64,000 nt of DNA from Eunapius fragilis (taxonomy: Eukaryota > Porifera > Demospongiae > Spongillida > Spongillidae). A program made the translations under genes and the position numbers. This document shows positions 1-64,000 of this stretch, in pieces (position 1 is the first letter of the stretch; each line of letters starts with the position of its first letter). The notes beneath the pieces were generated by a model. The model ran no database searches, was not told the DNA's origin, and was given only the letters and a program-made list of their open reading frames with translations. Location: contig OY811982.1 of the NCBI GenBank assembly GCA_963681505.1, positions 7,083,261-7,147,260 of the forward strand, given 5' to 3'.

Positions 1-3000
1 AAGGAGGAATTGTTTCGCAAGTATCTTGTTAGCATTTCCCTCGAGAAGATAGATGAATTTATATTCAGTTCTGAAGGAGAGTGTAACGAGAAGTGGGTCA
101 CTTCCCGAAATAAAGATGATGTGGTGCTGTCCACTTTAGCGAACAAGCATGTGTGCAAGCACATCGTGGAGGAATACTGTCAGTCACAGGTAGACAAGAT
201 GCAGCCAGGCTCAGGGCTCCGGATGCAACCACTAGATGAAATTATGTGTGCCAATTGCACTCCGAAGATCGAGTCAGGTGTTGCTATGTGTGAGAAGAGA
301 GGGACGATGGACTGTTCTGAAGGGTGCGGCCTGGTGAAATATTGCTCCCAGAGATGCGAGAAGGAGCATTCACCAGCACATAAAGTTGATTGCAAGTCAA
401 GGTATGCTAAGAAGGCCTGGCTGAAGGGCAGTAAGTACGATATGACTGCAGAGGATGCCAGTGGGGAGCCCCAGATTGTGGATCGAAGATTCCACTCAAA
501 GGCAATCCAGTTTCCGTCCAGTGCCACGAGCCTCCCATCATCATGCAGTGCATGCCTGGCTGAGAGTGGGGACCTGAGTGACATGGTGCATACGATCCTG
601 AGTGTTCCAGATGGATATGAGGGCGAGATCACCCTGCATCTCAACCATGCATCACCTAACGTGGCTTTCCGCAACCTGCTATCACTGCTAGCCATGGGCA
701 CCTTCAGAGAGTTGAGTTGCGACATGGTGATACAATTGTGGTATTCTGTCGCGATTACATACGATCAAATGACGATCATCAATGAAATGCTGCGAAAGCT
801 AGTGCAAGCCTCTGAGGGAAGGGTGATGAAAAGTCCATACTGTGCATCTTTGTCAAAACTGCCTTACATCATGCTCACAGTTGACCTTGATCTGAAACAT
901 TGGGTTGTGATGCTCACCGAGAATAGATTGGAATCATCACGACATATTGGAAAGTGCATGGAAGATCGGGATAAGCATTTGTTCAGCCCTCAAGGCAAAC
1001 GATATGCTGTTGAGATGCTCAGCACACTGTCCTCTCACCAGAGAGTCTCGTGGGACAACTTTGCGCAGCTGGGCATGCTGCTCCCTCTAGGAGCACTCAA
1101 TGCACACCACAATGTGCAGAACCCATTCCTGTTCAATGTTGATAATCGCTGGAGGCCAGAAAGTCAGCTTGATCCTCTACAGTGCTGGCCGAAGGCTGAG
1201 ATAATTGCAGCAGGGGAGAAGTGTAACGTACCCAGCAATGACATTTATGGTGCATTGTTCTTCCTTATTCGGCAGAAGCTCTCTGAGTGCATCCAGAAGC
1301 TAAGCAAGCACAGGTTTCACATCGTAGTCACCTGCTGTGAACCAAGTGCCCTCGTGCATCGACTCCAACAATCCAAGACAGCAATACACTATATCTCAGG
1401 GGTGGATGCTAGACAGCTGCAGTATGCACATTCAGACGATCAGGAACTCTCGGCCCTCAGTGTTAGGGCTCTGAAGGAGATCATTCATGGTGCAGGGCTA
1501 TCATCAGAAGGATGCCTGGAGAAGTGTGATCTCGTGGATCGTGCTGCCTTGATTCTTGGACGTGCTGCACCATCCGATGGTAAATATTCCACTGCAGCAG
1601 ACACAACATTGCCACCCACACAACAACAACCTGACGAGGCAAGTGAGAAGAGAAGGTTCATAGAGACTCGAGCAAGCCTTGATCCTCCTGATTTCCTTGC
1701 TGTCTGGTATCTTGCCCAGCATGGCGACATAACGTGGATGGAGAAAGGTGCTGAGAAGTCAATTCCTGAATGCCTTGCCCTCTATGGCTGGCATCAACTA
1801 TGCTGGTTTACACCTGAGAATGCACTAAGTGCCTTATCACATCTGCAGCGAGCGAAAGACATGAAGAATGCTTATGGACTACTTTACTGGGGTTTGGTCA
1901 TGGATAGTGCATACGGAGACACCGCTGATGCTTGCTCTGTTGCATGGACCTGCTACCATGAGTCTGCATGCCTTGGAAATCAGGTTGGAATGTTTAATGT
2001 CGCACATGTCTTGGAAGCTCGTGGAGATCACCAACAGGCAGTTGAGTGGTGGAAAAAAGCGCAGCAGCATGGGCCTTCGTTGTTCGAGCTGTATCGTTGT
2101 TACCATCACGGGGATGGCTGCACACAAGATGATCTGGAAGCGAGGAAGTACTTGCAGCAGGCTGCTGATGAAGGCTATGGCCCTGCATGTACTGCTTTGA
2201 GTGAGTGGTATGGTTCAGGCTGGGAGAATGTGCTCCGTAAGAACCCAGAGAAACAAGCGTATTGGTGCAAGCAGGCCACCATCTCATCAGAGAAGCATAT
2301 CTATTCAGACCCCTTGCGGAGCTTACTTCAGACAAATGCCACTCCAGCCTGGTGGAAGTCCCTAAGAACAGTGGTGGAGTTAATGGAACCAAGTGGTGGA
2401 GGAACCAAGTCTGAGAGCAAAGCGAGTGCTGATGCAGATGACACATTTGACACACGGAAGTTTGCTATTGAGGGAGCGGAGAAATTCATGATGCAAATGA
2501 ATCCATCACCATCCAATGGATGTGGCATGGGTGACTTCAGTTCTACTCCACCACATCATCCGTTCCTTCTGACAGCAGAGAGCTTGGCCCTAACATCAAA
2601 TGAACAGCTGCAGCTACAGGGTATAGTGCAGGAAATCAGAGACCTTCTGACCCGCAGCAGAGTGATCACCTCGGTGGAAGTATGTGGTTCGTATGGAAAA
2701 GGCACTGCTGTAAGTGGTTGTGCTGACCTAGACATGGTGGCGATAACTGCAAAATGCTTTGAGAGCGATATGTACCTGTCCCTGCAGTGTCATGTAGCCA
2801 CTCTACTTGAAGACCTCAAGGTGGACATAAAGTATAAGCCATTGGCTGTATCCTTCACATACAAGCATGTGGGGATCGATGTGGTACTAGCCAGCCCCAA
2901 CATTGAACCCCTTTCACAGTGTTACCTTCCACCACGACCACGCTTCTTTCGTAGGCCCTCGTTATCTGTTCAAGAGTGCGCCTTCCTTCGTGCACAGCCC

Positions 3001-6000
3001 CCACTGTTTGGTGCTGTTGTACGACTATTGAAGAACTGGCGAGCAAGTGCAGAGAACTGGCCTCGTCACAGCAGGCCACGTTCCTATTTACTGGAGCTCA
3101 TTGCATTAGCAGCAGTTCAGAAAGTCAATGCCTCGCAGTCCAATGAGGAAACTATACGCAATGGCTTTGTCACTTCTCTTGAGTTACTGCTGCAGGTAAT
3201 CAGTGGCAACCTGAAACTGTACTGGGCTGACAACTACCCTGAATATAGCATCCAGTTTGAGAACCATGAGGGGCCCATTGTGATGGATCCCTTTGATCCC
3301 ACAAACAACTTGGCTGGGCTTCTTCAGATCCAGGATTGGCGTCCCCTGAGCCAGCTGGCTGAGCAGACCCTCATTGCTATAAGAGATCACAACCTCGTGC
3401 AGAGAGTCATCCATATTACACCAACTGCTGAGCAAAGTGTGTCTGCTATCTCTCCCCAGTATAGGTTTTCGTGCATCGTTCTCAGGGCAGAGCAGTTTAT
3501 AAGAGCTGGCAACCTGGAGGAAGCACTGGATGCCCTGGCAGCTGCATCGCAGATTGACACCTCAAACATAAAACTGCAATGCATGTGGCAGGAGTGCATC
3601 ACACAGCTCTTCGCCGAAGAATGTGGGGCAAAGCAATCATCATTGACGGAAGCTGAGTTGTTTTTGAGATTGAAGGATGCTGTTGTGGACACAGTACAAG
3701 TGTCAAAATTTGGGAAGGAAGTGAAGAAAGTGTTTGCCCAACCAGCGAAATCACCTGATTACATCACCAAGAACATGGGTGCATGCAAGGAGATGGACAT
3801 CCCATTCTCAACTTACATGAGTTCACGCGATGAGGTTGATAGTGACTCTTCAGAAGAGGAAGGCATCCCACGGATGGTGAAGCTGTTCCCTGAGGCCAAT
3901 GAAGATGAGCTATACTCTTCACAGATCACCAGTGTAGTCTGGAAATCAGCTTTTAAGGATGGAAACTACGCTGCATGGCTAATTTTGAGGCAACTGACCG
4001 ACAAGATGCCTTCAAAAGAGCAGCGAGATATGTACACAAGGGCTAGTCTGCAGTGTGTGTTGGCGTATGATGCACTTTGTGTGGGTAAGGATGTTATTGG
4101 CCTTGACCGTATGACAGCTTCCATTCTGACAACAGCTCAAACTACACAGCTTCATGCATTGCATACCCTAGCCCTTGCTGCTGCTAAACGTGTGTTGAGA
4201 GATGTTTCTTCAGAGATGCAGGTCTTACCTCACTGTGGCCTCAGTCTACAAGTGGCAGCCAGCATTGTCCAAGTGCACGTGTATGTGGGGATGCAGGCAT
4301 GGGACAAGGCTAGGGAAGCTCTGAAGCCTCTGTTGAAACGAGATGACTTGTGTAATCGAGCTGATGTTTGTTACCTTATTGGGGGTAGCTTGATTTGGAC
4401 AGGTGATCACGATGCAGCAATGTTGTGGCACGAGCGAGGGATCGCAGCAGACCCCACCTTCCATATAAATCTGTTTTCACTTGGACTTGCAATGATTCAC
4501 TCAAAGTCAACAAATGTAGCCGACCTAGAGCAAAAGTCACTTATCATGAAGACTGCAGAGAGGCACTTGTGGCAGTACATCAAGCAAGGGATGCCAGAAG
4601 ATAAAAAGCGCTGTGATGCGATGTACGAGCTGGTCTACGTGGCTGTGCTTTCATCAAAATTTCAGGAGGCTCACCACATATTGGAGATGGCTATTGAGGC
4701 AGATATCAGGCGCACTGAGATCTACAATGAACCCAGCAACAATGGTGCTAAGAAAGCTCTGCTGGTGGATGCAATCCAAATGGAGCAGTTAGTAAAGGTG
4801 AATGGAGCTATGCAAAATGATGATCCTGAGATAAATCTATATTATGACACTCTGCAAAAGAAACTTTATGGAAATCCACTCCTAATTGAGCTCGATATTG
4901 CGATGCAACTGAAGAATGTGTCGAGTGTAAACCTGGATACTACGATGGATAACGTTTCTCAGATAATGGCCACATCATTTTGGAGTGGTGACAAATCGAG
5001 GTCTGAATTTGCTGCTAACATTCTAAAGAATCTGACAAAAAGTAAAGACAGTGGTGACAGTGTTGGCAGGAAAGATGATGTGAATGAAGAGGAGGGGGAG
5101 AAGAAGAAGGGCATGCAACATATTGTGGTGGACTGCGAAGGGTCTGGTGATTTCCTTTTATTGGGGGAAGCACTCAGGAGTGATTGCATTGTCACTGGCA
5201 CAGTGATTACAATGAAAGGAGGCACATACAAGGAGAACATAGGCCTTTGCATTAAACACAAACACCTCACCATAAGAGCAGAGAGCAGTAAACAAAAGGT
5301 CGTTATCAAGTCATATGATGGGATCCGCGTGGAGGCCAGTCATGTGACCCTGTCAGGGTTATCGGTGGACCTTTTGAGTCCCAAGGGTTACGATGGTGTT
5401 AAAGAACTGGATGGTCACGCCATCCATGTACGAGCAGGCACAGCTGTGGTGCTGGAAAACTGCAGTGCTAATAGTGTGAAAAGTGCAGCAATGGTTGTAG
5501 GGGATGTAGTGCAGTCTAATGAGATCGAGGTCACAATGGTGATGTGCACCGCAAGATCAAGTGTTGGCAATGCAATTATTTGTACTGGTTCCCACACCAA
5601 GGTGCAGCTGCAGCAGTGCAATGGCACTCACTCCAAAAACGGGCTTGAGGTGCGAATGGGTGCCACAGCTCATGTGAGAAGCTCACACTTTTTTTGCAAT
5701 GAGATTTCTGGCGTGCTTGTATGGCAACATGCAAGTCCAGAAACAGTTATTGGACCAGACAACGTCATCCAGGACAATCAAGGTTCAGGAGCCCTGCTGG
5801 CGGCTCGGGGTATCGTCTTCCTAAATAACAAGGTCACTGGGAATAAGCTTTTTGGAGTCTCTGTCGAGGCTGATCCCTCCCCTGGTTTCAAAGATGTCGA
5901 GGTCAAGGTAGAAGGCTGTGAACTCTTTCAGAACGGCTGTGGTGGAGTTCAATTTTGTGAGGGAACATGTGGTGTCATTTCTGGTTGTCACATAAAGAAG

Positions 6001-7188
6001 AACAATCAGTGTGGCATCATGGTGGGCATGGGTGTGGAGAAGTTGAGTATTGCAGGAAACCGAATCCAAGGTAATTACTCCATGCAAGAAACTGGCATAG
6101 TGATGCTGGGCAGGGCAAAGGTGGCAGGTGATAACAAGTTCAGCAACAATAAACTGACTCCTGAAACGACAGAAGAGTGTTTGAAGACAATGCAGGAATT
6201 ACAGTTAATCGAGGCAAAAACTGAAACGACAAAAGAGTTCATCAAGTTGAATGAACACCATCAAGGAAGGCATGCAGGTCAGAGGCGACGTGAGATTTTA
6301 GTGTGCAAACAGATGGCTCCTCACCTGTTTGGACGACTTCAGTGTGCCAAGTGTGGTGCTGAAGGCGGGCCTCGCAAAAAGATGGTGCCTTGTGTCAAAT
6401 GCTATGAAGTGGTGTACTGCTCCACACAATGTCTCAAAGCAGATGCCAACCAGCATCAAGAGTCTTGTGATCCAGTCCTGTTCTATGAGACTGTTGATGG
6501 AAAGGAGATCAGCATCGATACAGAACACCTGCAGCGTATGCAAGCAGAGCGAGAGAATGCAGGCATGGTGTGTGCCTACTGTAACGCCATCGCAAACAAA
6601 GAGCCTTACAAGAAGTGTGCCAAATGCAGACATGCTGCCTACTGTTCGAAAGAATGTCAGAAAAAGCATTGGCCTGTCCACAAAACTGTGTGCAAGAGTG
6701 CACCCAAGGAATCTTGTAGCCAGAAGACAAAGGCTGGAGCTTCCTCTTTTGTCATCGTGAAAGCCACCACTCAGAATCCATTCAAAGCCAAGTGCACATC
6801 CATGAATGACACAGTCCTGAGCATAAATAATTATGTGGGTCCAGATGGCAGTGTAAGGATTGGGGACCCAGTGGGCATGTTTCAGTTGTCGAGCGATGCA
6901 GTGCCAATGGTCATCAAGATACAAGGGAGCGAGGATGATCTCATCAAGAAAAATACCCACCTAATGTTTTATAACGAGAATAGGAGTGTGAGTGGGTGGA
7001 TTGAAGCTGCCATGAACACCACAGGGGAGTTTAAAGATGCTTACACCCTTATATGTGACACAATCATGCAGTTTGGGGATGCAGGTCGGTTGGGTGGCAA
7101 GAAGGGCTATTTCAATGCAGTGGTTCAGAGGAACATGGAGGTGAAGGTGGATTGTGTGACTCTGGTTGCGGAGAATATTGAGTGGTGA
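1..7188 (+). CDS. Giant MYND / Sel1 / OAS-type nucleotidyltransferase / beta-helix protein, copy 1 (5' partial)
   Basis: The frame is open from the first base to a TGA at 7186-7188, giving 2395 codons; comparison with copy 2 puts about 52 N-terminal residues beyond the window. Counting residues from position 10, the visible parts are: a MYND finger (80-128); a DUF4470-like stretch with the HLNHASPNVAFRNLLSLL signature; a SAP-like motif (LSVRALKEIIHGAG); Sel1-like helical repeats (about 618-759); an OAS-type nucleotidyltransferase (about 865-1130) with GSYGKGTAVSGCADLDM (Gly893, Asp906, Asp908), third acid Asp957 in VGIDVVLA, and the late OAS motif MDPFDPTNN; TPR-like helices; a right-handed beta-helix (about 1704-2047); two canonical MYND fingers (2112-2154, 2187-2227); and an unassigned C-terminus. 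In the OAS family this fold makes 2'-5' oligoadenylates from ATP, in vertebrates on binding dsRNA. Activity and ligand here are inferred. There are no introns, no signal peptide and no obvious membrane segment, so a cytosolic or nuclear scaffold-enzyme is likely. Confidence 0.9.
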   Translation, partial: KEELFRKYLVSISLEKIDEFIFSSEGECNEKWVTSRNKDDVVLSTLANKHVCKHIVEEYCQSQVDKMQPGSGLRMQPLDEIMCANCTPKIESGVAMCEKRGTMDCSEGCGLVKYCSQRCEKEHSPAHKVDCKSRYAKKAWLKGSKYDMTAEDASGEPQIVDRRFHSKAIQFPSSATSLPSSCSACLAESGDLSDMVHTILSVPDGYEGEITLHLNHASPNVAFRNLLSLLAMGTFRELSCDMVIQLWYSVAITYDQMTIINEMLRKLVQASEGRVMKSPYCASLSKLPYIMLTVDLDLKHWVVMLTENRLESSRHIGKCMEDRDKHLFSPQGKRYAVEMLSTLSSHQRVSWDNFAQLGMLLPLGALNAHHNVQNPFLFNVDNRWRPESQLDPLQCWPKAEIIAAGEKCNVPSNDIYGALFFLIRQKLSECIQKLSKHRFHIVVTCCEPSALVHRLQQSKTAIHYISGVDARQLQYAHSDDQELSALSVRALKEIIHGAGLSSEGCLEKCDLVDRAALILGRAAPSDGKYSTAADTTLPPTQQQPDEASEKRRFIETRASLDPPDFLAVWYLAQHGDITWMEKGAEKSIPECLALYGWHQLCWFTPENALSALSHLQRAKDMKNAYGLLYWGLVMDSAYGDTADACSVAWTCYHESACLGNQVGMFNVAHVLEARGDHQQAVEWWKKAQQHGPSLFELYRCYHHGDGCTQDDLEARKYLQQAADEGYGPACTALSEWYGSGWENVLRKNPEKQAYWCKQATISSEKHIYSDPLRSLLQTNATPAWWKSLRTVVELMEPSGGGTKSESKASADADDTFDTRKFAIEGAEKFMMQMNPSPSNGCGMGDFSSTPPHHPFLLTAESLALTSNEQLQLQGIVQEIRDLLTRSRVITSVEVCGSYGKGTAVSGCADLDMVAITAKCFESDMYLSLQCHVATLLEDLKVDIKYKPLAVSFTYKHVGIDVVLASPNIEPLSQCYLPPRPRFFRRPSLSVQECAFLRAQPPLFGAVVRLLKNWRASAENWPRHSRPRSYLLELIALAAVQKVNASQSNEETIRNGFVTSLELLLQVISGNLKLYWADNYPEYSIQFENHEGPIVMDPFDPTNNLAGLLQIQDWRPLSQLAEQTLIAIRDHNLVQRVIHITPTAEQSVSAISPQYRFSCIVLRAEQFIRAGNLEEALDALAAASQIDTSNIKLQCMWQECITQLFAEECGAKQSSLTEAELFLRLKDAVVDTVQVSKFGKEVKKVFAQPAKSPDYITKNMGACKEMDIPFSTYMSSRDEVDSDSSEEEGIPRMVKLFPEANEDELYSSQITSVVWKSAFKDGNYAAWLILRQLTDKMPSKEQRDMYTRASLQCVLAYDALCVGKDVIGLDRMTASILTTAQTTQLHALHTLALAAAKRVLRDVSSEMQVLPHCGLSLQVAASIVQVHVYVGMQAWDKAREALKPLLKRDDLCNRADVCYLIGGSLIWTGDHDAAMLWHERGIAADPTFHINLFSLGLAMIHSKSTNVADLEQKSLIMKTAERHLWQYIKQGMPEDKKRCDAMYELVYVAVLSSKFQEAHHILEMAIEADIRRTEIYNEPSNNGAKKALLVDAIQMEQLVKVNGAMQNDDPEINLYYDTLQKKLYGNPLLIELDIAMQLKNVSSVNLDTTMDNVSQIMATSFWSGDKSRSEFAANILKNLTKSKDSGDSVGRKDDVNEEEGEKKKGMQHIVVDCEGSGDFLLLGEALRSDCIVTGTVITMKGGTYKENIGLCIKHKHLTIRAESSKQKVVIKSYDGIRVEASHVTLSGLSVDLLSPKGYDGVKELDGHAIHVRAGTAVVLENCSANSVKSAAMVVGDVVQSNEIEVTMVMCTARSSVGNAIICTGSHTKVQLQQCNGTHSKNGLEVRMGATAHVRSSHFFCNEISGVLVWQHASPETVIGPDNVIQDNQGSGALLAARGIVFLNNKVTGNKLFGVSVEADPSPGFKDVEVKVEGCELFQNGCGGVQFCEGTCGVISGCHIKKNNQCGIMVGMGVEKLSIAGNRIQGNYSMQETGIVMLGRAKVAGDNKFSNNKLTPETTEECLKTMQELQLIEAKTETTKEFIKLNEHHQGRHAGQRRREILVCKQMAPHLFGRLQCAKCGAEGGPRKKMVPCVKCYEVVYCSTQCLKADANQHQESCDPVLFYETVDGKEISIDTEHLQRMQAERENAGMVCAYCNAIANKEPYKKCAKCRHAAYCSKECQKKHWPVHKTVCKSAPKESCSQKTKAGASSFVIVKATTQNPFKAKCTSMNDTVLSINNYVGPDGSVRIGDPVGMFQLSSDAVPMVIKIQGSEDDLIKKNTHLMFYNENRSVSGWIEAAMNTTGEFKDAYTLICDTIMQFGDAGRLGGKKGYFNAVVQRNMEVKVDCVTLVAENIEW

Positions 7189-7408
7189 GAGCTCAGGTGA
7201 GAGGGTGCTATGAGCATGGGTGTGTTATTAGTAAGCTGGCCCCCTAAGGTCCAAATGCAGAGGTGTGCTATTTACAACTTGTGCACTTTGTCAAGGTCAT
7301 GCATGTCCAGATGTGGCCCATATCTTGCTTTTTATTCAAATTGAATTTTATACAGATTTAAAGTCTTAACTGTTCTGATTATAATATAATGATGCAAGTC
7401 ATCCTATA

Positions 7409-7414
7409 AATAAA
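7409..7414 (+). terminator. Candidate poly(A) signal of copy 1
   Basis: AATAAA lies about 220 bases after the stop codon in an AT-rich 3' flank. The aligned position behind copy 2 reads AACTAT, so the hexamer is missing there; a second AATAAA further downstream (8408-8413, and 23961-23966 behind copy 2) is kept in both. Which is used cannot be told from sequence. Confidence 0.35.
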
Positions 7415-7585
7415 TTCAAGACACTTTTTAAATTTTGCATGTATAATTTATTGCTCTAGATATTAAAATTATGTGTAGCTGGTCATATATGTGCTCACGA
7501 ACACATGTTAAAGCATGTAACAAAAGTAACACTACAGTTCTCTAACCCTCCACTTTTTAGTTACATTTGCTCCCTGGAGACAAAT

Positions 7586-8066
7586 CCCGGGTGAAAAAAT
7601 ACACGTAGTAACGCGTTATAACGCGTGAAAATGGGACATAAATAACGCCAAAACACGCGATTTTCAAGATGATTATCTCCTTGATTGTGCAATACAAAAG
7701 AGTTGAATTTTGCCTATACACAAAGCGGTCCAGTGTGTATAAAGTTCCAAAGACTGGTTGGTTTGGCGTGCATCGTTCCGAAGATATTCACATCCAAGTA
7801 CGAACTTGATTTCGCGGGAAAGTTTACAAAAGCCCGCGAAATTAAGCTAGTACATTGAATGTGAATATCATCGGAGCGATGCATGCCAAACCAACCAGTC
7901 TTTGGAACTTTATACACACTGGACCGCTTTGTGTATAGGCAAAATTCAACTCTTTTGTATTGCACAATCAAGGAGATAATCATCTTGAAAATCGCGTGTT
8001 TTGGCGTTATTTATGTCCCATTTTAACGCGTTATAACGCGTTACTACGTGTATTTTTTCACCCGGG
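7586..8066. mobile_element. Foldback / MITE with ~210-nt inverted arms
   Basis: The element opens with CCCGGGTGAAAAAATACACG and closes with its reverse complement; the two arms (about 7586-7801 and 7849-8066) pair almost throughout. The loop carries a smaller palindrome built on TTTCGCGGG / CCCGCGAAA. An AT dinucleotide flanks both ends (7584-7585 and 8067-8068), while the duplicated flank of copy 2 has a single AT at 23615-23616, which is the empty site. No coding capacity is seen, so it is non-autonomous; the superfamily is not assigned. Confidence 0.85.
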
Positions 8067-8805
8067 ATGAAACTAAATACTAGAAGGGTGTGAGGGTGCA
8101 ATTGCCCCCGCAGGCCACCTCAGTGTAATCAAAGTAACTAATATTCATAGCATTAATTGATGCCAAATGTGATACTAGTTTAGTATACAATGTATTACAC
8201 AACGCCATAGGGTACAGTTTGTTGACCTTCATAAGTTATTCTGTAGTTTAGTCCTTCGGAAGTCTTGAAAAACTTGATTTGTTGAATGGCACCAAAAGCT
8301 TCTGGCAGCCCCCCACCTTGCCCCATCAAGTGAATGCCTTACCCTCAATTAATGTGATATGCGGACATCATTCTACTAATATTTCCAACTGTTGCTTGAC
8401 GATCCATAATAAACACCCATCTATAATTCAAATTATTATTCCACCTTGGTACATATACATGTATACAAAAATATGCATGTACATGAATATGCATGCTCTC
8501 TCAATCCTTTATTGTGCACTTACATGTATTATTGTATGTACACCTTGTTTTTGCCTGTGAACATGTGCATCCTTATTAGTGAGGTGTCCAGCAAATTACC
8601 TCTCTCTTCCTCCCTTACCTTAACACCATACTAACTTTCTCACATCAGCAGTGATGGTAATGGCCTCCCTTGCAAAACTTCAAAGATCCTTTGGTTGAAA
8701 GGACATCAGCTAGTAGTGCTGTGTGTACTGATTGTTTTTGTTTTTATGAATATGTATTTTGTGGAACATATTACTTTGGAATGATATAGGCTAAGTTCGT
8801 ACTAT

Positions 8806-8808
<3 letters not shown>

Positions 8809-8882
<74 letters not shown>
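8809..8882. repeat. (CA)n microsatellite
   Basis: This is a 74-base CA tract with one GA interruption. The matching place behind copy 2 (about 24345-24395) has a shorter, more interrupted tract. Open frames across it on either strand are repeat artefacts. Confidence 0.95.
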
Positions 8883-8885
<3 letters not shown>

Positions 8886-9770
8886 GTGCTGTCCTGCATG
8901 GGCGCCCCCAGCTTTTCCAAAATGAGGGGCCAGAGATGAGAGGGAGGAAGCGCCAATTTTATGGAGGTGGGGGGGGGGAGGCGCATGTATGTAGAAATAC
9001 TGGGACAGGCTTAAATAATTTAACATGCATTTATTAGAAGGGGGTCAGGGGTGGGGTGCCATCGAGTCTCAAGGGGAGGGGGGGGGGGGGCATGGTCCTT
9101 TCTTATAGCTTGACCATTTGAAAATTTGTGTGACCTCTTCATCTGCCTCCCTTCACCATCCATCTCTTTCTCAATGCTTACTACGCTTTCTCCTTTAACC
9201 CTATCTCTGTGCAGTGAGCACAATTAATAGATCGTATTCCAAAGGCATTAAAAGAGAACTGACTAATTTTATGCACATGCATTTACTGGGCACAGTAAAA
9301 ATACATTACATGCTGCACTGTAGATGTGGAAACCATTCCAAAAGCGCAGCTGTAATTGAATAGAAACTTAAATTTAAAATCAAAGTTAAAGAACTGCTAT
9401 GACTTTGCAATAACTGAGAACATGGCACTGAGAATTGCATACAGATTGTAATAGGCAAAGTTCAAGAAGAGAAGGGCCATGCCAAGTACTGAGATGGAGG
9501 TACAGAGGTGACATGTCCACATAGGATGGTCCTCATCATTTACACAGCTTGTAGATTTATTGATAGTCAATGGACTTTATCTGTGAAGGTATACACACTA
9601 ACAAGAACACTCTGTTGGCATCAATAGATTGTGGTGAGTGCTCCACCTACATCACCATAGATATCCTCTGGACTGGAAATGAGTGAATGCTTAAATAACA
9701 TTTCAAGCAAACTAACACAGTTATCGAATCATGCTCCAATGCACTTTGTACCACATGTAAGCAAGTTGCA

Positions 9771-10110
9771 ATGTGCTGCATCACTGCCAAGGTGCAACAA
9801 CACTCCAGAGCAAACCCTATTTTCTACACCACCCACCCCATACATCATTTACACACAGCTCCATCAATTTTTCATGGTGAATTGGCTGTGAAGGTATGCA
9901 CACTTACAAGTGCACGTAGTTATTATTCTTTTGGCATTGAAAGTTCAATTCCCATGTAGCGAAGGCTCCACCTACATACCATGCACCCTATAAAGGTCCC
10001 ACCCTAGCTATCTTCTGGACAAGGAACACCAGATATCTGTTATACCTATAACCTCTCTTATGACAAAAAGTTAATAACATCCAATCCTATGAGGATATTA
10101 TTATGTATTC
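9771..10110. other. Intergenic, no gene seen
   Basis: This is unique sequence beyond the duplication breakpoint. It has short AT-rich runs and scattered ACATGT words but no recognisable coding segment or element boundary. Confidence 0.6.
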
Positions 10111-10114
10111 GTGG

Positions 10115-10800
10115 CTTGGCTGTTTTCTGTGTCAGCACCTCATGCTGCATCTTGGCTACTGGTTACACCTTCTCCTGGTCTCGACCTGCACTTTGACCCT
10201 AAGGAACTGCAAATTTCCCATCCAATTGTGGCTAGGGATAGACAATAGTTGAGAGTTGAGCAGTAGCATTACACCAGACTTAAGCCGAGCAGATGTACTT
10301 GTCCTCAATTGGGAGAGAGTGAAACATGCTTCCCTTGACATCACAGTGACCTCTCCCTTAATCCCTTGCTATCATGCTGCCCTTAACTTGACATCACAGT
10401 AACTTCTCCATTAATTCCTTCTATCCTAACACCTGGAAGCTTGTCTGAAGGGATTGCAGCGGAGGAGGCGAAGGCTCAGGAAGCATAGAGCAAACGACCC
10501 CAAGTGTTCGGAGCTGTATCCCACTTGGGGAAGAGACTTATTAAAACTGGGGAAGGGAAGCCCAGTTCACTTTATCTTGCCTGGCTTCTCACCTGGCCAT
10601 CATCACTACTTCTCACAAAGGTAAGGTGCTCACAGAGCTTTACAGCAGGCTGGTTTGGGCTGTGGCTAGAGCCTTATTGGCAAGATCCCTTGGCCTCCAG
10701 GACGTCCTTTGAGTTTTTCTATGTATACGTATTCGTGTATTCAGAACTTGTTCTAAAATGTTTAAGTATAATTATTTTTGTTCTTAGCTCTTAATTAATA
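10115..10800 (+). pseudogene. Reverse transcriptase element, 3' fragment A (RLE-type, degenerate)
   Basis: The nucleotide sequence parallels 37044-37790 (fragment E), including the segment that in E encodes the C-terminal RPADVLVLNW and VTSPL motifs. Here the frame is broken by several stops and deletions. The family has a zinc knuckle and a putative restriction-like endonuclease region after the polymerase. The fragment ends in an AT-rich tail near 10800. It is inferred to be a dead 5'-truncated insertion. Confidence 0.6.
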
Positions 10801-10804
10801 AACA

Positions 10805-11545
10805 ATAGAACACGACTTCTTCTCCCCATGCTTCCCCATGGCTCCAGGTTGTTCAGGCTAAATCTTCACCTTGACCCTTCGGAGTTTCAGGCTGGAGGTT
10901 AGGCATTCATATTGTCCCTCTCACTGTCTTGGACCCCTTGGTCATCGTGCCGCGTAACACAGGGAAAAAAAATCGTGTTCCGGACCTTGGGTTTTATCCT
11001 ATCGACCTTGGGATCTGTTCCATCAAATGTATTCACTGTTGTCTTAGGCACTTTGAATACGTTTGATCGAACAGATCCCAAGGTCGATGGGTAAACCCCA
11101 AGGTCCGGAACACGATATTTTTCCCCTGTGTAAATACTGGTTTGATGTTGTCTCCCGCCACAACATGCTACTAGCCAGCTGCCTTTGACATTACCATCAC
11201 ATATCCGCTAAACCCAAGTACTTTTACTGAAGCAACTGTGACAGCAGGGTCAGCAGCCTTGGAGCTCAACTGTGAAAGCATCATGCCAACGATGCAAAGT
11301 GCTCTGAACTTGGGTGGAGGTGTGTCCCACAAGCTGTGGAGAGCTACGGGTGCTATGGGATAGAAGCTATAGGCAGCATTTGGCGCGATTGGCTTTTTGT
11401 CTGGCCACACGTTGCAATCAAAGTTTCTGGCCACCTCCAGTTTATATGAAAGACCTGGTGAGAGCAAATGTTCAAGCACTGCTGTCCCGTTTGATGTCCT
11501 TCCAAGACACTGTTCTTGATAGTGAATTAATAATAAAAATGTACT
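10805..11545 (+). pseudogene. Reverse transcriptase element, 3' fragment B, split by a MITE
   Basis: Translated pieces include NLHLDPSEFQ before the MITE and FDITITYPLNPSTFTEATV after it, which are C-terminal motifs of the same endonuclease-bearing reverse transcriptase group as fragments A, C, D and E but of a distinct subfamily. Later parts are frameshifted (SALNLGGGVSHKLWRATGA is still readable). The 173-bp MITE at 10958-11130 sits inside it, so this relic is older than that insertion. Confidence 0.55.
10958..11130. mobile_element. Harbinger-like MITE
   Basis: The terminal inverted repeats start CACAGGGAAAAA and pair along most of the 173-bp element, including a shared CCGGACCTTGGG block. 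The element is flanked by TAA on both sides (10955-10957 and 11131-11133), which fits the TWA target duplication of PIF/Harbinger transposons. It has no coding capacity. It interrupts reverse transcriptase fragment B. Confidence 0.75.
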
Positions 11546-11627
11546 CATTCATGTATTGATGTATTCATCAATTTCGTCATAACTATAATACATTTTATTC
11601 ATGTAATCTCTATTATTGATGTAAGCA

Positions 11628-12545
11628 TTGTATATTATAGAAAACGTGGGATCAGATCTCGGTTTACATGTCAACTTACAGAAATGTAAGTTATATTGTG
11701 AAAACACATCAATATTTCCTTCTACAATACCATACTCAAACATCCCACATTTTGAGATCTTGGGAGCCCCAGTTGGTGATATTGAGTTCTGCAACAAGTT
11801 TGTTGCCAAAAAGCATTCTGCCGCTCGTTCACTATTGTCCAGCTTAGAAGATATTGTAAGTACTGATCTCCATGTAGCATTTACACTGCTGTGGCAGTGT
11901 GCTGGTTTTTGCAAACAATCTCATCTTGCCAGAGTCACTCCACCATTCCTTGCATCGAATGCATTGCAAGAATTTGACTTTGACATTCGTCTCTTCTTCT
12001 CTAAGTGTACTGGTGTTGACAGTCCAGGTCATGCCTGGCATCAGGCTCAACTAAGTTTGCGCTGGGGTGGATTAGGGCTCCGTTCACATGCACACCAATC
12101 ACCAGCTGCTTATATAGTATCTCTGAGCAACTAAAATTGTGCAACATCTACTAACTGCCATTTAGCCTCTGCTATTGCACAATACAACACTTTGTGCTGC
12201 CTTCTGATGCTCTCTCTGCTAATGATTTTGTGGATCATACTATTTATCAGAGACAACTTTCAGATAGGCTAGAGGATGTTCAGTTTAACAATCTCTTCGA
12301 TATTGCCTCCTGTGCTGATAAAGCACGGTTACTGTCCACATCATCACCACATGCATCTACCTGGTTAACTGTTGTGCCATCAGATAGTATAGGCCTTCAA
12401 CCCAATGTGTTTCAAACTGCTATCAGATGGTGGTTAGGAATTAGCCACACAGCATCTAATTCCTTAGTTTGTCCTCTTTGTCCTGACAAAGCATTAGGTC
12501 ATCACTGTACAACTTGCAAGTGTGGAGATGATGTGAAAAAGTCTT
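11628..12545 (+). pseudogene. Reverse transcriptase element, fragment C (polymerase C-term + zinc knuckle)
   Basis: One open stretch (11628-12134) shows late reverse transcriptase motifs, LGLHVNLQKCKLY and FEILGAPVG, followed by SLRWGGLGLRSH. After a frameshift a second stretch (from about 12194) carries RWWLGI and a C-x2-C...H...C zinc knuckle (CPLCPDKALGHHCTTC), as in R2-like elements with restriction-like endonucleases. The palm active site is missing, so it is a 5'-truncated relic. Fragment D (35553-36505) is a sister copy whose similarity starts at the TGTACTGGTGTTGACA segment near 12005. Confidence 0.7.
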
Positions 12546-12671
12546 TCAATTGTGCACTCATGATCTTTGTACAGGTTTGTCTTCTGTATACAATTCCTCT
12601 GACCCTCTGAAAATCTTATATGTAAGCTATAAGCAGTTGACTGTATATTTGTAGACATCCTTAAGGTCCAA

Positions 12672-12840
12672 TACACACCCAAACCCTCACTGTACACACC
12701 CAAACCCTCACTGTCCACACCCAAACCCTCACTGTACACACCCAAACCCTCATAGTATACATCCACACCCTCACAGTAGACACCCACACCATCACAATAC
12801 ACACCCACACCCTCATAGTATGCATCCACACCCTCACAGT
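12672..12840. repeat. 21-bp minisatellite
   Basis: About eight imperfect units of a 21-base motif of the type ACACACCCAAACCCTCACTG lie in tandem; later units drift to CCACACCCTCA. Open frames on the minus strand reading YEGVGVYCDG-like repeats come from the periodicity alone. Confidence 0.9.
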
Positions 12841-14498
12841 TGATTCAATGATCGCCAGTTTAGTAGATTCCGTTCATTCTGGTACCCTGGTTGCATGATA
12901 TACATGTATGTTGGTATTTAAACACAAACACACACATGCACACACAACACATAACACACGTGCACACACAACACAGAACACACACGTGCACACACACTGT
13001 ACTGTACATTCTATTCCCCATGCCACTGTTGTACACCATTGCTGCTAACAGCATGTGTCCTTTATCACTGTCATTTTACCTGTCCTCTCTTCTTTCGTCA
13101 TATTGGAACAGGATGCTGTGAAGGGTGAACACTGGATTCTGTTTTTGTTGTTCTGCAATTTGTGCACAGGAGTGTACGGAATTTTGGTAAGAGAGCTTAC
13201 ATCTATGCTTCCAAACAAATCACTCCCTTTTGACCGATGGCTTCACATTATTTAAATAACAAAAGTTAATATACACTGTACATGTATGCAGTGAAAGTTA
13301 CATAACCTCGTACGTATCCTAGTGTACATGGTTAACATCAGATTGATATAAGTAAAAGTACACACACATATTACATGTAGGCATAGCATTGCATCTGTGT
13401 GGACAAAGATAAGGTTACGTACATATACAGATACATGTTGAACAACAGAATGGATGTAGCCTGCTTGCCGAATTGTGTATCTGATTTGTTCCTTCTCCTC
13501 ATATTATGTAGAATATCGTGCAACAGCTGCTAAACGTATCTGCTAGGGAAACCACATATTTTGATTCCACTGGTGCTCCTGAATACAACAGACAAAGGTG
13601 CTTATGTGTCTGTGTGTGTACTATGGTATATTGACATGTACATGTATGCATATGTTATATGCAGAATGGGTGGACTTGAGTGCCTGTTGCATGTATGGAA
13701 AACTTTTATTTTTTGTCTCTAAGGTCTACTTCACCAACCAACAATTTCTCTCCACATTTGGTACTTAGGAATAGAGAAAGGCTGTCACTGATCCAAAGGG
13801 GCAGAAATATCCAATTGTTCTTTACAAACTACCCAAAGTGGTGCAGACTGACAGATCCATCTCAGACATGTGTCCGCCATGTGTAGCCCATGCAGTCATC
13901 TTTGGAGCCCTCTGTTTTCACATATCCTCCTTGTGGATCTCATAACATGTGATATTTATACATGTGGGCACTTACGTGCTGTTGCTTGCTGCGTCATGAG
14001 AGGGAATGGAGAAATGATTTGGGGCTTTTAAAATGCATCATGTGCATCATGTACAGTGTTTTTGCATGAATGCAGGTTTTCTTATACATGCTCATGTTGG
14101 TAGCACTAAAAGAGTCAGTTAAATATTTTAATCACCTCAGAAAAGCGTCGCCTACTCAGCAACATGTTAATCACTTGCCATATTGCCATCAAAAATGGTG
14201 GAAGGTTTATACGGCACTTTTCCGTATAAACCCGTTAACACTTGACGAATGAGTACTATATGTCCAATCAATACTTGTAATGCCTAATTGAAGGAAAAAC
14301 AAACGCAGGCCAGGCATTCGCTAAATTGCCTAATTGCTGCTAAAGTTGTTCGGACCAGACTTAGGTTCCCGACCGCTGCATGCATGGGCTGAAACACATG
14401 TAACACTTGCGAGTTACTTTTCTGCACCCCCACTGGCCTCCGTTTTTCATTTCATCTGCATGGGTGGCACACCCACCTGCTGCTATTAGCTACTGCTT

Positions 14499-14555
<57 letters not shown>

Positions 14556-14778
14556 GTAGTTTACTCACGCTTTCCACCATAAGACAGTTTTCTTTTCCCG
14601 TGTATACATTGTTATGTTGTGTGCATGCTACATCAGTACAGTAAAACCACCCTTTGTACGCCACACATAGTTCACCACAGTGCGAGGGCCACCGTACAGT
14701 ACATTGGGGGGGGGGGGGGTGGGGGGTGATTCATAGGATGATAGGTTAAAGTTTTGTGTTCGTAGTGATATACCGCGT
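12841..14778. other. Intergenic, microsatellites only
   Basis: No gene is recognised. The stretch holds AC-rich sequence near 12915-12995, a CA tract at 14500-14545, and a G run near 14706-14719. Open frames here are short and show no domain. Confidence 0.6.
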
Positions 14779-14780
14779 TT

Positions 14781-14921
14781 ACCCACCGTTAATGAGATTC
14801 ACTTTGCAGTGTATGGACAATGCAGTATTCTTGAATAACTGCAGGGAGGATCAACAGGGGTGTTGTTGACATAAAATTAGATTCCTTCAGAAAGTGAATC
14901 TCATTAGTGCATGGTGGGTTG
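14781..14921. repeat. Short imperfect inverted repeat
   Basis: The arms built on TTAATGAGATTCACTTT (near 14788-14804) and its reverse complement AAAGTGAATCTCATTAG (near 14894-14910) each have a CCCACC / GGTGGG extension. The spacer is about 90 bases. It could be a decayed MITE; no target duplication was identified. Confidence 0.5.
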
Positions 14922-15128
14922 ATGTGATGCTAGGAACACAAAACCCCTAGCCTAGCATCACTGTGAATAGGGCAGGTTGATATGAGGGTAGGTTGATATA
15001 CATGTAAGGGTACGGAAACTGTACCGCAATTCACCTACTAATGTTTTGCATCCTAATCTAATCGAATCATTGGTCGTTAGATTAATTGTCAAATACATGT
15101 AACCTTTGTTTTGAAAGGACGATTTAAC

Positions 15129-15460
15129 GGACCTTTGCATGAAAGATCGGAAGTACGATAAACGTCACGTCTGGACAGCGGTTGCCTAGAGTCATCGTGT
15201 CACGTTCGCGGACCTTTGCATAATATAATGGTAACGCATGGCACGTATACGTAATAACTCTTTCCCGCTCGGACAGTGATCCTTTGGCCGATCCAGTTCC
15301 TGATCAAACTATGCTGCCAACAGTAAGTTTGACCGAGTCTGACATACACGGAGCCTTTTTAAAGCCATCCATTAAAAAAGGCTCCGTGTATGTCAGACTT
15401 TGCCGAGCTTACTGTTGGCAGCATAATTTGATCAGTTTCGATCTTTCATGCAAAGGGTCC
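15129..15460. mobile_element. Nested foldback structure upstream of copy 2
   Basis: An outer inverted pair, GGACCTTTGCATGAAAGATC (15129-15148) and its near reverse complement (15441-15460), encloses an inner hairpin (15300-15435) with about 60-nt arms that pair closely. The inner hairpin contains GGCTCCGTGTATGTCAGAC. A third partial copy of the outer end (GGACCTTTGCATAA) lies near 15210. This looks like one foldback element inserted in or grown inside another. It has no coding capacity. Confidence 0.65.
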
Positions 15461-15484
15461 ATTGAGGCCCGGCCCGCCGTGTAG

Positions 15485-15760
15485 CATAGGCAGATCCTAG
15501 GGGGCTAAGGGGGGTGCCTAGGGTGCCCGGGCACCCCCCTCCAAGGTCCTGTCAATAATTAACTATGCACTTTATTGAATTGTCCAAATCCTCGGTGGCG
15601 TGTTATGAAACGTCAAAGTAGCATTTTAAGTTGCTTCAGCCATACACGTTACAGTATGAGCGGGGATACACCTTAACGTATGAGCGCTAAGGTAATTTAT
15701 CATGCCCCACCCTTCATTAATATTCATGATACCCAGCCGAAAATCCTGGATCCGCCTATG
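15485..15760. mobile_element. Terminal-inverted-repeat MITE in the 5' flank of copy 2
   Basis: The ends are CATAGGCAGATCC and the reverse complement of CATAGGCGGATCCAGG. GTGTAG flanks both sides (15479-15484 and 15761-15766). The 5' flank of copy 3 carries the same CCCGCCGTGTAG sequence (about 62049-62060) without the element, which is consistent with an empty site. The ends resemble those of the elements at 26813-27256 and 34745-35077, so they form one family. The element ends 91 bases before the ATG of copy 2, so it may have moved or split that promoter. Confidence 0.75.
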
Positions 15761-15851
15761 GTGTAGTACAAGCTTCTTTATCAAGCTAGGAGTAAAGTCG
15801 CTTTGTAGTGACCAAGTTTATCGTGGCCGCGACAACATACTGATCGTCAAT

Positions 15852-18800
15852 ATGGCTGCATGCGTTGCAAGGGCTCATGACGACGAAGATGACGATGTCT
15901 GTGTACGAAGTACCTACGAAAGCAAAGTCGCCACTTACCTATCCCTCAGGGAGCAGAAACGGAAACAGCTGAACAAGGATCTGAATGCAGCAGCTTCTCA
16001 AGCACAGAAGGAGGAAGTGTTTCGAGAGTATCTTGTTAGCATTTCCCTCGAGAAGATAGACGAATTTATATTCAGTTCCGAAGGAAGGTGTAATGAGAAG
16101 TGGGTCGCTTCCCGAAACAAAGAGCTGTTCAATTTAGCGAACAAGCATGAGTGCAAGCACATCTTGGAGGAATACTGTCGGTCACAGGTAGCCAAGATGC
16201 AGCCAGGCTCAGGGCTACGGATGCAACCACTGGATGAAATCATGTGTGCCAATTGCACTCCGAAGATCGGGTCACCAACCAGTTACAGTGTTGCTATGTG
16301 TGAGAAGCGAGGGATGATGGACTCTTCAGAAGGGTGCCACCTGGTGAAGTATTGCTCCCAGAGATGCCAGAAGGAGCATTTCCCAGCACATATAGTTGAT
16401 TGCAAGTCAAGGTATGCTGAGACAGCATGGCTGAAGGGTAGTAAGTATGATACGACTGCAGAGGATGCCAGTGGGGAGCCCCAGATTATGGATCGAAGAT
16501 TTCATTCAAAGGCAATCCGGTTTCTGTCCAGTGCCACGAGCCTCCCAACACCATGTAGTGCATGCCTTGCTGAGAGTGGGGACCTGAGTGACATGGTGCA
16601 TACGATCCTGAGTGTTCCAGATGGATATGAGGGCGAGATCACCCTGCATCTCAACCATGCATCACCTAACATAGCTTTCCGCAACCTGCTATCACTGCTA
16701 GCCATGGGCACCCTCGGAGAGTTGAGTTGTGACATGCTGATACAATTGTGGTATTCTGTCGCCATGACATACGATCAAATGACGATCATCAATGAAATGC
16801 TGCGAAAGCTAGTGCAAGCCTCTGATGGAAGGGTGATGAAAAGTCCATACTGTGCATCTTTGTCAAAACTGCCTTACACCATGCTCACAGTTGACCTTGA
16901 TCTGAAACATTGGGTTGTGATGCTCACCGAGAATAGATTGGAATCATCACGACATATTGGAAAGTGCATGGAAGATCGGGATAAGCATTTGTTCAGCCCT
17001 CAAGGCAAACGATATGCTGTTGAAATGCTCACTGCACTGTCCCCTCACCAGAGAGTCTCGTGGGACAATTTTGTGGAGCATGGCATGCTGCTCCCTCTAG
17101 GAGCACTCAATGCACACCACAATGTGCAGAACCCATTCCTGTTCGATGTTGATAATCGCTGGAGGCCAGAAAGTCAGCTTGATCCTCTACAGTGCTGGCC
17201 AAGGACTGAGATAATTGCAGCAGGGGAGAAGTGTAACGTACCCAGCAATGACATTTATGGTGCATTGTTCTTCCTTATTCGGCAGAAGCTCTCTGAGTGC
17301 ATCCAGAAGCTAAGCAAGCACAGGTTTCACATCGTAGTCACCTGCTGTGAGCCAAGTGCCCTCGTGCATCGACTCCAACAATCCAAGACAGCAATACACT
17401 ACATTTCAGGGGTGGATGCTAGACAGCTGCAGTATGCACATTCAGACAATCAGGAACTCTCAGCCCTCAGTGTTAGGGCTCTGAAGGAGATCATTCATGG
17501 TGCAGGGCTATCAACAGAAGGATGCCTGGAGAAGAGTGATCTTGTGGATCGTGCTGCCTTGATTCTTGGACGTGCTGAACCATCCAATGGTAAGTATTCC
17601 ACTGCAGCAGACACAACATTGCCACCCACACAACAACAACCCGACGAGGCAAGCGACCTGAGAAAGTTCATAGAGGCTCGAGCAAGCCTTGTTCCTCTTG
17701 ATTTCCTTGCTGTCTGCTATCTTGCCCAGCATGGCGACATAACGTGGATGGAGAAAGGTGCTGAGAAGTCAATTCCTGAATGCCTTGCTCTATATGGCTG
17801 GCATCAACTATGCTGGTTTACACCTGAGAATGCACTTAGTGCCTTATCATATCTGCAGCAAGCGAAAGACATGAAGAATGCTTATGGACTACTTTACTGG
17901 GGTTTAGTCATGGATAGTGCATACGGAGACACTGCTGATGCTTGCTCTGTTGCATGGACCTGCTACCATGAGTCTGCATGCCTCGGAAATGAGGATGGCA
18001 TGTTTAATGTTGCACATGTCTTGGCAGCTCGTGGAGATCACAAACAGGCAGTTGAGTGGTGGAAAAAAGCGCAGCAGCATGGGCCTTCATTGTTCGAGCT
18101 GTATCGCTGTTACCATCATGGGCATGGCTGCACACAAGATGATCTGGAAGCGAGGAAGTACTTGCAGCAGGCTGCTGATAAAGGCTATGGCCCTGCATGT
18201 ACAGCCTTGAGTGAGTGGTATTGTTCTGGCTGGGAGAATGTGCTCCGTAAGAACCCAGAGAAACAAGCATATTGGTGCAAGCAGGCCACCATCTCATCTG
18301 AGATGCGTATCTATACAGACCCCTTGCGGAGCTTACTTGGGACAAATGCCACTCCAGCCTGGTGGAAGTCCCTAAGAACAGTGGTGGAGTTGATGGAACC
18401 AAGTGGTGGAGGAACCAAGTCTGAGAGCAAAGCGAGTGCTGATGCAGATGACACATTTGACACACGGAAGTTTGCTATTGAGGGAGCGGAGAAATTCATG
18501 ATGCAAATGAATCCATCACCATCCAATGGATGTGGCATGAGTTCAACTCCACCGCATCATCCGTTCCTTCTGAGAGCAGAGAAGCTGGCCCTAACATCAG
18601 AAGAACGGCTGCAGCTGCAGTGTATTGTGCAGGAAATCACAGACCTTCTGACACGCAGCAGAGTGATCACCTCAGTGGAAGTATGTGGTTCATTTGGGAA
18701 AGGCACTGCTGTAAGTGATTGTGCTGACCTCGACATGGTGGCGATAATTGCGAAATGCTTTGAGAGCAATATGTACCTGTCCCTGCAGCGCCATGCAGCC

Positions 18801-21800
18801 ACTCTACTCAAAGACCTCAAGGTGGATTTAAAGGTGGATATAAAGTATAAGCCACTTGCTGTATCCTTCACATACAAGCGTGTGGGAATTGATGTGGTAC
18901 TGGCTAGCCCTAACATTGAGCCCCTTTCACAGTGTTACCTTCCACCACGTCCACGCTTCTTTTGTAGGCCCTCGTTATCTGTTCAAGAGTGCGCCTTCCT
19001 TCGTGAACAGCCCCCTCTGTTTGGTGCTGTTGTACGACTATTGAAGAACTGGCGAGCAAGTGCAGAGAACTGGCCTCGTCATAGCAAGCCACGTTCCTAT
19101 TTACTGGAGCTCATTGCACTAGCAGCAGTTCAGAAAGTCAATGCCTCGCAGTTATCTGAAGAAAATGTCCGCAGTGGCTTTGTTACTTCACTTGAGTTGC
19201 TGCTGCAAGTAATCAGTGGCAACCTGAAGCTGTACTGGGTTGACAACTACCCTGAATATAGCATCCAGTTTGAGAACCATGATGGGCCAATCGTGATGGA
19301 TCCCTTCGATCCCACTAACAACTTGGCTGGGCTTCTTCAGATCCAGGATTGGCGTCCCCTGAGCCAGCTGGCTGAGCAGACCCTCATTGCCATAAGAGAT
19401 CGCAACCTCGTGCAGAGAGTCATACATATTACACCAACTGCTGAACAAAGTGTGTCTGCTATCTCTCCCAAGTACAGGTTTTCGTGCCTCATTCTCAGAG
19501 CAGAGCAGTTTATGATCGCTGGCAATCTGGAGGAAGCACTGGATGCCCTGGCAGCTGCATCACAAATTGACACCTCAAACATAAAACTGCAATGCATGTG
19601 GTATGAGTGCATCACACAGCTGTTTGCCGAAGAATGTGCTGACGCAAAACAATCATTGACGGAAGCTGAGTTGCTTTTGAGATTGAAGGATGCTGTTGTG
19701 GACACACTACAAGTGTCAAAATTTGGGAAGGAAGTGAAGAAAGTGTTTGCCCAACCAGTGAAAGCACCTGATTACATCACCAAGAACATTGGTGCATGCG
19801 AGGAGATGGACATTCCATTCTCAACTTACATGAGTTCACGTGATGAAGCTGATAGCGACTCCTCAGAAATGGATGACATCCCGCGGATGGTGAAGCTGTT
19901 CCCTGAGCCCAGTGAGGACGAGCTCTACACTCCACAAATCACCAGTGTAGTCTGGAAATCAGCTCTTAAGGATGGAAACTACACTGCATGGCTAATGTTG
20001 AAGCAACTGACCGATCAGATGCCTTCAAAAGAGCAGCGAGATATGTACACAAGGGCTAGTCTGCAGTGTGTGTTGGCACATGATGCACTTTGTGTGGGTA
20101 AGGATGTTATTGGCCTTGACCGTATGACAGATTCCATCCTGGCAATAGCTCAAACTGCTCAGCTTCATGCGTTACATGCCCTCGCCCTCGCTGCTGCTAA
20201 ACGTGTGTTGAGAGATGTTTCATCAGAGATACATGTCTTACCTCACTGTGGCCTCAGTCTTCATGTGGCAGCCAGCATTGTCCAAGTGCACGTGTATGTG
20301 ATGATGAAGGCATGGGCCAAGGTTAGGGAAGCTCTGAAGCCTCTATTGAAGCAAGATGACTTGTGTAATCGAGCTGATGTTTGTTACCTAATTGGGGGTA
20401 GCTTGATTTGGACAGGTGATCATGATGCAGCTATGTTGTGGCACGAACGAGGCATCACAGCCGACCCCACTTTCCGTTTTAATCTGTTTACACTGGGGTT
20501 TGCAATGATTCACTCAAAGTCGACAAACAAAGCTGACCCAGAGCAAAAGTTGCTTATCATGAAGACTGCAGAGAAGCACTTATGGCAGTACATCAAGCAA
20601 GGGGTGCCAGAAGACAAAAAGCGCTGTGATGCAATGTATGAGCTGGTCTACGTGGCTGTGCTTTCATCAAAATTTCAGGAGGCTCACCGCGTATTGGAGA
20701 TGGCTATTGAGGCAGATATCAGGCGCACTCAGATCTACAACCAACCCAGCAACAATGGTACTAAGAAGGATCTGCTGGTGGCTGCAATCCAAATGGAGCA
20801 GTTAGCAATGGTGAATGGAGCTACATGTATGCAAAATGATGATCAAGGGATAAATCTATTTTGTGACACTGTACGAACAAAACTGGGTGGAAATCCACTC
20901 CTGATTGATGTCGATATTGCGACGCACCTGAAGAATGTGTCGATTTTAGGCCTGGATACTGCGAGGGATAACGTTTCTCAGATAATGGCCACATCTTTTT
21001 GGAATGGTGACAAATCTAATTCTGAATTAGCTGCTAATATACTAAAGAAACTGACACAACGTAAAGACAGTGGTGATAGTGTTTGCAGGGAAGATGATGT
21101 GAATGAAGAGCAGGGGGAGAAGAAGAAGGGCATGCAATATATTGTGGTGGACTGCGAAGGGTCTGGTGAATTCCTTTCATTGGGGGAAGCACTCAGGAGT
21201 GATTGCATTGCCACTGGCACAGTGATTACAATGAAAGGAGGCACGTACAAGGAAAAGGTAGGCCTTTGCATTAAGCACGAACACCTCACCATAAGAGCAG
21301 CGAACAGTAAAGAGAAGGTCATTATAAAGTCGTATTCTGGAATCCTAGTGGAGGCCAATCATGTGACTCTGTCAGGGTTATCAGTGGACCTTTTGAGTCC
21401 CAAGGGTTACGATGGTGTTGGAGAATTGGATGGTCACGCCATCCATGTACGAGCAGGCACAGCTGTGGTGCTGGAAAACTGCAGTGCTAATAGTGCAATA
21501 AGTGCAGCAATCGGTATAGGGGACGTAGTGCAGTCTACTGAGATCGAGGTCACAATGGTGATGTGTAACGCAAAATCAAGTGTTGGCAATGCAATTATTT
21601 GTGAGGGTTCCCACACCAAGGTGCAGCTGCAGCAGTGCAATGGCACTCACTCCAATAACGGGCTTGAGGTGCGAATGGGTGCCACAGCTCATGTGAGAAG
21701 ATCAAACTTTTCTAGCAACAGGAATTCTGGCATGCTTGTATGGCAACATGCAAGTCCAGAAACAGTTGTTGGACCAGATAACATCATCCAGGACAATAAA

Positions 21801-22910
21801 GGTTCAGGAGCCCTGTTGGCATCACGGGGCATCATCTTTCATCATAACAAGGTCACTGGGAATAAGCTTTTTGGGGTCTCTGTCCAGCCTGATCCCGCCC
21901 TAGGTTTCAAAGATGTCGAGGTCAAGGTAGAAGACTGTGAACTCTTTCAGAATGGCTTAGGCGGAGTCCAGTTTTACGGGGAAACGTGTGGTGTCATCTC
22001 TGGTTGCCATATAAAAGAGAACAATCACTGTGGCATCATGGTGGGCATGGGTGTGGAGAAGTTGAGCATTGCAGGAAACCGAATACAAGGTAATTACTCC
22101 CTGCAAGAAACTGGCATTGTGATGCTGGGCAGGGCAAAAGTGGGAGACGATAACAAGTTCAGCAACAATAGGATGACTCCTCAAAAGGCAGAAGAGTATT
22201 TGAAGACAATGCAGAAATTAGGGTTAATCGATGCAAAAACAGAAATGGCAAATGAGTTCATCAAGTTGAATCAACACCATCAAGGAAGACATGCAGGTCA
22301 GAGGCGACGTGAGATTTTAGTGTGTAAACAGATGGCTCCTCACCTGTTTGGACGACTTCAGTGTGCCAAGTGTGGTGCTGAAGGTGGGCCTCACAAGAAG
22401 ATGGTGCCTTGTGTCAAATGCAATGAAGTGGTGTACTGCTCCACAAAATGCCTCGAAGCAGATGCCAATCGGCATCAAGAGTCTTGTGATCCAGTGCTGT
22501 TCTATGAGACTGCAGATGGAAAGGAGATAAGCATTGATGCAGAACACCTGCAGCATATGCAAGCACAGCGAGAGAATGCAGGCATGGTGTGTGCTTACTG
22601 CAAAGCCATCGCAATCAGAGAGTATTTCAAGAAGTGTGCCAAATGCAGACATGCTGCCTACTGTTCAAAAGAATGTCAGATAAAGCATTGGCCTGTCCAC
22701 AAAACTGTGTGCAAGAGTGCAGCCAAGGAATCTTGTAGCCAGAAGACAAAGGCTGGAGCTTCCTCTTTTGTCACCGTGAAAGCCACCACTCAGAATCCAT
22801 TCAAAGCCGAGTGCACATCCATGAGTGGCACAGTCCTGAGCATTAATAAATATATGGGTCCTGATGGCAGTGTGGTGAACAGGATTGGGGACCCAGTGGG
22901 CGTGTTTTAG
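15852..22910 (+). CDS. Giant MYND / Sel1 / OAS-type nucleotidyltransferase / beta-helix protein, copy 2 (early stop)
   Basis: This is 2352 codons in one exon. The ATG at 15852 is chosen because copy 3 starts with the same MAAC residues; the frame is open further upstream, but that part runs through the MITE. Domains counted from this Met: a helix-rich charged N-terminus; MYND about 132-185; SAP-like about 537; Sel1-like 673-815; OAS-type nucleotidyltransferase with Gly946, Asp959, Asp961 and Asp1014; TPR-like helices; beta-helix 1762-2107; MYND 2171-2212 and 2247-2287. Differences from copy 1 include a Cys-to-Ser change in the first MYND finger (residue 158), a 12-base tandem duplication (DLKV repeated, near 18826-18837) between the paired aspartates and the third aspartate, and a TAG at 22908-22910 where copy 1 has CAG. 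The product lacks the last 100 residues unless the stop is read through or is an assembly error. Function is inferred as for copy 1. Confidence 0.9.
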   Translation: MAACVARAHDDEDDDVCVRSTYESKVATYLSLREQKRKQLNKDLNAAASQAQKEEVFREYLVSISLEKIDEFIFSSEGRCNEKWVASRNKELFNLANKHECKHILEEYCRSQVAKMQPGSGLRMQPLDEIMCANCTPKIGSPTSYSVAMCEKRGMMDSSEGCHLVKYCSQRCQKEHFPAHIVDCKSRYAETAWLKGSKYDTTAEDASGEPQIMDRRFHSKAIRFLSSATSLPTPCSACLAESGDLSDMVHTILSVPDGYEGEITLHLNHASPNIAFRNLLSLLAMGTLGELSCDMLIQLWYSVAMTYDQMTIINEMLRKLVQASDGRVMKSPYCASLSKLPYTMLTVDLDLKHWVVMLTENRLESSRHIGKCMEDRDKHLFSPQGKRYAVEMLTALSPHQRVSWDNFVEHGMLLPLGALNAHHNVQNPFLFDVDNRWRPESQLDPLQCWPRTEIIAAGEKCNVPSNDIYGALFFLIRQKLSECIQKLSKHRFHIVVTCCEPSALVHRLQQSKTAIHYISGVDARQLQYAHSDNQELSALSVRALKEIIHGAGLSTEGCLEKSDLVDRAALILGRAEPSNGKYSTAADTTLPPTQQQPDEASDLRKFIEARASLVPLDFLAVCYLAQHGDITWMEKGAEKSIPECLALYGWHQLCWFTPENALSALSYLQQAKDMKNAYGLLYWGLVMDSAYGDTADACSVAWTCYHESACLGNEDGMFNVAHVLAARGDHKQAVEWWKKAQQHGPSLFELYRCYHHGHGCTQDDLEARKYLQQAADKGYGPACTALSEWYCSGWENVLRKNPEKQAYWCKQATISSEMRIYTDPLRSLLGTNATPAWWKSLRTVVELMEPSGGGTKSESKASADADDTFDTRKFAIEGAEKFMMQMNPSPSNGCGMSSTPPHHPFLLRAEKLALTSEERLQLQCIVQEITDLLTRSRVITSVEVCGSFGKGTAVSDCADLDMVAIIAKCFESNMYLSLQRHAATLLKDLKVDLKVDIKYKPLAVSFTYKRVGIDVVLASPNIEPLSQCYLPPRPRFFCRPSLSVQECAFLREQPPLFGAVVRLLKNWRASAENWPRHSKPRSYLLELIALAAVQKVNASQLSEENVRSGFVTSLELLLQVISGNLKLYWVDNYPEYSIQFENHDGPIVMDPFDPTNNLAGLLQIQDWRPLSQLAEQTLIAIRDRNLVQRVIHITPTAEQSVSAISPKYRFSCLILRAEQFMIAGNLEEALDALAAASQIDTSNIKLQCMWYECITQLFAEECADAKQSLTEAELLLRLKDAVVDTLQVSKFGKEVKKVFAQPVKAPDYITKNIGACEEMDIPFSTYMSSRDEADSDSSEMDDIPRMVKLFPEPSEDELYTPQITSVVWKSALKDGNYTAWLMLKQLTDQMPSKEQRDMYTRASLQCVLAHDALCVGKDVIGLDRMTDSILAIAQTAQLHALHALALAAAKRVLRDVSSEIHVLPHCGLSLHVAASIVQVHVYVMMKAWAKVREALKPLLKQDDLCNRADVCYLIGGSLIWTGDHDAAMLWHERGITADPTFRFNLFTLGFAMIHSKSTNKADPEQKLLIMKTAEKHLWQYIKQGVPEDKKRCDAMYELVYVAVLSSKFQEAHRVLEMAIEADIRRTQIYNQPSNNGTKKDLLVAAIQMEQLAMVNGATCMQNDDQGINLFCDTVRTKLGGNPLLIDVDIATHLKNVSILGLDTARDNVSQIMATSFWNGDKSNSELAANILKKLTQRKDSGDSVCREDDVNEEQGEKKKGMQYIVVDCEGSGEFLSLGEALRSDCIATGTVITMKGGTYKEKVGLCIKHEHLTIRAANSKEKVIIKSYSGILVEANHVTLSGLSVDLLSPKGYDGVGELDGHAIHVRAGTAVVLENCSANSAISAAIGIGDVVQSTEIEVTMVMCNAKSSVGNAIICEGSHTKVQLQQCNGTHSNNGLEVRMGATAHVRRSNFSSNRNSGMLVWQHASPETVVGPDNIIQDNKGSGALLASRGIIFHHNKVTGNKLFGVSVQPDPALGFKDVEVKVEDCELFQNGLGGVQFYGETCGVISGCHIKENNHCGIMVGMGVEKLSIAGNRIQGNYSLQETGIVMLGRAKVGDDNKFSNNRMTPQKAEEYLKTMQKLGLIDAKTEMANEFIKLNQHHQGRHAGQRRREILVCKQMAPHLFGRLQCAKCGAEGGPHKKMVPCVKCNEVVYCSTKCLEADANRHQESCDPVLFYETADGKEISIDAEHLQHMQAQRENAGMVCAYCKAIAIREYFKKCAKCRHAAYCSKECQIKHWPVHKTVCKSAAKESCSQKTKAGASSFVTVKATTQNPFKAECTSMSGTVLSINKYMGPDGSVVNRIGDPVGVF

Positions 22911-23213
22911 TTGTCAAGTGATGCAGTGCCAATGGTCATCAAGATACAAGGGAGCGAGGATGGCCTCATCAAGAAAAATACCCACCTAATGTTTTATAAC
23001 GAGAATAGGAGTGTGAGTGGGTGGATTCAAGCTGCCATGAACACCACAGGGGAGTTTAAGGATGCTTACACCCTTATATGTGACACAATCATGCAGCGTC
23101 GGGATGCAGGTCGGTTGGGTGGCAAGAAGGGCTATTTCCAGGCACTGGTTCAGAGGAACATGGAGGTGAAGGTGAATTGTGGGAATCTGGTTGCTGAGAA
23201 TATTGAGTGGTGA
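22911..23213 (+). pseudogene. Orphaned C-terminal 100 codons of copy 2
   Basis: Directly after the TAG, the same frame continues to the ancestral stop with no further lesion. It encodes the C-terminal domain seen in copy 1 (IKIQGSEDGLIKKNTHLMFY ... NLVAENIEW). There is no ATG at its start. The near-perfect match to copy 1 means the stop is recent, is polymorphic, is tolerated, or is an assembly error. The domain itself is not recognised. Confidence 0.8.
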
Positions 23214-25270
23214 GAGCTCAGGTGAGATGGTGCTATGAGCATGGTAGTGTTATTAGCAAGCTGGTCCCCTAATGTCCAAATGCAGAAGTGTGCTATTTAC
23301 AACTTGTGCGCTTTGTTAAGGTCATGCATGTCCAGATGTGGCCCATATCTTGCTTTTTATTCAAATTGAAATTTAAACAGTATAAAACTGTTTGGATTAT
23401 AATACAATGATGCAAGTCATCCTATAACTATATTCAAGACACTTTTTAAATTTTACATGTACCATCATGCTTAATTTATTGCTCTAAATATTAAAATTAT
23501 ATGTAGCTGGTCAATATGTGCTCACGAACACGTGTTAAAGCCTATATGTAACAAAAGTAACACTGCAGTTCTCTACCCTTCCACTTTTTAGTTACATTTG
23601 CCCCCTGGAGGCAAATGAAACTAAAAAGTAGAAGGGTGTGAGGGTGCAGTTTCCCCCTGGGGGTACCTCAGTGTAACCAAAGTAACTAATTTCATAGCAT
23701 TAATTGATGCCAAATGTGCTACTAGTTCAGTATACAATGTATTACACAACGCTATAGGGTACAGTTTGTTGGCCTTCGTAAGTAGTTTAGTCCTTCGGAA
23801 GTCAATTTTTGTTTAAAAAATTTTGATTTGTTGTACGGCACCAAAAGCTTCTGGTGGCCCCTCCCCCCCCTTGCCCCATCGAGAGAATGCCTTCCCCTCA
23901 ATTAACGTGATATGGGGACATCATTCTATTAGTAATTCCAACTGTTGCTTGAAGATCCATAATAAACACCCATCTATAAATCAAATCATTTTTCCACCTT
24001 GGTACATGAATACAAAAATATGCATGTACATGAATATGCATGCTCTCTCAATCCTTTAGTATGCACTTACGTGTATTGCATGTACACTATACTTGTATTT
24101 GCCTGTGAACATGTGCATCCTTATTAGTGAGGTGTCCAGCAAATTACCTCTCTCTTCCTCCCGTACCTAACACCATAACTTTCTCACATCAGCAGTGATG
24201 GTAATGGGCTCCCTTGCAAAACTTCAAAGATCCTCTGGTTGAAAGTACATCAGCTAGTAGTGCTGTGTGTACTAATTGTTTTTATGAACATGTATTGTGT
24301 GGAACATATTACTTTGGAATGATATTGACTAAGTTCGTACTTGCGCGCACGCACGCACATGCACACACACACACACACACATGTACACACACATACGTGC
24401 TGCCCTGCATGGGCGCCCTCAGCTTTTCTAGAAGGAGGGGGCCAGAGGTGAGGGGGAGGAAGCGCCAATTATATGGAGGTGGGGGGGGGGGGGAAGGGAA
24501 GGCGCACGTATGTTGAAATACTGGGACAGGCTTAAATAATTTAACATGCATTTATTAGGGGTGTGATGCCACTGAGTCTCAAGGGGGCGGGGGGTGGGGC
24601 GCCATGGTCCTTTCTTATAGCTTGACCATTTGAAAAATTGTGTAACCTCTTCATCTGCCTCCCTTCACCATCCATCTCTTTCTCAATGCTTACCATGTTT
24701 TCTCCCTTAACCCTATCTCTGTGCAGTGAGCACAATTAATAGATCATTTTCCAAGGGCATTAAAAGAGGACTGACTACTTTTATGCACATGCATGTACTG
24801 GACACAGTAATAATACATATTACATGCTGCACTGTAGACGTGGAAGCCATTCCAAAAGCGCATGCAGCTGTAATTGAATTAAAAATCACTTCAAAGTTAA
24901 AGAACTGCTTATGACTTTGCAATAACTGCACTGAGAATTGCATACAGGTTGTGAATAAACAAAGTTCAAGCAGAGAATGAGATGGAGGTGCAGAGGTGTC
25001 ATGTCCACATAGGATTGGTCCTCATCATTTGCACAGCTTATAAATTTATTGATAGTCAATGGGCTTTATCTGTGAAGGTATACGCACTAACAAGAACACT
25101 CTGTTATTCTGCTTGTGGCATTAAAAGATTGTGGTGAGTGCATCACCTGCACCACCCTAGATATCCTCTGGACTGGGAATGAGTGAATGCTTAAATAACG
25201 TTTGAAGCAAACTAACACAGTTATCGAATCATGCTCCAATGCACTTTGCACCACATGTAAGCAAGTTGCA
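23214..25270 (+). repeat. 3' flank of copy 2, duplicated behind copy 1
   Basis: This is the sister of 7189-9770 with small indels. It lacks the foldback element (empty AT site at 23615-23616) and has AACTAT where copy 1 has its first AATAAA. An imperfect hairpin around 23570-23640 (CTTTTTAGTTACATTTGCC and its near complement) marks the place where the foldback element went in behind copy 1. Similarity stops at 25270, immediately before the 23-bp minisatellite region. Confidence 0.85.
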
Positions 25271-25293
25271 CATACGTGGCCCGGTAGGTCGCG

Positions 25294-25483
25294 GGTACGA
25301 GCAGCGGTTTGAGGGCAAAAATGCATACGAGCAACGGTCTGAGAGCAAAATTGCGTACGGTCTGAGAGCAAAATTGCGTACGGTCTGAGAGCAAAATTGC
25401 GTACGGTCTGAGAGCAAAATTGCGTACGGTCCGAGAGCAAAAACGCGCAGGAGCTGAGAGCGTATACGTACGAGCTGAGAGCA
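25294..25483. repeat. 23-bp minisatellite
   Basis: Four exact tandem units of GGTCTGAGAGCAAAATTGCG plus TAC run from about 25336, with degenerate units on both sides (GAGCAGCGGTTTGAGGGC on the left, GAGCTGAGAGC on the right). The array abuts the right breakpoint of the segmental duplication. It has no spacer/repeat alternation, so it is not CRISPR-like. Confidence 0.9.
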
Positions 25484-25703
25484 GTTGTTTACATACATAT
25501 GGATTTAGGCATTACGCCTTTTTTTTTTCTTTAAAAAAAAGGCTTCCAGATGCATCGCTAGCGTCATCCGTTTGTAACTTTTCCAAGGGCTGTTAACGTG
25601 TCCAAGGCTAGGGCTGTTAACATCTTGAGGCAGCGCAAGGCAGCTATTCTCGATCCCTGATTGCGCACCGGTGTGTAACTGTGTGTGGGCATGAGTGTCT
25701 TGT

Positions 25704-25784
<81 letters not shown>

Positions 25785-25961
25785 TGCGTGTGCGATTCCT
25801 TTTACATCGTGATGTGTATCTCTTTATTTGTCATACACTGGTAAAGTTAAGAGCAGTCTTGGGAGATTTACCAAAAGCACGGTGCGTTATGTAAATTAAG
25901 TTTTAACTTATCTTCAGAGCTGTGATCTCATCTTATTTGTGTATGTTCTAGGCGCTAAAGA
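25484..25961. other. Intergenic with (TG)n tract
   Basis: A TG tract occupies 25709-25780. A short A/T hairpin lies near 25515-25545. No gene is recognised. Confidence 0.6.
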
Positions 25962-26072
25962 AGTAGTCTCGTCCCCAGACCCAGATTCCCAACAGCTGCG
26001 GGTGGATTGACATCACCGCTACGTGGAAAGTGGGTCTGGGAAATAAGAACGACGCACTTGTTCCGAGCGTCC
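25962..26072 (+). repeat. 111-bp repeat, left copy of an inverted pair
   Basis: The segment beginning AGTAGTCTCGTCC and ending TTCCGAGCGTCC recurs almost unchanged in reverse complement at 34131-34241, 8.06 kb away. Similarity ends sharply on both sides. It could be two insertions of one short repeat, or the ends of a larger rearranged unit. Confidence 0.85.
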
Positions 26073-26537
26073 TTCAATGTTTATGTCCAAAAATAGTACG
26101 GCAATCTAAATTTAGAACTAATCTCGCACAATTAGACCGCAATAAGCGCTATCATTTCCCCATGATATTACTATGCGTGTTATCTATCGTTGCAACTTGC
26201 AAGATATGCTTTTGGCCGTGCTGCTTCGGAGGACTGGGTGTGCTCTCCTCTCCCTTTTTCAGGCAGGGTATTACAGAACTAGCTTGTAAGCAAGGCCGAT
26301 GAAGTGAAAGAGTTCTCGGAAGGTTACGCCTGTATTAGCTGTTTTCGAGCAGTCAGCAGATATGTAATGCAAATATCAGCTTGTGAACAAGCTTTCTGTA
26401 TCACAGCCCGTGGAAGTGTTTGGAAAAGACAGCTGAAACAGTGTGTTACTTTAACCCTTTCCAACTCCTCCAAGTGCAATAACGAACAGCTCCATGACAA
26501 CATTTTATTACCTCTATGCATAACCCACACATTCACA

Positions 26538-26594
<57 letters not shown>

Positions 26595-26812
26595 AGGCTG
26601 CACACATATTGTGCCTACACACAACATTTTCCTCCCTCTGATGCAGTCTGGGGATGTGATTCCTTAAATCCATATCAGGCTCAGGGACTGGTGTTATCTC
26701 TTCATGTGAAGCGGCCGACTAAATAGGATTACAGGATGGCACACTAAGCTTATAACCATAGCAGCACAACACACACTACCATCTCGCTTAATACACCTTT
26801 CTCTCATACGTT
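26073..26812. other. Intergenic with (AC)n tract
   Basis: The only clear feature is a pure AC tract at 26545-26591. The open frames across this region show no domain and depend on the repeat. Confidence 0.55.
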
Positions 26813-27256
26813 CAGGGGCAGATACAGGTTTTCCAAAAGGGGGGGTTGAGACCCGCGATACGAAATGCGGGGAGGGGTGCTGTCCGCTTCAGGCCCGATA
26901 CGAAAAGCGGGAGGGGGGGGGGGGGGGGGGGTGCTGTCCATTTAAGGCCCGATACGAAAAGTGGGGGGGGGGGGGGGGGGGTGCTGTCCATTTAAGGCCC
27001 GATACGAAAAGCGGGGGGGGGGGGGGGGGGTGCTGTCCATTTAAGGCCCGATACGAGAAGCGGGGGGGGGGGGGGTGCTGTCCATTTAAGGCCCGATACG
27101 AAAAGCGGGGGGGGGGGGGGGGGGTCAGCGCTTCAGGCCCGATACAAAAAGCGGGGAAGGGGGAGGGGCTGTTTAGCAGAAGAGGGGGCGTTACCATATA
27201 TGAAAGGGGGGGTTGCAACCCCCAAACCCCCCCCCCCCCCCCTGGATCCGCCTCTG
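26813..27256. mobile_element. G-rich inverted-repeat element with internal minisatellite
   Basis: The ends read CAGGGGCAGATACAGG and the reverse complement of CAGAGGCGGATCCAGG, matching the family at 15485-15760 and 34745-35077. The interior is a tandem array, roughly 26870-27165, of about 50-base units made of a GCTGTCC(A)TTTAAGG / CCCGATACGAAAAGCG block followed by a run of 12-20 G. No target duplication is preserved. The proline-rich open frames on the other strand are artefacts of the array. Confidence 0.7.
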
Positions 27257-27506
27257 AGGTTCCATCTGCTTCACTGCTCGCTTGGAAAGCTGTGAACATT
27301 TCTTAATTCATTCCATAGAGGGTTGTGATAGGCAGGGTGAATTCCTTGGGTGTGGCCAGTCCATAGGTCTGCTGAGATCACTCCAGTTCCGGGCATTCCT
27401 CAGGGGAGAAAATGGCCATGTATCGTATTAACCAGTCACATGGGTGCAAACCACTGACATGTGACCATTTATATGGTGCAAAGTATGGCACCGAAGGCAC
27501 CCTTCT

Positions 27507-27666
27507 CCACGTTGTGCGCCCACAATGGCATCCTTGTCCACGTTGTGCGCCCACAATGGCTGTCCACGTTGTGCGCCCACAATGGCATCCTTGTCCACGT
27601 TGTGCGCCCACAATGGCTGTCCACGTTGTGCGCCCACAATGGCGCCCTTGTCCACGTTGTGCGCCA
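27507..27666. repeat. Higher-order minisatellite (26 + 31 bp)
   Basis: Six CCACGTTGTGCGCC blocks are separated alternately by ACAATGGCATCCTTGT-type and ACAATGGCTGT-type spacers. This gives 31- and 26-base units that alternate with a 57-base super-period. Both strands are open through it only because of the repeat. Confidence 0.9.
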
Positions 27667-28168
27667 GCCTAGCTCATCCTAGCCTTTGAACCGCACGCAA
27701 AAAAAACCTCCTCAATATGTGTATCTTGCTCGCACATTCCCACTTCGATGTCTAATTGAACCACACACAGGAAAAAATGTTTGTTTTGCTACCCTGAAGT
27801 TCTAGAGTAGTTCCATATGATCTGATGTAAATGTTGTTGTAAACCGATGTAAACTGTGATTTGCGAATGCTATAAAAATGGTGTTTTACATGGCATGTAT
27901 TTTTTACATTGGTAGTAAAATTTGCTCTACTTTTGCATACTTTGCTACTGTAGTAATACTGCATTGCAATAGTTTTAGCGACTCACAGGAGCATTGCGTG
28001 TGTGTGAAAATACCACAAATATCGTTACTTGTGCCCAGATTTTACATTGCATAGCACTGTAGCAATTCCACATTAGTCTGGGAACGAGAATGTGCAGCCA
28101 TTAATTAACATTAACAAGGAGTAAACTTTATAAAGAAATGAACTTCATCAATTACATTTTCAACACAA
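27667..28168. other. Intergenic, AT-rich
   Basis: No gene is recognised. TTTTACAT and GTAGTAAT words recur, suggesting decayed repeats. Confidence 0.5.
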
Positions 28169-28393
28169 TTACATCCTCTTTACACAACCCAGCTGGTTTT
28201 TTGCTTGTACTAATTTCTCTTCTACGAGTCTGTTTCCAAAATAAATTAGAAGTTCTTGAAGTGTGCAGTTCTTTTTTGGTCTAGGAATTCCAAGCCCGTC
28301 AATCTGAGCGACAATCCCTGTAATGCACACACGTGCACTGTGTTGTGAATGCCACCACTGTGATGCAACGAGTACAGCATCGTCATCATCCAT
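28169..28393 (-). CDS. Small uncharacterised open frame
   Basis: This encodes 74 residues from an ATG (MDDDDAVLVASQWWHSQHSA...) to a TAA, with a codon and residue mix that looks plausibly protein-like and no repeat underlying it. No family is recognised. It could be an exon of a host gene reading leftward, a transposon accessory gene, or chance. Confidence 0.2.
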   Translation of the reverse strand: MDDDDAVLVASQWWHSQHSARVCITGIVAQIDGLGIPRPKKNCTLQELLIYFGNRLVEEKLVQAKNQLGCVKRM

Positions 28394-28491
28394 TGTATTA
28401 CTGGTAGTAAGTTACAAGAAAGTCATGTTATAGGAATGTGTTAATTTGAACAGTAACATACCTTTTCTTGCTGATTAGGAAAATCTCTATT

Positions 28492-29018
28492 CTGCTGAAT
28501 TTTTCGGGCCCTAGCCAATTTATACTCAGCTCTGTTTCACGTTCTTCATCACTGGTTGACTTTGAAAACAGGGACAAGGTCAGTGGTCTAGCAGCAACAT
28601 CAAAAGTGTGAAGGCCCCAAATTATTTGGTGTGAAGGTAGGACACACCAAATCAGGTGTGACCTTCATACCAAGTGCAGGGGATTTCACCCAAAAAGCAA
28701 AAAGGTGAAAAAAACTATGCATTATTCAAACCCGAGATCACCTGTACTACAGCCATGTACCTAACTCCATAACATCAATGGTTAAATAGCAACGAAGTTA
28801 TCTTTTATCCCACAGTGCCATCACTTCTTAATAGAAACTAAAACTGAGTAATGGACCCACCAAATCGCAGAGTGAATTCACACGCTCTCACTCGATATGC
28901 ACCTTGCATTTTGTCTGTTGAATTTTTCGGGCCCTAGCCAATTCACACTCAGTTGTGTTTTCACATTCTTCATCACTGCAGGTTGAATTTGAAAAACAGA
29001 GAAAAGGTAAGTGGTCAG
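28492..29018. repeat. Pair of ~100-bp direct repeats
   Basis: Two similar segments, about 28492-28590 and 28913-29018, share GAATTTTTCGGGCCCTAGCC, then CTCAG, TTCTTCATCACTG and GTGGTC(A/T) at the same spacing. On the minus strand each can be read as a short charged peptide (SDEE...), so they could be two diverged exons or a decayed local duplication. Confidence 0.6.
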
Positions 29019-29794
29019 CCATATGCACTTTGCATTTGATGTTTGCATGGGCATCAATATACTGACGGATAGGTGTAGTGTGCCTTTACACTCACCTCAA
29101 ATATTCCTGCTCCTTTCTCAGGCTGATCACCCTGTACATGTTATCCAGGTAGGTCATCACAGCATGACAAAATACTGTACCTCTAACGACTGTTGCACGG
29201 GTTGAGAGTTGATGCTTCTGCGTGCAGAGACCTTCATTGGAGGACGTAATGGGGTCGTTTTTTTGCATGGTAACAGGTTGACTTGGAGTAGAAGCTCTGG
29301 AATATCGGATACAGGAGTTAGTTTGTGAACTAAAATTTGCTACTTAGCTACTTTGTAGATTTGTAGAAATCAGATGCCAACTGGGGGAATAAATCCATGA
29401 ACACTTTGACAATTTACATCCTGGAAATTTACCTGATCACCAGCATAAGTAGGGCTAGAATGTGACACCTAAAATTAAATGGCATTCAAAGCAGGTATTG
29501 TAATCATAGCACTTACAGTAAGACGTTGGAGGTGAAAATGGGGACACCTGCAGAAATCAGAGAGAGATAAACATGCACTTACAATGATACACAAGTGATA
29601 TGCAAACAGATATACGCCAAAGAACAAAACAGTACTAGTTTGGAGCGCTTCCTGTTGTTCAGCACAATTCTAACTTGTTCAGAGACCTTCAAATCATCGA
29701 GTACAACAGAATACAATTTGTCTTCCAAAACAAATATCTCGTAATACGCAGTTACTTCAGAATTTGAAGTTATTTTCTGCCGCAGAGCCTTAAA
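29019..29794. other. Intergenic, no gene seen
   Basis: Mixed sequence with short open frames only. Nothing could be assigned. Confidence 0.5.
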
Positions 29795-30250
29795 CACCCA
29801 CACACAAGCCTTTGACACCCCTACACACAAGCCTTCGTAAACCCACACCCTACAAGCCTTTGACACCCACACACACACTACAAGCTTTCAACACCTACCA
29901 ACACACACCCTAGAAACCTCAACACCCACACACCCTACAAGCCTTCCAAACCCAAACACACCTACAAGCTTCCAACACTCACACAAACCTTCCACACACA
30001 ACCTTTGACACCAACACACACAAACCTTCTACACCCACACACACTCTACAATCCTCTAACACGAAACCCTATAAGCCTCAATACTTGCAAACCCCACACA
30101 TCCTCCTCCAAAAAGCCGCAATACTCATACACTACCTACAAGCCTCCAGCATCAGACACCATACAAAAGCTTCCACTCACCAATAATAAACCCCACATAC
30201 ATGTACCAACCATGTCAGCACTACTCAAACACAACCTACAACACTCCCTG
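29795..30250. repeat. A/C-rich degenerate tandem repeat
   Basis: Irregular units around CACACAAGCCTTTGACACCC (about 25-30 bases each) decay rightward into ACC/ACA-rich sequence. Strand asymmetry is strong, with very little G on the plus strand. Confidence 0.7.
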
Positions 30251-30599
30251 ACTATTAAACACACCATCCACAATTCATCAATGACGAGGGTGCGGATTCA
30301 AACAGGAAACACCACGCGCGCATCAATTAGAACATACCTTGAAATTATGTAGCTGCTGCTAACGTTTTTCGTTCACTAGCGTAAGAAAACCATACTTTTT
30401 ATTACAAGAAACATTAGAAAGATCCACTTACTTCTAATTCCGCCTGAAGAAATGGATGTTTGTTCTTTGCTAAAGTAGTACCATAATGCGTATTTTGTAC
30501 ACGCACGCGACCCAGCGATCGTGACCAAACACGAGTACCAAAATATACCGGGGAGTGTATACTAGTGGTTGAATGTCACTTGCCCATACGCATTTTGAA

Positions 30600-33399
30600 C
30601 AGGGCCCGCGGAGCCGGGGGGGCAAGGGGGGCAGCTGCCCCCCCACTTTTTTGGCCGATAATGTTAATTTATTTAATGTATTAATTATTGCGGATGCACA
30701 CACGCGCATGCAGGCGCGCGGCGGCTGTATCAAAAATCTGTAGCAGACCAGCCAGACTTTTGTTCTTTTGTTATTGTACAGTGCTTGACGCTTGTATCTT
30801 ATAGTGATTTGATTGTGTGCTTGACGAAGGAAACTCCGAAATTTTTTTGCTTTTATTTTATAGATAGCCAACCGATTGGATTCAAATTCTAATTGCCCGG
30901 CCGGTCCGTTATGTAACACAATGGGCGAATTAACCTCCTTGTAAGAAGCAGTGTAACATAGCTACGTTCTTCCAACCATGCTTATTCCAAAAGATATCTA
31001 ATTCGAGTAATGAAGCACGCGGTACTTTAGATGTGTCAGATGAGATTGACCGCGTATTGGATGGCAATACTTTATCAGACGACATACCTATACCCGAGGA
31101 CAGCCATACTTCAACATCAAGCAATACCGGTACCAGTCTATCCAATGACAAACATTTGCAGGACACTATTTCAACAACATCCTACCTGGTCCCAGGCCAA
31201 CCAAATCAACCTACGACAATAAAGTTTCCAAAGCGGCAGTTTGGAAAATTTAACCGAGCCTTTCAGGGAACTTGGTTCAATTGTTTTCCGTGGTTGCACT
31301 ACGAAGAGACTAATGATAAAGTGTTTTGCCATACGTGTATGCGAGCAGAATTTTTGAGGGTAAATTAAGAACTGCCCGAAATAAAGATCCAGCGTTTGTT
31401 ATCGATGGCTACTGTAACTGGAAAAAGGCGCTCGAAAGATTTCGGGAACACCAAACATCAGCATGCCATCTGCTAGCCATAGATTCCTTTGTTACTCTAC
31501 CAAAGACTTGCGCAGATATTGGGTCATCTTTATCTGATAAAAAAGAAGTTGCTAAAAACCGCCAAATTTTGCGAAAGATATTGGAAAATGTGCAGTTTTT
31601 GGCAAGGCAAGGAATTGCTTTCCAAGGAGATACGGATGAGGATTCAAATTTTTTTCAACTCTTCAAACGATGATGCCAGTATGCACGATTGGCTGAAAAG
31701 ACATGACAAATATCTTTCCCATGAGATACAAAATGAAATGATAAATATTATTGCGTTAAGAATTGTTTCTGATTTAGCAGAAGGTATGGATATTTTTCTT
31801 TGATGGCAGACGAATGTACAGATGTTTCAAATAAGGAGCAGTTAGCAATTTGTTTGAGGCATGTAGATCACAACTTGGTAACACATGAAGAATTTATTGG
31901 GTTTTATCATATACCTAATTTTTTTTTCTGATACTATAGTTTCAGTAGTCAAGGTTGTGCTGCTAAGAATGAATCTGAGTCTATTTAAATGTAGAGGCCA
32001 GTGTTATGATGGAGCTGGAACAATGGCAGGCTGTAGAAATGGAGTTGCTGCACAACTCTTAGCTGATGTTCCCAGTGCCCATTTAACACACTGCCATGGA
32101 CATGCATTTAGTCTAGCGGTTCATGATATGATAAAAGGCTGCGGAGTACTATCTGACACCTTGGATACAACAATGGAAATTTGTAAATTCTCACCCAAAA
32201 GAGAGGGAATCCTGAGCAGTATCAAAGCAGACATTCATATGGACACTCCTGGAATAAAAATGCTGTGTCCTACTCATTGGACTGTTCAAGGAGAAAGCTA
32301 TGAAAGGATTAAAGACAATTATGAAGCCCTGATGTTGGAATGGGATATCTGCTTGGAAGAAAGATTGGATACTGAGATGCGGGCTCGTATTATTGGTGTG
32401 AAAGCTCAAATGGAGTCATTTCAGTATTTTTTTGGATTCAATCTTGGTGCCACATTGCTTATCCAGACAGATAACCTGTCCAAAACCCTCCAAAAAACAC
32501 AGCTATCATCTGTAGAAGGGCAGCATTTTGCCAATTTGGTAATTAGGGCCATCACAAGCATGAGATCAGATGAAATGTTTGATCTATATTTCCTGAATGT
32601 TAAAAAACAGTCTAAGAATCATAGTCTTCCTGAACCTTCACTGCCCAGGCATCGCAATGTCCCAAAAAAAATTGAAGTAGGAAGTGGACAATCTCATCAG
32701 CCATCATCTGCTGATGAATAGGATATACTATGAAGCAATCAATTTGGTAACCAATGCCATTAGACAACGTTTCAACCAGCCAGGGTTTAAGGCCTACATT
32801 ATTATGGAAACATTACTTCTTAATGCTCTTAAACCGGGTATATGTAACTGATGAACTAAAATATATGTCGGAGAAATATGCAGATGATGTGAATGTCACA
32901 CTTTTGAAGGCGCAATTACCTATGCTAAGTGGAGAATTTCAATCATTCCACGAAATTTACAGTGCTTTTCAAAGCCTTGACCAATGTGAAAAGGACCTAA
33001 TTTCGGAGATTGTTACTATATTTAAACTGATCTTGGTCAGTCCAGCTACTAATGCAGTCAGTGAAAGATCTTTTTCTACCGCTCGTCGCGTGAAAACGTG
33101 GCTTCGTTCAAGCATGAATCAAATTAGATTTAATAACTTAGCTACTCTCATGATTCATAGCGACAGAACAGCTAATATTGACCTGGACGAAGTTGCCTCT
33201 GAGTTCGCCTCTAGAAATGATAATCGAAAGCGACATTTTGGTATATAGATGTGAAGGATCGATTTTATTGTGCATTTCAGTGGCTTGTATTTGTACGCGC
33301 GTTTCTATGAATACACGGAGGTGCGAAGGAATATTAGATACAACTTAATTAAGTATAAAAATCTGCCCCCCCACTTTATAATACCCTCCGCGGGCCTTG
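30600..33399 (+). mobile_element. hAT transposon, complete ends, dead transposase
   Basis: The left end CAGGGCCCGCGGAG and the right end CTCCGCGGGCCTTG form a 14-bp terminal inverted repeat with one mismatch. Inside each end is a run of G/C with CCCCCCCACTTT, as in related elements. The 2.8-kb unit contains a recognisable hAT transposase. The flanks (ATTTTGAA and TTTTGCTT) only partly agree, so the expected 8-bp target duplication has decayed or been trimmed. Confidence 0.8.
31033..33248 (+). pseudogene. hAT transposase (ZMYM/TTF-type zinc finger), frameshifted
   Basis: The readable order is: a TTF-type zinc finger (FQGTWFNCFPWLHYEE ... VFCHTC); helical segments (FREHQTSACHLLA, NDDASMHDWLKRHDK); the first catalytic region (DECTDVSNKEQLAICLRH); a segment with CYDGAGTMAG and HCHGHAFSLAVHDMI; and the C-terminal hAT dimerisation region (SPATNAVSERSFSTARRVKT). 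The frame changes near 31350 and 31648 (both poly-T runs), again around 31800 and 31910, and around 32700 and 32840. A functional transposase therefore cannot be made. Intact elements of this type excise and reinsert by a DDE mechanism. Confidence 0.85.
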
Positions 33400-33613
33400 T
33401 TTTGCTTTCTTCTGCTCCTTTATGCCAATCGACGCTCGCCCGTTAAAAATGAAAAAAAAAAATTACGGCCGTATGGGTGCGTAATTGCGGATAATTAATC
33501 TGGCTGGAATCGGTTAACCTTTTACATTTTTCTGGACAAAATGAAAGCTCGGACAATAAAACGCACAGAAGCAAATGTGTATCATCTTACCACTTTGATA
33601 CAAGCAAACTGTG

Positions 33614-33645
<32 letters not shown>

Positions 33646-34130
33646 ACCAACTTGCCACCCCCGCCCATCCTAGATTTTAAATTCGAAAGGAGTTCCCGAT
33701 TAATAGTACGACCTTAGCGCCTGCGCAGATGCATGTTGGGCCGCGCCCAACGATTTGAATCGTGTCTGCGAACGAGGCTAAAGATAAGAATTTTCTCACG
33801 TGACTGTATTTCGACATTTGTGGTAAATGGTTGCATTTCATCATTTACATCAGAATGCAATTGTTTCAACGCCAGTTACAATGGTCTTCAATGCGTTCTA
33901 TGACATTTTGTAGCAACAGCTGGAAATTTGCAGCATTTAAAATAACAGCGATATACAGCTGGTGCAAAGTAATGTAAGACTGCTGTATAATTATTACTGC
34001 AGTAGTAAACCGTGGTATTTCTCTGTAGTATTCCTAACTTTTTTTCCTGTGACACCTTCCACTTGAAATGCATGTATGTTTAGGTTAGGTCAGCGTCATT
34101 ACGTATATACACATCCGTCTCAATGTTTTG
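33400..34130. other. Intergenic with poly-C run
   Basis: A 28-base C run lies at 33618-33645. The rest is AT-rich, with no gene recognised. Confidence 0.6.
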
Positions 34131-34241
34131 GGACGCTCGGAACAAGTGCGTCGTTCTTATTTCCCAGACCCACCTTTCCACGTAGCGGTGATGTAATCCA
34201 CCCGCAGCTGTTGGGAATCTGGGTCTGTGGACGAGACTACT
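34131..34241 (-). repeat. 111-bp repeat, right copy of an inverted pair
   Basis: This is the near-exact reverse complement of 25962-26072. The span between the two copies holds the minisatellites, the G-rich element and the hAT transposon. The copy lies 70 bases left of the assembly gap. Confidence 0.85.
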
Positions 34242-34311
34242 AAAGAAGGGAAATTTTACTTTTAAATCAAGCATACTTTCATTTATTGTTTTGTCCCACT
34301 ATTGATTGGCC

Positions 34312-34511
34312 NNNNNNNNNNNNNNNNNNNNNNNNNNNNNNNNNNNNNNNNNNNNNNNNNNNNNNNNNNNNNNNNNNNNNNNNNNNNNNNNNNNNNNNNN
34401 NNNNNNNNNNNNNNNNNNNNNNNNNNNNNNNNNNNNNNNNNNNNNNNNNNNNNNNNNNNNNNNNNNNNNNNNNNNNNNNNNNNNNNNNNNNNNNNNNNNN
34501 NNNNNNNNNNN
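34312..34511. other. Assembly gap (200 N)
   Basis: Exactly 200 N are present, a conventional placeholder size, so the true distance is unknown. Apparent open frames through it are meaningless. Confidence 1.
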
Positions 34512-34744
34512 GCTCTCCAAGTCATAGGCAGCGCTGACGCTACGGCAAGTACGGCGAACGCCTTAGCACTTTTTATGAACAGTGCGCGCCGCCGTACCAC
34601 TTTTTCTAAACAGTAGTGGGTGTGGAAAATTCATGTGTAAGATCATTTCCCTTGTTACACCCCTGCTCATATATTGAAGACCCTCTTTCCAACCCCCCCC
34701 CCCCCCCCCGGTCCGCCGTATCACTTTTTTTATTGCTCCGCCGC

Positions 34745-35077
34745 CAGCCCCGGATCCAGGATTTGGCTAAGGGGGGGGGGCGGTTTTACTGGAGGGGCGG
34801 CACATTGGCAATGAATGCATGCGATGCCAGGGGCGGATACGAAAAGCGGGGGGGGGGATGCTGTCCTCTTTGTCCGATACGAAAAGTGTGTGTGTGTGTG
34901 GGGGGGGGGGGAGTGGCTGCTTGCCGTACGATGATTTATATCTTGGTTTGTGCGCGCGTGCGTCATAGTGCGTGGGGAATGGAGCGGGGGGGGGGGGGGG
35001 GGGGGGGGGGGCGGCATTTCGTATGAATGGGGGGGGGGCGGCCGCCCCCCCCCGAGCCTATGCTGAATCCGGGGCTG
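34745..35077. mobile_element. hAT-like MITE with 8-bp target duplication
   Basis: The ends are CAGCCCCGGATCCAG and the reverse complement of CAGCCCCGGATTCAG. TCCGCCGC flanks both sides exactly (34737-34744 and 35078-35085). An 8-bp duplication is typical of hAT transposons. The interior is G-rich and carries GGATACGAAAAG(C/T)G units also found at 26813-27256. It is non-coding. Confidence 0.8.
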
Positions 35078-35085
35078 TCCGCCGC

Positions 35086-35552
35086 CACTGCAAGTTGCTG
35101 ACATGTTGTCCCTCCCTCCCTCATGAATTGCGTTGTTGCAGCTTTGATTGCCTTGCTGTCATTCTCAGGCTTGGGCAGTGCCGTTAACAGTAGGCGATGG
35201 CAGTGTTCAACACCGAGGTCTTCCTCTCCAATGCCATCTCTGCTCTGGACTCTCCCATTCCCCGGAGGGTCTTGTCAGGAATGATAATGATATAAGCTCA
35301 ACATTTCCACATCTTGTTGGAGTCTTCCTCCCCCAGCCACCAGAGCTTACCTTCTGTCAGTAGCAGTTAGCTCCTCATGCTTCCTCTTGGCTATACCGGT
35401 GGTCACTTTCCCTTTTGGTGACCAAAAGGGTTGAGAGCAGTATTGGGGTACAATGCATGGGCACATAGACTGATCGGAATTATCCAACTCAAGCGACTAC
35501 CAATGGCCATCTGGTACTCATTGGAATCCAGGTACAAACCCATACCAGGGGA
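35086..35552. other. Intergenic, possible retroelement debris
   Basis: No frame or motif can be assigned with confidence. The stretch ends where similarity to reverse transcriptase fragment C begins. Confidence 0.4.
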
Positions 35553-36505
35553 AGTGTACTGGTGTTGACACTCCAGGTCATGCCTGGCATCAGGCTCAAC
35601 TAAGTTTGCCCAGGGGTGGATTAGGGCTCCGTTCACTTGCACACCATTCTCAAGTTGCTTATATAGTATCTCTGAGCAACTAAAATTATGCAACATCAAC
35701 TTACTGCCAGTGCACAATACAACACTTTTGTGCTGCCTTCTGATGCTCTCTCTGCTAATGATTTTGTGGATCATACTATTTATCAGAGACAACTTTCAGA
35801 TAGGCTAGAAGATGTTCAGTTTAACAATCTCTTTGATGTTGCCTCCTGTGCTGATAAAGCACAGTTACTGTCACATCATCACCACATGCATCTGCCTGGG
35901 TAACTTTTGTACCATCAGATAGTCTAGGCCTTCACCTACAACCCAATGTGTTTCAAACTGCTATCAGATGATGGTTAGGCATTAGCCACACAGCATCTAA
36001 TTCCTTAGTTTGTCCTCTTTGCCCTGACAAAGCATTAGGTCATCACTGTACAACTTGCAAGTGTGGAGATGATGTAAAAAAAACAAGCACAACTTGCTTC
36101 AAAATGCATTGTTCAACACATTCTGTCAAGCATCTTTATCAGCTCACCTTGAGGTTGGATGTGGCTGGGGGCTGGATAAATCTAAAACTAGACCAGCTGA
36201 CATCCTAGTCTTCAACTGAGATGGCAATGCCTCTGCAGCTTTTGATATCTGTGTGACATCCTCGCTAAATTTATCTTTAGTTGTGGAAGCAGGCATGTCA
36301 TCTGGTATGGCTGCTAGAGCTGCAGAACAAAGGAAGCACTCAGGAGCTGAAGCCATTCATGTTTTTTTCTATAGTGGCATCACACCTGGCTGTGAGTACA
36401 AACTCAAGGGATCTGGCCACCTTATATGGCCGTCTGAGCTCGATTTTGGTACGGGCCAATGCTGGAGCTATCTTGATGAGATCCATCATTTTGGACTTAT
36501 AGTAA
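35553..36505 (+). pseudogene. Reverse transcriptase element, 3' fragment D
   Basis: This is a sister of fragment C: the SDALSANDFVDHTIYQRQLS segment (35688-35903) and the zinc-knuckle region follow C closely. It continues further 3' than C, through the endonuclease-like region (RPADILVFN, FDICVTSSLN) and a final LATLYGRLSSILVRANAGAI. Stops and frameshifts break it repeatedly. Confidence 0.65.
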
Positions 36506-36639
36506 CATTAGTGTGTATAATCATTATTATATAACAACATTACTTGAATAAATACAAAAACTCTATACTAGATGTAAATATGTATTTATGTATAATAATT
36601 AGCGAATAAATGTTATGTCCTTTTTTCATAAATTAATAC

Positions 36640-37790
36640 TACCCCGCCAAGTTTAGTCTCAGAGGCACTTCAGCTGTTCGATGTTGAGGTTAGGCAGTGC
36701 TTCACACTGAGTATAGCTGTAGAAGTTACGGATCGTGCATGGCAGCAGGCCCAACTGAACCTAAGTCATGGAGGTCTTGGGCTTCGCTCAGTTTCCCACC
36801 ACTCCTCAGCTGCCTATATTGCCTCCCTTTGTGCTTCTGGCTTTATTGAGGCACAGAATCCACACCTATCTCACACGGTTGATCTCTTCAACAAGCTTGT
36901 TTCCCCGTCTGAGTTAATCTCTGTGGATGCTATCACTATACCTCACTCATCCACCACAGGGTACTGTCAAAGAAACTAGAGGACCACCAGTTCTCTTTGT
37001 TGTTGGAAGCATCATCACCTGCCGACAAGGCTCGGCTGCTCTCTGTGTCAGCACCTCATGCTGCATCCTGGCTACTGGTCACACCTTCTCCTGGCCTCGA
37101 CCTGCACCTTGACCCTAATGAGCTGCAAATTTCCATCCAATGGTGGCTAGGGATAGACACAGCTAGAGGCTCCTCGTGCTCTCTGTCCTGGCTTAGCTCT
37201 TGACCACCTTGGCAACCACGCTACTACCTGTAAACGGGGTGGTGATGTCGTTATCCGCCATAACCATCTGCGTAACGTGATTGTTGAGTTTTGCAATCAT
37301 GCCCATCTTGGAGTGAGAGTAGAGTCGGGCAGTGGCATTACACCAGACTTAAGCCGCACCCGGCCAGCAGATGTACTTGTTCTCAATTGGGAGAGAGGGA
37401 AACATGCTGCCCTTGACACCACGGTGACCTCTCCCTTAATCCCTTCTATTCTAACAGCAGCAAGCTTGTCTGAAGGGGCTGCAGTGGAGGAGGAGGTCAG
37501 GAAGCACAGAGCAAATGACCCAAAGTATTCAGAGCTGGGTTGGGTGTGTATCCCACTTGCGGTAGACTAAGAGACTTATGGAAACGAGGGTAGGGAAGCC
37601 CAATCTACTTTCTCTCACCTAGCTTCTCACCTGGCCATCATCACCTCTTCCCACAAAGGTAAGGTGCTCACAGAGCTATACAGCAGGCTGAACTTCACCC
37701 TGGTTAGGGCTGTGGCTAGAGCCTTGTTGGCAAGATGTGCTCCCTCCCTTGGCCTCCAGGATATCGTTTGAATTTTTCTATGTAATGTGT
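36640..37790 (+). pseudogene. Reverse transcriptase element, 3' fragment E (endonuclease region best preserved)
   Basis: Readable segments run from WQQAQLNLSHGGLGLRS (post-polymerase) through the zinc-knuckle zone to an open stretch (37277-37570). That stretch has RPADVLVLNWERGKHAALD and TTVTSPL, a spacing of acidic residues compatible with the PD-(D/E)XK restriction-like endonuclease of R2-type elements. This last assignment is inference. Frameshifts occur near 36965 and 37200. Fragment A is a shorter relative. Confidence 0.65.
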
Positions 37791-37879
37791 TTTCCTAATT
37801 AAACAATATTATTAATAACTGTAAAAATGAGAAAATAAATAAATATTTTTTATTATCAACCTATTGATTGGAAAGATGA

Positions 37880-39280
37880 TGGCTTTGGCTGCAGTATCGA
37901 TGTTGAGGATTTGTGCAGAGTAAATTAACTATGCTCTGGATTGTGAGGAGGAATCGAAGGCGCAGTTCACACCATAAGAGAGCTATATGATTAGCGTCAT
38001 GAATGGGTGGAGTTTTATTAGTTGATGCCAAGAATGCCTTTCTCCTCAATAGATCTGCAGCTTTATGGAATGTAAGAGTTCAATGGCCCTGATGCTCACG
38101 TTTCCTATTTAACACCTATAGGGCTTATGCATCACTCCTTTTACAAGGCAGTTCTGAGGTAATTCCAAGGTGTTGCACAATCCATTGCAGCTCTAAGGCC
38201 ACTTACATGTATTAAAAACTGTACTACAGACCAGTCCAAATAGATCCAAAGTTGGTATGCCGACGATTCAGCCTGCACTGGCAAACTTTCAAACTTGGAT
38301 ATCTGGAGTGGGTACATTGGCCGGGGCAGCCAAATTATACCCCCAGGATGGAATTTGCAGCTCTTTCCAAATAATTGCAATTTCAATGGCCCTACCTGCA
38401 AAGAGTGGTACCATATTGTGAACCCTGCTTTGAAATCTTGCACAATACATTGAACGACATCATTTATTCCAGGGGACTGTAAGTGACTCCAAAAAGAAAC
38501 TGTTTTCACTTCCTGCTCGTCATGGTGGACTGGGAATTTGCGATCCCTATCAACAGCAGTATCTTCCTTCAAAAATTCAAGAAAATGTACAGACCATATA
38601 GCTCATGCAATCTAGAGTAATTCAGTCTTCTCAGTATTCCTCTGTATTTCTCAGTATTTAACCATCTTTCCAAGCTACACTGTGAATGAAATAAAGAAAA
38701 ATACCAGAACCAATGAAGTCAACCTTTGATGACAGCAAGAAGAGAGCTGTACAACATGGAATTGATGGGAAGACCTCAGCATGGTTGACAGTAATACCAG
38801 TGGCATACTATCATTTTGATATATCTGCCACTGAAATTTGGGACTCACTGGCACTCGACCATTACTATGATGCCAGTTATGTGTGATGGTGTGGTATAGT
38901 AACTTCAACACTGGAGCCCTTGATTGTAGAAAAGATAGTTTAGTCATCCAAAAAACACAATTAGATTAGGGATGCCCTAGGTGACTTAGCTTCAATTGCC
39001 TTCAAAGAGGTTGTGAGAGAACCTGTCGTACGAGAACCCAATGACCAAGGAAATGTCCCTGCTTTGGTTGCTGATCTCTTTGTTCATGGTGTATGGCAGC
39101 CTCAAGCTACTACCTTTTTTTGATGTTAAAGTAGTGGGCTCAGATGATAATTCCTATTTGCATTGTGATGTGGGTGCAATTCTTTCATCGGTTGAACACA
39201 CTAAGGGAAATAAAACAGATGTTGCACACGTGCCATATCATTTATTGAAAGACAATTTTAATTAAAAACAAATTTGAATT
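37880..39280 (+). pseudogene. Reverse transcriptase element, second family, scrambled (fragment F)
   Basis: Short conserved peptides appear in order but in different frames: DAKNAFLLNRSAALWN (reverse transcriptase palm, near 38020-38070), LFSLPARHGGLGICDP (near 38500-38570), DGKTSAWLTVIPV (near 38765-38805), then EPNDQGNVPAL and LFVHGVWQPQATTFF (near 39030-39120). The order fits a reverse transcriptase with a downstream endonuclease-like domain, from a lineage distinct from A-E. Many lesions make it inactive. Confidence 0.55.
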
Positions 39281-40434
39281 TCCTTGCAAGATGTTCTAAT
39301 TTTGGTGTACCGTGTTGGTGCAACAAGTACTGCTGATTGTTTTATATCTGTCACTGTGTCTCTGAGATTTACAGCTTCCGTACGGTTGGATTCATAGATT
39401 GCATGCTCGTTTACTTATGCAGTATCCTCATCCTTTTCATAAACCCTCATCCTTCTTAACGGTACCCTGTTGCTGAGGTTCGTCCCTTCATGACGACTTG
39501 TGTGTGACGTGTGTGCATGTGCATGCATTTGTACGATTCCATTAAAAGATGTACCAGTTGCTAGTTTTAGCTTTACCAGGGTGTGTGGTTTTAATGTGCA
39601 GTTTGTTGCTCCAAATAGGCGCACATGGTCAACAAGATGTGGTATGATTTCATCTTGCAGACTTCAACATACCTGCGACTGCTTTGTTGGAGGCAGCTCC
39701 TACTGTGGCGACATGTAGAAGGCTCTACACAAGGTCTGCTGAGGCTCTGCTGGAGGAGGGAGGAGGGAGGGAGGGAGGGAGGGAGGGAGGGAGGGAGAGA
39801 TAGAGAGTGTGTGTGTGTGCTGTACAAACACCATTAAGGTTATGAACTACTGTTACTACTATTCAGAAGTTGGAAGTTGATGCGAAAGAGCATTTAGGCC
39901 ACATAGTATTTTTAATATCTGTAGATCTGGAGCTCGGCTAGATTGGTCAAGGTGTGCATGTCGGTATGTGTGTGTTGTGTGCTGTGTGCATGATAGTGTT
40001 GCATGTGTGTCACTATGTGAGTGTGTGGATTGGGCTAGGGCGATAATTTTCTACAACATTTTATGTCTCATTAGGTATGTTCCTCCAAAAAAATGATGGG
40101 TTGCTAGGTGTGTGTGTGTGTGTGTGTGAAGTGTTGGTGTGGTTACATCATGTGAGCTAATATTTTTTGTAGTTCCTGACCTATTGTTCGACGCGAATGT
40201 CCGTTTTGCCCTGAGACTAGCAATTCACTTACAGCTCATCTCCCTCAGAGGGGGAGTGTCAAAGTGGGTGTGGTTGCATCATGTGAGCCAAAGTTTGAAT
40301 TGAATCTAGAAGTTGGAAGGTGGTGTGACAGATCATTAATTAAAGCTTGTATTTTTGTCAATAAAGTCAGTCAACCAAGAGAGCGCAATGGTATAATGTG
40401 CGTGTAAGTATCCGGTGCTCAACATGTGACATGT

Positions 40435-40475
<41 letters not shown>

Positions 40476-41936
40476 GTGTGCATGTGCGTGTGTACATGTG
40501 TGTGATGTGTGACTGCATGAATGCCAGCTGTGTACTTTGTGTACATGTGTGGTGTATGTGTGCGAGCATGTGTGTAACTGTCAGGTGTGTCTTTGACAGT
40601 GGTGTATCCTTGAGTGTTGTGTGGGGGCTTGTGTGACTGAGTGCATGTGTGTGACTGCCAAGTGTAAGTGAATGTGTGTGTGCGTGTTAGTTTGCGTTAG
40701 CCTTCATGAGTGTATGCTGAGCAAAGTACTATCTCATATCTTATCAATGTACATGTATTTTAAAGAATTTTTATCATAGCTGTTATGGAGGATGACGTAA
40801 CTATGGAAAGCAGCAAAGTTGTCTGCAGTCTTGAGAGACAGCACCCAAGGGTTAGAGAATGGGTAACCATAATACCCACACCAGCCACTCCCCTCCAGTT
40901 GTATGATTTATAATAAAGTGTGAGGTGTGTTTTTGTGCATATGCGTCTGAATAACAGTGCGTCATGCAATTATATGTAATTATGTGTGTTGCATGCATTG
41001 TGTTTTTACATACGGTCCAACCACTTCTTCTGCCCCCCCCCCCCTACATTCTTTCCCCTTGCCCATATGCATCTCTATCTAAAGAACACTCTCATTTCTC
41101 CATTTACCATCCTAATCTGAGAGGGGGAGGGATTGTGTGTGAGTGTTTACATGTGCATGTGCTGCATACACTGTGCTTATGAAACCTATGGGATAAGTTA
41201 TTTAAGTGAAGGGGAGGGGTCCCTGATCTAGCCTTTGCTTGTTTCCCCTCCTTAATGTTCCACTCTTCTCATTGATGTGGATGAGAGATGAGGGACAGCT
41301 TCATTCCACTCACGCTCATTGCATCCCTGTTCCCTCTCCGCATCTTTTTTGGTGGGGGCCAGGAATTGATATAAAAGGAAGTGTTTGTGCACTATTACAC
41401 ACACACCCACACGATGAGGTATGTTAATAATGTTACTACATGTATATATGTGTGGTAATAAGTGTGACAGATGAATGAATGCAAGTTGTTTAGTCTGAAT
41501 TCGTGTTTATCATTTTATACCTATTTCTCAGACCACTTCGAGATCAAACGCTGTTTTGGTGATTTCATACTCCTCATTTTGTACAGAACAGAAAATTGGT
41601 ACATTTTTTGGTGTCTTTTATAAGTGATCCATTCAACAGTATTCGCATGAAGTCAATTTGCATGGTATATGAATAACAGACACTGACACACATTGACCCC
41701 AAACTGATATGCCTGCCTTGCCAACTCCCTCAGCTGATGCATAACAAACGACATGTACACAAGCCTGTTACAAGTCATGCACACATTCCAGAAGTCTTGC
41801 ACTGCTGATGAATATGCAATAGGGCAGATCCATACAAGGGTTCTTGTGATGTTGTTATCACTCAGCAGGATTCTGAGATAGTGGTTGTATAGTACATGAT
41901 TCTTGCCATATATGGATACATACTCAATCTAGATGA

Positions 41937-41972
<36 letters not shown>

Positions 41973-42656
41973 CACAATGAGGGCCTGCCATATATATGTA
42001 TGCACCACATCTACAATTCAAGATAGTTAATTTAATGTCCAGCCTATTAGAAAAGTTTACCGTATTCTGCCACACTTGAAAATATAAGGTTCTCAGCTTT
42101 CACAAAATTTCCTGCTGTTATCTGTGGTCTTAATGAATGATGAAAAATCTCTGTAGGTATGAATTCATATCATTGTAAGATGTTGGTAATGAGGCATCAA
42201 GATGTGAAATTGCTTTGTTGGCAAATGTTTCCATAACACCTATGGTTATCACCAGTGAGAACACAAACCGTAGTGACATAAGCCTGAAGACAATATGAAT
42301 TGTTCCATATTTTTTCTTCACTAAGAATGCTTACCTTTCTTAAGAACTATACATTCCTTTTTACACACATAAAAGCTGCAATTTAGAAAATATCTTAACA
42401 ATCTATAAAGAAGTATATAAACAACTGTGATTGATATATCTCATTAATCGGCATAGAAAACTTCATGTGTTCCATGGAAAAAGTACATGTACATAGTTCA
42501 TTGTTTCAAATGGGAGCAGGACTGAGTCTACTGATGCAAACTCTAACTCCATCAGTATTTATGCCACAATAATGAAGATGTATATGCACGCAGCAGCTAT
42601 AGGTTATTATACACATCCACAGAAGGAGCTGAGGGGCCAGTCACAGATGCCCACGA
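39281..42656. other. Intergenic with simple repeats and short duplications
   Basis: Simple tracts are GGAGG-type (39752-39797), TG (40437-40470) and CA (41941-41970). Related short blocks, GGTT(A/G)CATCATGTGAGC and AGAAGTTGGAAG, recur near 39860-40330, suggesting remnants of a duplicated repeat or LTR. No gene is recognised. Confidence 0.5.
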
Positions 42657-43145
42657 TGATGGCGTAATAGCAAAAGAGGTATAGTATATATTTGAACTTT
42701 TGATGACACAAGCACGTATGTTGGTCGCTTAGCTGGGTGCCGCCAGTCGTGCTTAAAGTTCAAAAATAGGAGCTTCAGTCTGCCAAGAACTCGACATGAA
42801 GGTGCGCTCCATGTTGTAATAAAATTATAAGCTAGGCAGTTTCAATATTTTTACACGATTAATATATACGCTAGGTAGTAACATCTCCCCAACCAGAGGC
42901 AGACTCGTCGACCCAACAGGATGGCATAACGACAAAAGTGGTATACTATACATCACTTTTGATCACGCAAGCACGTATGCATGTTGGTTGCTATAGCTAT
43001 GTGCCAGTGGCGGTACTAATTATAATTGGGCGAAAATAGCAGTTTTGGTCCCTAAAAAGTCAGCGTTAACAAAAGAAGCGGCCAAGAACTCATGAAGGTC
43101 AAAACTACTAATTTTATACGTTAGGTTTCAATTGTTTACATGCTT
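42657..43145. repeat. Diverged tandem duplication (~260-bp period)
   Basis: Two segments, about 42657-42885 and 42920-43145, share GATGGCGTAA(T/C), a CAAGCACGTATG block, GCCAAGAACTC and a TTTCAAT(A/T)(T/G)TTTACA block in the same order. Divergence is high, so the duplication is old. It is non-coding. Confidence 0.6.
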
Positions 43146-43359
43146 CACATAGAAAATTTCTCTGCTAAGTCCACAATGTGATGACAACGCAGATGCAAAT
43201 TTCAGGACACACGTTCTGGAGGTACAACTATACACGCAATAATAATAATTGTAGCATCAATATTTTTGGACTGTTTTGTTTGCCAGAATTTGAGTAGTAT
43301 TGAGAAGTAGCGAACAATTCAAGCCCTGATGAATTGACTAGACTTAGATGAGCATGGTA

Positions 43360-43805
43360 TGGTGATCAAGGTGGTTTCGTGTAAGACAGACCAATTTAGA
43401 GAGGGTGCATCCTTAGTTATAGCAAGAACAAGTTCTGCCACATCATGTCCAGTTAGTATGATGCAGAGGTATTTCAATATGGAAGGTTGTCTCATATAGC
43501 TGATAAGCTATTTAGAGGTACTGTGTCAACTAAGAAAGGTGAATGTTTGCGGAGTGGCGGTGGGTTAAGTTACACCCGCATGACAGAGAGTTGTTGTTGG
43601 CTAAAATTGAGCAGTTGGGTATGGACCCTAAGTAGTTTGGCATGCATAGTGGAGTCACAGCCACAGCTAATGCAGGGGTGCCAGATAGATTGTTTAAAAC
43701 GCCATGGTCATTGGAGGTCCAAGACAGCCAAAGATGGCTACATAAAGGACTCTGTTGAGCGCAGGCTGACAGTGTACAAAGGCCTTGTCGTGCAGTTAGG
43801 GGTGT
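43360..43805 (+). pseudogene. Tyrosine recombinase relic (DIRS/Crypton-type)
   Basis: Peptides in mixed frames match the catalytic half of transposon tyrosine recombinases: MVIKVVSCKTDQFREGASLV, then GGLSYTRMTE, FGMHS and ANAGVPDRLFK, then RWRS(K)TAKDGYIKDSVERRL with the expected C-terminal tyrosine. The segment that normally carries the active-site Arg after the His-x-x motif is damaged, and at least two frameshifts are present. The intact enzyme integrates circular DNA intermediates. This copy is dead. Confidence 0.6.
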
Positions 43806-43847
43806 TGTGAGATTGTTAGATCACTAATTTTTGCACGTTCTTTGTGT

Positions 43848-44500
43848 GTTCTAGTTTATGTGCATGTGTGTTTGTGCTGTGTCGTGCACAATGGACGCTG
43901 AACAAGTTATGGTGTCATGTCAAGGAGAGTAATGTGGTTAAGGAGGGAGATGTATGTTTCCGTTGGTTGAACGCAGTGAATTAGACATAAACTATGCTCC
44001 CCTCCAGTAGTAAGGGCATGTGAGCCACCTCGTGGTGGGGGAGTACACAAGGGAGTGAACAAGGGGATAAGGTCATTCTAAGCGTCTGTGCATAGTTGTG
44101 GCAGTTTGCTGTGATTTTTCACTGTATGTGTGGTATCGCTGTTAATAGTTTTTTTTGGCGATGAGGTCTCATTCTCGTGACAATCAGATGCAGATGTCTC
44201 CTTGACAAGGTTCCCAAAAGTGCAACATTGAAGTGAAATGGAGCTGGAGCATGGAAGAGAGCCAAACGAATGTTTACGTCATGTTGTGTGTGGCAGGGTA
44301 TTTTGTCCCCCATGCAAGTTTTTTTTCCCATGTGGGTTTTTTCCCCCTGAGGTGGCACCCTGCTCATAATAAAGTTATTTGTGTTGTATGCTATCGTTCT
44401 AGTTTGTGTACATGATGTGTGTTTGTGCTGCATCATGCACAATGGACTCAGAACAAGTTATGGCGTCATGTCAAGGGTGGTAGTGTGGTTAAGGAGAGAG
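43848..44500. repeat. Pair of ~104-bp direct repeats
   Basis: Segments 43848-43950 and 44397-44500 share TTCTAGTTT, TGTGTGTTTGTGCTG, GCACAATGGAC and GAACAAGTTATGG in order. The second copy abuts the BEL/Pao gag relic, so these could be remains of an LTR or leader duplicated beside it, but no LTR boundaries are certain. Confidence 0.6.
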
Positions 44501-45010
44501 ACCTGAAAAGATTTAGTGGAGAGCTTACATCTTGGTCTGCTTTCTGGGATTCATTTGAGTCCTCAATACACCTCAGCCATAAACTGTCTTCCATTGACAA
44601 GTTTAATTACCACCATTCACTAAAATTCTGCGGCTGACTCTGGACTGACTCTGACTTTCGACAAGTACGATGAAGCAAAAAGGAAAGATTTGGTAACAAG
44701 CAACAGCTAATCACCACACACATGGGCGTGCTTCTACACCTTCAACTAGTGACATCATCCCCAGAACATTAAATGTTTGCGGCAACTATACAACAAGATG
44801 GAGTCGCAAGTGTCTCAAGTCTCTTGGGATAAATTCCACATCCTATGGTACCTTGTTAACACCCATCCGGACAAGATCCCTCACGATTTGTCACTAATCA
44901 TCACCCATGAAGTATTGCAAGATGAATGGAACTTTGAAACCATATTGAAGGTGATAGAGGTAGAAGCAAGGGAGAGAACAGTTGAATCATATGTGCCTAA
45001 CAAACTTTTA
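44500..45010 (+). pseudogene. BEL/Pao retrotransposon gag relic
   Basis: The first open piece, LKRFSGELTSWSAFWDSFES ... LSSIDKFNYHHSLKF, is the characteristic start of BEL/Pao Gag. After a damaged stretch a second piece (from 44777) has MRQLYNKMESQ ... KIPHDLSLIITHEV, the later Gag region. Stops separate them and no pol follows here. A BEL/Pao integrase relic lies 13 kb away at 58150-59300, but the two cannot be tied to one insertion. Confidence 0.65.
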
Positions 45011-45178
45011 TGGCATGTTATGTAATGTGTGGACATTGTTAATTAATAAGGATAGTCTCTGATTATAGAACTAGCAACACGTGTCCAATCATTTGAAGTA
45101 TCATTTTTCCTTGTGATTTTCTAATGCTATTTGCGATATCAAGCACGTGTGCTAAAGAGAACATGACAGGTTTTTGCA

Positions 45179-45436
45179 TTGGCTGTAGGATACAGAATGT
45201 CAGAAGCTGCACAACTCATCAAACTACAGCTAGAGACACAACAAAAACAAACGGAGGCTCTGGTCGCTGCCGATGTAGATCTGCATGCTGTTGAACAAGA
45301 GATACAGCGTCTTAGGAAGTCACTTAGCAAGTATCCTCTTGATAATATCTTTAACATGGACAAAGCAGTGCTAATTTTTAGAGCGATACCCAATCAATCC
45401 TATTTGATGCCTGATGAAGGCGATCCTTGGCTGTAA
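45179..45436 (+). pseudogene. Tigger/pogo transposase fragment, plus strand
   Basis: The C-terminal half, LDNIFNMDKAVLIFRAIPNQ followed by SYLMPDEGDP, is the segment of Tigger-like DDE transposases around the first catalytic aspartate. The N-terminal half (MSEAAQLIKLQLETQQKQTE) is a helical stretch. The rest of the catalytic domain is not on this strand; a related piece lies inverted at 45945-46830. Confidence 0.6.
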
Positions 45437-45944
45437 AACAATGTCATGTGTGACTACTTAAACGATGGTGGTTAATGAACAAAGTCTGTAAAGCACACAC
45501 ATCTACATGTTGGAAAATGCTTTGCAGCGACAGGGTATTCACATCAGAGAGAGCATGTGCACAGTGAGTTATGAAATAGGTGTTCATAGAACCATTCTGA
45601 CAGCTTTGGTTCAGCATACATATATGTACTAAGGCAATCACAGACACGATATCATGCATTTGCTATTGTACAAGGAATAAAATAGAATATAAGCAAGTTG
45701 TGTTATTACTTAGTATTTTTTAATTTCTTTTCATCCCCCCCCCCCCCCCCCTCAATTGTATGTGTTCTGGTGTCACTGAACCTGAACCACTGCAATATCA
45801 ATAACCAAGTGAAAAAAGACATTCCTCAGCTCTAGAACAAACTGCCTTGTAACATCCATAAGCTGGGCATTGTGATGTTTTGCAGAAAATCCATGCAAGT
45901 CTTGTAAAAGGAGTAATGTCTGCTTACTACAGTAGGTTAGGATC

Positions 45945-46830
45945 TATTCTTTCATCATCATCATCTTGTTCACCTACATCTTCTTCAACAGGAATTGCAC
46001 CAATATCCTCCAATTGCAACCATTCTAGAAGCATACTCGAGGCAGTGCTGGGCTGACTATGTGCTGCTTTCAGTACAACATCAAGGCCTGTGCTTTTGAA
46101 GTCATCAGTGGTACCTACATATGTATGGTTAATCTAGTAACATTTCACACATGATTTGGACAGTGTCTGACCACACAGTCTTGCAATAGTCTCTGAATTC
46201 CATTGCTGCCTCAATAGCAGACAAACAGTGAGCATGATCCCAACAAGCGGCTATAGTTGAAGATGAAATAGCATCCCAGGACCCCTTCACCAGAATAATT
46301 GCATCCCCAACATGAGGGGGGCAGCCATATGACAAACCAGAAGTTCCAGAAGGCAGCTGCTTAGCTAAGGATTGCAATTCATTATTACCAGCAGTCTGAA
46401 CTAAATGTGACAGTAGTCTGTTCTTGTACCCGGTCTTGAGAGTGGCTATTATTCCCTGATCCATAGGCTGATACACAGAGGTTACATTAGGTGGGTATAC
46501 AAACATAGTTACTTGGCCATTAGGGTCCTTCACATTTCTATCGTGTCCTGCAAAGCCATCCATCAAAAATGCAACGAGGTCCTTAGTATATACACAAATA
46601 TCAGGTAAAAAATTGTTCATCCCACCACTTGCCAAAATTTTTCATATCACTCCAAGCATTTTTCTGATGAAAATAAGGGATACAGGGTTGCTTGTGTTGA
46701 AAGTAGCAAGCATTTTTTGTCCATCCTATCAGGTACTATTTTCCGACCACCAGTTGCGTTTGTACACAAAGTAAGAGTAGGAAAACCTGACAGACATTAC
46801 CTGAGCAAGATAGTGGAGATGGTTGTTTTC
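45945..46830 (-). pseudogene. Tigger/pogo transposase fragment, minus strand
   Basis: Reading leftward: a damaged LCTNATGGRKIVPDRMDKK segment; then an open piece (46635-46129) with LVAFLMDGFAGHDRNV, containing the second catalytic aspartate, and FVYPPNVTSVYQPMDQGI; then, after a frameshift near 46130, a tail (STASSMLLEWLQLEDIG) with an acidic end. Intact enzymes of this group excise and insert at TA. The open piece alone is 168 residues and lacks the first aspartate region, which appears in opposite orientation 0.5 kb away. Confidence 0.7.
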
Positions 46831-47160
46831 TGCATTCAGTGAGTGTTGGTAAGGTGATTTTTTTCTCTAAGAAAACTGTCAATTGCTAATATTGAATTGT
46901 ATACACAGGTATACCGACCGTGTGGTGCAGTGGAATCAAATGACTCAACTAAACTAACCGGCTCATGTAGTACAAATGAGCAAGTGAAAAGGTAACCAGA
47001 GTAGATGCATCACCGTGCATGCATGTTTACAACTACCAACCCAAGGTAAACTGGCAGGGTTCTCCACACCACCAAGGGGGGTAAGGGCATGGTCACAGCC
47101 AGTATGGGGATAAGTAAGCAACAGCACTCGTGACTTTTAATCGTAGGTTTGAATGTCATG
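46831..47160. other. Intergenic, no gene seen
   Basis: Unique sequence between the Tigger relic and the gypsy element. Nothing is recognised. Confidence 0.5.
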
Positions 47161-47164
47161 CATG

Positions 47165-47349
47165 TGTAATAGTCTGTCACTGCGCATGTCATCAACCTCT
47201 GAACTCTGGTCATGGATGTGCAGACTGTCCATTAATGTGTCTGTAATATCACTATAAATAGGGATCGACCAGTGATTTGTATTGGGTGTGCTTATTATTC
47301 GAGTGTGTCGCTTGCTGTCAGTGCCACCGGGTTGCGAGCGTTCTTTACA
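47165..47349 (+). repeat. Gypsy 5' LTR
   Basis: This 185-bp repeat begins TGTAATAG and ends TTTACA. A TATAAATA box (about 47251) is the likely promoter core. The bases that follow, TGGCGTAGTCGGCAGGAT, sit where a tRNA primer-binding site is expected; the tRNA is not identified. Confidence 0.92.
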
Positions 47350-47366
47350 CTGGCGTAGTCGGCAGG

Positions 47367-48130
47367 ATGGCAAACAAGCCATTCCTACTGCCAGTAACTT
47401 TCAGCGGAGAGTCTGGGACGAAATGGGACGAATGGATAAACTATTTCGAAAGCTTTTCAGAGGCTGGGAGAGGATGAGCGAACAGATTACAGTAAGTGTA
47501 TATGTGCATTGAAACGCCGCTTTGATCCAGATAGCAAGCGAACGCTTAAGATGGTTGAACTACAGCACAGAAAGAAAGAGAAAGGCGAAGATTGGGCATC
47601 ATTTGGGGATGCGCTACGGTTGCTAGCCAATAGCGCTTACCCTGATTGGAGGAGAAGGCACGAGAGTGTTTGGCTTTAAACCAGTTTCTTTCCCAATTGG
47701 ACAACCCTCGGCGTTAACAGAAACGACCACAGACGGTTGACGAAGCAGCGCTGGTGGCTACGGAGCTGGAGTCATACTAACTATCATCCTTGTAAGCCTA
47801 TGATGGTGGGGTTTTTGCCCATGTCACAGAACACAGCGCCAGCAACTACCGACGAGGATGATGGCACAGCTTGTAGCATTGCTTCCGTGCAGACTAAGAC
47901 GAATCCCGCTCGGGAAGCGATAAAAGAACTCGTTGAACGGCTGAACCGCTTGGAAGGACTTGTGAGCTCTAAAGCAGGAGCCAAAAAATCTGAACCAAAG
48001 AAATGGAATGCACGTAAGCGGGATTCAATAATTTGTTAGAACTGTGGGGGGGAAAGGGCATGTTGCTCGTGAATGTGCAACTTCTAAGCAACACGAATAG
48101 CAGGAACACTTCCTCCCCTCCGTGCAAAGG
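47367..48130 (+). pseudogene. Gypsy gag relic
   Basis: An ATG at 47367 opens MANKPFLLPVTFSGESGTKW, a typical Gag start, but a stop follows after 36 codons and the frame changes several times. A CCHC zinc-knuckle segment is recognisable near 48033-48090, but a TAG and a frameshift in a G run fall within it. Confidence 0.75.
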
Positions 48131-48159
48131 GCCAAGCACGAGAGGGGGCCAAGTGGGCC

Positions 48160-51100
48160 CCAGAATTAACAGTCCCAGCATTGTCCATTGCTTCCGAAAT
48201 AAGTTACCGTTTGAAAGGATACATAGCATCAATCGCAGTTCAGTTCGTAGTAGATACAGGGGCGTCTGTTTCACTCCTTAGTACAGATGTTTGGCACAGG
48301 GTATCAGCTAATAAACACATGGAGCTGAAAGAATGGGGTGGTAGCAATAGGCTGGTCGGTGTGAATCGATCGCCTCTGCATGTACAGGGCATTGTGTTGG
48401 TCCACCTGTCATTGTTGTGGTGTTTGAAAACAAGTTTCTGGTTGTGGAGGGAATGACTGTCGAGGCAATATTAGGGCTGGACTTTTTGGAAACATTCAAA
48501 TGCATGATAGATAGTGGGGAAAGGAAAATCAGCTTTCCAAAGGAGAAACTAGTTCTCCCACTGTTAGATGTGAACCAGAAAGTGAGCAAAACTGTGGGTT
48601 TGGTATTACAAAGGAAACTACATGTAATCATCCCAGCAGAAAGTGAGGCAGAAGTCATGGTAGAGATTGCATCAGGTGGGGTAGGGGACACTCCTATAGT
48701 AGGCACGCGGTTAGTTGAAAGGGGTCAGACAGGACGCTGTGATGTTCTGGTGGCCCGTGCTATGGTTTGTCCAACAGGATCTACTGTCCCCCTTCGTGTA
48801 TTCAACCCACATAAGGAAGCAGTGAGACTAGGGAAAGGTTTGAAAATCGCACAGATGGAACCTTTGGACAAAGACCCACCCATTACCAGCAATACTCACC
48901 TCTTAACAATATCAGCAGTGACTGAGGTATCTCCAAGTGAGCACAAGGTATTGTGGGACATTGTTTCCAATAGTACTCATCTCAGTAATTCAGAAAAGGA
49001 ATTGCTGTTTGTGTTACTTATGGAATATGCCGATGTGTTTAGTTTTCACTCTGATTTGGGACGCACAAACCTCACAAAACATCACATTGACATAGGTGAC
49101 TCTCAACCCATCCATAAACTGCCCCGTCGTGTCTCCCCAGCCCGCCGCCAGGAAGTGAGGCAGCTTCTAAATGAGATGCTGAAAAATGACATCATACAAC
49201 CTTCTAACAATCCATGGTCATCACCTATTATATTGGTACGTAAAAGGGACGGATCCACATGGTTCTGTATAGATTACAGAAAAGTTAATTCTGTGACTAG
49301 AAAGGATGCCTACCCACTTCCTCGGGTGGATGACATTTTGGATACATTAGGGGGTTCTAAGTGGTTCAGCACCATAGATCTTAAAAGTGGGTACCGGCAG
49401 GTTGAAGTAGATAGCAGCAGTAGGGAGAAAACAGTATTTGCCACATCAGAAGGTCTATACAAGTTTAAATTGATGCCTTTTGGGCTCTGTAATGCGCCTG
49501 CCACATTTCGAAGATTGATGAATCGGGTTTTGTGTGATGTGAACTGGGTTGAATGTTTGTTATATATTGACGATACTGTGGTGATAGGCCGGACCTTTGA
49601 ACAACACTTATCCAATCTGGGTACTGTTTTGTCTTGACTAAGACAGGCAGGCCTTAAACTGCAACCAGCAAAGTGCAAGCTGTGCCAAAAAGAAGTACGC
49701 TTTTTAGGGCATGTCATTTCTGAAAACGGTATTGCAACTGATCCTGAAAAGACTGCAGTAATTGCAACGTGGCCTGTTCCTGAGAGTAAGAAGAATATCC
49801 AACAGTTCCTGGGGCTCGCTAACTATTACAGAAGATTTATTAAGGATTTTGGAACTACAGCAAAACCATTGCAGCGACTGTCGGAAAAGAACATCGCATT
49901 TGAGTGGACCCAGCAGTGTCGGGCTGCTTTTGATCACTTGCGTAAGTGTTTAATGACAACCCCAATCTTTACTTTTCCTGATCACTCTAGGCACTTCGTG
50001 TTGGACACTGATGCAAGTGATATGGGTATCGGTGCAATTTTGTCCCAAGTACAGGATGATGGGGTGAGGTTGTAATAGCCTATGCAAGTAGATCTCTGAG
50101 TCAGCAAGAGCAAAGATATAGTGTTACTCGCCGCGAGTTACTAGCAATTGTTGAGTTCATTCACCAGTTTCGACACTACCTTTTAGGTGTTCACTTTACT
50201 CTCCGAACAGACCATGGTTCCTTGGTGTGGATCCAAAACTTCAAAGAACCAGAGGGGCAGCTAGCTCGCTGGCTTGAGTGGCTACAGGAGTACACATTTA
50301 CAGTGCTCTACAGACCTGGTAACCAGCACAAGAATGTAGATGCCCTATCCAGGGTGCCATGTAATCAATGTGGCAGAGTTACACATGTGTACAGTCCTGC
50401 CCATCTCGCTGCTCAAATTGGCATTATCTCTCAAGGCCATTCTGCAGCTGATGTTCATGACCAGCAGCTCAATGATCCATCAATTGGTCCGGTACTGAAG
50501 GCAAAGGAAAGTGGTGCTACTCCTAGCCTGGATGAAGTAAAAACATGGAGTCGGGAGAGTCGTCAACTTGTGCAGATGTGGTCATCCTTGAAAGTAGACA
50601 ATAGTGCCTTCTGTGCTCAGAGAAAGTGTGCTCCAGGACCTCCACAGCGGTTCCATGGGGGGGCCATGTAGGTGAAAGTAAGATGATACATCTGGTTCGT
50701 GAGCGATACTACTGGCCTGGCTGGAAATAGAGTGTGAAGGAGTGGTGTAAGAAATGCAGAACATGCAGCACAAGGAAAATGGCACCACCTAGTAAAGGGG
50801 CACCCCGTCAGACCCTGCAGGCTGGATACCCTTTACAGATTGTAGCAGTGGACATACTTGGTCCCCTTCCGGTGACAGCTCAAGGCAATAAGTATGTACT
50901 GGTAGCATGTGATTGTTTTACTAGGTGGGTTGAGGTTTATGCCATTCAGAACCAGGAGGCAGTAACTGTGGCCAAAAACGTTGGTGGATGAAATGTTTTG
51001 TCGCTTTTCTACACCTGAGCAGTTGCACTCTGATCAAGGAAGGCAATTTGAGGCAGATTTGTTAAAGGAAGTCTGCACCCTGCTCCAGATACACAAAACC

Positions 51101-51917
51101 CGTACAACGGCCTACCATCCTCATTGTAATGGGTTAGTAGAGAGGTTCAATAGAACATTGTTACACATGCTATCTACAGTTGTTAAGGATCATAAGATGG
51201 ATTGGGGCCAGTGTATACGGAGGGTGCGTTTAGCATACAATTCGAGTATTCATGCATCCATCCACAGGGTACTCCCCCTTTTATTTGATGTATGGTCGTC
51301 AAGTAAACCTACCAGTTGACCTGATGTATGGCTCAACCCCACACAAAGCCTGCACCTTGGGTGATTATGCATATACATTGCGGAACAATCTCACAGAGGC
51401 ATATGCGTTGGCTCGAAAAAAGGGTATTACTGAGCACCACCGACAAAAGGCTCTGTACGATGTCAAAGTACATGGTGCTCCGTATCAAGTAGGTGACTGG
51501 GTATGGCTACATTCACCAGCTGTGCCCCGGGGTCAATGTAGGAAATTACATCACCCCTGGACTGGGCCTTTTAAAGTGGTTGAGTGCATTGGGGAATGTG
51601 ACTATAAGATTAAAAGCAAGAATGGAATAATAATTAGAGTGGTGCACTTTGACCGTCTTAAGCCATTTGTACAAGGTACAAGAACTGAGACATTCCAGGG
51701 ACCACCACCAGAAAATCCGGACGAAAATGAGGCACCTTTGGAGTTTGCACCTGTGGGAAGCAACATAGAAGTCCTTGATGGAATAGAGGAGCAGGAACCT
51801 CAGGAGTTAGTACCACACAAAGAACCTGCCGAAGTTGAGGCTGCCCATGCTGACCAACCTGCAGATTTACAGCACAGATATCCCCAACGAATACGAAGAC
51901 CAGCTGATAGATACTGA
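48160..51917 (+). pseudogene. Gypsy pol relic (protease-RT-RNase H-integrase)
   Basis: Protease: VVDTGASVSLLS (DTG at 48253-48261). Reverse transcriptase: an open stretch 48417-49637 with FSTIDLKSGY and the catalytic YIDD, ended by a TGA at 49635-49637 after which the same frame continues to about 50075. RNase H: FVLDTDASDMGIGA and YASRSLSQQEQRYS, with a frameshift near 50065 in a G run. Integrase: a zinc-binding segment, VAVDILGPLP, LHSDQGRQFE and a final GPFKVVECIG module, with a stop near 50729 and frameshifts near 50985 and 51280. The polyprotein ends at TGA 51915-51917. No chromodomain is seen. The element cannot make its own enzymes. Confidence 0.88.
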
Positions 51918-51920
51918 CCT

Positions 51921-51937
51921 TCTGGAAGAGGGAGTGG
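51921..51937 (+). promoter_or_regulatory. Polypurine tract of the gypsy element
   Basis: The purine-rich GGAAGAGGGAGTGG segment immediately precedes the 3' LTR, where plus-strand DNA synthesis is primed in LTR elements. Confidence 0.65.
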
Positions 51938-52118
51938 TGTAATAGTCTGTCACTGCGCATGTCATCAACCTCTGAACTCTGGTCATGGATGTGCAGACTG
52001 TCCATTAATGTGTCTGTAATGTCACTATAAATAGGGACCAGTGATTTGTATTGGGTGTGCTTATTATTAGAGTGTGTCGCTTGCTGTCAGTGCCAACGGG
52101 TTGCGAGCGTTCTTTACA
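51938..52118 (+). repeat. Gypsy 3' LTR
   Basis: This is 181 bp, matching the 5' LTR except for a few substitutions and a missing TCGA (5' copy AGGGATCGACC, here AGGGACC). Confidence 0.92.
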
Positions 52119-52122
52119 CATG

Positions 52123-53964
52123 CATACAATATGGACATGGCTAAATGTATGCACATGTACTGTACGGTTTTAGGTTAGCTGATGTACATGTAGAGCTATG
52201 CCCAAGTGTGTATGGTTCCTACACATATACAAAAGCAGCATTACATGTAGCTTAATCCTATGCAGTGGCAGCCAGCCTAACCTGATCATGCTCCACAGAC
52301 ATTAGAACATCCATCTGCCTATAAGAGCAGAGACCTTAACGCAATTGATCCGTGTTCTCTGTATGATCAGTTGGCAGGGTGTCCTAATATATAAAGCAGT
52401 TTCTGATGTCTCATTTTTGACATGTAATGCTGCAGCTGGTACTGTACACATTTGGTCATGCCAAATCACCATATCCATCTACATATAACAAATGCATGAT
52501 GGTGTGAGCATCACTCCACACACTGTACCTGTATCTTGTATCGTGCTTTTCATTATTGCACAGAAGAAACTGGTGTGCTCATTGCCAAAACTAAGATGAG
52601 TTATCGTGTTATGGTGGGATTAGGATAACTGTAATCCTCCCTTCCCTTACTGCACCAAATTTATATGATTGACAATGTTCTGAACGAGTCTGATATTCCA
52701 GGTACATCCTTATTAATGTATACCTACTCCAGTCCCCTCAGCTGGAGGTGTTACATGGGTCAGATGCAAACAAAGTGCATAACCAAGAGGACACAAGTGC
52801 ATGTGTATATCATCTAGCGAACACGTGAGGTAAAATTGAAGTAACAATGTACTGTATAGTGAAAGTTTTCTTCTTTGGTTGGACACTCAGGTTGCGTCCA
52901 TCCTCCACCAAGGTAAAATAGCAAGATTGAAGCTCTTATTCTGACAATGAAGTGAGCGTGCAGGTATTACTTACATATACGGTAGCTGTCTTACACAAAT
53001 GAAGTACAGGTAGGCAGGGTGTGTGGAGAAGGAAACGAAATACTAGAAAAAGGGAGGATTACATAGTGCTACAGGAAACTATCACTTCAGAAAATCTTAG
53101 GACGGAAACCAGCAGGTTGACACAGGCAAAGTTTGTTGATACATTGGTCACAAATTGAACTCATTAGCAACCCTCTGTGGGGCATCTTGTATCAGCTAAC
53201 AGCTTACTTGAGGTTGCCTTTAGGAGTACATGTAATTCTACCTTCCATGTAGTGTGTTCTTAGCCTACCCCTATCAGCACGGCTGTTTCATTCCATTGAA
53301 AAGTGGGCAAAAAGCCCTACGCCTCCTAACGAAAATTTTTCCGTAGCAACGGGGCTAAATACGTCCTTAGCGACAACCTATTCAGAGAACGAAGCCTTTT
53401 TGGCAAAAGGTGTTTAGTCTTTTAGTCTGGGCTATTGAGTGTTTGTTTCTACTGAACTTCACGCACTGAACTACTTGAAAGACAGGCACTACCGTTCTAC
53501 TGGAAGCATGCTATTAGCTCGCTAATACGGTGGGTGTTTTTGGAGTGGGGGAGATAAACCGTGCTCTATTAAAGTTTCCGCACTTATAAGGTCCACTGAA
53601 ATTTTTATAATATGACCGCGGTAGGTTTTCCAGTTAGTTTTTATTTAGAGCTCGTGGTGCCGCGATTTTAAACGGAATAGTTTAGTCTTTGGAATATTGC
53701 TTATTATCGCTGTTCTGACGCCATTTTATTATTCAAGTCTGTTGTGACTCGCATACATGTACGTTTCTGCCTCTGACAGTCGGAAAAGGTTTCAGCGTCC
53801 ACCCAAACCACTTTGGGCTTGGTGAGGGGCTAAAGGGGCCTTAGGAGGGTATGGGTGAGAGCTGTAAGCTTCAGAAGCTGTTACAAGTTACACAATAACA
53901 TGTACTACGAAAGTCATGGCCTTGGTTGTGGACCTGCAAGCGTCCATATCTTGATCATGAGCTT

Positions 53965-53965
<1 letters not shown>
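52123..53965. other. Intergenic, no gene seen
   Basis: Unique sequence with frequent TACATGTA words. Near 53420 a TTTAGTCTGGGCT segment resembles the start of short repeats elsewhere in the window. No coding region is recognised. Confidence 0.5.
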
Positions 53966-55725
<1,760 letters not shown>

Positions 55726-55779
55726 AAATGCAAAAAATAAGTGTATTGAGATTATGGTTATCCAGCAATGCCTACTGTA

Positions 55780-56160
55780 GGAATAAGGAGATAGAATTAT
55801 TATACTGGCATGTCCACATAGTGGTCAGTATAAAAATACACATGACTGGTATAAATGAGTGCACTGGCATTTTGATAGATAGTAATGTACATAGACTGAA
55901 TGGTTATGCTGGCATGTCTGTGCTTGGAATAAATAGGGAGAGTTCTTTACAGGCATGCCTAAGAGTGGTATGAAGAGTTAGAGAGAACATGCTACATGGC
56001 ATGTTTGTGATAGGAATAACATAGGCAGCAAACCTGACCTGGTGAGTGGTATAAATAGGAAGAGTGCTTATAAAGGCATGCCTAAGAATGGGCAGAATGG
56101 TTTGCGTACGATTGCACGAAAGGATGCTTATACGGGATGGCCTATAAGGCTAGTGTTACA
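55780..56160. repeat. Degenerate tandem repeat
   Basis: Irregular units share (G/T)GGTATAAATAGG, AGAGT, CTTTA(C/T)A and GGCATGCCTAAGA. The clearest pair lies near 55926-55974 and 56048-56095. The repeated TATAAATA would mimic TATA boxes by chance. Confidence 0.6.
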
Positions 56161-58149
56161 TTGATCAAGTATGTGCAGTGCAACATACATTTCTATTGGC
56201 TGCATGCATGTTGTAGCAGGTTCAAGCAAAATAGGACAATGGCACAAAGAAACCTCCAATGATGAAGGTACTGGTTAGACAAAGGTGGAGCTGTCCTTAT
56301 ATTATGGTATGATATCTTGGGAGGGGAACAATATGTTAGACACATCAAGAGTTCACACTGACTCATACTAACACTAGGTATGCATGCACCATTTTACAAC
56401 TGCCTATGGCATACAAAACTGTTGTAAGAGGATCTCTTTTAACAAGTTATCAAACAAGCAGCAGTTGTATAGAGCTTGAATTCCTTTTTTTGTAACCCCA
56501 CATATGATTCCAAAGCCTCTGAATTATGTGCGCGGAGCGAATTATTCATGATTTAGGTCATATGTTATTTTTATTTATACCAGCGGACAGGAGACGCGGC
56601 ACCACAGGATAACGATATGGACTTACGAGAATAGGATGATACTACTTGATTCTTTTGTTTTGAAGAGGACTTATAAGGGCGGAAAAAGAGTTACAAAGCC
56701 TCGACTGAAAGGATTATTTCGCGCCAATTTGGAACCTTCGTATGCGCGTAAGAAAAAACAGCCCAGTAGCAGATGCTACAGCATGCGTAGAACTAAAGTT
56801 AAATAGAAGGATAGTTGTAGCAATATTCAGTTCCTTTTTCAAATGCACATGCCATACGATGGCTGTAGAAATGTTATCGTCGAAATTTTAATGAGTTTTC
56901 CAAGGGTAGCCATGTTGGATGAACCGTAAATATCATAGTGTGTTCTAATTATATACTTAATGCCCATGCGAAATAGCCGTGTCAGGAGTCATCTGCCCCA
57001 CATACATGTAAAGGGTAGTGATCAACAGGATAGGCTAAGAACACTAACAGTTTCTTTTTATTCATTTTTCCTACTCTACATGACATGCTCCTTAGGTGGC
57101 TGTATGGTGAATGTGATACAGCCAGCATGACAAAAAGCTTCAGCAACAACTCAAATAGAAGGGACATTGCAGGTTTTGTGTGTCTACAAGGCTCTGCAGA
57201 CTTCATGTGATGGCATGCATGTAGATTTTGGCATTTTTATTTGGTGATGTATGACCTGTGCATGTGAATGTAGATAGTTACAGAAGGTGCTGCTGGTATG
57301 GAATGGTGGACTTGCTGGAAGCAGATACAATGTAGGAGGCTTGGTATTTTAGATAAGAACTATGTATATGATTAGTTGTTGGCATTTATATAAACTTTCC
57401 TTCCCTCTTAATAAACTAAACCTTTTGAGTGTGTAGCAATGCAGCTGCCTGTACATGTAATAATATAACATAGCCATTGCTGGTCTGTGTACATGTGATG
57501 GTGGGTAGGTATGGTAGCCCAGTTGGTTACACTCTTGTCTGATGTGTTTCAAGTGGTTATTGTGTTGTGCTCTAGACATTATTGTACCTCTCAAAGCAAT
57601 GACGCAATTAGCGTTTTGACCATAAGCAAGAAGAGTGTATACACTATGAAGGATGATGAGTACTGGTCAGAGGGAATTAAAACTGAAAAGTAACAAAGAA
57701 ATGCAACACACTCAAGATGTCACAGCTATGCTGGACACGGCTGACTGATGATATATGGAACGTGATGACCGTGGTTATGCAACTTGTATGTGGGGTGTAT
57801 CTCACTAACCATTCATCAGAAGTGTGATTTGAAGGTCCTAAGCTCTGAAAAAAAGTATACTGACTACTCTCATATAATCCGTGAGCACCTAAGGAAAATA
57901 TCATTTGGTTGGGAAACTATTGATGACTGATTGAACAACGAAATGAGATAAAATGAATGGACATTGGTAATGTGGAAGTGTGGATATAATTAGTACCTAA
58001 GGTGCAAAAAACTGCCAAATAGTCCCCACATTGCAAATCCGAGAGCACCTAGTCAATATTTGGTTTTGTTCTGCACTTTTCTGAATGCATCAATACATTT
58101 TCAATGGACATTGAATTACGCAATGACCTGAATACCACATAATCTTTGT
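56161..58149. other. Intergenic, no gene seen
   Basis: Unique, AT-rich sequence with short open frames lacking domains. No element boundary is seen. Confidence 0.5.
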
Positions 58150-59300
58150 GACTGCCAATTTCTCGATATAGGAAGGTGCAGTTTGGACTCTACTTGGATG
58201 ATGCCAAGTTGTGGAGATGTAAAGGTCACTGTTAATAGGCAAGACACACCCAATATTCCTCAACACTTTACACCATTACTAACATTGGACTGTCAACTAC
58301 GCATAGTGGCATCAAAAACGGAATTCAGAGTGCGATTTTGGATTGTCAAGGGGGGCACAGTGTCACTGTGGTGTTGCGTCAGTGTGTGATATGTTCACAA
58401 TACAATGAATGACCATGCTATGCTCCAAGTTCATCTCCACTACCGTAGTTCCGTGTAAAGGAAGGTCCACCATTATCATGCATCGGAGTTGACTACTCTG
58501 GGCCCTTGTGCAGCAAAGGAACAGGGTACAAGATCTGGATTGTTTTGTTTACATGCTGTGCCACCCGGGGGTATTCATCTGGAATTAGTGCCAGATATGA
58601 CAACGAACACGTTTATCGGATATTTCAGGTGCTTCACTTGTCGATGAGGAACCCCCAAAAAGACCGTGCCATAATAGCAAAACATTCAAAGGAGGCAGGA
58701 AGGAGCTGATGCAATTTTTTTAGACTACTATGCTCAGTTACATGTTTGTTGGTCATTCAATGTTGATAAAGCTCCATGGTGGAATGGCTTCTGTGAAAGG
58801 TTAGTTGGGCGCATCAAAAGGTGTCTGAAGGTTGTGGGCAAAGCCAAACTGACACTTGATGAGCTCCTGACTGATATAGTAGAAATGGAGAAGACACTAA
58901 ATTCTAAACCCCCTTAACTACGTGGCCACTGATGACGTTCAGGAACCTCTCACCCCAGCACACCACCTGCTTATGGGATATCGTCTACTTGGCCTACCAC
59001 ACCCACATACAGTGTTGGAGCAAGATGCAGACTTTGTGTCGTCTGGGAATCATTCAAGTGTCAGTACGCGGATCGAACACACACAACGTCTTATGAGACA
59101 CTTTTGGAGGTGCTGGAGGAGTAAATAGCTTATTAATTTAAGAGACACCCACAGGTACACTGCCATTGCAGGTAAAGGGAAGAGAAATGCAGCAACAGGG
59201 GACATTGTATTAGTGCATGATGATACACACCCCAGAACATTTTGAAAGCTTGGAAAGGTGGAAAACCTCATAGAAGGGGCATGATGGGCATGTTAGAGCT
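58150..59300 (+). pseudogene. BEL/Pao retrotransposon integrase relic
   Basis: Peptides in shifting frames follow the order of BEL/Pao integrase: a zinc-binding region ending FWIVKGG (near 58345); VDYSGPLCSKGTGYKIWIVL (58485-58550) with the first acidic residue; NVDKAPWWNGFCERLVG (near 58760-58810) with the region of the last acidic residue; then KRCLKVVGKAKLTLDELLTD, LTPAHHLLMGYRLLGLPHP and VLVHDDTHPR (near 59210). At least five lesions break it. No LTR was found around it. Confidence 0.75.
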
Positions 59301-60441
59301 GCAATGGTCCATGTTGCACCAGAATCTGGGACCATGACACATTAAATGACCTGTACAGTTGCTATACCCTCTAGCGGTGAATGGTTTTACCGTCATGGAA
59401 GCTGGAAATACTGAGAAGAGAGAGATTTAACAAAGAATCATCTTCAGCCTAGCCAGTTTAGCCATGTTCCTTCAAGGTCAATTTAAAGTTTGTTCAATCT
59501 CCCAAGACCATGCATTCACCTCTAGAGGGTATAGCAACTGTACAGGTCTGTTAAGTGCTGTGGTCCTGGACCACAACAAGGTTAACAGGCTCCTCTCTAT
59601 TGTCAAAGACAACAGCATATTAAATACATCCCTGATTATGGGAGCAATTCCACCCCTCCAAATAAACAAACTAAATCATACATGTAGATAGACATTTTCA
59701 TACCATCATATCAATATGTACATGCACATGTACTAGTTAACACGGCTCAAACCACACCATATTTACATGCGTATTCCACCGCCAAACATACAAACTAAAT
59801 TGTAGATAGACATTTTATCCCTATTTTCATACTATCATGTCAATATGTACACAAACCACAATATACTTCACGTGCATATACCATCACGAAGAAAAAGTGT
59901 GGCTACAGCTCCATACAATACGTTGTAAGTACCTTCTGTCTCCTTTTTTTGTGCGCTTCCCACTGGGGAGTAGAATTTGTTTGCATGGTCCAGAAAGTAT
60001 GTTGGAAGTTGATGTGGAAAATGGCCGCTTGTAAGAAGCAGTGGAGAGAAAACTAGGCCATGTGACTTTGGCTACAAATAGAACAAAGGTACTTCATTCA
60101 TTGTATGGTTTTAAATGCAGGCAACAAGTTCAAGCATAGATAGTATAGTAAGTAATCTATGGTTCAAGCATGTTAACATGTAGTGCTAGGTGGTTTATCA
60201 GGTTGTCAAGGGTGGTTGCTAAGGCATTAAGGGTATGCCAAAATGTATGGCTGCACAGGCTGTGGTCATCACCAGCTCTTGTATTGCTATGTCCTCCATT
60301 GGTGGGCGTTTTAATCACAGTGAGCTAAAACTGATATACATGTTATGATTTCAATATGGTGAAGCATAAGAATTTAAGAATTATTAATGAAACAAGTGAT
60401 TAAAAATATTTCTACGAGAAAGATGGTGATATATTGGAATG
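59301..60441. other. Intergenic, no gene seen
   Basis: Short open frames only. CATGTACATG-rich sequence lies near 59700-59860, where a TAGATAGACATTTT / ATCATATCAATATGTACA block appears twice. Confidence 0.5.
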
Positions 60442-60626
60442 AAAAGCTATAGTGGTGTAAAAAGCAAGGAAACATGGTTAACTGACAGAGAAAGAAAAAT
60501 GAAATTCACCTATATTAGCACATAGTTATGAAAAAATGACATTCACCTGCTAAAATAGGTCTATTTCATTCTTCCTTCCCTGTCAGTTAACCATGTTTCC
60601 TTGCCTTCTACACCACTATGGCTTTT
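60442..60626. mobile_element. Foldback / MITE
   Basis: The ends AAAAGC(C)ATAGTGGTGTA pair, and the arms (about 75 nt each) include GGAAACATGGTTAACTGACA and its complement. The loop is about 35 bases. It has no coding capacity, and no target duplication is certain. Confidence 0.7.
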
Positions 60627-62116
60627 GATTCCTATATACCACCAACTTTCTCATAGAGATATTTTTATATGCAAAAACTCGAACACACACAGACAAAGCA
60701 AACAGACAAGGGCATGTATGTTTAGTGGAGTGGAGGAGATGAAATACAATGCAAGCATGTAGCAATGGCCAATTCAGGATTTGGGAGGGAGGGGGGGGGG
60801 GGGGGCACAGAGTGTGGCAGGGGTCCAACCCACTGCAGCTATGCGGTAGTGCTGTAAGCTCCCCCATCAGGTGAGGCTCCACCCCATACACTCTGCATTT
60901 GTTGTGTTTTGGAATGACAAATCTCATAGCAAACCTGCAATGGATACTATTTATTTTAAGGGGTGGGAGGGTGCCCCCCCCCCCCCTCCCCCCTTGCCCC
61001 CGTGCTCTACCGTTTCAACGCACTGAACACCACCTACAGTTAAATCAGAAACAAAGAAAAGAGGCTAGTAGACATGGGCATGTTGGGGAGGATATGAGAC
61101 ATGTAGTGGAAACTATGATAGTACATCATCATAGCCATCAAATGCCAATGTGCCAACAGCAATTTGAACTCTCTGTTACCATGAATATGAGCAAAAGTTG
61201 TGCCTTCTGAAGTTGTGCCACCAAGTGCCCCCAGAGTCAGTGAGAGCCAGAAAATCATGGATCTATGAATGAGGAGTACGATGGAACCCACCTTTACAAA
61301 TGCATACACAATTATACATTCTCACTTCCAAACCATGGAGCAGTCGCAACCACAACTATAGACCAGGTTGCATCTTCAGCTCATACTGCCAACATGCAAC
61401 GATAATGTCGTACTTGCATGCCAGCGAAACGTACCTTCATCATCGCTGCATGAACTAGCGCAAGTGGGGCACAAACACTCGTCAGCCCGAGAAGAGCACG
61501 TTCGCCTACGCGGTGCTCTGTGAACAACGCTAACTATACGCAACAGTGAGCGTCATTACCCGACAGCCACGTGGTGCGCTAATCTTCAAGTAAACAGGTA
61601 CACAATAGCAGTTGTCTTGTGCTGTCTCCAATACCTCACCATCAGCCCTGCGTTGAAAAGATAAAATCACGGTAATATATATACTCATGTGGCGACGCAT
61701 CGCACTGACTACTTCAGGGACACCACAAAGTAAATAGCCATTACACCCACTTGACACTCAACAATCAGCAAGGGAAAAGAAAAATTACGTACACTTAGGT
61801 ACAGTAACGACTGGCAAATCCGAACCATGCGCAGCAGCAAAAGAGCTCGAAAGTACAGGAAACTTAAACCGACGTATGTACGTCACCATTTCGCATAGTG
61901 CACGACAGCGCGCCCTACGGCTGCTGTGACACACTTTCCCGGATATATATTATTACGAAACTATAATACAATAATGTTTATGGTCGTTAATATGGCGCGT
62001 CATTATTTTTAATTGGAACAACCTTTGTGGGATGCTTCCATTTTATAGCCCGCCGTGTAGGGATTAAAGTAACTCGTTCACTTAGCAGTTCACGATATCG
62101 TATGTTAACCGTCGAT
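60627..62116. other. 5' region of copy 3, no other gene seen
   Basis: G and C runs at 60789-60805 and 60975-61000 lie beside an AATTCAGGATTTGGGAGG segment, similar to the ends of the GGATCC-type MITEs. The last 70 bases before copy 3 contain CCCGCCGTGTAG (62049-62060), matching the MITE insertion site ahead of copy 2. No clear TATA box is seen. Confidence 0.5.
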
Positions 62117-64000
62117 ATGGCTGCATGCGTGGTAAATGCAAGTGATGAAGATAGCAACGACTGTGTACGAAGTACCTACGAAAGCGAAGTCGCCACCTAC
62201 CTATCCCTCAGGGAGCAGAAATTGAAGCAGCTGGACAAGGCTCTGAATGCAGCAGCTTCTCAAGCACAGAAGGAGGATGTGTTTCGCGAGTATCTTGTTA
62301 GCTGTAACAACGAGAAGAAAAGCGATTTTATATTCGATTTTAAAGGAGGGTGTAATGAGAAGTGGGAAGCTTCCCTTAACCAGTATTTAGTGGTACAGTC
62401 CACTATAGCGAACAAGTATGGATGCATCCACATCTTGGATGGGTACTGTCAGTCATTTAAAGACAAGATGCAGCCAGGCTCAGGGCTCCGGATGCAACCA
62501 CTGGATGAAATCATGTGTGCCAATTGCACTCCAAAGATCGGGTCACCAACCAGGTACGGTGTTGCTAGGTGTGAGAAGCCAGGGATGATAGACTGTTCTG
62601 AAGGGTGCCGCCTGGTGAAATATTGCTCCCAGAGATGCCAGAAGAAGCATTCACCAGCACATAAGGTTGATTGCAAGTCGAGGTATGCTGAGACAGCATG
62701 GCTGAACGGCAGTAGGTATGATATGACTGCAGAGGATGCCAGTGGGGAGCCCCAGATTTTGGATCGACGATTTCATTCAAAGGCAATCCAGCTTCCATCC
62801 AGTGCCACGAGCCTCCCAACACCATGCAGTGCATGCCTGGCTGAGAGTGGGGACCTGAGTGACATGGTGTATACGATCCTGAGTGTTCCAGATAGATATG
62901 AGGGCGAGATCACCCTGCATCTCAACCATGCATCACCTAACATAGCTTTCCGCAACCTGCTATCACTGCTAGCCATGGGCACTCTTGGAGAGTTGAGTTG
63001 CGACATGCTTATTCAATTATGGTATTCAGTCGCAATGACTTGCGATCAAATTGAGATCATCACTAAAATGCTGGAAGAGCTAGTGCAAGGCTCTGACGGA
63101 AAGGTGACAAACAGTCCGTACAGTGCATCTTTGCCAAAACTGCCACATGTCATGCTCACAGTAGACCTTGATCAGAAACATTGGTTTGTGATGCTCACTG
63201 AGAATAGATTGGAATCATCACGACATATTGGAAAGTGCATGGAAGATCGGAATAAGTATTTGTTCAGCTCTCAAGGCAAAAAATACGCCGTTGAAATGCT
63301 CACTGCACTGTCCCCTCACCAGAGAGTCTCGTGGGACAAATTCGCAAAGCATGGCATGTTGCTCCCTCTAGGAGCATTCAATGCACACCACAATGTGCAG
63401 AACCCATTGCTGTTTGATGTTGATAATCGCTGGAGGCCAGAAAGTCAGCTTGATCCTCTACGGTGCTGGCCGAGGGCTGAGATAATTGCAGCAGGGGAGA
63501 AGTGTAACGTACCCAGCAATGACATTTATGGTGCATTGTTCTTCTTTATTCGGCAGAAGCTCTCTGAGTGCACCCAGAAGCTAAACATGCACAGGTTTCA
63601 CATCATAGTCACCTGCTATGAGCCAGGTGCCCTTGTGCATCGACTTCAACAATCCAAGACAGCAATACACTATATCTCAGGGGTGGATGCTACACAACTG
63701 CAGTATGCACATTCAGACGACCAGGAACTCTCAGCCCTCAGTGTTAGGGCTCTGAAGGAGATCATTCAGGGTGCAGGTCTATCAACAGAAGGATGCCTGG
63801 AGAAGAGTGATCTTGTGGATCGTGCTGCCTTGATTCTTGGACGTGCTGCACCATCTGATGGTAAATATTCCGCTGCAGCAGACACAACATTGCCACCCAC
63901 ACAACAACAACCCGACGAGGCAAGCGAGAAGAGAAGGTTCATAGAGGCTCGTGCAAGCCTTGATCCTCCTGATATCCTTGCTGTCTGGTACCTTGCCCAG
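62117..64000 (+). CDS. Giant MYND / OAS-family protein, copy 3 (3' partial)
   Basis: From the ATG at 62117 the frame is open for 628 codons to the window edge with no stop. An in-frame ATG five codons upstream (62102) is an alternative start; 62117 is preferred because copy 2 begins with the same MAAC. The visible part covers the charged N-terminal helix, the first MYND finger with its cysteines present (CANC ... DCSEGC ... YCSQRC), the DUF4470-like region and the SAP-like motif. It ends just before the Sel1 repeats, so the nucleotidyltransferase, beta-helix and last MYND fingers are expected beyond the window. Residues about 64-112 differ strongly from copies 1 and 2, while the flanks of that stretch are conserved. 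Confidence 0.88.
   Translation, partial: MAACVVNASDEDSNDCVRSTYESEVATYLSLREQKLKQLDKALNAAASQAQKEDVFREYLVSCNNEKKSDFIFDFKGGCNEKWEASLNQYLVVQSTIANKYGCIHILDGYCQSFKDKMQPGSGLRMQPLDEIMCANCTPKIGSPTRYGVARCEKPGMIDCSEGCRLVKYCSQRCQKKHSPAHKVDCKSRYAETAWLNGSRYDMTAEDASGEPQILDRRFHSKAIQLPSSATSLPTPCSACLAESGDLSDMVYTILSVPDRYEGEITLHLNHASPNIAFRNLLSLLAMGTLGELSCDMLIQLWYSVAMTCDQIEIITKMLEELVQGSDGKVTNSPYSASLPKLPHVMLTVDLDQKHWFVMLTENRLESSRHIGKCMEDRNKYLFSSQGKKYAVEMLTALSPHQRVSWDKFAKHGMLLPLGAFNAHHNVQNPLLFDVDNRWRPESQLDPLRCWPRAEIIAAGEKCNVPSNDIYGALFFFIRQKLSECTQKLNMHRFHIIVTCYEPGALVHRLQQSKTAIHYISGVDATQLQYAHSDDQELSALSVRALKEIIQGAGLSTEGCLEKSDLVDRAALILGRAAPSDGKYSAAADTTLPPTQQQPDEASEKRRFIEARASLDPPDILAVWYLAQ

Follow-up and report, generated by a model that had tools for sequence, protein, structure and literature searches.

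What an OAS-type nucleotidyltransferase does inside a sponge protein of about 2,400 residues is the question raised by this locus of Eunapius fragilis. The window, that is, the whole 64,000-nucleotide stretch analyzed, carries three plus-strand copies of the gene. All three had been recognized in a sequence-only reading, which took the second to run to 23213. Reading of the open frames across the window and its flank showed that copy 1 is an intact single-exon gene of 2,444 codons, with its frame open from window base 1 to 7188 and its start ATG 147 nt upstream of the window. Copy 2 starts with an ATG at 15852 and is interrupted by an in-frame TAG at 22908-22910. Beyond this TAG, in-frame homology continues to 23210 and is followed by the usual stop; thus, the final 100 residues are missing from copy 2. 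Copy 3 (locus L015) starts with an ATG at 62117, and its frame is broken past the end of the window, where codon 1718 is a stop. Therefore, copy 1 alone is complete among the three. The features are listed in the table.

Table. Features of the giant OAS-type genes in the window (window coordinates)
Feature	Position	Strand	Basis or remark
Copy 1, codons 50-2444 of 2444	1..7188	+	First 49 codons upstream of window
Copy 1, N-terminal MYND finger	247..393	+	Pfam; stretch placed from sequence
Copy 1, DUF4470 (PF14737)	535..753	+	Pfam, E 8e-10
Copy 1, small SAP-like helix pair	1444..1542	+	Weak ARMET_C match, E 7e-4, 19.4 bits, below cut-off of 23.5
Copy 1, TPR/Sel1 repeats, match core	1990..2178	+	Pfam
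Copy 1, OAS/CD-NTase-type nucleotidyltransferase, two lobes	2575..3384	+	Profile matches
Copy 1, catalytic loop: GSYGKGT (K, 2698-2700) and DLD (Asp, 2725-2727; Asp, 2731-2733)	2698..2733	+	
Copy 1, third catalytic Asp (GIDVVLASP)	2878..2880	+	
Copy 1, OAS1_C (PF10421)	2980..3372	+	Pfam, E 1.3e-12
Copy 1, right-handed beta-helix region	5122..6153	+	Weak Pectinesterase, NosD and Beta_helix matches
Copy 1, second MYND finger	6343..6468	+	Pfam counts three MYND stretches
Copy 1, third MYND finger	6571..6693	+	Pfam
Copy 1, conserved C-terminal tail and stop codon	6889..7188	+	No Pfam match; dN/dS 0.23
Copy 2, domain order as copy 1, to premature TAG	15852..22910	+	
Copy 2, OAS1_C match	18993..19385	+	Pfam
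Copy 2, leftover C-terminal tail homology and usual stop	22911..23213	+	Past the premature stop
Copy 3, 5' part (MYND, DUF4470)	62117..64000	+	Leaves the window

The two long copies share one domain order, as had been proposed, and Pfam gives it as MYND, DUF4470, a weak SAP/ARMET_C-like match, Sel1/TPR, OAS1_C, a weak TPR, Beta_helix/NosD and two MYND fingers; the E-values of its three main domains range from 4e-19 to 1e-12. Profile searches thus recovered the expected MYND, OAS1_C, Sel1/TPR and beta-helix modules, while the expected NTP_transf_2 match stayed under its cut-off. In the N-terminal MYND stretch, 9 of 10 Cys/His positions are invariant in all 13 complete copies of the genome. Matches to Sel1/TPR proteins of known structure reach beyond the Pfam core of copy 1 and span approximately residues 597-763 (window numbering, P0002). 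The DUF4470 module was absent from the earlier reading; in DNAAF3, a dynein assembly factor, DUF4470 forms the N-terminal domain. The same genome encodes another DUF4470-MYND protein, which has no OAS domain (locus L036).

Both Pfam and PDB profile matches bear out the placement of an OAS-superfamily nucleotidyltransferase in this scaffold. OAS1_C scored 47.6-52.0 bits in the window copies (48.2 and 47.6 bits in the two long ones) versus a curated cut-off of 19.9, and the top PDB matches of the enzyme domain were OAS2, OAS1 and OASL (E 1e-15 to 3e-9). Mab-21 (PF03281) gave no match at E 0.01 in the two long window copies and four family proteins. The OAS model matches the C-lobe, the Pfam N-lobe matches (SMODS and NTP_transf_2) fall below their cut-offs, and models of CBASS cyclases match both lobes. 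The latter raises the alternative that the enzyme is a CD-NTase whose product is a cyclic oligonucleotide, as with the CBASS cyclases, rather than a linear 2'-5' oligoadenylate. NF041116 (CBASS_cyclase_a) matched all 17 segments scanned, out of 24 copies in all, with a best E of 1e-13; on the copy 1 segment it covered residues 45-295 of 360, and the PADLOC cyclase PDLC00808 covered residues 58-297 (E 1.4e-11). In addition, the OAS superfamily has been placed within the bacterial clade C CD-NTases, as described in PMC10732462. However, NF041116 reached only 44.5 bits on the copy 1 segment, far below the NCBIfam equivalog cut-off of 200 set for these bacterial enzymes. The PDB search likewise ranked OAS2, OAS1 and OASL far above the single bacterial cyclase (60.6 versus 21.4 bits), with OAS3 lower still at 18.4 bits, and PF10421 scored well above its cut-off. 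A strictly cyclic product of this kind is therefore improbable.

The GS-x-GKGT loop, the paired aspartates, the third aspartate and the MDPFDPTNN motif reported earlier are all present. GSxGKGT and the DxD pair are invariant in all 23 copies that hold them, and the third Asp in 24 of 24. All three catalytic Asp residues are also invariant in a 34-row alignment, in which 14 of the 33 full proteins come from this genome, copy 1 included. Every copy that includes the VVRLLKxW helix retains its R and K. AlphaFold2 yielded no usable model: on narrow alignments, the mean pLDDT was 48.3 for residues 1-539 of copy 1 (30 rows) and 42.4 for residues 540-1290 (34 rows; window numbering), and approximately 25-45 over the enzyme.

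A genome-wide profile search (E 0.001, above cut-off) identified 24 OAS1_C-bearing copies, a number not given in the earlier reading. Thirteen are complete, 3 are open short forms and 8 are broken, the last including two window copies. Sixteen of the 24 lie in one array of approximately 450 kb, all on the same strand. The 3' flank was duplicated together with the gene, and the tree shows repeated lineage-specific expansion. Thus, the family grew by tandem duplication at the DNA level, with the loss of some copies, and the expansion claimed from the window alone holds across the genome. Co-duplicated 3' flanks rule out retro-copying within the array. A random open reading frame or assembly artifact is ruled out by the frames of approximately 2,400 codons, the Pfam E-values, the 24 copies, the relatives in other records and purifying selection. 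A search to E 10 found no ordinary OAS gene, with the caveat that an intron-split OAS could escape detection; it added four places, namely, one partial family copy (C3, 23 bits) and three matches below the cut-off. Ribonuc_2-5A matched one locus in three pieces on contig C7, which fits either RNase L or IRE1. Searches for STING and Mab-21 gave no match in this genome, but the control genomes gave none either, so that these negatives carry no weight.

Selection was assessed as dN/dS over pairs of the 13 complete copies. The whole gene gave 0.41 and the two enzyme lobes gave 0.22 and 0.28, and both the whole frame and the enzyme are thus under purifying selection. Thirteen complete copies and a dN/dS of 0.41 exclude an array of dead genes. 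Among 40 windows of 60 codons, the highest value was 1.00 and all others were at most 0.75. The second MYND finger lies inside residues 2120-2235 and the third at residues 2238-2282; the linker at residues 2295-2345, which contains no MYND finger, gave 0.70. By this crude dN/dS test, the family shows birth-and-death duplication, and rapid diversification of the arms-race type was not seen.

Since the catalytic residues are unchanged and few parts of the protein are more constrained than the enzyme, it is probably active. The same two observations, together with the retained GSxGKGT loop and the R and K of VVRLLKxW, make it very unlikely that the domain is a noncatalytic, OASL-like binding module inside the scaffold, a reading suggested by the giant scaffold itself and by human OASL, which lacks catalysis according to PMC6307210. 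In vertebrate-type OAS, dsRNA activates the enzyme via a basic groove. Of the OASL groove positions R45, K66, R196 and K200 given in PMC4446440, placed by eye on the PDB profile alignments, K66 is retained as Lys, K200 is mostly Arg and R196 is Cys, with R45 unaligned.

Close relatives occur in Ephydatia muelleri. Over their full length, its proteins P0012 and P0018 share 84% and 86% identity, respectively, each with its own best-matching Eunapius fragilis copy, and the gene model P0012 matches copy 1 in length and domain order, which answers the earlier call to look for this order elsewhere. When proteins were searched with the OAS segment (282 residues) as the query, eight were returned, all of this giant family (79-93% identity, 24-100% query coverage). 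No relative was found in the bacterial and archaeal genomes scanned with two peptide patterns derived from the OAS alignment, nor in a scan of plasmids. The sequence-only reading knew of no described protein with the full architecture; in fact, it is already known from E. muelleri, where an 'Oas1-like' gene was described that combines OAS, TPR and beta-helix domains with three MYND domains (PeerJ 2021, PMC7882143). This gene is likened to the present family by its described domains. As available, that report treats one gene by symbiosis RNA-seq and mentions no copy number, tandem array, active site, selection or subfamily analysis.

The OAS proteins of marine sponges are small. As described, they are active with broad use of NTPs (PMC2852836) and independent of dsRNA (PMC6307210); these are sponge OAS too, and they are set apart by description, as no comparable scaffold is mentioned in the available text of either report. 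A parallel in design is offered by those cGAS-like receptors that carry additional TPR, ankyrin or death domains (PMC9980059). They are likewise nucleotide second-messenger synthases fused to interaction modules, and an early animal has many of them. However, they belong to the Mab-21/cGLR branch and not to OAS, and MYND, DUF4470 and beta-helix modules go unmentioned in the available text (PMC9980059).

Taken together, the data rather favor a lineage-expanded family of giant, single-exon, multidomain OAS-superfamily nucleotidyltransferases in a sponge close to Ephydatia, which would produce a 2'-5' or cyclic signal. Proteins or other ligands may be bound by MYND-DUF4470 at the N-terminus, by the Sel1/TPR helices and by the beta-helix with its two MYND fingers at the C-terminus, and partner binding could switch the enzyme lying between these modules. 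The enzyme would then build a short oligonucleotide, 2'-5'-linked or possibly cyclic, from ATP (or from other NTPs), and this signal may serve the response to microbes or algal symbionts. Alternatively, the scaffold could be mainly structural or cell-biological and the nucleotide signal a housekeeping one. The link of DUF4470 to DNAAF3, the OAS-free protein L036 and the lack of any region with a dN/dS above 1 would agree with this. However, copies have been gained and lost in a lineage-specific manner, which housekeeping genes seldom show, and expression of 'Oas1-like' was lower in algae-bearing E. muelleri 24 h after algal infection, as reported in PMC7882143. We therefore regard a housekeeping role as doubtful. 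The role in immunity or symbiosis is inferred from this one expression result in another species.

More tentatively, OAS may occur here only as scaffold-bound, giant receptor-like synthases, whose copies would couple different partner surfaces to one conserved core. Their signal would act on a receptor distinct from RNase L and might set the tolerance of algal symbionts. Sponge OAS has posed a puzzle: the enzymes are active, yet a survey of four sponges, according to PMC6307210, detected neither RNase L nor interferon. With a conserved core, more variable modules and sponges that, as described, can be grown both free of algae and with them (PMC7882143), this family makes the original signaling role of OAS testable.

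An OAS-type nucleotidyltransferase was joined with MYND, Sel1 and beta-helix modules in a single open frame, as the sequence-only reading had proposed. In copy 1, Pfam matched MYND (68.7 bits, three stretches), DUF4470 (39.1 bits), Sel1 (30.7 bits), OAS1_C (48.2 bits), Beta_helix (57.8 bits) and NosD (28.8 bits). TPR, which had also been claimed, as well as ARMET_C and Pectinesterase, gave weak matches under their Pfam cut-offs. The main modules of the earlier domain list were thus recovered, but DUF4470 had been overlooked. Copy 2 carried the same main Pfam set but lacked Pectinesterase, and its Sel1 match was slightly under the cut-off. The solved structures matched by sequence were mainly Sel1/TPR, OAS and MYND proteins (SMYD2, SMYD3, and ZMYND10). 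Two further large DUF4470 frames were found in the genome, L036:1119-4655 on contig C1, which ends in MYND fingers and lacks any OAS match, and L037:1132-3999 on contig C17, whose frame extends past its locus and holds a DUF4470 match. These two loci suggest that the MYND-DUF4470 combination is found by itself in sponges.

The window, positions 7083261-7147260 of contig C12, holds the 3' 98% of the 2,444-codon frame of copy 1, with the ATG 147 nt upstream, and the copy 1 locus matched its full protein (P0003) at 100%. Of the three long plus-strand frames described earlier, copy 1 was open and copy 3 had its ATG as placed, but copy 2 stops early; its proposed end at 23213 is reached only by passing through the in-frame TAG, past which homology persists in frame for 100 residues, to 23210. 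In copy 3 the frame is interrupted by a stop at codon 1718, outside the window.

Positions of the giant-gene copies and repeats in the window
Feature	Position	Strand	Remarks
Copy 1 frame	1-7188	+	open throughout
Palindromic insert	7584-8068		~485 bp, 3' flank of copy 1; 94% to own reverse complement
Copy 2 frame	ATG 15852 to TAG 22908-22910	+	
hAT dimerisation region and DDE_1 pieces	32751-33248 and 46129-46641		between copies 2 and 3
Retroelement	48351-51917		consecutive frames match reverse transcriptase, RNase H and Integrase_p58_C/SH3_Tf2-1
CA dinucleotide array	53966-55724		1.76 kb, 98% matches
Copy 3	ATG 62117, extends beyond window	+	

Copies 1 and 2 have 7.6 kb in common at 92% identity. 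After an interrupting insert, the likeness resumes in the 3' flank for another 1.7 kb at 85%, so the duplication took place at the DNA level. The palindromic insert is MITE-like, and the flanks belonging to copy 2, L012 and L017 (the last two being further loci) lack it. Between copies 2 and 3, a scan of 10 of the 64 listed ORFs revealed transposon pieces: hAT, DDE and a retroelement, which carries reverse transcriptase and RNase H and which we take to be Gypsy-type. The CA array yields false long ORFs on both strands.

Across the genome (219 Mb in 24 contigs), an OAS1_C search found 24 copies at E 0.001; searches were made exon by exon, from which intron-rich genes can escape. Sixteen copies lay on one strand of contig C12 at about 7.02-7.48 Mb and another at 7.79 Mb. 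Contig C3 held five, plus an additional partial copy (E 0.006), C11 and C5 held one each, and C22 carried a DUF4470 piece and a weak N-lobe match. Complete frames were present in 13 of the 24, and eight were disrupted, whether through stops, frame changes or deletions. Locus L016 has an open frame without a stop; the two stops counted there fall in a match starting before that frame. The other three (L013, L014, and L024) are open but short: what normally separates the beta-helix from the last MYND finger is missing, as are the second MYND finger and the C-terminal tail, and no match extends beyond residue 2313. Two of these loci have identical counterparts among the proteins, P0010 and P0016, and Pfam found two MYND stretches in each. 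Since P0014, which is absent among the genome copies fetched and 92% identical to L013, is also short and groups with these loci in the tree, the short form looks like an established subfamily.

The catalytic residues were preserved. GSxGKGT and DLD were intact in all 23 copies holding them, a deletion in L011 having removed this first part of the enzyme motifs, and the third aspartate was intact in 24 of 24. When copy 1 was aligned with 33 family proteins, 14 of them the genome's own, none of the three aspartates varied. A profile built from 17 of the 24 enzyme segments and searched against the PDB retrieved OAS2, OAS1, and OASL first (E 1e-15 to 3e-9), followed by bacterial CdnC (E 1e-3) and OAS3 (E 8e-3). 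The CBASS cyclase model NF041116 matched 17/17 segments scanned, spanning both lobes in that of copy 1, and PDLC00808 matched residues 58-297 of 360 in the copy 1 segment, also across both lobes; the NCBIfam CBASS match was far below the equivalog cut-off. These matches agree with the placement of the OAS superfamily inside bacterial clade C CD-NTases, as given in the part of PMC10732462 available.

The enzyme is maintained under constraint. Pairwise comparison of the 13 complete copies gave a mean Nei-Gojobori dN/dS, a measure that ignores recombination and gene conversion, of 0.41 over the full length. The two enzyme lobes scored 0.22 and 0.28, DUF4470 0.22, the C-terminal tail 0.23, the beta-helix 0.41 and a linker that follows the last finger 0.70. 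Among 40 windows, each 60 codons long and together spanning residues 1-2400, the highest values were 1.00 (1441-1500) and 0.75 (2101-2160). By this crude test, positive selection was seen in no part of the 13 complete copies.

Relatives of the giant protein were found in protein collections. Among 5.8 billion proteins, copy 1 residues 560-1300 (P0002, window numbering) and 1230-2444 (P0003) retrieved an identical set of 34, all with OAS1_C; thus, within that search no protein of comparable length held one half alone. P0012 is labelled Ephydatia muelleri, and P0018 has a matching Em-style gene number. Nearness to E. muelleri makes a freshwater sponge the probable source of the genome. Fourteen of the 34 were at least 99.9% identical to genome copies, and the other 20 showed 70-92% identity to the best one. 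A quick tree (SH-aLRT support only) was built from 40 rows, namely 20 of the 24 genome copies and 20 others, with 4 frame-changed copies, 14 near-identical proteins and 8 fragments left out. In it the genome copies spread over several groups, forcing at least six label changes. Some groups contained this genome only, and one comprised nine proteins of other records with a single copy from it. We read this tree as birth-and-death expansion, with probably different founders in different sponges.

The architecture had been thought undescribed, a view overtaken by the E. muelleri 'Oas1-like' gene of PMC7882143, to which OAS, TPR, three MYND and beta-helix domains are ascribed. Compared by description, in the part of that paper available, it agrees with the domains that Pfam matched here, down to the weak Pectinesterase match. 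Among the open-licence papers listed for OAS, sponges and Ephydatia, no other was recognised as describing the scaffold. In the available part of the E. muelleri genome paper (PMC7385117), tandem duplication is named as one source of many genes, and 'oligoadenylate', 'OAS', and 'MYND' do not occur in the main text. RNase L was reported from none of four sponges in the available part of PMC6307210. One nuclease locus of the RNase L/IRE1 type was found in the genome studied here, and dsRNA-groove positions of the enzyme gave a mixed picture.

With architecture, catalytic residues, constraint and copy number established, a mode of working can be proposed from what is known of the domain families. 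Modules of the MYND and Sel1/TPR kinds bind proteins, and beta-helices may bind carbohydrate or protein. In the giant protein these modules would do the same, and such binding would switch the enzyme, whose product may be a 2'-5' oligonucleotide or some similar signal molecule. A messenger synthase with binding modules is a known idea, as cGLRs carrying TPR, ankyrin or death domains are described in the available part of PMC9980059. What is new here is the scaffold around the enzyme, a variant of that idea.
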